The notes beneath the pieces are model-generated. The model saw only the letters and a program-made list of their open reading frames with translations, had not been told where the DNA came from and did not search any database. 40,194 bases of DNA, from the NCBI RefSeq assembly GCF_012912105.1, contig NZ_QMEA01000054.1:1-40194 (forward strand), given 5' to 3'. The translations under genes and the position numbers were made by a program. How positions within the stretch are numbered: position 1 is the stretch's first letter; each line of letters starts with the position of its first letter. The DNA is from Brasilonema sp. UFV-L1. GTDB lineage: Bacteria > Cyanobacteriota > Cyanobacteriia > Cyanobacteriales > Nostocaceae. Positions 1-40,194 of the stretch are shown in pieces.

Positions 1-1
1 G

Positions 2-560
2 CTACAACGCTTATTGTTGGGTGGTGCGCCGCAGACGCACCCCCTGAACGGTTACGTCCACATATTGTCATAATTATTTGTTCGTATTTACTTGAATTTA
101 GTCTAAATCTTTCAGAAGCCACTCTAAATATTTTCAATACACGAATCAAATGTTCGACAAAAATTCGGGCTGATGCCATTTCTTTATTTTTCGATTTCTG
201 GTTAGGTGTTAATTCTCCTTTTTTCGGTTTTTTCGTGGGAGTTTTAATTGATGGTTCTCCAATATAACCTTTGTCACCTTGAAATTTTTGATTATGAGTA
301 AAACCTTTCTGACCTTGACGAAATAAAGTTATATCACTTTTTGGTCCTGGCTCTCCTGCGATTATATCAACAATATCTTGACCCTCAGGTAAAACAGTAA
401 TTTGATTTTTAAATGTATGGGTTTTCTTTTTCCCAGAGTAATAATTTTGTTGTTCTTCATACTCTCCAGGTCTTTCTCGTGGCTGTTCACAGCTATCGAC
501 TATTAGTTCATATTCAGTTAAAATTTCTTGAACTATCTCATAATCGCTAGCGTTTTTTTT
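2..560 (-). CDS. IS5-type transposase, second frame (DDE catalytic part), open at window edge
   Basis: Reading the -1 frame after the A8 run (560-553) gives about 165 residues with a complete DDE pattern: first Asp in IVDSCEQPRERP, second Asp in FQGDKGYIG, and Glu in ARIFVEHLIRVLK. The frame carries no start codon near its beginning that would suggest independent translation, so a -1 frameshift fusion with the upstream frame is the likely product. The last family-like residues are around position 60 (MTICG). Beyond them the translation is that of a GC-rich repeat, so the C-terminus is probably not native. A simple inactivating frameshift is the alternative. Confidence 0.65.
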
Positions 561-952
561 ACCTGTTCTAATAAACTTGATGGTAGAAGCTCTTGGAGAA
601 TCGGAAACCAGTAATTAAACGTATCGTTGGCAGTTGACTCACTTACACCAAATTGTATACCTAACAATTGAAATGTTGTCAGATGTCTTAAATATGTCAA
701 AGTTAAAAGAATTTGGTCTTCGTTTGACAATTTTACCTTTCGACCGCCACCTTTATTTATAATTCTAATTTTCTTTGCTTCTATTTCTTGTTGCTTTTCA
801 GTGTGTAAGGCGATCGCCTGTTTTATTAGTTGTTCTAGTTGCTCATACTTTACACCTAATAATCGCTGCGTTTCTTGGGGGTTGTTTTGAATATAACTTA
901 ATATGTCACTCATGTTTCGTGGTAAAAAAGGCAGTTTTTCCTCTTTTACCAC
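533..952 (-). CDS. IS5-type transposase, first frame (helix-turn-helix part)
   Basis: This 139-residue frame is the N-terminal, DNA-binding half of an IS5-superfamily transposase. It has a coiled N-terminus and a helix-turn-helix of the Tnp_4 type (about residues 75-115, around LTYLRHLTTFQLLGIQFGVS). It ends shortly after a run of eight A residues on the minus strand (560-553). Slipping back one base there joins it to the catalytic half, an arrangement known from several IS5 groups. It points away from the tail genes and probably uses its own promoter in the 953-970 region. Confidence 0.75.
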   Translation of the reverse strand: MVKEEKLPFLPRNMSDILSYIQNNPQETQRLLGVKYEQLEQLIKQAIALHTEKQQEIEAKKIRIINKGGGRKVKLSNEDQILLTLTYLRHLTTFQLLGIQFGVSESTANDTFNYWFPILQELLPSSLLEQVKKTLAIMR

Positions 953-972
953 AAAATGGTTCTATTTTGGAG

Positions 973-1476
973 ATGTCTAATGAAAAAGTCATGCCACCTG
1001 AAGAGAGCAATGCGGCGGCTGGTCGTGCAGTTGGCGCGAAAATGGCTCAACAATGGCTTTTTGAAACTTCTTACTACCTCAATGGTGAACCTTTAGACGC
1101 TATGAGGATAAACACTCTAATGTTAACGATGAGGGAAGCCAACAAACTTTTAACACCTTTGGTAACAATGAAAGCCGAGATAGAATTACTTGACTCAGAA
1201 GAAAGTAACCCTATTGATTACACTGACTCAAAACACTTCAAAATAGGCAAAGACATTTATCAGGTTTTGCCTATTCCTTGGGAATCAGTAAATGACTTCT
1301 ACAAAGACATACAAATTAGTCCAGCGCTCGCATACAAAAATCTAGCAAAGAAATACATTAGGAGAAATGATGAGCGCATAACCGAGGAAATGTTTACTCA
1401 GTGCGAAACAAGCGGAGGTATAGGACTTGTCGCAGGAAAAGTAATTTTTGACATCATAAAAAAAGAAGTCAACTGA
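973..1476 (+). CDS. putative phage tail assembly chaperone, short form (gpG / P2 gpE-like)
   Basis: A 167-residue acidic protein with no family I recognise from sequence alone. The role comes from position and from its 3' end. It lies upstream of the tape measure gene, and its last codons contain the slippery run A7 (1458-1464, read A-AAA-AAA). A -1 shift there opens a second frame to 1640, as in the gpG/gpGT chaperones of lambdoid phages and gpE/E' of P2. These keep the tape measure protein soluble during tail assembly. I chose ATG 973; GGAG at 969-972 touches it, which is too close for a normal ribosome site. The true start may be ATG 991, or the upstream region may have been lost when the IS inserted. 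The frame continues upstream through IS sequence to 775, which I do not consider native. Confidence 0.6.
   Translation: MSNEKVMPPEESNAAAGRAVGAKMAQQWLFETSYYLNGEPLDAMRINTLMLTMREANKLLTPLVTMKAEIELLDSEESNPIDYTDSKHFKIGKDIYQVLPIPWESVNDFYKDIQISPALAYKNLAKKYIRRNDERITEEMFTQCETSGGIGLVAGKVIFDIIKKEVN
1458..1464 (+). other. slippery site for -1 frameshift in tail chaperone gene
   Basis: Seven A residues are read in the zero frame as A-AAA-AAA, followed by GAA GTC AAC TGA. A one-base backward slip changes the reading to AGA AGT CAA CTG and avoids the TGA at 1474. Both tRNA positions keep perfect pairing after the slip, which is the canonical requirement. I did not identify a convincing downstream stimulatory hairpin by eye. 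Confidence 0.6.
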
Positions 1477-1640
1477 TACCAGAGCGACTAACAATTTTGC
1501 GTGTGTGTCGTTTCATGGGGTGGTCACTTCGAGACTTTGAATACTTCAAAGACCTTGAACAGTTGCATGAATGGCTATCAGAGATAATTTTAGAAATGAA
1601 GCGAGAAAAACAAATGATTGAGCGATCGCAGCAAAAATAA
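1464..1640 (+). CDS. frameshift extension of tail assembly chaperone (gpT / E'-like)
   Basis: This is the -1 frame relative to the chaperone gene. It adds about 58 residues after the slippery run and ends at TAA 1638-1640. The segment is short, helical and charged, with a GWSLRDFEYFKDLEQLHEWL stretch followed by a Lys/Glu-rich tail. That is the usual look of the T half of G-T chaperones, which recruits the tape measure protein. A separate start at ATG 1515 is possible but has no ribosome binding site I would trust. The fused product would be about 222 residues. Confidence 0.6.
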   Translation, partial: RSQLIPERLTILRVCRFMGWSLRDFEYFKDLEQLHEWLSEIILEMKREKQMIERSQQK

Positions 1641-1666
1641 TCGTCAAAGAAAGATTTCTCTGACGA
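1641..1666. repeat. 26-nt palindrome, copy A
   Basis: Arms TCGTCAAAGAAA and TTTCTCTGACGA around spacer GA; one arm mismatch. It begins directly after the TAA of the chaperone extension. Confidence 0.85.
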
Positions 1667-1748
1667 GCTTGTAAGCTACCACCACTTATAAGCATACAGT
1701 CCCCTAACAACAGAAATCGTCATGGTACTGAAAACATAAACTTTTATG

Positions 1749-1786
1749 CTCTCTATGACGTAAAACATCACAGAGAGTTTCTTTTC
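1749..1786 (+). terminator. intrinsic terminator after tail chaperone gene
   Basis: Arms CTCTCTATGACG (1749-1760) and CATCACAGAGAG (1766-1777) pair at 10 of 12 positions plus wobble, with loop TAAAA, followed by TTTCTTTTC. It would separate the chaperone transcript from the tape measure gene. Confidence 0.6.
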
Positions 1787-2024
1787 GTAACTGCGTTGTT
1801 TTTGCGCTTTAAGGGGCTTATTTTTCTTCAAATGATAAAAACTACAGCAAGCACAATTAACCCTGGCTGTAAGTCACACTAGACCCCGCTAATAAAATGT
1901 TTCTTTTGACATTGCATCACAGGGCGCGGAAGAATGACCCTCATGAGTAATCTTGTTGTCAAAATGAATAATTTCTAATTTGTCTTTGTCGTTAGTCGCG
2001 TAATCGTGTATCGCTCTTTTCCTC

Positions 2025-2052
2025 TTGACAAAATTAAAGAACAAAGTATAAA
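2025..2052 (+). promoter_or_regulatory. candidate sigma70-type promoter for tape measure gene
   Basis: TTGACA at 2025-2030 and TATAAA at 2047-2052 are separated by 16 nt. It lies about 200 bases before the tape measure start. A perfect -35 box makes it the best promoter match I noticed in the tail segment, but the small hairpin at 2062-2078 follows it closely. Confidence 0.45.
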
Positions 2053-2176
2053 TACTCAGTCAGCGCGGTAGCGCTTTTGCATTGTGTGTTTCTTCGTTTT
2101 GTTTTCTTACGTTTTTTTTATTGAAGTGTGTATTCTTATGTGGGGGGTGCTATCCATGCTTGGACAATCCACCCCT

Positions 2177-2221
2177 GGATAACCCAAGGGTGGATGACCC
2201 AAGGGTGGATGACCCAAGGGT
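2177..2221. repeat. three tandem copies of a 15-bp repeat
   Basis: The unit is GGATGACCCAAGGGT; the first copy has one change (GGATAACCC). Each unit contains the near-palindrome ACCC-AA-GGGT. The array ends 3 bases before palindrome copy B. Confidence 0.8.
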
Positions 2222-2223
2222 GG

Positions 2224-2249
2224 TCGCTAACGAAAGATTTCCTTAACGA
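2224..2249. repeat. 26-nt palindrome, copy B
   Basis: Arms TCGCTAACGAAA and TTTCCTTAACGA around spacer GA; two arm mismatches. It ends 6 nt before the tape measure ATG, so its right arm lies where the ribosome would bind. Confidence 0.85.
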
Positions 2250-2255
2250 GGGCTT

Positions 2256-4583
2256 ATGGTAGCTAAAGTTATAATTCAAGTCCTGTCAGATGTTACAAAC
2301 GCGGTCGCAGGACTAGGAAAAGTAGGTGATGCAGCCGATGCAATGGGAGGGAAGTTAAAAGGCATAGGCGCAAGCATGACAGGCATAGGTCAACAGATGA
2401 CGGTTGGATTGACAGCGCCTATTGTTGCAGGATTAGGGCTTGCTACAAAGTCAGCAATGGACTTTGAAAAGCAGATGAGCGGCATTTCACGCGCTACAGG
2501 TGTCAAAGGTTTAGAAAGTGATATCAAGAGTTTATCAGCCCAGTTTGGTTTGTTACCACCGCAGTTTGGAGAGATAGCAGAAGAGGTAGCAAAGGCGGGT
2601 GTGACGGGTAAGGAAGCAATTCTAGGGATATCTCAAACAGTTGCTAAAGCTTCTGTCTTACTAGACTTACCTGCTAAAGAGACAGCAGAGGCATTTGGTA
2701 AAGTCTCTTCTGTCTACAATATGTCTTCCAAAGAAATAGAAAACTTTGCAGCAAAAATCAATTATCTGGGTGACGAGATAGGCGGTAAGGAGTCAGAAAT
2801 ACTCAAGATTGTTGCTGCTAGTGGTGCGACCGCATCAGCAGCAAAGATGAGTGCAGGTGAAATAACAGCGCTCGCTGCAACCTATGGACGTTTAGGCGTA
2901 GAGGCTTCTGTAGCGTCCAACTCAATCAAGGCTCAGGTCAATGCTATTTTCACAGCCTCGACAGGTAAGAGCAAAGAGCATAATGCTGTGTTGCAGCAAG
3001 TAGGGTTGAGCTATCAACAACTAGCTCAAATTATCCAGCAAAAAGGCATGAGCGGCGCAATTCTAGAACTGAACAACAGATTTAATCAGTTGCAAGGTAG
3101 TAGCAAGGCGCTCGCGATCGCATCCTTTTACGGCAATAACTACAATGACACAATCGGTGTAACTATTGACCGTACAGACTTACTCGCCCAGGCTTTTCAA
3201 AAAGCAGGTGACACTAGCGCCGCAGCCGCGAAAGCACAAAGAGAATGGGCGGAAACGCAGAAAACGACCGCTTATCAAGCTGGGGTCGTACAGTCCAAGC
3301 TTTACTCAATAGGTATCACAATTGGTGCTGCTATTTTACCTGCGGTCGCGTCGTTGCTGACAGCAGTCACGCCTTTGATTGACCAGTTTAGTAAGTTTGC
3401 AGAAGCTAATCCTAAGATAGTGCAACTTGGTGTAGCTTTCTTAGCGCTTGTAGCAGCAATTGGTCCTGTCCTAGTTGCAGTAGGTAGCGTTGTCTCAGCG
3501 GTAGGGGCTATTGGTACTGCTATAGGCGTAATTTCACCTATGATTGCAGGAATTGGTACTGCTATCACTGGTGTTGTTGCTGTTGTTGCTTCTGGTCCCG
3601 TGTTGATTGGTGTTGCTATAGCAGCGGTCGTCGCGGCGGTCGTTGCTGCTGGTGTTGCTATTTATCAAAACTGGGATTGGTTAAAATCTCAGGCGGGCGC
3701 TATCTGGAACGGGATAGCGAACGCAGTCAAAGGAGGAATTGACAACACTATCAACTTCATCAAACAGTTGCCTAATACAATTGCTTACGTAACTGGTTAC
3801 ATAGTTGGAGCGATCGCAACATTACCCGTGTCTATTATTGCTGTCATTGGCAAAATCATCACAGGCATTGTTGATGCTGGTCAGAAAATCAGCAGTACAG
3901 TTACTTCTGCAATGACAAGTGTTACCAACACTATCGGTAACATGATAAAGCAAGTTCCTAGCATTGTGTCTCAAGGTATTGATGCAATAGTGAACGCTTT
4001 TAAGCAATTACCTGGCGCTATTTCTAACGCTATGTCCTCAGCTATTAGTGCTGTTAAAAGTGCTCTTAGTCAGATTTCTCAAGCCGCTGCAAGTTTTGGA
4101 TCTACAATCGTTAATTCCTTAAAAAGTGCAGGTACAGGAATGATGAATAGTTTTGCTCAAGGCATTAGAGATGCAGCGAGCGCACCTTTTAACGCTATTC
4201 AAGAAGTTGTCAACAAAGTCCGCTCTTATCTTCCTAGTTCTGATGCAAAATTAGGCGCTTTATCTGACTTAACTGCATCCGGTAGCGCTTTATCAGCAAC
4301 TTTTGCTTATGGCATGAATAGCAATATTCGTACTGTAGAATCAGCCGCTTCTAATGTTGCAAATTCAGCTAGCTCAGCTATGGCTGTGACGCGAGCGCCA
4401 GCAATGCCCATAAGCGGTGGCTCAACAACAATTACTGTTAATTTTGAACCACAAATTACATTAACAGGCACAGCTACAACTGACGATGCAAAGAAATTGA
4501 TAGAAGCCCTTAGACCGTATGCGAGAGAACTTATATTGATGCTTGAGCAGTCAGGTAGCAGGATGACTCGCACAGCTTACTAG
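2256..4583 (+). CDS. phage tail tape measure protein (TP901 type, P2 gpT-like)
   Basis: A 775-residue protein of the PhageMin_Tail/TP901 family, which sets tail length and sits inside the tail tube. Residues about 60-335 hold the family core, including MDFEKQMSGISRATG, an Ala/Lys/Glu-rich helical region, and repeated SGATA/AATYGRLG-type stretches. About residues 388-468 are strongly hydrophobic, as in tape measure proteins that later insert into the host membrane. The rest is alternating amphipathic helix rich in Ala, Ser, Ile and Asn. The start at ATG 2256 fits the family N-terminus, and AACGAGGG just upstream can serve as ribosome site. The stop codon TAG overlaps palindrome copy C. In P2 the next gene is gpU; here gpU lies 25 kb away. 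Confidence 0.93.
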   Translation: MVAKVIIQVLSDVTNAVAGLGKVGDAADAMGGKLKGIGASMTGIGQQMTVGLTAPIVAGLGLATKSAMDFEKQMSGISRATGVKGLESDIKSLSAQFGLLPPQFGEIAEEVAKAGVTGKEAILGISQTVAKASVLLDLPAKETAEAFGKVSSVYNMSSKEIENFAAKINYLGDEIGGKESEILKIVAASGATASAAKMSAGEITALAATYGRLGVEASVASNSIKAQVNAIFTASTGKSKEHNAVLQQVGLSYQQLAQIIQQKGMSGAILELNNRFNQLQGSSKALAIASFYGNNYNDTIGVTIDRTDLLAQAFQKAGDTSAAAAKAQREWAETQKTTAYQAGVVQSKLYSIGITIGAAILPAVASLLTAVTPLIDQFSKFAEANPKIVQLGVAFLALVAAIGPVLVAVGSVVSAVGAIGTAIGVISPMIAGIGTAITGVVAVVASGPVLIGVAIAAVVAAVVAAGVAIYQNWDWLKSQAGAIWNGIANAVKGGIDNTINFIKQLPNTIAYVTGYIVGAIATLPVSIIAVIGKIITGIVDAGQKISSTVTSAMTSVTNTIGNMIKQVPSIVSQGIDAIVNAFKQLPGAISNAMSSAISAVKSALSQISQAAASFGSTIVNSLKSAGTGMMNSFAQGIRDAASAPFNAIQEVVNKVRSYLPSSDAKLGALSDLTASGSALSATFAYGMNSNIRTVESAASNVANSASSAMAVTRAPAMPISGGSTTITVNFEPQITLTGTATTDDAKKLIEALRPYARELILMLEQSGSRMTRTAY

Positions 4584-4606
4584 TTAAGGAAAGATTTCCT
4601 TAACGA
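4581..4606. repeat. 26-nt palindrome, copy C (perfect core)
   Basis: Arms GTTAAGGAAA and TTTCCTTAAC (4583-4592 and 4595-4604) are perfect complements around GA. The tape measure stop codon forms its first bases. The left edge of the 25-kb non-phage block follows immediately. Confidence 0.9.
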
Positions 4607-4616
4607 CACTATTAAG

Positions 4617-4636
4617 TTTTGGACTTTGGACAAAAA
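4617..4636 (+). repeat. 20-bp direct repeat S, left copy
   Basis: TTTTGGACTTTGGACAAAAA is identical to 39239-39258 and in the same orientation. It lies between palindrome C and the helicase fragment, so both copies mark a junction of phage-derived and other DNA. Confidence 0.75.
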
Positions 4637-4653
4637 TCACAAAGTTCGCGTTT

Positions 4654-4893
4654 ATGTTTGCTGTAGTAGCATCTGAATTCACTTGCAGAAGTGAAGGCGT
4701 GTTAGTAGTCGCTCACCGGGAAGAATTGATTCTCCAAGCTGTAGATGAACTGGGTGTAGCAACAAATGCGTAACTAGAAATCATTAAAGCAGGGTACAAA
4801 CCAACTAATTCCTTAATTCAGCTAGGCAATATAAAATATTTTCAACTACCGGTGGATAGACATTCTCACTGGCATAGCAAATCATATCTTTAA
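4654..4893 (+). pseudogene. fragment of a superfamily 2 (DEAD/DEAH) helicase with in-frame stop
   Basis: The reading from ATG 4654 gives VLVVAHREELILQAVDEL, which matches helicase motif Ia as found in type III restriction/DEAD-like helicases. TAA at 4771-4773 interrupts it, and the same frame then continues with LEIIKAGYKPTNSLIQLG, which resembles the next part of such helicases. No Walker A or DEAD motif is present, so this is a short internal remnant. Its position just inside the left junction suggests debris from an older insertion or deletion event. Confidence 0.6.
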
Positions 4894-4967
4894 CGCGATC
4901 GCCTACGGGCGCGGAGCGCCATTGCAAATATTGTGTTTCTTCCTAAAATGAAGTCAGCTTCAGCCAC

Positions 4968-5000
4968 GGTCTACCCGTTTGGGCAGCAGTTGGGTAGACC
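4968..5000. terminator. hairpin downstream of the exporter gene
   Basis: Perfect 9-bp arms GGTCTACCC and GGGTAGACC with a 15-nt loop. It lies 23 bases beyond the stop of the minus-strand exporter gene. No U-tract follows on the minus strand, so it may act in 3'-end protection rather than as a classic terminator. Confidence 0.45.
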
Positions 5001-5022
5001 TTGCCTGCTGGCGTCGGCTCAT

Positions 5023-6300
5023 TTACGCATCCGGCAGTTGCTCCTCTAGCAGCCGTAGAGGTAGATATAGATAGCCCCCAGCTGTTGTTAGCATAGTGAG
5101 CATTCCCATTACAACAAACAACAGGGCAATGCCATGTCCTCGTCCCACACCGATAATCCGTCCTATGCTTCCAGCCAATGGTCCAGAGACAGCAAGCAAC
5201 GGCTCAAAGACTTGATCGGCTAATGGCCCTGCAATGAGATAGGCAAGCGGTAGGGATGCCAAGGCGAGCATACTCCGCACGGCAAACACCCGTCCCTGGA
5301 CAGCAGGTGCGACTTTGCTCTGCCAGATGGCTTGGTCACAGCCATTGATCATCGACACCCCAAAATAGTAGATGAAAGCAGCTGCAAAGAAGACCGGAAC
5401 AGAGGGTATAAGCCCCGCAAGTAGTATAGACAGCCCACCTGATAGCGTAAAGCCGAACACACCAAGGATGCGGTTCTTTGAACCACCCCAAGCGCTCATC
5501 ACTAGACCGCCAACCAACATCCCGCTTCCACCAATGGACAGCACGGTGCCAAGTACAGTAGCTGCAGCAAAGGCTAGCACCAATGGTGTAACTAGCACGC
5601 TAACAACTCCGATTAGGAAATTAATGGCAGCAAAGAAAATCAACAATCCCAGTAGTCCGGGTCGAGCAGTGATGTACGTCCATCCATAAGTAAACTCCCG
5701 CAGTTGCCAATCCTTCCTCACTTCATCCTCTGCGGTAGTTTTTGGCTTAGGAAATCGGACGAGCAGCAGAGTCACTAGAGAAAAGAGGAAACTGAGGCAG
5801 TCGATCAGGATTACGCCCTGAATCTGAATAGTGACAACCAGCGCACCTGCTAACATCGGTGAGAGCAGCCGTGAAGTTGCCTCTGCAAGTTGCACCATAC
5901 CACTAGCGCGACCAAGGTGTTGCTTTGGGACAAGCATCGTAGTTGCAGCAGCATAGGCTGGCAATTGGAAAGCGCTAAAGGTCGAACTGACTGCTACAGC
6001 CAGGTAGATATGCCAGACTTCAAGCTTACCAATCAAGAGCAACAGTGCAATAGCCAGCGTACTCAGTCCTGTCCCTGCATCGCTTAGTATCATACAAGAG
6101 CGTCGGTTCCAGCGATCTACAAGCACACCGACCAACGGTGACATTAAGATGCTCGGCAGCATCGTAAACAAAGAAATGAGTGCAAATTGCGTGACTGACC
6201 CAGTATTCTGGTATACCCAGACACCTAAAGCAAATCGAGTCAGCCCAGAGCCAATCAGTGAAATAAGCTGCCCAAACCAGATAAGGGTAAATACTCGCAT
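5023..6300 (-). CDS. MFS exporter, DHA3/EntS-like
   Basis: A 425-residue inner-membrane protein of the major facilitator superfamily with about 12 hydrophobic segments. The loop after helix 2 reads GVLVDRWNRR, the MFS signature with conserved Asp and Arg residues, and the N-terminus (FGQLISLIGSGLTRFALG) is typical of the DHA3 branch, which includes macrolide efflux pumps and the enterobactin exporter EntS. The ATG lies one base after the stop of the reductase-ending NRPS gene, so it is the last gene of the biosynthetic operon. The likely job is export of the lipopeptide made by the two NRPS proteins. Substrate is inferred from linkage only. Confidence 0.85.
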   Translation of the reverse strand: MRVFTLIWFGQLISLIGSGLTRFALGVWVYQNTGSVTQFALISLFTMLPSILMSPLVGVLVDRWNRRSCMILSDAGTGLSTLAIALLLLIGKLEVWHIYLAVAVSSTFSAFQLPAYAAATTMLVPKQHLGRASGMVQLAEATSRLLSPMLAGALVVTIQIQGVILIDCLSFLFSLVTLLLVRFPKPKTTAEDEVRKDWQLREFTYGWTYITARPGLLGLLIFFAAINFLIGVVSVLVTPLVLAFAAATVLGTVLSIGGSGMLVGGLVMSAWGGSKNRILGVFGFTLSGGLSILLAGLIPSVPVFFAAAFIYYFGVSMINGCDQAIWQSKVAPAVQGRVFAVRSMLALASLPLAYLIAGPLADQVFEPLLAVSGPLAGSIGRIIGVGRGHGIALLFVVMGMLTMLTTAGGYLYLPLRLLEEQLPDA

Positions 6301-6301
6301 T

Positions 6302-9300
6302 CTACATCTGTGGGTGATTCAGGAAACCACTACGAGTGAAGTAACAAAAATAGTTTTTCAGAAGTTTGTCATCTATCGCAGGACACACAATAGAAGTACC
6401 TGCCAGCCGAGCAAGCGTGTTTTGGCAATCGAATTGTGTCATTCTTGGTTGAGAGAGGCTCTGTTGGATGGATATCCGTTCTTTGTATTTATTTTCAGGA
6501 AACAAAGGCAAAAGGGAATACAAAGTTGGATCTGGAGAATGCTTTGCAGCAGCGATCAACTCTTGTCGCCATTCGTCATAGGTCACTAGCCGCAGTGGAT
6601 AGCCATAAAAACACATCCACTCGATCAGTTCTTTCAGTTGAATTGGGTGGGGATTGAGCAAGTGAAAGACTTTCCCAATGGATTCTTTTTGCTGAGATAA
6701 ATAAATGATGGCTTGACTTACGTAGTCTACAGGGGTCATGTCCAGCAAACCATCAATTTTTGGCACACTACCAAGCTGAATACAGCATTTAATCATGCTG
6801 CACATAAAATCATTTGTGTTCCAGACCCCTGTTTTGCTGTTTCCTGTTATTCTTCCCAGTCTATGGATACTGGCAGGAAGCCCTCTAGAACGTGCGATCG
6901 CGACTAACTTTTCCGCCACCCATTTACTCTGAGCGTAGCCATTTTGGAGAATTCCATCATGTTCCAAACAGTCTTGTTCGCGGAATACTTGCACGTCAGA
7001 ATCGCTCTGGGTGGGAAAAACAGAAAGGGTAGAAACGTAATGCACAGGTTTGACTTTGATTAAACTTGCCAATCTCAAAACTTCCTGGGTTCCGAAAACA
7101 TTAGCCGCCTTCAGCTGCTCGTATGGATAAACAAAATTAACTAAAGCACCATTATGATAAATAACATCTATCCTATTTGCTAGCCGTAAAAATTGTGCCT
7201 CAGAAAGTCCAAAAAGTGGCTGTGATAAATCTCCTATAACCGGGATGATTCTAGAAGTGAAATCTTCGTTTCCAAGTGAATACATTTCCAAGTTTTTGCA
7301 GAGCTTATTTTTGCCTTCTTCAGCATTAGCAGCACGTACCAAGCAATAGATATCCGCTTGAGTTTTTTGGAGAAGTTCATCAACTAAAAAAGCTCCGACA
7401 AAACCTGTGGCTCCAGTTAAGAAGATACTGACTGGCTCAGTTGTATAGTCCCTTTGGATAACTTCAGGACGAATTGTGGGATCAAGGACGGCTTCCGCTT
7501 GCAGTTGCGCAACAGTTTTCCCGCCAATAGTATTAGACACTGGCTGTATTGCAGGTACCTGCAGATCCTCACCCGTCTTGATCATTTGGGAAAGTTCGTG
7601 AATTGTAGGATGTTGGATAAACTCTTGCAAAGAGAAACTTAATCCTCGGTCATTAGCTCTAGATAGTACTTGAATGCTGGACAGAGAATCTCCTCCCAAC
7701 TTAAAGAAGTTGTCGTGAATGCCCACTTGTTCGACACCAAGAACTTGTGACCAAATCTCTGCCAGTGCTACTTCGATTGGGGTGCTAGGTGGGACAAATA
7801 CTGCTTCGAGATTTGGTCTTTCCTGGTCGGGAACGGGAAGCGCTTGACGATCTACCTTGCCATTGGGAGTTAGTGGTAGCGCTTTCAGCATCACGAACAC
7901 CGAAGGCAGCATATACTCTGGCAAGCAATTTTTTAAGAAGCTATGCAGGACATCAACTGTGGGTACTTGCTCATTTTTTGGGACAACATAGGCAACTAAA
8001 CGCTGGTTACCGTGGATATCTTCTTGAGCGACGACTATAGCTTCTTGCACAGCTGTGTGTTGATTGAGAACAGCTTCAATTTCAGTTAGCTCAATGCGAT
8101 ACCCTCGAATCTTGACCTGCTGATCGAGACGACCGAGAAACTCAATGTTTCCATCCGGGAGATAACGCGCTAAATCGCCAGTTTTGTAGAGGCGTGCGTT
8201 TGGTTCATCACTAAACGGATTGCGAATAAACTTTTGGGTCGTTAGTTCTGGACGGTTGAGATAACCCCGTGCTACGCCAAGACCGCCGATGTATATCTCT
8301 CCCGATACACCAATGGGTACTGGTTGGAGGTAAGAATTCAGTAAATATATCTGGGTGTTAGCAATTGGGCGACCAATTGGCACAGGATTGTTCAAATCAT
8401 GATTTTGACAATTGTATACACTGCTCCAAACTGTTGCTTCTGTTGGACCGTACTCATTAAATAAGGATGTCTGGGGTAGTAATTCACGGTGTTGCTTAAC
8501 AAGCCCTTTTGGGCAGGATTCTCCAGCTACAATTACGGTTTGCAGGCTAACTAGTTGCTGTGGTTGGGCTTGCTCTAAAATCAGCTTGTAGAGAGATGGC
8601 AGACATAATAAGTGGGAAATTTGTTGTTGAGCGATCGCCTCTATGACCTGTTTAATATCTAGTTGAAAATTTTCTGGTAAAACGGAGACAAAACCACCTT
8701 GACAAAGTGTCCAAAAAATGACGGCAACGGAACTATCAAACGCAAAAGGTGAAGTTAAGAGAAAGCCTGTTACAGGTTGATCGTAGTAACAGATGCGAGC
8801 AGTTGTGGAGTGAACTAGGTTTTGATGCGTAACCTGCACTCCTTTGGGTTGTCCTGTAGATCCAGAAGTATAAATCAAGTAAGCCAGGTTCTCAGGAGTC
8901 GCTTCACTTTTGGGATTCTCATCACTTTCTTGGGCAATTGCATCCCAAAGAGTATCTAAGCAAAGTACTTGCGCCCCAATATCAGGTAACTTTTTCACCA
9001 ACCGTTCTTGGGTCAATACGACTGATACCTGAGAATCTTGCAGCATATAAACCAGTCGCTGGTTTGGATACATTGGATCGATGGGTAAGTACGCTCCTCC
9101 GGCTTTGAAAATACTTAGTATACCTACCAACATTTCCCAAGAGCGTTCTACGCAAATCGCCACTAATACATCCGGTCCAACTCCCAAAGCCTGAAGATGG
9201 TGTGCTAGCTGATTGGCTTTGTGGTTCAGTTCTCGGTAAGTGAGTTGCTGCTTTTTAAACACCACAGCTACGTTTTCCGGGGTACGTTCTGCCTGTTCCT

Positions 9301-10741
9301 CAATAAATTGGTGGATACACTTGTCGTTAACATAGTCTCTTCTCGTATTGTTAAATTCAACGAGCAGTTGTTGTCGCTCGACATCACTCATCAATTGTTC
9401 TGGATTGTTAACAATACTCTGTGTCAAAGCTCTTAGTGTAGTGTTGGGATCAGCAACTATATTATTTAGTAGCGCGGCAACATGACTGAGCATTCTAGCT
9501 ACCGTTACGGTGCTGAAGTGACGTAAGTCATAAAATATATTCAACGATAACTGCGACCAAGGTTTAACTAAGAAAACAAGAGGATAGTTAGAGTTAATAA
9601 CAGAGCGAACATTGTCAATCCTCAAGTTTCCTGTAGCTAAGCTAGAGATATTTACTGAAGAGTTTTCAAATACCAAAATACTCTCGAACAAAGGCATCCC
9701 TGGAGGTACTTCACTCCAATTCTGGATCTGGACTAGAGGAGTACACTCGTATTTACGTATACTCAGCTGCTGGGACTGAAGTTCCTTTAGCCAAGACAGG
9801 AGCGAAGCTTCACCAGACACGAGTACACGCACTGGCAGGGTGTTGATAAAGAGTCCCACCATAGAGGAAACCCCTAGTATCGTGGGCGGACGACCAGACA
9901 CAACGCTTCCATAGACCACATCTGCTTCACCACTGTAATAACTCAATAGCAAAGCCCAAACGCCTTGTATTAGGGTGTTCAGTGTCAAATGATGTTGTTG
10001 CGCTAAAGACTTCAGTGCTTCTGTGGTTGCTAGCGACAGCTGGATTTGTTGTTGACTGAAACCTTGGTGCTGACCAGAGGAGCCATTGGTTATCCAGTTT
10101 GCTACCAAAGGAGTTGGTGTTGTGAAGCCTTGAAGAACTTTTCGCCAAAATACCTCAGCCTCCGATAAATCCTGCTGCTTCAGCCAAGTGATGTAGTCCC
10201 GATACGGACGGTTTGGTTGCAACTGGAGAATTTGGTTTTGGCAAAGTGCTTCGTAGAAGGAGAAAAATTCCTTGAGGATAGTGTTAACACACCAGGCATC
10301 CAGCACCAAGTGACAAATACTCCAGATCAATTGATAAGTGTCCACATCAGTCTGGATTAAGATGAGCCGCATCAAGGGTGGTTTTGCAAGCTCAAAGCCA
10401 TGTTTGCGGTCTGCTTCTAGGTAACTTTGTAGTTGCGCTTCTTGCTCAGCAGTTGAGAGTTTACGCCAATCATACTGCTGTATCAGCAGTTTAGCTTGTC
10501 GGTGTACTATTTGAACTGGTTGATTCAGACCTTGCCATACAAAAGCTGTCCTTAAACTCGGATGTCGGTCTACCACTTGCTGCCAAGCCTGCTCAAAAGC
10601 TGAGAAATCAAGAGTTCCGTGCAAGGTACATAGCGTCTGCTCAAAATACATCCTGGAATTTGGAGCAGAGAGGATGTGAAACAGCATACCCTGCTGGGTA
10701 GGTGAGAGTGTGTAGATGTCCTCTATATTTTTAGCTTCCAT
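6302..10741 (-). CDS. NRPS, C-A-PCP-reductase (terminal module)
   Basis: A 1479-residue cytosolic synthetase. C domain about 1-450, with motif ICHLVLDAW (His144 and Asp148 kept, first His replaced by Cys, Gly by Ala). A domain about 480-970, with YTSGSTGQPKG at 624-634, NEYGPTE and the C-terminal Lys962. PCP about 990-1055 with carrier Ser1019 in GGDSL. Thioester reductase about 1100-1479, with NAD(P)H motif GATGFVG (1110-1116) and catalytic Thr1238, Tyr1269 and Lys1273 (YAQSK). The A pocket by alignment to GrsA reads D-S-A-C-I-A-E-V-W-K (669, 670, 673, 713, 737, 739, 763, 771, 772, 962); I do not know its substrate. It adds the third residue and releases the chain by reduction to aldehyde, or alcohol after a second reduction. 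No docking domain is visible at the N-terminus beyond a short leader. Confidence 0.93.
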   Translation of the reverse strand: MEAKNIEDIYTLSPTQQGMLFHILSAPNSRMYFEQTLCTLHGTLDFSAFEQAWQQVVDRHPSLRTAFVWQGLNQPVQIVHRQAKLLIQQYDWRKLSTAEQEAQLQSYLEADRKHGFELAKPPLMRLILIQTDVDTYQLIWSICHLVLDAWCVNTILKEFFSFYEALCQNQILQLQPNRPYRDYITWLKQQDLSEAEVFWRKVLQGFTTPTPLVANWITNGSSGQHQGFSQQQIQLSLATTEALKSLAQQHHLTLNTLIQGVWALLLSYYSGEADVVYGSVVSGRPPTILGVSSMVGLFINTLPVRVLVSGEASLLSWLKELQSQQLSIRKYECTPLVQIQNWSEVPPGMPLFESILVFENSSVNISSLATGNLRIDNVRSVINSNYPLVFLVKPWSQLSLNIFYDLRHFSTVTVARMLSHVAALLNNIVADPNTTLRALTQSIVNNPEQLMSDVERQQLLVEFNNTRRDYVNDKCIHQFIEEQAERTPENVAVVFKKQQLTYRELNHKANQLAHHLQALGVGPDVLVAICVERSWEMLVGILSIFKAGGAYLPIDPMYPNQRLVYMLQDSQVSVVLTQERLVKKLPDIGAQVLCLDTLWDAIAQESDENPKSEATPENLAYLIYTSGSTGQPKGVQVTHQNLVHSTTARICYYDQPVTGFLLTSPFAFDSSVAVIFWTLCQGGFVSVLPENFQLDIKQVIEAIAQQQISHLLCLPSLYKLILEQAQPQQLVSLQTVIVAGESCPKGLVKQHRELLPQTSLFNEYGPTEATVWSSVYNCQNHDLNNPVPIGRPIANTQIYLLNSYLQPVPIGVSGEIYIGGLGVARGYLNRPELTTQKFIRNPFSDEPNARLYKTGDLARYLPDGNIEFLGRLDQQVKIRGYRIELTEIEAVLNQHTAVQEAIVVAQEDIHGNQRLVAYVVPKNEQVPTVDVLHSFLKNCLPEYMLPSVFVMLKALPLTPNGKVDRQALPVPDQERPNLEAVFVPPSTPIEVALAEIWSQVLGVEQVGIHDNFFKLGGDSLSSIQVLSRANDRGLSFSLQEFIQHPTIHELSQMIKTGEDLQVPAIQPVSNTIGGKTVAQLQAEAVLDPTIRPEVIQRDYTTEPVSIFLTGATGFVGAFLVDELLQKTQADIYCLVRAANAEEGKNKLCKNLEMYSLGNEDFTSRIIPVIGDLSQPLFGLSEAQFLRLANRIDVIYHNGALVNFVYPYEQLKAANVFGTQEVLRLASLIKVKPVHYVSTLSVFPTQSDSDVQVFREQDCLEHDGILQNGYAQSKWVAEKLVAIARSRGLPASIHRLGRITGNSKTGVWNTNDFMCSMIKCCIQLGSVPKIDGLLDMTPVDYVSQAIIYLSQQKESIGKVFHLLNPHPIQLKELIEWMCFYGYPLRLVTYDEWRQELIAAAKHSPDPTLYSLLPLFPENKYKERISIQQSLSQPRMTQFDCQNTLARLAGTSIVCPAIDDKLLKNYFCYFTRSGFLNHPQM

Positions 10742-10826
10742 ACCTAGGCATTTCTATTTTTATTGTCATTATTTATACTAAAACAACTAAATTTGCATTT
10801 AATACTTACTCTTTGACTCTTGGCGT

Positions 10827-10886
10827 ACTTGGCACGGCAGTTGCTTCAACGGGGGGAACCCCCGCAACGCACTGCCTCGTCTTGGC
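10827..10886. repeat. GC-rich interspersed hairpin repeat
   Basis: The core CAACGGGGGGAACCCCCGCA (10847-10866) occurs identically at 27685-27704. Around it, GGCAGT and ACTGCC form an outer stem. It lies in the 190-base gap between the two NRPS genes. Such short palindromic repeats are common in filamentous cyanobacteria. A transcript hairpin here could affect coupling of the two genes. Confidence 0.7.
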
Positions 10887-10931
10887 GGTTTGTTTAATAG
10901 ATATTAAGTGGATCTTCATGGAGAATTGGTA

Positions 10932-13900
10932 TTAGTTGTTGTTCATCAACAGCTTGTTGAGTTCTTCTTGAGTTAACTCAGCTTCTGGAAAATCTGAAGG
11001 TGTGAAGCTTGGGGTTTCGGTGGACAAAAAATCAGTGATTGGCGATGCGGGCGATCGCTGTTGTTCCTGTGGAACTGGAATTGTTTCGATAACCGTTGTT
11101 AATTCTGCAATTGTTGGATATTCAAATAGCTGATTGGTACTGAATTTCAACCCCGCTTCATAAGCTTTAGCCACAACCTGAATACTCTGAATCGAATCAC
11201 CTCCCAACTCTAAAAAGTTGTCGTAAATGCCCACCTGCTGAATTCCCAAAACCTGACTCCAGATTGTGGCGATCGCCTCTTCCACTGCTGTACGGGGTGC
11301 TAAGTAGGTAGTTTGCCCTGCTGTGCTTTCTTCCTGCACCAGCATTTCTGGTTGGGATTTTACTTGCTCAGGTGCTGGCAAACGGCGGCGATCAACTTTG
11401 CCACTAGGAGTCAATGGCAATTCTTCTAAGACAACAAAGGTGGTAGGAATCATATACTCCGGTAACTTCTGCCGCAAGAAACTCCGCAATTCATTGGTTG
11501 CAGGTGCAGGTTTTTGCTGTAGCACTACGTAGGCAACTAAGCGTTTGCGACCTGACTCCTCTTCTCGAAGTGTGGCGATCGCTTCTCGAACAACAGGATG
11601 TTGGAGTAACACTGCTTCTATCGCCGTTAGTTCAATACGATACCCCCTGAGCTTCACTTGATGGTCAATGCGCCCCAAAAACTCTATATTGCCGTCTGGA
11701 AGGTAACGCGCTAAATCCCCGGTTTTGTACAGGCGTGCGTTCGGTTCTTCGCTAAACGGATTGGGAATAAACTTTTGGGCAGTTAGCTCAGATTGGTTAA
11801 GATAGCCCTTAGCCAAACCGAGACCACCAATGTACACCTCACCCGGTACACCAATTGGTACTGGTTGCAAGTGAGAATCGAGTAAATAAATTTGGGTGTT
11901 GGCAATTGGACGACCAATCGGAACAGAATTTTTCAAATCATGATTTTGACAATTGTACACACTGCTCCAAACCGTTGCTTCTGTTGGACCATATTCGTTA
12001 AACAAGGATGTGTGAGGTAAGCTTAGGCGATGGCGTTCCACTAACTCTGTGGAACAAGATTCCCCGGCAACGATGACAGTGTGCAACGAAACAAGTAGAT
12101 CCGGGTCTATAGTAGCGAGTAGAGTGCTGTAGAGTGAGGGAACACTCAACCAGTGTGAAACCTGATGTTGGACAATCAGCTTGGTTAATTGCCAAATATC
12201 TCTCTGGAAACCCTCTCTTAACAGCACCAGCATACCGCCTTGACACAATGTCCAAAATATGGGTGCTACTGAACTATCAAAAGCAAACGAGGGAATCAAT
12301 AAGAAACTGGTAACGGGTTCTGGGTAATAAGCAATCCGCGCTCTTGTGGAGTGAACTAAGTTTTGCTGGGTAACGAGTACTCCCTTGGGTTGACCTGTGG
12401 AACCTGAGGTGTAGATGATGTAGGCTAGATTCTCTAATGTGCTTGTAGTGCTGGGGTTTTCTGGACTCTCCTGTGCTATAGTGTGCCAATGTGAGTCTAG
12501 GCAAACAATTTGGGCGGAGTGTGTAGGTAAGTCTGCTACTAGCCGTGCCTGAGTCAGCAGGACTGGAACTTGAGCATCTTGCAGCATAAAAGCCAGGTTT
12601 TCTTTGGGATATGTTGGGTCTAAGGGTAAGTAAGCTCCTCCTGCCTTGAGAATTCCCAAAATTCCCACAATCATTTCCAAGGAACGCTCGACACAGAGAG
12701 CCACCGGCACATCGGAACTTACTCCTAGACGCTGCAAGTAATGGGCAAGGGCATTAGCTCGACGGTTTAGCTGTTGGTAGGTGAGTTGCTCACCTGCAAA
12801 GACGATGGCAATCGCATCAGGATTTTGTGCTGCCATCGCCTCAAAGTATTGCTGGATACAGATATATTGTGGATATTTGGTGGCGGTATTATTCCACTCC
12901 ACAAGCAACATCTGCCGTTGGCGATCGCCCAAAAGACATTGAGACTCGTAACGTGCAAACGGCTGTGCAGACATTGCTGTCAGCGTTTCTATAAAATAAC
13001 TGCCAATAGTCTCTAACTGGGCATGGCTAATCTGTGTCAAGTCACACTCTAAATCGAGTTGTATGCAGTCTGAGGCATGATTGAGATTAAACTCAGATCG
13101 CAACGTAAAATGAGTTTCACCAAAACCCCTCGCCCCTAAAATTTCCAAATCTTTGAAACCTTGCAAACTCTCATAAACATGAAAGTGAGTGTAGTTAAAG
13201 ACAGTTTCCACCAGGGGCTGGAGAGCCTGACGACCGACAAGTTGATGTAAATCTGCGTAGGGATAACGTCTAAAGGGTAACAACTCGCGTTCAGCTTCAA
13301 AAACTTGTCGCACCAACTCTAGCCAAGTTCCGCCCATCAGCTTTAGACGCAAGGGAACTGTGTTCAAATGGATTCCCAGAGTTTTTTCTCCGTCAGCCTC
13401 TTCCAATCGACCGTTAGACTCAAGTCCTGTGAGGACATCGCTTTCGCCACTTAGCAAACTCATCACTCTCACGTGTGCAGCTAGCAAAACGTTTTTGAGG
13501 GGGACTTCTGCTCTACGTGCCAGTTTCTGTAATTTCTCGGAAAGCTCAGCAGAGATGGGGACATCCAAAAAGCCAATTTCCGGGTTATCTGTGGTACGGT
13601 GAGCCACCCAACGGGCTAGTCTCGTCGTCACACAATCTGCCAATTTTTGAGTCCAAAAGTCTTGGCACTCCTGCGATTGCAGCGTTGAGCGCTCTAAGGC
13701 CACAAAATCTCGATAAGTAATAGTTGGGGGTGGTTCAATGGTATTACCTTTACCATTGAGCAGAGCATAATAATGATGCAGCAATTCTGTCAGCAAACAA
13801 GCTTTGCTCCAGCCGTCAAGAATAGAAGTGTGACAGCTAAAGGTCAGATAGAAGGACTGATCTGTGAGGCGGTGAATGAAAAAGCGAATAAATGGCGGGG

Positions 13901-16900
13901 AAGACCAGTCAAAATTTCGTCTTTTTTCAGCTTTGATCCAAGTGGAAAGTGCTTGCTGTTGTTGCTCTGGTGATAAATCGCGCAAGTCCTCGACATGAAT
14001 TGGAGCAGTGACCTGTTGATGAACTAACTGTAGGGATTCGCTAAAGTTGGTCAGATCAAACGATGTCCGCAGGATGGGATGGCGCTCCACAACCTGCTGT
14101 ACGGCTTTTTGAAACAGTTGAATGTCTAGACGAACTTGCAAATTGTACAGGAAAATGTCATGGTACATCGGCTCCTCAGGCATGGACTGAGTGTGAAAAA
14201 TTACCCCAGCCTGAACCCTAGCCAAAGGATAAGCATCTTTCACGCCTTCGGGTAGCTTTTGGCGTTCTTCGTGGGAAATCAGGCTAAATGGCTCTGTTTT
14301 ACGAGTTACTAAACCACTTGGTTCGGCAAAGGTAATTTCTTGTGCCAGTGAGTCGATGGTCTGATGCTGGAAAATTTGTCCAAGTGAGAAGCTTAAACCT
14401 CTTGCAGTGGCTCTAGCTAGCACTTGGATACTACGGATAGAATCCCCTCCTAACTCAAAAAAGTTGTCGTGAATGCCCACCTGTTCAATGTCCAGCACCT
14501 CTGCCCACACTTGTGCCAATGCTTCCTCTACAAGAGTGCGAGGTGCTACAAAAGCTTTTTCTAACTCAGGTCTAGCTTTACTAGGAACTGGTAGAGAGCG
14601 CCGGTCTATTTTACCATTCGGAGTCAAGGGAAGTGCATCCAGCATGACGAAAGCTGCAGGAACCATGTAGTCGGGCAGCTTCTCTAAGAGAAAGCGACGC
14701 AGTTCCGTAGTGGTGGGTGCTGGCTGATGACGGGTGATGCAATAAGCAACTAATTGCTGGTTCCTAGAGTCTGCCGGAGATTCAGCTAATTCTCCCTTGA
14801 GTAAGCGACGCAAACCAGTAATTGTTGATGAATTTTCCACGTCAACCAATGGTGTGAAGTCTCGGTGCTGTTCCCTTCTCTCAATCTCTCTCATTAAGAC
14901 AACGACCGAGTGCAAAGCTGGGTGTTGACTCAGTACCGCTTCAATCTCTCCTAGCTCAATGCGAAATCCTCGCAGCTTAACTTGATGGTCGAGTCGTTCA
15001 AGATACTCGATGTTGCCATCGCGATTGTAGCGTGCCAAATCCCCAGTTTTGTACAGGCGTGTCCCAGGCTCATCGCTAAAGGGATTGGGAATGAATTTAA
15101 GATTTGTTAATTCTGGTTGACGCAGATAACCCCTGGCTAAACCCACACCGCCAATGTGTAGTTCCCCTGGCACGCCAACGGGCACTGGTTGCAAGTAAGA
15201 ATCTAGCAGATAAATTTGCGTATTGGCAATGGGGCGACCAATGGGGACAGTGTGTTTACGACTCTGGTGCTTACAAGCCCAGAATGTCACATCAATGGCT
15301 GCTTCGGTTGGTCCGTACAAATTGTGTAGGTCTGCATCCAAACATGCAAAAAAGCGCTCTTGCAGTTTGAAAGGTAGCGCTTCACCGCTGCACATAACCT
15401 GCCTCAAGCAGTGACACGCCTCAAGACCAGGTTCTTCGAGAAATACTTGCAACATAGAGGGAACAAAATGCAGCGTGGTGATCTGCTGCTCTTGTATAAT
15501 CCCAACGAGGTAGGCGCTATCTTGATGCCCTCCTGGTCGAGCTACCACGCTTACCGCTCCCGTAGTCAAAGGCCAGAAGAATTCCCAAACGGATACGTCA
15601 AAGCTAAATGGTGTTTTTTGCAACACTCTATCTACTGTTGTCAGTTGGTAGGTTTCCTGCATCCAGTCGAGACGATTGCAAATCCCTCTGTGGGTGTTCA
15701 TGACTCCCTTCGGCTTGCCAGTTGAGCCGGAGGTGTAAATGACATATGCGAGGTTGTTGGTTGTTACATGGCTGGTCGGGTTGTCTATCCTTTTGTGGGC
15801 GTAAACCTCAGCGTCTTTGTCCAAACAAACCACTTGCGCCCCATGCTCAGGCAAAGCTTCAAGAAACTTCTGTTGAGTCAACAACACCGGAACTTGGGCA
15901 TCTTCCAGCATAAAAGCTAGACGTTCCTTAGGATAGGTGGGATCGTAAGGGACGTAAGCCCCTCCTGCCTTGAGAGTCGCTAAGATACTTACTACCATCT
16001 CAACAGAGCGCTCCAAGTAAATGCCAACCAACACCTCCGGTTGCACCCCCAAGGCTTGTAGATGGTGTGCTAACTGGTTTGCCCGCCGATTCAATTGTGC
16101 GTAGGTGAGTTGTTCTTTTTCAAATACCACCGCCACTGTGTCTGGTGTTCGCTCTACTTGAGCCTCAAACTGTTGATGGAGACACAAATCACTTGCGTAA
16201 TCTACTTGGGTAGCATTCCACTCTACCAATAATTGTTGCCGTTCTAATTTCGTGAGGAGTGGAAGAAGTGAGACGTGCTGCTGTGGATCAGCGACAATAC
16301 CTTCTAGTAAAGTTTGAAAATGACCCGCCATCCGGGCAATAGTGGTAGCATCGAATAAGTCTGTATTGTATTGCCAAGAACCAGATAGTTGTCCATCCAC
16401 AAGAGCCATCATTAGAGTAAGGTCAAACTGAGCAATCCGCTTCTCCAAGCTCAAGGACTCTAGCTCCAGCTCCCCTAATTTTATTCTTGCTCCTGTTTCT
16501 CCCAAAGCAAAAGCTGCCAAACCCTCCTGATTTTGCAAGTGTGCTTTCTGCAAGACAAACATGACTTGAAACAGCGGTGAGCGACTTGGATCTCGAATCG
16601 GCTGTAGTTGCTCCACTAGACGTGCAAATGGATAATCCTGATGAGCAAAAGCATCTAGCACAGTGGAGCGTACTTGACTCAAAAACGCTTCAAACGTTGG
16701 ATTTCCTGATAAATCTGCTCGTAGAACAACTGGGTTGACAAAATAGCCCACTACCCCTGCCAAATCAGCTCGACTTCTACCTGTTGTCGGTGAACCCACC
16801 AGCAAGTCCTCTTGACCTGTGTAACGGTAAAGCAGGACTTGAAAAGCTGCTAGCATTGTCATGTAGAGAGTAGCGCCGTGGGCGTGACTGAGGGTCTTGA

Positions 16901-19769
16901 GCCTTTGAGTTATCTCTGCATTCAGCCGAAAGGATTGTGAAGCTCCTGTATAAGTTTGGACAAGTGGTCTCGGTCGGTCAGTCGGCAAATTCAGTACTGG
17001 CAATTCCCCAGCAAGTTGCTTGCGCCAGTATTCCCATAACCGTTCACTTTGTTTTGAAGCCAGCATTGCTGCTTCTGTGCGAACATAGTCGGTATATCTT
17101 AGCACTAAAGGATTAAGGATTGTTTTTGTACCAGCTTTGTGAGCCTGATACAGTATTCCTAGCTCATGCATCAGTACTGCACCAGACCAGAAGTCAGCGA
17201 TAATGTGATGCACAACTAGCAGTAGAGTATGTTCCTGTAGTAAACGTCCTTTGGGTGAGTCCTCTTGCAACCATCGCGTAAATAAGCTGACTCGTAGCAA
17301 AGGACCTTGCTCTAGATTAAAGGGACGATGGGCTTCTTCGACTAGGCGGTTGTTCAAAAACGCCGGACTCCAAGAAGTTGAAACGTCTTCGTGCTGAAAA
17401 CAAATTTCCAAGTGTTCGTGGATCTGCTGAACGGGTTGCCCTGATAAATTAGTGAAGGTAGTTCGTAACGTTGGATGACGTTCCACCAAGCTTTGAAACG
17501 CACGACCCAATGCTGGAATATCTAATTCTCCTTGAAGGCGGGCTGCAACCACAATATTGTAAGCTGGACTCTCTGGTGTCAGTTGGTGCAGAAAGTACAA
17601 AGCTTGTTGACCAATTGAGAGGGAATTTTCTGCAACTGCTTCAAAGGCTGGAGCGAGAGTCATTTCTTGGGGAAAAGTAGATACCGTTTGGGCAAGTACC
17701 TCGCTTGCAAGCTGGTCGATATTGGAATCTGCCAGAAAACTCGTTATTGGTAAAACCACACCAAAGTTAGTTTCAATGGCGTTTTTGAGTTCAATAGCCA
17801 TTAGGGAATCGAGACCCATAGTACTCAAAGGCTGCTCAAAGTCCAACTGGAACGGGGCTATCTTGAGAACCTTCGCCAAGAGCTCCTGAAGATAAGAAGT
17901 TAGTTTTAAGTAACGCTCTTGAGGCTGCAACGCTCTGAGGTCAGAGCGAGTCAGCGTTACTTCGCTGATTGAAGTATATGAGTCTTCAAGGATGCTGCTT
18001 CCTACAATATCCAGGGTTTCATTCAAAAACCCAGCGCGACAGGCATAACGTTGAATTTTACCACTGGAAGTTTTTGGGATGCTTCCAGTTTTGAGCAGTA
18101 ACACCGCATAAACTTGTAGCTCGTGTTCTTCCACCACCGCTTGACGAATGGCTTTAGTCACCTCATCAACGTCTAGATTCCTCAGGTAAGTGCGCTTCAC
18201 TTCTATTGCTACTACCAACCGTTCTTCAAGAGCAACTTCAATTGAAAATGCTGCACTACCGCTGTTTTGCAGTGCAGGGTGACTTTGTTCTACCGTCCAT
18301 TCAATGTCTTGTGGATAATGGTTACGACCACGGATGATGATTAAATCTTTGACTCTCCCCGTAATAAAGAGTTCTCCGTTGTGCAAAAAGCCTAAATCCC
18401 CAGTCCGCAAGAATGGACCAACTCCTGTGTCTGTTAGATAAGCACAGAAAGTTTGTTCTGTTTCTTCTTTTCGATTCCAATATCCCTGAGCAACACTTGC
18501 TCCTGATACCCAAATCTCTCCCACTTTGTTAGAAGGACACACACTCAGCGATTCTGGATCGGCAATGACAATCTTTGTATCAAGCCATGAACGTCCACAC
18601 CCTACTAGCTGTTTTACATTCTGGGTATTTTCAGATGCCTCCACAACACGGTTCTGTTCTAAAGCATCTGCTTGAACTTTACAATAAATTGGCTCATCTT
18701 TGACACTACCGCCTGAAACCATTAAGGTAGCTTCAGCCATACCATAACAAGGATAGAAAAAATTGGGCTGAAAACCACAAGGTTTAAAGAACGCTGCAAA
18801 TCGCTCCAAAGTTTCTCGGCGAACTGGCTCTGCTCCACTATACGCACTACACCAACTGCTTAAGTCAAGGGTTTGGAGTTGTTCCGGAGTAATCTTATGA
18901 ACACAAAGCTCATAGGCAAAGTTAGGACCTCCACAATGGGTTGCCCTGTAGCGCGAAATTGCTTGAAGCCATCGAATTGGTCGCCCAATAAAGGCGGACG
19001 GTGGCATCAAAATGCCCAAAAAGCCTGTATACAAGGGTTGGATTATCCCGTCGATGAGTCCCATATCATGGAAACTGGGTAACCACGTTACGGACACGCT
19101 TTCTGATGAGAGTTCAAATGCTTGCTTTATGTACTCCGAATTGTGTAGCAAATTTCCATGACTCACCATTACCCCTTTAGGTGTACCTGTAGAGCCTGAG
19201 GTGTATTGGAGAAATGCTAGTGTGTTACTGTTGACAGATGGCTCATGCCATGCATGTGCTAAGTCGCTAGCAATAATATTGTCGGTAGCTAGGAAACGCA
19301 GAATTTGTAAATTTGGATACTGGGCGAATTGTCGCTTTATGTTGGACAAAAGGGCTGTGGTGGTTAGTGCGTAGACGCAAAGCGGCTTGTCGTCAGACAT
19401 CGCTGCTTGTGCATCCGCCACAACAGCTTGGAGTCGGGACACCGATTGGTTAGCCCGAGGTGGATAAGCGGGGACAGCAACAACTCCAGCATACAAACAC
19501 CCGAAAAATGCTGTTAGAAATTCCAAACCAGGCGGGTATAGCAGCAGGACACGCTCTCCACTGACAACTCCACAACTTTGAAGCAAAGCACCAATTTTCC
19601 GAGCTTGACAATTGAGTTCACCATACGTGATATGACTTTCTTGTTCCTCAGAATCAAGCAGAAAAGAATAGGCTTTCTGTTTAGGCTGGTGAAGCGCTCG
19701 ACCTTGGAGAAGTTCAACCAACGTGGAAAACTTAGCTGGTAGCTCGAAAAGGTTTTTGCCCATTTGCAC
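10932..19769 (-). CDS. NRPS, FAAL-ACP-C-A(Ser)-PCP-C-A-PCP (loading and first two modules)
   Basis: A 2945-residue protein. Fatty acyl-AMP ligase about 1-590 (YTSGSTGTPKG at 189-199, LPSFHDMGLIDG, YGMAEATLM). ACP with Ser655 (GLDSL). C1 about 715-1165 with intact HHIIADFW (854-861). A1 about 1200-1730, pocket D-V-W-H-M-S-L-I-D-K (1391, 1392, 1395, 1434, 1459, 1461, 1484, 1492, 1493, 1720), a serine-type code. PCP1 Ser1777. C2 about 1840-2285 with CHTSILDGW, where His1980 is kept but the catalytic second His is Thr1981. A2 about 2305-2800, pocket D-S-A-S-I-A-E-V-W-K (2498, 2499, 2502, 2542, 2566, 2568, 2592, 2600, 2601, 2791), substrate unknown. PCP2 Ser2859. The acidic C-terminal tail (FPEAELTQEELNKLL) looks like a docking segment for the next NRPS. 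It activates a fatty acid and builds acyl-Ser-X. A1 carries an extra stretch at about 1632-1670. Confidence 0.95.
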   Translation of the reverse strand: MQMGKNLFELPAKFSTLVELLQGRALHQPKQKAYSFLLDSEEQESHITYGELNCQARKIGALLQSCGVVSGERVLLLYPPGLEFLTAFFGCLYAGVVAVPAYPPRANQSVSRLQAVVADAQAAMSDDKPLCVYALTTTALLSNIKRQFAQYPNLQILRFLATDNIIASDLAHAWHEPSVNSNTLAFLQYTSGSTGTPKGVMVSHGNLLHNSEYIKQAFELSSESVSVTWLPSFHDMGLIDGIIQPLYTGFLGILMPPSAFIGRPIRWLQAISRYRATHCGGPNFAYELCVHKITPEQLQTLDLSSWCSAYSGAEPVRRETLERFAAFFKPCGFQPNFFYPCYGMAEATLMVSGGSVKDEPIYCKVQADALEQNRVVEASENTQNVKQLVGCGRSWLDTKIVIADPESLSVCPSNKVGEIWVSGASVAQGYWNRKEETEQTFCAYLTDTGVGPFLRTGDLGFLHNGELFITGRVKDLIIIRGRNHYPQDIEWTVEQSHPALQNSGSAAFSIEVALEERLVVAIEVKRTYLRNLDVDEVTKAIRQAVVEEHELQVYAVLLLKTGSIPKTSSGKIQRYACRAGFLNETLDIVGSSILEDSYTSISEVTLTRSDLRALQPQERYLKLTSYLQELLAKVLKIAPFQLDFEQPLSTMGLDSLMAIELKNAIETNFGVVLPITSFLADSNIDQLASEVLAQTVSTFPQEMTLAPAFEAVAENSLSIGQQALYFLHQLTPESPAYNIVVAARLQGELDIPALGRAFQSLVERHPTLRTTFTNLSGQPVQQIHEHLEICFQHEDVSTSWSPAFLNNRLVEEAHRPFNLEQGPLLRVSLFTRWLQEDSPKGRLLQEHTLLLVVHHIIADFWSGAVLMHELGILYQAHKAGTKTILNPLVLRYTDYVRTEAAMLASKQSERLWEYWRKQLAGELPVLNLPTDRPRPLVQTYTGASQSFRLNAEITQRLKTLSHAHGATLYMTMLAAFQVLLYRYTGQEDLLVGSPTTGRSRADLAGVVGYFVNPVVLRADLSGNPTFEAFLSQVRSTVLDAFAHQDYPFARLVEQLQPIRDPSRSPLFQVMFVLQKAHLQNQEGLAAFALGETGARIKLGELELESLSLEKRIAQFDLTLMMALVDGQLSGSWQYNTDLFDATTIARMAGHFQTLLEGIVADPQQHVSLLPLLTKLERQQLLVEWNATQVDYASDLCLHQQFEAQVERTPDTVAVVFEKEQLTYAQLNRRANQLAHHLQALGVQPEVLVGIYLERSVEMVVSILATLKAGGAYVPYDPTYPKERLAFMLEDAQVPVLLTQQKFLEALPEHGAQVVCLDKDAEVYAHKRIDNPTSHVTTNNLAYVIYTSGSTGKPKGVMNTHRGICNRLDWMQETYQLTTVDRVLQKTPFSFDVSVWEFFWPLTTGAVSVVARPGGHQDSAYLVGIIQEQQITTLHFVPSMLQVFLEEPGLEACHCLRQVMCSGEALPFKLQERFFACLDADLHNLYGPTEAAIDVTFWACKHQSRKHTVPIGRPIANTQIYLLDSYLQPVPVGVPGELHIGGVGLARGYLRQPELTNLKFIPNPFSDEPGTRLYKTGDLARYNRDGNIEYLERLDHQVKLRGFRIELGEIEAVLSQHPALHSVVVLMREIERREQHRDFTPLVDVENSSTITGLRRLLKGELAESPADSRNQQLVAYCITRHQPAPTTTELRRFLLEKLPDYMVPAAFVMLDALPLTPNGKIDRRSLPVPSKARPELEKAFVAPRTLVEEALAQVWAEVLDIEQVGIHDNFFELGGDSIRSIQVLARATARGLSFSLGQIFQHQTIDSLAQEITFAEPSGLVTRKTEPFSLISHEERQKLPEGVKDAYPLARVQAGVIFHTQSMPEEPMYHDIFLYNLQVRLDIQLFQKAVQQVVERHPILRTSFDLTNFSESLQLVHQQVTAPIHVEDLRDLSPEQQQQALSTWIKAEKRRNFDWSSPPFIRFFIHRLTDQSFYLTFSCHTSILDGWSKACLLTELLHHYYALLNGKGNTIEPPPTITYRDFVALERSTLQSQECQDFWTQKLADCVTTRLARWVAHRTTDNPEIGFLDVPISAELSEKLQKLARRAEVPLKNVLLAAHVRVMSLLSGESDVLTGLESNGRLEEADGEKTLGIHLNTVPLRLKLMGGTWLELVRQVFEAERELLPFRRYPYADLHQLVGRQALQPLVETVFNYTHFHVYESLQGFKDLEILGARGFGETHFTLRSEFNLNHASDCIQLDLECDLTQISHAQLETIGSYFIETLTAMSAQPFARYESQCLLGDRQRQMLLVEWNNTATKYPQYICIQQYFEAMAAQNPDAIAIVFAGEQLTYQQLNRRANALAHYLQRLGVSSDVPVALCVERSLEMIVGILGILKAGGAYLPLDPTYPKENLAFMLQDAQVPVLLTQARLVADLPTHSAQIVCLDSHWHTIAQESPENPSTTSTLENLAYIIYTSGSTGQPKGVLVTQQNLVHSTRARIAYYPEPVTSFLLIPSFAFDSSVAPIFWTLCQGGMLVLLREGFQRDIWQLTKLIVQHQVSHWLSVPSLYSTLLATIDPDLLVSLHTVIVAGESCSTELVERHRLSLPHTSLFNEYGPTEATVWSSVYNCQNHDLKNSVPIGRPIANTQIYLLDSHLQPVPIGVPGEVYIGGLGLAKGYLNQSELTAQKFIPNPFSEEPNARLYKTGDLARYLPDGNIEFLGRIDHQVKLRGYRIELTAIEAVLLQHPVVREAIATLREEESGRKRLVAYVVLQQKPAPATNELRSFLRQKLPEYMIPTTFVVLEELPLTPSGKVDRRRLPAPEQVKSQPEMLVQEESTAGQTTYLAPRTAVEEAIATIWSQVLGIQQVGIYDNFLELGGDSIQSIQVVAKAYEAGLKFSTNQLFEYPTIAELTTVIETIPVPQEQQRSPASPITDFLSTETPSFTPSDFPEAELTQEELNKLLMNNN

Positions 19770-20158
19770 ACCTGTTTAAATCTTATAACTTTTTCCGTTA
19801 AAAATGCTCAATTAAAGCCTGTTGTATGCTACTAAATTAATTGTTGAATACAGTTAGAGAATTTCAGTAATTGCTTAATTTCTACAACAGTGGCTTTTCA
19901 CAGAAAGTATTTTTATTCATATGTAGAAAATACTGCAGAAATTTTTATGAGACAGCAGAACTAGATTTTCTACTTGAGGTTGAAAACAATCCTATTCTAT
20001 CAACTTAGTTCTAAGAGACCATTATGTGCAGAAATTGGGAATTTCAGAAAAGGGATTAATGACCCATCTCAAAAGCTATTTTCTTGACTAGTTATACGTC
20101 ATAGAAGCAAACGCATAACAAACACAACAAAAACTTATTCTAAGGTGAGGAGCTTATC

Positions 20159-20311
20159 ATGATTTGGGTAACTAGACGGAGTAAACAGCCTCGTAAGCCT
20201 TTACGTTGCCGTAGTTATCAACGCTCCTTACAAAGTTTTTTGGGAGACAAACCCTCCAGAACAGTTTTGAATAGCTTTTCTGCAACTCTATCGATATATA
20301 AACCTATATAA
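20159..20311 (+). CDS. small basic protein of unknown function (50 aa)
   Basis: ATG at 20159 is preceded by a strong ribosome site, GTGAGGAG, at a spacing of 6 nt. It encodes a 50-residue peptide rich in Arg and Lys in its first half (around TRRSKQPRKPLRCRSYQRS) and Ser/Thr later. No family is recognised, and there is no signal peptide or membrane segment. It lies between the divergent NRPS and receptor operons, so it could be a small regulator, or the ORF could be chance. The ribosome site is the main argument in favour. Confidence 0.35.
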   Translation: MIWVTRRSKQPRKPLRCRSYQRSLQSFLGDKPSRTVLNSFSATLSIYKPI

Positions 20312-20459
20312 ACCTATTACAAACTCCTCATTCTTAGCAAGTAGATTTTTATATTTAATACTTATTAAATCTTACAATACGATAAGATATATTGATGAAA
20401 AAAGTTCTAACTTGAAGGCGTAAAAAATTTTCTCTAACCCCTTGATATGGGCAAATGAA

Positions 20460-20729
20460 TCATTTGTCGCTTGCACCATAGCCTATTTTAATTTGGAGTC
20501 GAGTAAAGTTTGACAAAGTTTGACAACCCGTCGTTTGACTTATATAGCTACCTCGTTCATGATAAGAATTGCTTTTGTGCAACTGGACACGATAGATATA
20601 CAAGCCAAATATGTACAAGTAGAGTCTTCGCTCAACCACCAATCGATTGAGTTTGGGAAACTTGAAGTTGGTGTAGGTTAACGACTCAACCCCTACCAGG
20701 AGACACTCATGTTTTTCTTCAATGTTCAT
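20460..20729 (-). CDS. doubtful 89-aa ORF, no recognised family
   Basis: From ATG 20729 the frame encodes 89 residues with no domain, signal or membrane segment I recognise. AGAGA lies upstream but is weak. Composition is unlike the neighbouring genes, with many Tyr, Leu and Arg. It may be a remnant or a chance frame. Confidence 0.15.
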   Translation of the reverse strand: MNIEEKHECLLVGVESLTYTNFKFPKLNRLVVERRLYLYIFGLYIYRVQLHKSNSYHERGSYISQTTGCQTLSNFTRLQIKIGYGASDK

Positions 20730-21083
20730 ATTTTTCTCTAATGTTATAGGATTCCTATTTGATTTTTGAAAACTTTTCCAAGCACAAGTCAAGTCTTGCG
20801 ACGGCTTAAGCCTCAATATACTTACCAAGCATTAAACCGGATTTCCACTCCCGAACCGGTACAAGATTACGTATCTTTTTCTTGGTGTTCTTGGCGACGC
20901 CAGTCGCTTAGGCGTGAGAAACAAGGACTGCACCGTGCTGGCTCATCTTGACGGTATGCGCTCTTAGCGCGAGCGCATGAGCGTTCGTTAATAGGTAATC
21001 TACCCTACGGGAACGCAAGCGCGGCGTACGAGCGTGACAGGAGTATATAGCTGCAATGTGTTATTCAAGTGTGAGGAATTAGG

Positions 21084-23699
21084 GTGAAACAACAGAAACT
21101 ATCCACCTGGATATGGCTGTTTACAGCTGTATCAGTCTTAGGAGCTTTGCCAGTACGTGCTTCAGTTGTAAAAGTAACTGCTGTACAACACAAAATCGGG
21201 GTAACAAACGCACCAGCACCCATAAAAGACATTCCTCGACTGAGTGAGATTCAGCGCCCCTACACCAGTGTCAAGGACTGGGTAGCACAACAGACTCAGC
21301 AGAATCAAGTGATACAAGTGACAAGAGTGCGCCTTTCCCAAACAGCTAACGGTCTGGAAGTCATTTTAGAAACTTCTACATCTGATAAACTGCAAATCAC
21401 AATTAAGAGTGAAGGCAATAGCTTCATTGCAGATATCCCTAATGCTCAACTGCGGTTAACAAGTGGTGGTTTCTTCCGTCAACAAAAGCCTGTCACGGGA
21501 ATTACTGAAATAACGGTTACTAATATAGACGCAAATAGTATCCGGGTTACAGCGATGGGTGAGGCAAGTATACCAAAAGTTGAGTTGGACGACAGTAATG
21601 AAGGTTTAATTTTTGTCATCACACCAGTTATATCCTCTACACCACAAACAGATAAACCTAGTAATGAAAAACCATCGGAGTCGGCTCAAGAACCAATTGA
21701 ACTCGTTGTGACGGGTGAACAAGAAGGATACAATGTACCTGATGCTACAACTGCAACCCGGACAGATAATATACCATTACGTGATATTCCCCAGTCAATT
21801 CAAGTCATTCCGCGTCAGGTGATTGAAGACCGAAATGTCGTGCGTCTTTCGGAACTAGCGGATAATGTCAGTGGCGTACAACCTGAGCGTGGATATGGAG
21901 GTTTATCTTCATTAGGGTTCCGGGTACGCGGTTTTCTAACCAATTTTGAAACTTTACGCAATGGTTTTCCAGATTACGGTTACTTTAGTCCCCGAGATGT
22001 AGCCAATATTGAGCGCGTAGAGATTCTTAAAGGTCCAGCTGCGGTACTTTATGGTGGTAGTCCGACACAGTATGCAGGTGGGAGTGGTGTTGTCAACTCC
22101 ATTACCAAAAAACCCTTGTCACAGCCTTATTATAACGGAAATGTCACTTATGGAAGTTATAACTTTTTGCGTCCGACTTTAGATATTAGCGGACCGCTTA
22201 CAAATGACAAATCAGTGTTGTATCGTTTGAACGTCGCCTACGAAAGTGCTGACAGTTTCCGTGATTTTGTGGAGTATGACAGCTTCTTGATCTCGCCTGT
22301 TTTAGAGTGGAAGATAAGCTCACGCACCAAACTCACCTTTGAATACGAACACCAAAAATACAACTATACTTTTGATAATGGTTTTCCAATTGAGCCAGAA
22401 GTTCTCAAACTTCCTCGCAGTCGATTTTTAGGAGAACCCAATTTTGCTAATGGTGAAGTCACCTTTAACTCGTTTACGTATAACTTTGAACACCAATTTA
22501 GCAACAATTGGAAATTCCGCCAAGGATTTAATATTCTCAATGCTAATTTGAACGACGCAAAGCAGGTCTCTCCTGGTTCTTTGCAAGATGATCGCCGCAC
22601 CCTAAACCGTTCTTTCTACGCTTCCGATGAGGAACACGAAAACATCACGCTACAAAACGAAATTTCTGGCAAATTTTCTACTGGTCCTATTCGCCATAAC
22701 TTTCTGTTTGGGGTAGATTTAGCCCGAAACCTGTTTAACTACATTTTTGCACCAGACCAAGAATTATCAATAGATATTTATGACCCGCAATATGGTGGAA
22801 CTCCTACTCCCGTAGAGGGTGCTTCTCCCTTTGGTCGAAAAATCGTCTCCGAAAATGTCGGTGTTTTTGTACAGGATTCGATTGAACTTCTGCCGAATCT
22901 CAAACTATTGTTGGGTGGTCGCCTAGATTTTAACGATTACAGTACCAAAGACCGTGTGAAGGGAGAGACACTCAACGAACAATCAAATACGCGGTTCTCA
23001 CCACGAGTCGGAATTGTGTATCAGCCGAGTGATACCACTTCGCTTTACTTCAACTGGTCAAATGGTTTTTCTCCCCAGTTTCAAGCACGGAGTCGAACAG
23101 AAGAAGAATTTGAACCGCAAACCACCGAGCAATTTGAGGTAGGGGTTAAACAGAATTTTCTCAACAATAAACTTTTTGTAACTTTGGCATTCTTTCAAAT
23201 TACCAAGCAGAATGTACTGACACCAGATCCAGTAGATGACCTGTTCAATATCCAAACGGGAGAACAACGTAGCCGAGGTATTGAATTAGATATTGCAGGC
23301 GAAATATTACCAGGTTGGAAAGTGATTGCCAACTATGCTTACATTGATGGTACAGTGACGAAGGATAATGTGATTCCTGTAGGAGACAGATTATTTGGTG
23401 TCCCAGAACATAGCGCTGGATTGTGGACAACTTATGAACTTCAGGGTGGTAGTTTGCGAGGACTAGGATTTGGTGGTGGGTTATATTTTGTTGGTGAGCA
23501 AGAGGTAGATTTACCGAATACGTTTAAACTCGCAAGTTATGTGCGAGCCGATGCTTCTATCTTCTATCGGCGTCAAAATTATCGATTTGCGGTCAACTTC
23601 AAGAATATTTCTAATATTAAGTATTATGAGGTTGATGGGTACAGTATCGACCCTGCGCCACCGTTTACAGTGTTGGGAACAGTGTCACTTGAGTTTTGA
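21084..23699 (+). CDS. TonB-dependent siderophore receptor with AMIN domain
   Basis: An 871-residue outer-membrane receptor. Signal peptide 1-26 ends ALPVRA. An AMIN domain at about 75-180 is a common N-terminal addition in cyanobacterial receptors and probably anchors to peptidoglycan. The plug starts near residue 227 (RDIPQSIQVIPRQVIEDR, then VRVRGF-type motif), and a 22-strand barrel follows to the terminal Phe871 (LGTVSLEF). Start is GTG 21084 with GAGG about 8 nt upstream. It is first in an operon with binding protein, permease and ATPase genes and is divergent from the NRPS operon. Together they should import a ferric or other metal complex, probably of the compound made next door. The ligand is inferred from linkage. 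Confidence 0.93.
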   Translation: MKQQKLSTWIWLFTAVSVLGALPVRASVVKVTAVQHKIGVTNAPAPIKDIPRLSEIQRPYTSVKDWVAQQTQQNQVIQVTRVRLSQTANGLEVILETSTSDKLQITIKSEGNSFIADIPNAQLRLTSGGFFRQQKPVTGITEITVTNIDANSIRVTAMGEASIPKVELDDSNEGLIFVITPVISSTPQTDKPSNEKPSESAQEPIELVVTGEQEGYNVPDATTATRTDNIPLRDIPQSIQVIPRQVIEDRNVVRLSELADNVSGVQPERGYGGLSSLGFRVRGFLTNFETLRNGFPDYGYFSPRDVANIERVEILKGPAAVLYGGSPTQYAGGSGVVNSITKKPLSQPYYNGNVTYGSYNFLRPTLDISGPLTNDKSVLYRLNVAYESADSFRDFVEYDSFLISPVLEWKISSRTKLTFEYEHQKYNYTFDNGFPIEPEVLKLPRSRFLGEPNFANGEVTFNSFTYNFEHQFSNNWKFRQGFNILNANLNDAKQVSPGSLQDDRRTLNRSFYASDEEHENITLQNEISGKFSTGPIRHNFLFGVDLARNLFNYIFAPDQELSIDIYDPQYGGTPTPVEGASPFGRKIVSENVGVFVQDSIELLPNLKLLLGGRLDFNDYSTKDRVKGETLNEQSNTRFSPRVGIVYQPSDTTSLYFNWSNGFSPQFQARSRTEEEFEPQTTEQFEVGVKQNFLNNKLFVTLAFFQITKQNVLTPDPVDDLFNIQTGEQRSRGIELDIAGEILPGWKVIANYAYIDGTVTKDNVIPVGDRLFGVPEHSAGLWTTYELQGGSLRGLGFGGGLYFVGEQEVDLPNTFKLASYVRADASIFYRRQNYRFAVNFKNISNIKYYEVDGYSIDPAPPFTVLGTVSLEF

Positions 23700-23729
23700 T
23701 TCCCAGAACCATTCAAACGAGAGTTGTGT

Positions 23730-24758
23730 GTGAGTAAATTACGTCACTATGTTTGGATACTTAAACCCTTTGTTGCAGTCTTGGCAGTGCTGATGATGGG
23801 ACTGGTCTCAGGGTGTGAAACAAATGTTGTTAAATCAACTGATACTGCCTCTAAAGCAGCAAAAGACACACCAGTTACACTTAAAAATTGTGACTTGACG
23901 ATTACCTACAAACAACCACCACAACGCGCTGTCACGATGATGCAATCTGCAACGGAGGTCATGCTAGCGCTGGGTTTAGAAAAGCACATGGTTGGTACAG
24001 CCTACCTGGATAATCCGATTTTGCCGGAGTATCAACAGGCATATTCGCAAATTCGAGTTTTAGCGCCGAAGTACCCGTCACGGGAAGTTTTTTTGGGGGT
24101 TGAACCGGATTTTGTGTTTACCACTGAGGAAAGTGCTTTTGCCAAAGAAGCACTTGGCTCACGAGAAGAGTTGGTCAAATTAGGTATTTCCTCTTATTTA
24201 CTGCCCATTGAATGCGATCGCCCAGAACTTAGACCATCACGTGTCACGATGGAGAATTTATATCAGGAGATAAAGGATATTGGGCGTATTTTTAGAGTAG
24301 AAGAACGGGCACAGCAGTTAATTGCTCAATTGCAAGCACAACTACAAGAAACTCAACAAAAGCTAGGCAAGGTGACAACTAAGAAGCGTATATTTTGGTA
24401 CGATTCCGAAGACCCTCCCCTAACTGTTTCTAACTGGGGAATGCCAAATCACATCATTGAACTAGCAGGTGGAGAAAATATTTTCAAAGATATCCAGAAA
24501 AAAGAAGCATGGGTGAGAGTTAATTGGGAAGATGTCATTGCGCGTCAACCTGATGTGATTGTTCTCATCGATGCTAGCTGGTCACCCGCATCCGAAAAGC
24601 GTCGATTACTTAAATCTAACCCTGCTTACTCCCAGCTAAAAGCAGTGCAACAGGATAAATTCATTGTCTTAGGCTTCAGCTACACGATGCCAGGAATTCG
24701 GAATGTCGCAGGGGTGAGAAAATTAGCTCAAGCTTTGTACCCAGAGAGGTTTAAGTGA
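23730..24758 (+). CDS. siderophore/cobalamin-type ABC transporter substrate-binding lipoprotein (FecB/BtuF-like)
   Basis: A 342-residue periplasmic binding protein of the class III (FecB/BtuF) fold. From GTG 23730 there is a lipoprotein signal with lipobox LVSGC (Cys29). Typical features follow: PQRAVTMMQSATEVMLALGL, a long linking helix around AQQLIAQLQAQLQETQQKLG, and WEDVIARQPDVIVLIDA in the second lobe. TTG 23724 is an alternative start, but GAGAG at 23719-23723 is better spaced for 23730. It starts 30 bases after the receptor stop and would hand the metal complex to the FecCD-type permease downstream. Confidence 0.9.
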   Translation: MSKLRHYVWILKPFVAVLAVLMMGLVSGCETNVVKSTDTASKAAKDTPVTLKNCDLTITYKQPPQRAVTMMQSATEVMLALGLEKHMVGTAYLDNPILPEYQQAYSQIRVLAPKYPSREVFLGVEPDFVFTTEESAFAKEALGSREELVKLGISSYLLPIECDRPELRPSRVTMENLYQEIKDIGRIFRVEERAQQLIAQLQAQLQETQQKLGKVTTKKRIFWYDSEDPPLTVSNWGMPNHIIELAGGENIFKDIQKKEAWVRVNWEDVIARQPDVIVLIDASWSPASEKRRLLKSNPAYSQLKAVQQDKFIVLGFSYTMPGIRNVAGVRKLAQALYPERFK

Positions 24759-24824
24759 TGGATTTCGGGCAGATGAGAAGACGCAAAGAGGATTTACTAA
24801 CTAATGACTATTGACTAATAACGA

Positions 24825-25886
24825 ATGATTAATCCAGTACCAAAGCATCTGAGAAAAAACAAGCAGCAACGCTACAAGCTGCTAACGGTGGCAATGCTTG
24901 TGATGTTGTTGGTTTCTATAACTTTGGCGGTGATGATTGGACCTGTGCCTATTTCCCCTTTGAGGGTATGGCAGATAGCTTTATCCCAAGTATTTCCAAA
25001 TGTTACAGGAGACTGGACGCAAGCACAAGTTCAAATTGTTTGGCTCATCCGCTTTCCGCGTGTGTTGCTGGCTTTTTTTGTGGGCGCTGGACTATCAGTG
25101 GTTGGTGTCACCATGCAAGCACTGGTGCGAAATCCTCTCGCTGACCCCTTTATTCTCGGTATTTCCTCTGGCGCATCGGTGGGTGCTGTTTTAGCCATCC
25201 TGTTTGGTGTTTTCTCATTTTTTGGTGTGTATGCACTGTCCGTTGGGGCTTTCCTTGGTGCGCTTTTGGCATTCGTTGTTGTTTTCTTCTTAGCACGACG
25301 ACAAGGACGCATCTCCTCTACACGCTTAATCCTAGTTGGTGTGGCAGTATCATATCTGTTTGAGGCGGTAACAAGTTTCTTGGCTATCAAAGCCGGAAGT
25401 GGCGAAGCTACACGACGAGTGTTGTTCTGGTTGTTGGGAGGACTTTCGGGAACAAAATGGACAGACCTGATCCTGCCAGTGCTGGCTTTGTCAGTTGGAA
25501 TAGGGTACTTGTTACTCCAGACGCGATCGCTCAATGCACTCCTCATCGGTGAAGAAACAGCTCGGACTTTAGGAACCGATACCGATAGCCTCCGCAAGCA
25601 GTTGTTCTTAGTGACATCACTATTAACAGGTGTGATAGTTGCTGTCGGTGGTGCCATTGGCTTCGTTGGGCTAATGATTCCTCACAGCGTCCGTTTCATG
25701 GTTGGCTCAGACCATCGTCGCGTGTTACCTGTGAGTCTGCTGCTGGGTGGAATTTTCCTAATTTGGGCAGATGTACTGGCACGGACTTTGGTTGCTCCAG
25801 AGGAAATTCCTATCGGCATTATCACAGCGCTGTTCGGAGCTCCCTTTTTCATCTGGTTGATGCAAGCTAAAGGGGGTAGAAAATGA
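24825..25886 (+). CDS. FecCD-family ABC transporter permease
   Basis: A 353-residue inner-membrane protein with about nine to ten membrane segments, the usual length for FecCD/BtuC permeases. Family motifs are visible: RFPRVLLAFFVGAGLSVVG, ALVRNPLADPFILGISSGAS and GAIGFVGLMIPHSVRFMVG, the last being the coupling region for the ATPase. Its stop overlaps the ATPase start by 4 bases (ATGA), so the two are translationally coupled. It likely works as a homodimer with the adjacent binding protein and ATPase. Confidence 0.95.
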   Translation: MINPVPKHLRKNKQQRYKLLTVAMLVMLLVSITLAVMIGPVPISPLRVWQIALSQVFPNVTGDWTQAQVQIVWLIRFPRVLLAFFVGAGLSVVGVTMQALVRNPLADPFILGISSGASVGAVLAILFGVFSFFGVYALSVGAFLGALLAFVVVFFLARRQGRISSTRLILVGVAVSYLFEAVTSFLAIKAGSGEATRRVLFWLLGGLSGTKWTDLILPVLALSVGIGYLLLQTRSLNALLIGEETARTLGTDTDSLRKQLFLVTSLLTGVIVAVGGAIGFVGLMIPHSVRFMVGSDHRRVLPVSLLLGGIFLIWADVLARTLVAPEEIPIGIITALFGAPFFIWLMQAKGGRK

Positions 25887-26653
25887 AGTTAGAGGTAAAA
25901 AACCTATCCTGGAGTACTGAGGGAAAGCAGATTTTGTCTGATATCAATCTGGAGGTGTCGTCGGGTGAATTTGTTGGGCTGATTGGTCCCAATGGCAGTG
26001 GTAAGTCAACTTTGCTCAGATGTATTTATCGTGTCCTCAAGCCAAATACCGGAGTTATTACCCTCAATGGTAAAAATGTCTGGCATCTGAGTGCCCGTGA
26101 AATGGCACAAGCTACCGCAGTTGTTTTGCAGGAAACACCTACTGAGTTTGACTTTACTGTTGAAGAAATGGTGTGGATGGGGCGTAATCCCCATCAAGGG
26201 TTATTTGACCGCGAGACAGAAAAAGACCACAGTATCGTTCTAGGTGCTCTTGAGCAGGTGGGGCTTTCTACCTTTGCCGAAAGAAGTTTTGCTTCCCTTT
26301 CTGGTGGGGAGAAGCAGCGGGTTTTGATTGCACGAGCGATCGCCCAGCAAGCCCGTTTCCTCGTTCTTGATGAGCCAACAAATCATCTCGATATTCGCTA
26401 CCAGTTAGAACTCTTGGAACTGGTAAAGGGACTAGGTGTGACTACCCTCGCCGCCTTGCATGATTTAAACCTTGCAGCTACGTACTGCGATCGCATCTAT
26501 GTGCTCAAGGAAGGAACCATCGCCGCAGCAGGCAAACCCCAAGTGCTACTGCAACCAACTCTCATCCGGGAGGTGTTTGGGGTGGGATCTGTTGTTGCGC
26601 GGGACTCGCGCACGGATAAATTACGCATCACCTTCTTTCTGGAAGAGACTTAA
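25883..26653 (+). CDS. FecE/FhuC-type ABC transporter ATPase
   Basis: A 256-residue cytosolic ATPase. Walker A is GPNGSGKST (35-43), signature LSGGEKQ (139-145), Walker B FLVLDEP (159-165), followed by D-loop NHLD and switch His in ALHDLN. It belongs to the iron-siderophore/heme/cobalamin subfamily. It is the last gene of the uptake operon; no clear terminator follows, only a GC-rich repeat stretch at 26755-26785. Confidence 0.95.
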   Translation: MKLEVKNLSWSTEGKQILSDINLEVSSGEFVGLIGPNGSGKSTLLRCIYRVLKPNTGVITLNGKNVWHLSAREMAQATAVVLQETPTEFDFTVEEMVWMGRNPHQGLFDRETEKDHSIVLGALEQVGLSTFAERSFASLSGGEKQRVLIARAIAQQARFLVLDEPTNHLDIRYQLELLELVKGLGVTTLAALHDLNLAATYCDRIYVLKEGTIAAAGKPQVLLQPTLIREVFGVGSVVARDSRTDKLRITFFLEET

Positions 26654-26886
26654 GAAGGCAGAACACTTTGACGACTGGTGGCTGACCTACACTAGAACCT
26701 TCTATCTGGCTAGAGTATAGCAATTTGAGCGTGAGCGCGAATCTTTTTAGTTTTTCTGGCGTTGCGGCGCAAGCGTAACTACAAGCGAAGTTTGACAGTC
26801 TGTCTTTTGACGCCAAGTGCAATGAACAAGAGAATGATGAAGGAAATTCTACCGAATAAGCCTTTTTTGTAGAGAGAGAACACAGA

Positions 26887-27222
26887 ATGAAAAAAATTCT
26901 TTCAGTATTGTTGCTGAGCATAGCAATTTTCACGCTCGCCTTCAATTGTCCAGCTCTTGCAGGAGATGCAGCTAAAGGAGCGAAAATCTTCAGTGCCAAT
27001 TGTGCTCAGTGTCATGCGGGTGGAAAGAACCTAGTTAACGCTGCCAAAACCTTGAAAAAAGAGGCTTTGGAAAAGTATGGCATGTACTCAGAGGAAGCTA
27101 TTATTGCCCAAGTGACAAAAGGTAAAGGTGCCATGCCCGCTTTCAAAGGTCGTTTGAAACCTGAGCAAATTGAAGATGTCACAGCATACGTGCTGGGAAA
27201 AGCTGATAAGGGATGGAAGTAA
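26887..27222 (+). CDS. petJ: cytochrome c6 precursor
   Basis: A 111-residue precursor of the soluble photosynthetic electron carrier that replaces plastocyanin between cytochrome b6f and photosystem I (or oxidase) under copper shortage. The signal peptide ends at ALA25, giving an 86-residue mature protein, typical for c6. Heme attachment is C39-A-Q-C42-H43, and the distal ligand is Met83 ([10 protein letters not shown]). The C-terminus ([11 protein letters not shown]) is characteristic. It points to a thylakoid-lumen or periplasmic location. A PetR-like regulator lies 1.7 kb downstream, which fits known copper control of petJ. Confidence 0.96.
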
Positions 27223-27684
27223 AGCCCAAATCAGACTGTTGTTCAGTAAATAAGCTGTCGTGCATATAAGAATGCACACAGCTAGGGGCTAGACGACTCG
27301 CGCTGACTGGTTTCTTCCGGATTGAATTCGCGTAAAGTCCGTGCCTTGAGGGCATATTTTGAATTGCTTAGTAGGTAGGGCATATACCAATACGCTTGGG
27401 ATAAGAAGTTGACGAGTGAAGGTAAGCAGAGGGGCGGAGGTGCGCAGGTGCGCAGGGGAAAGAATTATTGGACAATAACTCTTTTTCTCCTCTGCTCCCC
27501 AATACTCGCTTCGCTCTCTACCCCATCCCCTAGTAGTGTCTCAACGAATAAATGTCTTAACTGAACGGTGTTGGGGCATATACCTTACCAACTGCTCTTG
27601 TTGTGCTAGCAACGTGACGCCCGTCTTACACGAAAAAAACGGGCAGCACCGTTTGCGTAGCGCCCCCTTCGGGGCTAGGTTCCT

Positions 27685-27704
27685 CAACGGGGGGAACCCC
27701 CGCA
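27685..27704. repeat. GC-rich interspersed repeat, second copy
   Basis: CAACGGGGGGAACCCCCGCA, identical to 10847-10866, with the internal palindrome GGGGG-AA-CCCCC offset by one G. Confidence 0.75.
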
Positions 27705-27806
27705 CGGAACTTCTCGCTTAATACGATAGTCGTATTGTGTCCTCGATTAATCGTGTTAGCGGAGCGGAACGTAGTTCAGCTTCAAAGCCACGAGGGTCTA
27801 ACACGA

Positions 27807-27907
27807 AATTTTTGGGCAGCCTTACTACAACGAGTACTCGTGATGCCAACACAGATCAACAAAACGTTCAGCGAAGCCTGCCGTTAGGCATAGGCTGCCC
27901 AAAAATT
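27807..27907. repeat. 101-bp unit with perfect 15-bp inverted ends
   Basis: AATTTTTGGGCAGCC at 27807-27821 and GGCTGCCCAAAAATT at 27893-27907. It is too short to encode protein and resembles a small MITE-like element or its remnant. Confidence 0.6.
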
Positions 27908-27959
27908 AGGGGACAATGCGACGCCCGTTTTTTAGGGGACAAATTGGTGAGAAACACTT

Positions 27960-28889
27960 ATGAACGGCTTGTTTCAATTGATTCTCAATTTTGGTATTGC
28001 TGTTGTACTCGCCTGTTGTTTTCTCGCTTCACCTGTATACTCATCACCTAACCCCAGCACCAATATCACAGCAAGCAACTTTTTCAAGTTGGGGGTAGAA
28101 AATATGCAAAACAGCAATTACCAAGAAGCGATTATAGATTTCTCTGGGGCGATTCGGCTAAAAAGAGATTTTGCTGTAGCCTACAGCAACCGATGCCTTG
28201 CTTATCTCGAATTAGCAGATTATCTCAATGCCATTGCCGATTGCAATAAAGCTCTAATTTTTACACCAAACAATGTTGAGGCTTATCTCAATCGGGGACT
28301 TGCCCACTTAAGACAAGGAGATTATACTGCAGCAATTGCTGATAACAATCAAGTCATTGCACTCAAACCTCATGATTTCAGAGCTTACTACAACCGAGGA
28401 GTAACCCGCGCCACGCTGGGGAATTACCAACAAGCAATATCAGATTATAATCTGGCATTAACTCAAATTCCCCAGACATCTAATTTACTCCTGGCGGATA
28501 TTTACAATGACCGAGGACTTGCTCGTTTTCAGTTGTCAGACTTACAATTGGCTATGCTCGACTTCTCAAAGGCAATTCGTCTGAATTCCGATGACTACAG
28601 AGCTTACTACAATCGGGGTTGTGCTTGTGGTAGAAGTGGGGATAACTTTTGTGCAATTAGAGATTTTACTGAATCAATCAGACTTTACCCAACTAATGCC
28701 CAAGCTTATCTTAACCGGGGTATAGCCTACCATCAGCTTGGTTATGAACAAGCTGCAATTGCAAACTTACAAAAGGCGGTTAAATACTTTGCTTCAATAG
28801 GAGAAACTGTGGCATATGACAAAACTTTAGATTACCTTCAGAATTTACGACAACAACTTCTAACCTTATCATCCATTGCTCTTATTTAA
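27960..28889 (+). CDS. secreted TPR-repeat protein
   Basis: A 309-residue protein with an N-terminal hydrophobic signal (about 1-28, ending SPVYS) and about six to seven tetratricopeptide repeats from residue 38 to 290. Repeats carry the cyanobacterial pattern AYxNRGxAxxxxGDYxxAIxDxxxAI. TPR arrays bind proteins, so a periplasmic or lumenal scaffold role is likely. It lies between petJ and the petR-like gene, but I see no specific link to electron transport. The start ATG 27960 has GGTGAGAA 7 nt upstream. Confidence 0.85.
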   Translation: MNGLFQLILNFGIAVVLACCFLASPVYSSPNPSTNITASNFFKLGVENMQNSNYQEAIIDFSGAIRLKRDFAVAYSNRCLAYLELADYLNAIADCNKALIFTPNNVEAYLNRGLAHLRQGDYTAAIADNNQVIALKPHDFRAYYNRGVTRATLGNYQQAISDYNLALTQIPQTSNLLLADIYNDRGLARFQLSDLQLAMLDFSKAIRLNSDDYRAYYNRGCACGRSGDNFCAIRDFTESIRLYPTNAQAYLNRGIAYHQLGYEQAAIANLQKAVKYFASIGETVAYDKTLDYLQNLRQQLLTLSSIALI

Positions 28890-28954
28890 GTTTGGCTGGC
28901 TTTTATTCTGTTGCTCAACAAATATATAAAGGTTCCTGCGAATAATCTATCATT

Positions 28955-29419
28955 ATGTCTCCTTTACCTAAATATTGTCCCAAGCAACTTTCCTTAGGTC
29001 CTTTGGAGAAAGAAATTTTGCACATCATGTGGGAACTTGGTTGCGTCACCGTTAAAGATGTGCATAAACGCATTTTGTCTGACCCAAAGCGACGGCTAAC
29101 CTCTGCTTCAGTAACAACTATCCTCAATCGTTTGACTAAAAAAGGTTGGCTTGTATGCAATAAAGAGAGTCGTCGGAATTACAGATGGCAACCACTGGTA
29201 TCCCAGAAAGAGGCGCGAATACTCCAGGCGAATGAGCAGTTGCATCAATTCTTGGCAGTGGGACATCCTGATGTGGTTGCAGCCTTTGCCGATAGCCTAG
29301 AGCAAGCCAGTGTGGAACAGTTTGAGGCGATCGCCCAAAAAATACAAGCACTTCGCCCAGTCAGAGACTCATACCTTTTAGAGCAAAATGGACAGACGAG
29401 TAATACTAAACTTTGCTAG
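28955..29419 (+). CDS. petR: BlaI/MecI-family repressor, PetR-like
   Basis: A 154-residue winged-helix regulator. The N-terminal domain reads LGPLEKEILHIMWELGCVTVKDVHKRI, then the recognition helix region SASVTTILNRLTKKGWL, typical of BlaI/CopY. The C-terminal half (VGHPDVVAAFADSLEQASVEQFEAIAQ) matches my recollection of cyanobacterial PetR. With the membrane protease PetP, PetR controls petE and petJ by copper in Synechocystis. Closeness to petJ supports this. No petP gene follows: phage-derived DNA starts within 170 bases of the stop. The symbol is a family-level inference. Confidence 0.75.
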   Translation: MSPLPKYCPKQLSLGPLEKEILHIMWELGCVTVKDVHKRILSDPKRRLTSASVTTILNRLTKKGWLVCNKESRRNYRWQPLVSQKEARILQANEQLHQFLAVGHPDVVAAFADSLEQASVEQFEAIAQKIQALRPVRDSYLLEQNGQTSNTKLC

Positions 29420-29585
29420 ATATCCAGAATAGACAAAATTGCTATTTATCGTATAACCAACCGCGCCCATTATCTCTAGTACATTATTTGTGTTCCATTT
29501 TTTATTCATTTATTTGCCTTTTTATGTCTATTTTGACTGAATTGATTCTATAAAGTTCCTTTTGGTTACAATATTGTTAATCTAG

Positions 29586-29611
29586 CAGTTAAAGAAATCT
29601 TTCTCTAACGA
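29586..29611. repeat. 26-nt palindrome, copy D
   Basis: Arms CAGTTAAAGAAA and TTTCTCTAACGA around spacer TC. It ends 9 nt before the gpU-like start codon; its ACGAG edge may contribute to ribosome binding. It marks the right edge of the 25-kb non-phage block. Confidence 0.85.
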
Positions 29612-29620
29612 GATGAGTTT

Positions 29621-30016
29621 ATGCCACTTTCAGCAGGTTCTTTCGGTTCGATTACATTTGTGGTTCCAGAAATCATGAATACAGAGTATGAAGAGTACGC
29701 CGAATACATTCAAGTTCCAGTAATAAACGGCTACCCGCGCTTGCATAAAATGGGTGACCCTCTTTATGAATTTAACTTAACAGTGAGATTTGATTCAGGT
29801 TTCCCAGGCTTAAGTTACAATACTTCTGCAAAAGACAAACTTGACTTGTTAAGAGCGGAAATAGGAAACACAACGCCCAAGGTGTTAACGCTCAACGGTG
29901 TCAATTTGGGCAATTACTTAGTTAAAAAAATAAACTGGACTGTTTTGCAGACAGCAGGTACAGGTAAACCTATCAAAATAGATGCCAAAGTAATATTTCT
30001 AGCTAATCCTGTATAA
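29621..30016 (+). CDS. phage tail protein, P2 gpU-like
   Basis: A 131-residue protein resembling the P2 gpU family, which terminates the tail at the head-proximal end or helps tail completion. Visible pattern: GSFGSITFVVPE near the N-terminus, a HKMGDPLYEFNLTVRFDSGF stretch, and short beta-rich segments to the C-terminus. The next gene starts 2 bases after its stop, so they are co-translated. In P2, the tape measure gene precedes gpU directly; here it lies upstream of the 25-kb block on the same strand. Identification rests on motif impression plus gene order. Confidence 0.65.
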   Translation: MPLSAGSFGSITFVVPEIMNTEYEEYAEYIQVPVINGYPRLHKMGDPLYEFNLTVRFDSGFPGLSYNTSAKDKLDLLRAEIGNTTPKVLTLNGVNLGNYLVKKINWTVLQTAGTGKPIKIDAKVIFLANPV

Positions 30017-30018
30017 GT

Positions 30019-31038
30019 ATGCCTGTTAAAAAGCCAATTTTTTCTAGTGTTGTCATCAATGCCGCGACCGCTACAGTATCCATAGGCGCTCACATAAGCA
30101 ACTTTAGCTATACAGAAATCTGGGGTGCTGCTGCAAGCCATTTTGAGTTTGACTTGGCTGATAGCGCAACTATTAAACCTACTATAGGAGACTATCTGGA
30201 AATCAAGTTTAAGTATGCTGATGACCCAGCAGCAAATCTAGTCAATACAGGCACAATGCGAGTCGATGATACTGTACGTAGATATGACTATCCTTTACTT
30301 TCCATAGGAGCGAACGCTTTTGACTACAATCTAGGTAATAGAATTCCAATTAGTTATACCAACGCAAGTATTAGAGCAATTGTAGAAACACAATCAAGTG
30401 TATTTGGCTTGTCTCTTCCAGATTTAGATACAATATCAGGTGCAATAGCAGGCACTAGCACTAATGTGACTGACCCTAAAGTGGAAAAAGCAGAAAGTCG
30501 AGCCGAGATGCTTGCATTACTTGCTAGGAAATATGGCTATTTCTTCAATCTTTACTTAGGACAATTGATTTTCAGAGATATTAGTATTTTAGAGTCTCAA
30601 CCAGCGGCTAGAGTCCTCACAAAATCTGATGTCTGTAACGATGTAGTACCGCAGTCACGCAAAACAACATCAGGTAATTATAGAAATGCTCAAGTGACTT
30701 ATAACAATGGTGGTTCACCAGCTACAGGAATCTATACAGCGACCGCTGATGATGGAGCGTTAACTAACAACACGATTAACTTATCATCGGAAGGATACTA
30801 TAACAATTTTGACTCAGCAAGTCGTAGAGGTTACGGACAAATTAAAGAGAGCAACAGAAACTGGAATAGAATGTCAATATCTTGTGAAGGTCACTATTTG
30901 CTTAGAGTTGGTAATGTGGTACAACTAGCAGACTTTTATCCTGATTATGGATTCTGGTTAATAGAACAAGCTGTACATACAATCAGAAAATCTGATGGTT
31001 GGCGAACGCAGTTAGACTTAAGATACATAAGTCTTTGA
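30019..31038 (+). CDS. phage tail hub protein, P2 gpD-like (late control D family)
   Basis: A 339-residue protein. The N-terminal half is beta-rich and opens with the swapped-barrel type layout of hub proteins (NFSYTEIWGAAASHFEFDLAD, then GDYLEIKFKY). A middle helix-strand region (ESRAEMLALLARKYGYFFNLYLGQLIFRDI) is typical of GPD/VgrG-like hubs, where the residue pattern marks the second domain. The C-terminus (LLRVGNVVQLADFYPDYGFWLIEQAVHTI) matches the end of the family. The protein would form the trimeric baseplate hub. No gpX-type gene separates it from gpU, unlike P2. Confidence 0.8.
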   Translation: MPVKKPIFSSVVINAATATVSIGAHISNFSYTEIWGAAASHFEFDLADSATIKPTIGDYLEIKFKYADDPAANLVNTGTMRVDDTVRRYDYPLLSIGANAFDYNLGNRIPISYTNASIRAIVETQSSVFGLSLPDLDTISGAIAGTSTNVTDPKVEKAESRAEMLALLARKYGYFFNLYLGQLIFRDISILESQPAARVLTKSDVCNDVVPQSRKTTSGNYRNAQVTYNNGGSPATGIYTATADDGALTNNTINLSSEGYYNNFDSASRRGYGQIKESNRNWNRMSISCEGHYLLRVGNVVQLADFYPDYGFWLIEQAVHTIRKSDGWRTQLDLRYISL

Positions 31039-31039
31039 G

Positions 31040-31065
31040 TCGATAAGGAAAGATTTCTTTGACGA
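31040..31065. repeat. 26-nt palindrome, copy E
   Basis: Arms TCGATAAGGAAA and TTTCTTTGACGA around spacer GA. It begins 1 nt after the hub gene stop codon. Confidence 0.85.
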
Positions 31066-31093
31066 GTTCGAGTTTAACTTCCCGTATCTGTAG

Positions 31094-31119
31094 TCGTCTG
31101 AGAAATCTTTCCTTAACGT
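31094..31119. repeat. 26-nt palindrome, copy F
   Basis: Arms TCGTCTGAGAAA and TTTCCTTAACGT around spacer TC. It lies 28 nt after copy E, with only AT-rich sequence between them. Confidence 0.8.
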
Positions 31120-31514
31120 TACTATCCCTTTGTATAGATTGACAAAAGTTGATCTGACCCAAATCAATTGCTCTCCAGGATCACATCAAGGCAAGCAACG
31201 ATAATGACCCCGGCGTGGATGTCCTTGAGGACTAGCGTGTGTTCCCACCTGTCCCACGCTCTTTCCCCAATAAGGCGATCAGTTCGTCGGCTTCACATCC
31301 AGCCCCGTCCAGTGAGCGGCAAAGATCCACATATCTGCCGTTTCCTCAATAATCTTGTCGGGTAGTCTAGACGGGTCATTGGGTTTGTCATGCCCTGACT
31401 CTAACGATTTTAGGTTGGCGTTGCTAACTTTTCTTGTCCCAACTGCGTAAGTCCTATGTTTGATGGTTGTTGGGCAGTGGCTTACGTGTGCGAAGCACGT
31501 ATCTCCAGAGCCAC
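31120..31514. other. junction region with no intact gene
   Basis: About 400 bases between the end of the tail genes and the lipoprotein gene. The only recognisable content is the C-terminal fragment of a prolyl oligopeptidase on the minus strand (31279-31365). I see no promoter or terminator I would defend. Confidence 0.6.
31279..31365 (-). pseudogene. C-terminal remnant of a second prolyl oligopeptidase gene
   Basis: On the minus strand this stretch reads LPDKIIEETADMWIFAAHWT and ends at a stop after VKPTN. It closely parallels the end of the intact oligopeptidase at 31857 (LPTDKIIEKTADMWAFAAHW). Nothing of the catalytic Ser or the propeller is present. It is a leftover of a tandem paralogue cut near 31366, next to the phage junction. 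Confidence 0.8.
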
Positions 31515-31796
31515 TTAAGCGCTAAGGCACCTGTATCGAGCCGTGTTCTGGTAAAGCTTGTTGGCGGGAAGGAACGTGCTGGACAGTACGCCTCTCAACT
31601 GCGCCCTTTCCCCATCGCATCTCGCGTTAGCAAGGATCTGACAGGCACCTACGTCGTAAGCGACGGTGCTCGTGCATGTGACCGTGATATCCTGATTCGC
31701 TTCTTGATCGCCGTCATCGGCAGACGCTTTACATCCGCCCAGCGCTAAGCCTGCGATCGCCAAAGACATTAAAAGAAATCGATTTTTATACCGCAT
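31515..31796 (-). CDS. small secreted lipoprotein of unknown function
   Basis: A 93-residue protein with a lipoprotein signal: MRYKNRFLL, hydrophobic stretch, lipobox LALGGC at residues 17-22. The mature part begins with an acidic, Ala/Asp-rich linker and then has four further Cys residues that could form two disulfides. No family is recognised. It follows the prolyl oligopeptidase gene by 60 bases on the same strand and may be co-transcribed with it. Confidence 0.6.
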   Translation of the reverse strand: MRYKNRFLLMSLAIAGLALGGCKASADDGDQEANQDITVTCTSTVAYDVGACQILANARCDGERAQLRGVLSSTFLPANKLYQNTARYRCLSA

Positions 31797-31856
31797 GTTG
31801 GTCTCCTGAGTTGCTTCATGCCTGTTAATCGGGATGTTCTGTTGTCGTGTTCCGAT

Positions 31857-34034
31857 TCATTTCCCATTCCCGACATTCAGCCCTGTCCAGTGAGCCGCAA
31901 AAGCCCACATATCCGCCGTTTTCTCAATGATCTTGTCGGTGGGCAAGCCCGCTCCATGTCCCGCCCGTGTCTCAATGCGGACAAGGTGAGGTTTGTCCCC
32001 AATCTCTGCCGCCTGGAGCGCGGCGACATATTTGAAGGTGTGCCCCGGCACCACGCGATCGTCCGTGTCGGCAGTGGTGGCGAGGATCGCGGGATATGCC
32101 TTGCCAGATTGGATGTTGTGATAAGGCGAATAGTTCAAGAGGTTACGGAAATCCGCTTCCTGTGCTGGAGATCCAAACTCGTCTACCCATGTTTTCCCGC
32201 TTGTAAACTGGTCGAAGCGGAGCATATCCATGACACCGACCTGGGGCAGCGCGGCAGCGAACAAATCCGATCGCTGATTGACGACTGCACCAATCAGGAG
32301 TCCGCCATTCGACCCGCCCTGAATCGCCAAACCGTCTTGTGGTGTGATTCCCTGCGCCTTCAGATACTCACTTGCGGCGATGAAATCGTCGAAGACGTTT
32401 TGCTTGTTCTGACGACGACCCGCTTCGTGCCATGCCTTGCCATACTCGGAACCGCCGCGAATATTAGCGATCGCATACACCCCACCCTGTTCGACCCACC
32501 CTAGCAACGCTGGCGAGAAATCGGGAAGTATAGGGATTCCATAGCCCCCATAGGCTGAGAGCACGGTCGGTGCTGGAGTGGTCACATCCTTGCGCCGGAC
32601 GATAAACATCGGGATACGGGTACCATCCTTTGAGTTGTAGAAACGCTGTTCGACTGCGATTCGGTTGAGATCGATCGCCACCTTGGGTTGTGCCCACACC
32701 CGCAACCTGTTGCTGGCGACATCGTATCGATAGATCGTGCTTGGAGTGTTGAAACTGGTGAAGATGAAGAAGGTTTCCGGGTCGCCCTGTTTGCCCTTAA
32801 AGCCGCCAGCGGTGCCGATACCAGGCAACTTCACTACACCCTCTGCCTTGCCATCCAGCGTGTAGCGTCGAACTTCCGTTTTCACGTCAGCCATGTAAGA
32901 GATCAGCAACCGTCCGCCGACCAGCGACGCATTGAGCAGAGCCGAATCCTGCTCTGGCACCACATCTCGGATGACTGGATCGGCGGCGATGTCCATCGTC
33001 ACCACCTTGAAGCGTGGCGCGTCCTGGGTGGTCATGAGGAAGAACTTCGTCCCCACATTGCCGATGAGATACCATCGGTTATCGACAGTATCGATCAGTT
33101 TGCGAGGCTTCCAATCAGCGCTCTTGAGGTCTACCACAGTCAGTGTGTTGCCGAGCGAAAGGGGCGTGGAAACGATTGTGAGATAACGCCCGTCTGCGGT
33201 GATGTCAGAGGTATGCAGCATATTTGGCTGATCCGGGGTTGCATAGATTCGGCGATCTTGCGCTTGGGGAGTGCCGATCGCATGAAAATAGACGGCATGG
33301 TTAGCTACGTTCGCTTGGGATGGGTCTCCCTGCTTCGGTTCAGGAAAACGGCTGTAGAAAAAGCCGGAGCCGTCCTTGGCCCATGCGATGGTGGGGCTGA
33401 ACCTCACCCATTTGACTTCATCGTCGAGCACCTTGCCCGTGTTTACGTCCAGCACCCGGATCGTGCGCCAGTCGCTGCCGCCATCCTGCACCGCATAAAC
33501 CACGCGCTTGCCGTCGTCAGATGCAGACCATTCGGCAAGTGCGATCGCTCCATCCTTTGCCCAGGTATTGGGATCGATCAGGACGCGCCCTGCACTATCT
33601 ACGCTGTCGCGGACATAGAGAACTTGTTGGTTCTGAAGTCCAGAATTGTAGAGGTAGAAATACCGTCCACCCTTTTTGACCGGAATAGAGAACTGCTCAT
33701 AGTTGTACAACTGCTTCAGTCGCTCCTTGAAGATATCTCGACCCGGCAGCGTATTGAGATAAGCGTTGGTGACTTTGTTCTGCGATTCGACCCAGGCGGC
33801 AACTTCCTTATCGTTGCGGATATCTTTTTCTAGCCAGCGATAGGGGTCGGCGACCTTCTGCCCGAAATGTTCTTCGACGACATCGACCCGCTTGGTTTCA
33901 GGATAGGTGATTGTAGGCATCATTGCTGTAGACTCCGTGCAAACGGAGGCGAAATGGGTAGTAAAGAGCAGCGCAAGCGTAAAAAGGGCTACGCGGCGCA
34001 TCGGTATCTTTTGAATCCTTTTTGCGAATGACAT
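31857..34034 (-). CDS. prolyl oligopeptidase, S9A family, exported
   Basis: A 725-residue serine peptidase. An N-terminal signal (about 12-40) suggests export to the periplasm. The beta-propeller covers roughly 75-430 and the alpha/beta hydrolase domain the rest. Catalytic residues by motif are Ser575 (GGSNGGLL), Asp658 or Asp659 (DTDDRVVP) and His693 (AGHGAG). It cleaves short peptides after proline. Base composition is visibly richer in G and C than the tail and NRPS genes, which suggests transfer, although HIP1-type octamers occur within it. A remnant of a paralogue lies downstream at 31279-31365. Confidence 0.95.
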   Translation of the reverse strand: MSFAKRIQKIPMRRVALFTLALLFTTHFASVCTESTAMMPTITYPETKRVDVVEEHFGQKVADPYRWLEKDIRNDKEVAAWVESQNKVTNAYLNTLPGRDIFKERLKQLYNYEQFSIPVKKGGRYFYLYNSGLQNQQVLYVRDSVDSAGRVLIDPNTWAKDGAIALAEWSASDDGKRVVYAVQDGGSDWRTIRVLDVNTGKVLDDEVKWVRFSPTIAWAKDGSGFFYSRFPEPKQGDPSQANVANHAVYFHAIGTPQAQDRRIYATPDQPNMLHTSDITADGRYLTIVSTPLSLGNTLTVVDLKSADWKPRKLIDTVDNRWYLIGNVGTKFFLMTTQDAPRFKVVTMDIAADPVIRDVVPEQDSALLNASLVGGRLLISYMADVKTEVRRYTLDGKAEGVVKLPGIGTAGGFKGKQGDPETFFIFTSFNTPSTIYRYDVASNRLRVWAQPKVAIDLNRIAVEQRFYNSKDGTRIPMFIVRRKDVTTPAPTVLSAYGGYGIPILPDFSPALLGWVEQGGVYAIANIRGGSEYGKAWHEAGRRQNKQNVFDDFIAASEYLKAQGITPQDGLAIQGGSNGGLLIGAVVNQRSDLFAAALPQVGVMDMLRFDQFTSGKTWVDEFGSPAQEADFRNLLNYSPYHNIQSGKAYPAILATTADTDDRVVPGHTFKYVAALQAAEIGDKPHLVRIETRAGHGAGLPTDKIIEKTADMWAFAAHWTGLNVGNGK

Positions 34035-34176
34035 TGCTTTCTCCTTTGTCGTCTGAAATGGTTTGACTACATTTTTGTGGCAGCTTGATCTGGAGTGTAT
34101 TAAGTTCTAATGCTTGATTTCTTCCAGATTCTTATGGTAAAGAACGAGTTCGTTTCGGCATCGTCCGATTGAAACA

Positions 34177-34554
34177 TTAACGTTCAGAATTAACTCGCCA
34201 TGTAATCACAATGACTTCCGCAAATATTAAGACAACTAATAGCCGCGAAAACGCTCCTAAAATGGCTTCCATCGTCCAGTTTTGACTCTGAGCCTCCCAG
34301 ATCGTCACCACAATATTTACTCCAATTACCAACCAGGGTAGAATGACCGCTGAATTCCGTCTGCGATAGAAGCCGAGCGTCGCCTCGCGCCAAAATGGGA
34401 AGGTACTGAGAAAACAAACAAAGTAGGACGCTCCTGCACTGGCGAACAAGCTGGTTTGAAGACTTGAAGGCAGGTTCGGGTATCCAAGCGCGATCGCCGT
34501 CAAGCAAGCTCCCAGCGCTAGATACAGGAAAGTAAACAAGGTAAATCGTTTCAT
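34177..34554 (-). CDS. small membrane protein of unknown function
   Basis: A 125-residue protein with four likely membrane helices (about 5-25, 33-50, 68-85 and 98-118) and a positively charged loop between the second and third (REATLGFYRRR). No family recognised. It lies 22 bases downstream of the 99-aa gene and probably belongs to the same minus-strand unit. Confidence 0.6.
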   Translation of the reverse strand: MKRFTLFTFLYLALGACLTAIALGYPNLPSSLQTSLFASAGASYFVCFLSTFPFWREATLGFYRRRNSAVILPWLVIGVNIVVTIWEAQSQNWTMEAILGAFSRLLVVLIFAEVIVITWRVNSER

Positions 34555-34576
34555 TTTTTTCTCTTTCTAATAAAGC

Positions 34577-34876
34577 TTATTCTCTGTACCAGACACGTAC
34601 ACATTGAAAGCAATTGACTGTAACGCCCTGGCTGATCATCACTGGGTAGACCCCATTACTGACTGTCACGCCGTAGACACCATCACTTGTGCTTTTCAAG
34701 CTATCTGGTAAAACAACGGTTTCAACATTGATCACCTGTATCGTTGTACTTGCAATCCACTGATTGACTTCACTCATAACCTCAGAGAAGAATTCATATT
34801 CGGAAGGGCCGCCGAAGGGACCCCGTTTAGTAATCCGAGGCGCAAAATCTTTGTACTGAATCATTTGATTTACCAC
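34577..34876 (-). CDS. conserved small cytosolic protein of unknown function
   Basis: A 99-residue protein without signal or membrane segment. It has a FGGPSEYEFFSEVMSEVNQWI helix followed by beta-rich sequence ending QCVRVWYRE. The pattern VINVETVVLP and the closing VRVWY look like a compact conserved fold, but I cannot name its family. It lies downstream of a CPBP protease gene on the same strand. Confidence 0.55.
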   Translation of the reverse strand: MVNQMIQYKDFAPRITKRGPFGGPSEYEFFSEVMSEVNQWIASTTIQVINVETVVLPDSLKSTSDGVYGVTVSNGVYPVMISQGVTVNCFQCVRVWYRE

Positions 34877-34992
34877 CTTAAAACTGTAGAGTTGAGCATC
34901 AATTCAAGTAGTGGGCATCGCCCACCATTTTTAAAACCTTTCACGGTAAAGCTTTGTGGGCAGTGCTAGCTCTACGAGATTTATTCCAAAAC

Positions 34993-35784
34993 TTAGACAA
35001 ATCTTGCCAGCAAAAGACGAAGAGCAAAGGAAAAGGCATGAACGCTGATATGAGCTAACATTGCAGCTTCTAGCGAATATTGCCAAAAGAGCCAGCCAAA
35101 CGCAATCCCCACAATCCCATTCAGTAACAACGCCCGAATAATCACAACTGGAGTGAGGGAAACGATCGCGGCAGTCGCGGGCAGGTGTAAAAGTCCAAAT
35201 ACCAACGCGGCTAAAACGATCGCACCCTGGTAAATCCCTTGGCTTGGCAACGTAACGCCTTGTTTTAGCCCTTTCCACGCGATCCAAACAAGCAGCGACA
35301 TTAAACCCCAGCGCATCAAAATTTCCTCAGTGATGCCGCCATAGAACATTGCTGTGAGCAAATTCAACCAACTTGGCTCTGTATTATTTGCTGCCCGTAG
35401 CGCTTCAGGTAGGACAGGTTGCATCAACTGATCGAGCAACAAGAGAACGATCGTCGCTGCTGCACCCACACCCAAGCTCCACTTCATCTCAACGGCAAAA
35501 GATGGAGACTTAGCGGTGTGAAACACCCAATGATCAATCAAATGGGAGCGTAATCCAACACGATAAGCACAACCAATTCCAATCAGAATGCTGATTGCCA
35601 GTAGAACTGTAAGCTGTAGTCCTTGCAGAAGCAGTAAAACCCACAGTGGAGGCACTTTTTCCAGTGCTTCTGGAGACAGTTTTGCTAACTGTTGCTCGAC
35701 TAAAGGAATAGATGTAATCGTAACCATCAAAATTCCCACACTGCCGAGTACAAATAAAAGTCCGAATTGTTTCAGAATTGCCAT
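34993..35784 (-). CDS. CPBP family intramembrane metalloprotease (CAAX-type), first of three
   Basis: A 263-residue membrane protein with about seven to eight helices. Motif 1 is EEILMRWG (Glu-Glu-x3-Arg), motif 2 FGLLHLP, and the third motif region LAHISVHAF has His where many members have Asn. The family (Abi/Rce1-like) includes CAAX-type proteases and bacteriocin-related proteins. Substrate is unknown. It is more AT-rich and less like its two neighbours, so the three are not a simple tandem duplication. Confidence 0.85.
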   Translation of the reverse strand: MAILKQFGLLFVLGSVGILMVTITSIPLVEQQLAKLSPEALEKVPPLWVLLLLQGLQLTVLLAISILIGIGCAYRVGLRSHLIDHWVFHTAKSPSFAVEMKWSLGVGAAATIVLLLLDQLMQPVLPEALRAANNTEPSWLNLLTAMFYGGITEEILMRWGLMSLLVWIAWKGLKQGVTLPSQGIYQGAIVLAALVFGLLHLPATAAIVSLTPVVIIRALLLNGIVGIAFGWLFWQYSLEAAMLAHISVHAFSFALRLLLARFV

Positions 35785-35812
35785 TGGTTTAATCTCCAGA
35801 TGATCCGTCCTA

Positions 35813-36574
35813 TCAGCCCGTGCTGGTGAACAACACCATCAACAGGAACGAGGGCAGGTTGAAAACGAAGTGGACGACGAGACCGGGCCAGATCGATCCG
35901 CTGCGGCGGAAGACCTCGGCGGTGGCGAGACCAGCTACCACAGCAGCGGGAAAGATGTTGTTGATCCCATGCATGAGAGCGAAGATCACAGTGCTGCCCA
36001 CGACCCCAACGAACGGGCCGTAGCGCAGCAGCGCGTTGGTGACGATGCCTCGGTAGAGCAGTTCCTCACCAAAGGGTGAGAAGACGGCAATGAACACCGT
36101 GCTCAAAACCAGAGACACTAACCCGCCGCGAGCGCCATCTCCGTAAACATCCTGGACATTGTTCGAGTCCCCAGTGATCTGAACCCAGGCTAGGATCGCC
36201 AGACTCTTGAGCACGAAGGCAACCAGTCCTACTCCGATGCCGATCAGGAGCCAGCGTCCGGAGGTTCGACGCACGCCGAAGGCACTCAGGGAACGAATCC
36301 GCAGCCGCGCAGCCACCGCGAACGCGATCAGCGTGGCGACACCAGTCCATGAAGTTAGGATCAGACCGTAGACCACGGGATCAAGACCGAGTCGCCTGAA
36401 CTGCGAGACACCTCCGAACCCTAGAGCCAAATAGACGACGAGACCGACAGCGATCTCAAGCCAGCCCGGACGGGCAACCTTGTTGGGCTGAACCGAGGAC
36501 GCGGCAGAGGGCTTCCCTGGCTGCTGCGGGTAGTTAGAAGGCACTTTAGACATGATGATCAACTCCTTTGGCAC
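35813..36574 (-). CDS. CPBP family intramembrane metalloprotease, second of three
   Basis: A 253-residue membrane protein. It has a Pro/Ser/Gln-rich cytosolic N-terminus (about 1-35), then about eight helices. Motifs: GEELLYRG (Glu-Glu-x2-Tyr-Arg), FALMHGINN and VVHFVFN, all complete, so catalytic activity is plausible. It is clearly GC-rich. It starts 30 bases after the third CPBP gene ends and is the middle of a three-protease run controlled, by position, by the TetR gene. ATG alternatives exist at residue 8. Confidence 0.88.
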   Translation of the reverse strand: MPKELIIMSKVPSNYPQQPGKPSAASSVQPNKVARPGWLEIAVGLVVYLALGFGGVSQFRRLGLDPVVYGLILTSWTGVATLIAFAVAARLRIRSLSAFGVRRTSGRWLLIGIGVGLVAFVLKSLAILAWVQITGDSNNVQDVYGDGARGGLVSLVLSTVFIAVFSPFGEELLYRGIVTNALLRYGPFVGVVGSTVIFALMHGINNIFPAAVVAGLATAEVFRRSGSIWPGLVVHFVFNLPSFLLMVLFTSTG

Positions 36575-36604
36575 ATTTGCTTATGGTTTTACGAACTAAC
36601 GAGA

Positions 36605-37591
36605 TCACCGACGACTAATTCGATCGCTCTGGGAAACGGGTTCGGATGCCTCGTCGCGTTTGAACACCTTATAGGCGATCGCCAGGAACACAGGGATTGC
36701 AACCAGCACTGATAGCGCCCCGTAGGTCGCGTGGTACTTGCTGATTGTGAACAGAGCTGGTGTGGTCACGGCACTTCCAGTGATGTTGAACAGGAGGATA
36801 CCGCCGATGTTGTTCGCGAAGTGTACGCCGATGGCGAGTTCAGTGGTTCCGTCAATCAACGAAACCACAGTCCACAACAGACCCGGAACGAGGAAGTAGT
36901 TGGAAAAAACCGTGAGCCAGCCGCCTGCCTGCGCCTCCGGGTTGAGGAGGTGCGGCAGGGTGAATATCACAGCCGACAGGAGCGCCAGAAAGACGCGGTT
37001 GGTCCAAATGAGGCTTGCGCCCTGCACGATATATCCCCGGAAAAAAAGCTCCTCGGTGGTGGTCTGGATCGCGGTAAGAACCAGTGCGATCGGGACGAAG
37101 AAGACGAAGCTCGTGAGGTCGGAATAGAAGGAGAAGCTGTCGGGGTAGAAGAGGTACTGTCCCAGCCCACCTATCAGGCAGAATGGCACGAACCACGCCA
37201 CGAACCCGTGACCGACACGGTGCCAGCTTATCTTCTCCCGCGCCGTGATCAGTGTCAGGGGATGACGACGGTGGATGAGGGAGACGGCGATGAGAATCCC
37301 GCCGAGAAAGAACGGGAACCCCATCATGATCACCAGGAAGCTCCCCACGGAACCGAACCCGGAGAAATCCGCCCGACGGAACGCCGCGAAACCCTCCTGT
37401 CCGTCAAGCGCGAACGCCACGAGCGCGCTAGCGACGCTGCCGACAACCAACCACGAAACGAGTATGACTAACAGTCCCAGGAGATACCGCCACCACCGAT
37501 GTCCACCTCTCTGGGCAACCTCCACGTAAGTCGCGTCTTTGACTTCGCTTAGGTTTCTCTTCTTTCCTTCATCTTTATCTCCCTCACTCAT
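36605..37591 (-). CDS. CPBP family intramembrane metalloprotease, third of three
   Basis: A 328-residue membrane protein with a charged N-terminus (about 1-35) and about eight helices. Motifs: TTEELFFRGYIVQ, FTLPHLLNPE and GVHFANN, complete for a CPBP protease. GC-rich, with codon choice resembling actinobacterial genes. It starts 50 bases after the TetR gene ends on the same strand. Confidence 0.88.
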   Translation of the reverse strand: MSEGDKDEGKKRNLSEVKDATYVEVAQRGGHRWWRYLLGLLVILVSWLVVGSVASALVAFALDGQEGFAAFRRADFSGFGSVGSFLVIMMGFPFFLGGILIAVSLIHRRHPLTLITAREKISWHRVGHGFVAWFVPFCLIGGLGQYLFYPDSFSFYSDLTSFVFFVPIALVLTAIQTTTEELFFRGYIVQGASLIWTNRVFLALLSAVIFTLPHLLNPEAQAGGWLTVFSNYFLVPGLLWTVVSLIDGTTELAIGVHFANNIGGILLFNITGSAVTTPALFTISKYHATYGALSVLVAIPVFLAIAYKVFKRDEASEPVSQSDRISRR

Positions 37592-37641
37592 GGGTATATG
37601 TAGTGCTTGGATCGGGTTGCTAATTGCCTTTGCGATTGTTT

Positions 37642-38310
37642 TCAGGGATCGACCGGGTCCCCGACGGCTCCACCAGTGGCTACGCGCACGGCATGAGCCA
37701 TGTGCTTGATCGGGTTGCCGAGAGAGGCGCGATCAGCTCCTGCCATCAGGGCGGCACTGACATCTTCACTAATGACGCGCAAGACTGCGGTGGCAGCCGC
37801 CGCGTGCAGCCGCACCTCGATATCGTCAGCCGAACGGCGCAGGCGATCCGCGATGATCTCAGCCAACTCGCGCTCGATTCGATCGTGAGTCATTAGCCAA
37901 GCCGCACGCAGATCCGGCTCTTTTTCAGCTAGCACGGTCATCTTGATCACGGCATCGTCGTAGGACTGCTGATCGGGATTCTTGGGGCGATTCGTCGCCC
38001 ACTCGAAGAGGTGATCTTCGAGGGAAACCTCCCGAGGCCAGCGGCGCAACACCGCCACACACTCCTCGACATCCTGCGCCAAGACAGGCTCAGCACAGCT
38101 TTCCTTGTTACGAAAGTACCGCCACAAGGTACGTACCGAGATTCCTACCGCGTTTGCGATTTGCTCACCGCTCGTGGCGGCGACACCGTGTTCCCAGAAC
38201 AAACGCGCCGCCTCCCGCGAAATCTCCAGACGCATCCGCTGATGCCGCTGCTCACGCATCCCCCCTGATTTGTGATCGTTCGTCGTATCGCTGTCACTAT
38301 CACTCCTCAT
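37642..38310 (-). CDS. TetR/AcrR family regulator
   Basis: A 222-residue repressor. The helix-turn-helix is at about 40-75 (AARLFWEHGVAATSGEQIA, then VGISVRTLWRYFRNKE). The C-terminal ligand domain is helical with no recognised ligand. The sequence style (SVRTLWRYFRNKESC, Asp/Arg-rich) is like actinobacterial TetR proteins. It heads the minus-strand protease set, and two palindromic sites lie just upstream of its start. Autoregulation and control of the CPBP genes are inferred. ATG at residue 18 is an alternative start. Confidence 0.9.
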   Translation of the reverse strand: MRSDSDSDTTNDHKSGGMREQRHQRMRLEISREAARLFWEHGVAATSGEQIANAVGISVRTLWRYFRNKESCAEPVLAQDVEECVAVLRRWPREVSLEDHLFEWATNRPKNPDQQSYDDAVIKMTVLAEKEPDLRAAWLMTHDRIERELAEIIADRLRRSADDIEVRLHAAAATAVLRVISEDVSAALMAGADRASLGNPIKHMAHAVRVATGGAVGDPVDP

Positions 38311-38332
38311 AGCCGTCTTTCTTTTCCATACT

Positions 38333-38365
38333 TGTCATTTAATGACAAAATGACACTAAATGACA
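38333..38365. promoter_or_regulatory. twin palindromic operators upstream of TetR gene
   Basis: TGTCATTTAATGACA (38333-38347) is a perfect 7-bp dyad around one base. TGACACTAAATGACA (38351-38365) repeats it with one arm changed. The spacing of 18 bp centre to centre suits two repressor dimers. They start 23 bases before the TetR ATG. Confidence 0.75.
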
Positions 38366-38577
38366 TACCTCGCAAGAGGTAGCTTTGCCGACAGTGTTAT
38401 TGAACTTAGGACTGATGCTTTTGTGCGAGATTGTGATAGCGCCACAAGGATTAGGTCGTTAAAACTCGATCGCTGATATCAGCTCAGGTGTATGAACCGA
38501 ATCAGAGGTACAACTCTTGGTTAGCACTCGCCAAACACTTTGTTTTGCAGGAATACATCCTGAATTTTGCAGATCAT

Positions 38578-38958
38578 TTACGCCGCGCTGCTAGTTTCAT
38601 CCTTGTCCTCAGTTTTGATCACGAAAGCCCTTAATTCGATAATCTTGTCGCCGCGAAAGCGCCAGATGTCGCAGTACGAGTAATCAGACGCCTTCCCGTC
38701 TTCGTCCTTGATTGTTATGTCGCCGAGTGCCGTGACGAAATCACCCTCAGCGATTAAGTTAGCGACCATAAACTTTGGCGGCTCTACGTATGTCGTTGCC
38801 ATCCATTGGCGAACGGCTTCTTTTCCTTTAAGGGTCTTGTCGCCTACAAACGTCCAATGCGTGTCGTCGGCGCAGAACGACAAGAATCCTTCATTGTTGC
38901 CTGAGCGCAATCGCCGCGTTTGCCTCTTCTAAGATTGCTTTATTTTTATCTGACATCT
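38578..38958 (-). pseudogene. NTF2/SnoaL-like protein, single frameshift near 38905
   Basis: The start ATG 38958 has a strong site AGGAGAG and gives MSDKNKAILEEANAAIA, then a stop. The rest continues in another frame from about 38910: GNNEGFLSFCADDTHWTFVG, KGKEAVRQWMATTY, and DYSYCDIWRFRGDKIIELRAF, which is a complete SnoaL/NTF2-like fold of about 125 residues. One base gained or lost separates the halves. It may be a real broken gene or a sequence error. Members are small alpha-beta proteins with varied or unknown functions. Confidence 0.7.
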
Positions 38959-39072
38959 GAATCTCTCCTCTGTTCAAGTGGATGCTTTAACGGAGCGGGA
39001 GCGGTTTTTCTGTTGGCGTGTCCTTCTCCTTAGCGTAGCCGCCGAATCATCCCGTTGCCGCTTGTGCAAAAC

Positions 39073-39234
39073 TCACGGAACAATTGCAGTGACGCGGATT
39101 TCAATACGCATTTTTGGAAGTCCAAGAGCTGCAACTCCTACCTCTGTCCAAATTGGGGCATGGTTGGGCATGTAATGACGAAATAGCTTGACCATCACAT
39201 CGTTAACCTCTGGAGGAAATCCTCCAACATGGTA
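39073..39234 (-). pseudogene. C-terminal fragment of a RidA (YjgF) family protein
   Basis: Fifty-three residues (from YHVGGFPPEVNDVMVK to MRIEIRVTAIVP) match the second half of RidA-type imine deaminases, including the PNHAPIWTEVGVAAL strand. The N-terminal half is missing. The break, at about 39235, lies next to direct repeat S and the phage-type HNH gene, so it marks the right end of the 8-kb block. Confidence 0.7.
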
Positions 39235-39238
39235 AGAA

Positions 39239-39258
39239 TTTTGGACTTTGGACAAAAA
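39239..39258 (+). repeat. 20-bp direct repeat S, right copy
   Basis: TTTTGGACTTTGGACAAAAA, identical to 4617-4636. It separates the RidA fragment from the HNH gene. Confidence 0.75.
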
Positions 39259-39279
39259 AGTATTGTTCTTGCCATTCAA

Positions 39280-39684
39280 TCACTTTTTATCACCTTCTTT
39301 GTCGCTACGGAAAGATTTCTTTGACGTGGGTTTACGTTTACGCTTGGCTCTTGTCTTAGCAGCGTTCGCGGCGTGAAACTTTGCATCATATCTAAGATGG
39401 CAGACTGAGCAAAGGGCTTTTAGATTACTAGCTGCATTATTGGTCGTGTCATGGTCTAAGTGCGCGGTCGTTAACACAAATCGGATTTTCTTTTCGCAGC
39501 ATTCCAGATAGAGAGCTTTGGATTTCTTAGCTAATCTGTATTTGAATTCGTCCCATGACTCATTAGGACGACGGCAAGGACGTTGGCACTCTTGACAAGT
39601 CCAGTCAGCGTTAGTCTTGACAGCAAGCGCTATTGACTTCCAATCAGGCGGGTACTTCTTCCGATTCATCGGCATTTTTGTCAA
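39280..39684 (-). CDS. HNH endonuclease, phage type
   Basis: A 134-residue basic protein. The zinc pairs are C30-x2-C33 and C92-x2-C95 followed by His96; the HNH core is AHLDH (75-79), Asn87 and CHxxYD. The tail is Lys/Arg-rich. Such genes lie near terminase genes of phages or act as homing enzymes. Palindrome copy G lies within its last codons and so contributes SKKSFRSD to the protein. Ribosome site not evident. Confidence 0.85.
   Translation of the reverse strand: MTKMPMNRKKYPPDWKSIALAVKTNADWTCQECQRPCRRPNESWDEFKYRLAKKSKALYLECCEKKIRFVLTTAHLDHDTTNNAASNLKALCSVCHLRYDAKFHAANAAKTRAKRKRKPTSKKSFRSDKEGDKK
39302..39327. repeat. 26-nt palindrome, copy G (inside HNH gene)
   Basis: Arms TCGCTACGGAAA and TTTCTTTGACGT around spacer GA. 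It is the only copy that lies inside a coding sequence, near the HNH gene's 3' end. Confidence 0.8.
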
Positions 39685-39752
39685 ACCAAACGTGTTTTTG
39701 TTAAAGATAAGTTATGTAAGCTGTTTCTCTACTCCGGTTATTTTGAGCTTAA

Positions 39753-39772
39753 AGGGCGGTGCAATCCGCCCT
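39753..39772 (-). terminator. terminator after SAP-domain gene
   Basis: Arms AGGGCGG and CCGCCCT with a 6-nt loop. On the minus strand TTTAAGC follows. It lies 10 bases beyond the SAP gene stop. Confidence 0.65.
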
Positions 39773-39782
39773 AGTAGATTTG

Positions 39783-40193
39783 TTATGCCGCAGCAGTCTT
39801 AACAGTCACTTTACGCTGACTCATGATGTGGGTAGTAAGACGGGTTCTCAAATCCTTGACGACTCCATCAGTAGGCAGTCCAACAGCCTGCAAGTGCTTG
39901 ATTAACTCAGGCTTTTTCATGGATGCGACCGCCATAGGAGTGGGTAAGGCGACAGATGTTCCAACCTCCTCAGTATCGGCTTCAACGTTGATTGTTTCCT
40001 CTATTACAGTTGCAGGCTCATCTACTACGACCTCTGCTTGAACAACCGTGGCGGATTCATCATTCATCTCTGGCTCTACAGGTGGCACAGATGGTGTAGG
40101 CTCGTTGTCACTGTCTTCATCAGTTGCGCTCGCGGGTAGTTGCAACATCTCTGCATTCTCGGACAAGATATAGCGGTTCTCGGTTGAGTCCAA
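39783..40193 (-). CDS. SAP-domain protein, N-terminus beyond window
   Basis: At least 136 residues. An acidic Glu/Val/Thr/Pro-rich linker (about 25-85) leads to a SAP motif (MKKPELIKHLQAVGLPTDG, then RTRLTTHI), a helix-extended loop-helix that binds DNA. The frame is open at the window edge, beginning there at a Leu codon (TTG), so the true start is probably outside. SAP domains occur in phage-encoded DNA-binding and structural proteins, which fits the HNH neighbour. Function is otherwise unknown. Confidence 0.7.
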   Translation of the reverse strand: MDSTENRYILSENAEMLQLPASATDEDSDNEPTPSVPPVEPEMNDESATVVQAEVVVDEPATVIEETINVEADTEEVGTSVALPTPMAVASMKKPELIKHLQAVGLPTDGVVKDLRTRLTTHIMSQRKVTVKTAAA

Positions 40194-40194
40194 T

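Follow-up and report, generated by a model that had tools for sequence, protein, structure and literature searches.

Dispersed 26-bp palindromes at gene borders of cyanobacterial phage-plasmids, a putative genome-wide set of protein-binding sites with lineage-specific half-sites

The seven 26-bp palindromes in the window (the whole 40,194-nt stretch analysed, which is contig C287 of the draft genome of Brasilonema sp. UFV-L1; 8.31 Mb, 337 contigs) belong to a set of about 25-30 similar sites that lie mostly at gene borders of a single cyanobacterial phage-plasmid. In sister phages the half-site changes in concert while many of the positions stay. Differently spelled sites at the same borders point to one phage protein that would bind the whole phage genome. 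Judged from these comparisons of sequence, there is good support for a network of protein-binding sites in a plasmid prophage, and the palindromes are probably the genome-wide binding sites of one dimeric protein of a temperate phage living as a plasmid. We infer that this binding would serve silencing and that the binder would be ParB-like.

The palindromes of the window (type I) flank phage tail genes, with ordinary bacterial gene blocks between them. They are listed here with the neighbouring features; placement relative to genes was read from the sequence, and AP stands for AP018265.1, a 76,644-bp circular plasmid of Scytonema NIES-4073.

1641..1666, + strand: type I palindrome, centre GA; a TAA immediately precedes it, and homology to AP stops here (AP site at 44332)
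2224..2249, + strand: type I palindrome, centre GA; its end lies 6 nt upstream of the tape-measure ATG
2256..4583, + strand: phage tail tape-measure gene, 96.8% amino acid identity to AP
4581..4606, + strand: type I palindrome, centre GA; overlaps the tape-measure stop and forms the left border of a 25-kb block
4607..29585, no strand: non-phage block (the 25-kb block), flanked by two palindromes
29586..29611, + strand: type I palindrome, centre TC; its end lies 9 nt upstream of the GpU-like ATG, and it forms the right border of the 25-kb block
29621..30016, + strand: phage P2 GpU-like tail gene
30019..31038, + strand: late-control D-like tail gene, 22-25% identity to phage D proteins and 97% to AP
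31040..31065, + strand: type I palindrome, centre GA; 1 nt past the D-like stop
31094..31119, + strand: type I palindrome, centre TC; 28 nt beyond the palindrome at 31040, present in AP (39840)
31258..39398, no strand: second non-phage block together with the palindrome at 39302, largely present in G001:C3
39302..39327, + strand: type I palindrome, centre GA; within the 3' end of the ORF 39280-39684 (- strand)

All seven copies listed in the earlier note are real, each with a 12+2+12 layout; as had been described, five have GA at the centre and two have TC. A repeat finder grouped five of them into one family and returned the other two as inverted partners. When up to 3 mismatches were allowed, the strict consensus recovered 3/7 (0 in 100 shuffles), while a degenerate half-site score of at least 19 picked out exactly the seven palindromes (20 shuffles averaged 0.0). 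At this score the NRPS, transport and protease blocks of the window are free of the palindrome, as claimed. Look-alikes with a score of 18 at 1886 and 33811 (shuffles average 0.4) and an 11.6-bit model match at 22919 (E=1.5) were left out of the count. Between 7 and 11 of the 12 arm positions form Watson-Crick matches. A 26-column model was built from 12 copies, of which seven are those of the window and five come from other parts of the host genome; on the + strand the seven gave E-values of 2.5e-7 to 3.7e-5, which are not independent because these palindromes are among the 12 training sequences. Ten relatives of the tape measure were found in the viral collection, at 23-39% identity. The D-like product matched no Pfam family, 4 records of the phage collection (22-25% identity) and 5/119 genomes at E<=1e-10.

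A search of the host genome with this model gave 31 distinct places at E<0.01 among the candidates scored (150 of 12,184), 12 of which are the training copies. These places are distributed over C287 (7), C331 (12), C109 (4), C85 (4), C81 (1) and C36 (3), six contigs which sum to 124 kb, or 1.5% of the assembly, and all six align to AP. The restriction to phage-derived DNA proposed in the earlier note was thereby borne out for 31/31 host matches at this threshold and depth of scoring, and an even scatter over ordinary genes, set beforehand as one refuting observation, was not seen. AP was the sole plasmid record with more than 60% identity to the tape measure, among 35 with a match. Its genes include a large terminase, a tail sheath (annotated), a tape measure and an O-like replication protein, as well as parA (annotated), an integrase and an RHH partner of ParA. 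Since phage structural and replication genes, parA and an integrase are found together on a circular plasmid, AP is called a phage-plasmid.

There are 28 sites in AP (0.1 on average in shuffles) and 26 in its 61-kb relative G006:C25; the palindrome at 2224, for instance, is matched in position in both (43728 and 20059, respectively). In AP, 20 sites fall between genes, 2 within genes and 6 across a gene end, and 17/28 are no more than 30 bp from a gene border. They are spread over the backbone, with 1/28 in blocks classed as cargo. When 119 genomes including the own genome were searched, 15 had a match at E<=0.01, and the only site-rich ones were the own genome, G006 (mainly C25) and G063 (C3), with 56, 43 and 38 matches, both strands counted. 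The sites of G063:C3 are at the same coordinates as those of AP. The other 12 genomes have 1-5 stray weaker matches each, some of them on chromosome-sized contigs; the G002 matches are on a sister phage, and the best one of G001 belongs to a fragment that is identical to window 39240-39398. In the viral collection, one half-site pattern matched 24 contigs once each and none more often, which is chance-like.

The half-sites of AP, when pooled, read TCGTTARRGAAA, and the final three A are invariant in 56/56 halves. In a set of 36 non-redundant sites the type I centre is GA or TC in 24. The conservation of this centre goes beyond the need of a simple operator and counts against the regulator reading. 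In AP, where the flanking genes are co-directional, 6 centres read GA, 6 read TC and 7 are other, so no bias relative to transcription is seen. No excess of promoter-like sequence was found near the AP sites (p=0.12), and promoter-linked operators were rejected for this reason.

The two arms do not covary. With right arms shuffled among sites as the null, the 36 non-redundant sites, which hold a few low-scoring matches that may be chance (e.g., G002:C15 8537 in L067), have 318 Watson-Crick pairs against 314.4 expected (p=0.29) and 346 against 345.6 with wobble (p=0.49). AP alone gave p=0.50 (Watson-Crick) and 0.82 (with wobble), and the type II sites introduced below gave 0.36 under both rules. 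For the seven window copies, partly compensated arm changes had been suggested; these did not hold up, as 64/84 positions are paired where 64.9 are expected (p=0.72), or 69 against 69.4 with G-U counted (p=0.75). A missing excess of compensation had been set beforehand as the other refuting observation, and this one was seen. Arms that vary independently, each half being kept as a half-site, argue for a symmetric protein on double-stranded DNA and not for folded RNA. Most simply, then, the palindrome would consist of two half-sites for a dimeric DNA-binding protein.

Sister phages supplied the evidence on spelling and position. In G002:C15 (52.4 kb) and G005:C351 the structural and replication proteins are mostly 35-68% identical to those of AP. 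The model search returned no type I match in G005, and in G002:C15 type I scores of at least 19 occur only at 16105, 16379, 16536 and 19158, four sites surrounding a parA-integrase module that is 93-99% identical to AP. A search without a preset motif revealed that both phages carry a different palindrome, SGTTAYSGTAA-NN-TTACSRTAACS (type II), with 21 sites in G002:C15 (0-1 in each of ten shuffles) and 24 within the 119.5 kb fetched of the 143.2 kb of G005:C351. A third form, GGGTNGTRCAA-AT-TTGYACNACCC (type III), is found in G002:C3 (77.8 kb; 25-52% identity). At a score of at least 18 its pattern, which was tuned on G002:C3 itself, gives 15 sites there and no more than one in any of six other sequences or 20 shuffles; at a score of 16 the counts are 22, 2-7 and 2-6 for this phage, the other sequences and the shuffles, respectively. 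The three half-site types align by eye over 11 positions around a 2-bp centre (11-2-11), which reads GA in type I, CG or AG in type II and AT in type III and also varies within types.

Positions are kept across these changes of spelling. Among gene borders with an orthologue, a type II site is present in G002:C15 at 14/23 borders that have a site in AP and at 4/33 others (Fisher p=1.7e-4), and in G005:C351 at 16/26 and 5/44, respectively (Fisher p=1.6e-5). The border test counts a site between two tested genes twice; when each AP site is counted once, 13/19 have a type II counterpart in G002:C15 and 15/21 in G005:C351. For the type II phages, the parA-integrase module and the NRPS proteins were left out of this comparison. 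Agreement between type III and AP positions was not significant, with a site at 6/11 versus 4/17 borders (p=0.1) and, in an earlier run with 12 sites, at 4/11 versus 4/15 (p=0.46).

Of the functions offered in the earlier note, the reading as operators for one phage regulator is the one favoured by the evidence, namely the phage restriction, the independent arms and the kept positions. Each 26-bp site would be made of two half-sites around a 2-bp centre, and one dimeric phage protein would bind them all. Bound at many gene borders, this protein may silence the phage genome in the plasmid state, either by a block to elongation (stoperator-like) or by spreading or sliding (KorB-like).

A ParB-like protein encoded at AP018265.1 8692-11052 is the likeliest single candidate for the binder, an assignment that is tentative. 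Its gene is bracketed by sites in AP, G002:C15, G005:C351 and G002:C3, and in all four elements the site centres lie 68-84 bp upstream and 20-26 bp downstream. Relatives occur in all lineages, at 41-43% identity to AP in the type II phages and about 23-25% in type III, and the protein matches the PHROG family phrog_4715, annotated as ParB-like partition protein (E=9e-8). Pfam searches gave no match for the AP protein, ParB_N for type II (E=0.075) and Dam methyltransferase for type III (E=1.6e-6). Given the Dam match of the type III relative, the ParB-like protein may do something other than regulate. Neither the ParB-like protein nor the product of AP 15719-16873 had a match up to E=1 in a sequence search of the PDB. 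The latter product had been suspected from its motifs to be an annealing protein, for which the libraries searched give no support. Small ribbon-helix-helix-like proteins, encoded at AP018265.1 15129-15377, 15382-15627 and 12635-12781, are alternate candidate binders. Conversely, ParA, the integrase and the RHH partner of ParA make poor candidates, since AP and G002:C15 share them at 93-99% identity although the two elements differ in most of their sites.

Among known systems, the palindromes of Cluster O mycobacteriophages (Corndog) are the closest. In the sections of the Cluster O report cited here, each phage has 34 dispersed 17-bp palindromes with nearly invariant arms in a 7-3-7 layout; they are absent from two host genomes checked and mostly kept in position among relatives (PMC4351075). 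The same sections describe asymmetric central bases, little relation to transcription and about a third of the palindromes within genes, explain some insertions and deletions by recombination between palindromes, and state that stable lysogens were not recovered (PMC4351075). A dimeric binder was inferred by those authors, with no known binder named in these sections, a transcriptional role was judged unlikely, and one of three predicted DNA-binding proteins, gp90, is ParB-like (PMC4351075). The likeness to our set lies in the dozens of palindromes, the confinement of own-genome matches to phage contigs (31/31, with 150 of 12,184 candidates scored), the positions kept among relatives, the asymmetric centres with little relation to transcription and the presence of a ParB-like protein in the phage. 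In contrast, the sites described here have a 12-2-12 layout and degenerate arms, 26/28 are at or between gene ends, the element is a plasmid and there are three lineage-specific spellings. The Cluster O sequence TGTTCGGNNNCCGAACA was not matched, its half-sites differing from all three types, which suggests a like system and not the same repeat.

The stoperators of Cluster A phages are, in the portion of the report cited, 20-30 repressor sites distributed genome-wide, mostly not associated with promoters and with one near the repressor gene (PMC6550527). Their motifs are similar but distinct between lineages and are asymmetric, pointing with transcription (PMC6550527, PMC9283540, as far as the cited portions go). 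The 28 copies of AP and 26 of G006:C25, and a distinct motif per lineage, are similar to this description. However, our sites are palindromic and do not point with transcription. The set thus may work like stoperators but fails their defining asymmetry. KorB of plasmid RK2, a ParB-family protein, acts from operators (OB) near to and far from promoters and works with KorA, according to the cited part of its description (PMC11790492). On our side the element is a plasmid that encodes a ParB-like candidate binder; a difference is that KorB, as described there, is a silencer with 16-bp sites that works with KorA.

Other readings of the sites have to be weighed against a silencing protein. The one that survives best takes them as centromere or compaction sites, on which a ParB-like protein would load widely for partition or condensation with no main role in transcription. 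Such sites would be parS-like or would resemble the dispersed sites of phage N15. It suits a circular plasmid with parA and an RHH partner, a ParB-like gene bracketed by sites and a backbone-wide distribution, but the likely partition pair of ParA and RHH protein hardly differs between AP and G002:C15 (93-99% identity) where most site spellings do, and partition does not require close placement at gene ends. On balance this reading is unlikely.

Somewhat less likely still is a role as crossover sites of a phage site-specific recombinase that would shuffle or acquire gene cassettes. The 12-2-12 layout with a conserved asymmetric centre is that of hix/gix sites. A single palindrome (AP 41371, G006:C25 17702) separates the neighbouring tape-measure and GpU-like genes of AP and G006:C25. 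In the window 25 kb lie between these two genes, and the palindromes that border this stretch (4581 and 29586) both correspond to that single site. Past the D-like gene, the homology that AP and the window share with G006:C25 ends 2 nt beyond the palindrome at 31040; the flank differs there, and no counterpart of the palindrome at 31094 was found beside the G006:C25 site. Moreover, in alignments of AP with eight other sequences, 13/63 unique block ends lie within 30 bp of a site, against 2.0 for shifted sites (p=2e-4) and 6.9 for random gene borders (p=0.008), so the enrichment over gene borders is modest; these are BLAST block ends, which may stop at conserved sites for reasons besides crossover. 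Indeed, conserved sites alone can end alignments at their edges, with no crossover needed. Searches for the Resolvase family (PF00239) in G000, G006, G063, G002, G043 and G005 gave no match on the site-rich phage-plasmid contigs, G043:C5, with one lone site, being a carrier of such a match. Serine recombinase (hix/gix) sites were rejected, as the PF00239 search gave no such gene on the site-rich elements. A tyrosine integrase is present, yet it is near-identical between phages with different sites. AP and G006:C25 are collinear in gene order despite about 25 sites, the centre differs between and within types, and the centres of the two sites bordering the 25-kb block point in opposite directions. 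The pdif/dif sites (layout 11-6-11), the Xer sites associated with mobile modules on Acinetobacter plasmids, are likewise short palindromes that flank gene blocks in large number on a single plasmid; in our set the tyrosine integrase and the breakpoints enriched at sites stand beside a stable gene order.

The joints of the window may have another route of origin in IS-like ends (TTGGACTTTGGACAAA) at 4619 and 39241, which are 12 nt from the palindrome at 4581 and 45 nt from that at 39302, respectively. A host origin is probable for much of the 25-kb block, of which 19301-29367 is syntenic with contig G006:C217 (84-94%); this synteny stops 218 nt short of the palindrome at 29586.

Dispersed mobile palindromes like those of Nostoc genomes, also proposed in the earlier note, are very improbable. 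Many similar copies, lone copies on G006:C116 and G043:C5/C8 and the 1-5 matches in 12 relatives would suit them, but 31/31 host matches (150 of 12,184 candidates scored) are on phage contigs, positions are kept across phages of different spelling whose proteins are mostly 35-68% identical, and the flank alignments inspected showed no lone 26-mer that was cleanly gained or lost. Least probable of all are RNA hairpins for transcript processing, termination or antitermination, which would fit the dyad symmetry and the gene borders but fall for want of arm covariation in any set tested, with no orientation bias and a loop of 2 nt.

Returning to the silencing protein, a secondary role may be added to it, in that the repeated sites would offer short shared sequences for the exchange of gene blocks, perhaps including the host/NRPS block of the window. 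A fuller picture, put forward as speculation, is that a ParB-like clamp loads at 20-30 intergenic sites and both silences and holds the plasmid prophage, that lineages have rewritten sites and protein together and so formed immunity groups, and that the sites act as joints at which host clusters such as NRPS are taken on. Tens of dispersed palindromes per phage, with no known binder, are already on record for mycobacteriophages in the cited sections of that report (PMC4351075); here lineage-specific spellings at kept positions are found in addition. The literature search returned no report of the present sites among the top titles of larger result sets, which is no proof of absence. As related lineages keep many positions and change the spelling, the partnership of site and protein is directly testable by swaps. 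If the proposal is true, it would explain the silence of cyanobacterial phage-plasmids, and the sites would mark likely joints for the capture of natural-product genes.

The 26-bp palindrome (type I site) accompanies a gene module in contig G002:C15, a sister phage-plasmid carrying mainly type II sites:

L067 7241-11136 (G002:C15): module comprising a PIN-domain gene and its neighbour, an integrase, an RHH gene and parA

The proteins of this module are 93-99% identical to those of AP018265.1, the circular Scytonema phage-plasmid (AP), compared with mostly 35-68% for the remainder of the G002:C15 phage, and the module is accompanied by type I sites. On sequence grounds, this is a recent module swap. 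A cytosine methyltransferase gene fragment of 62 bp, together with its palindrome (AP018265.1 55913-55974), recurs in the same contig at L067 8372-8433, upstream of the integrase. An identical palindrome is found at a comparable position (12088) in G006:C25, a relative of AP. Elsewhere in that genome, contig G006:C116 contains a single strong type I site (L057 12182-12207), located 45 nt upstream of an ORF labelled by eye as ATPase-like; alignment of this contig to AP018265.1 gave no match.

Palindrome 39302 is included in a 159-bp stretch of the window (39240-39398) which is 100% identical to L071 19031-19189 in G001:C3, a contig of 915 kb from another strain of the same genus. The same cargo genes adjoin the stretch in both, and an IS-like end is found at its start, with a second following it. 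Exact copies of TTGGACTTTGGACAAA, which by its appearance looks like an IS terminal repeat, are present at window 4619-4634 and 39241-39256, at 12 nt and 45 nt from palindromes, respectively.

NRPS genes were also observed inside phage-plasmid DNA both in the window (4607-29585) and in AP018265.1 (29165-38227), and the phage joints which hold them differ between the two. The NRPS label comes from annotation in AP018265.1, and in the window from the earlier note and DNA similarity to the AP gene. Contig G006:C217 is syntenic with window 19301-29367.

The contig opens (1-960) within a sequence that, judged by eye, resembles a transposase gene; the one ORF of this region that was searched, a short one, matched phrog_17599, of unknown function. 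In G000:C331, another phage-derived contig of the host, alignment to the AP replication region is broken by an ORF (L003 7263-8555) which we take to resemble IscB. Because the window end (40170-40194) and the start of host contig C109 both leave the AP alignment at 22778/22780, the phage may have been split there by an insertion.
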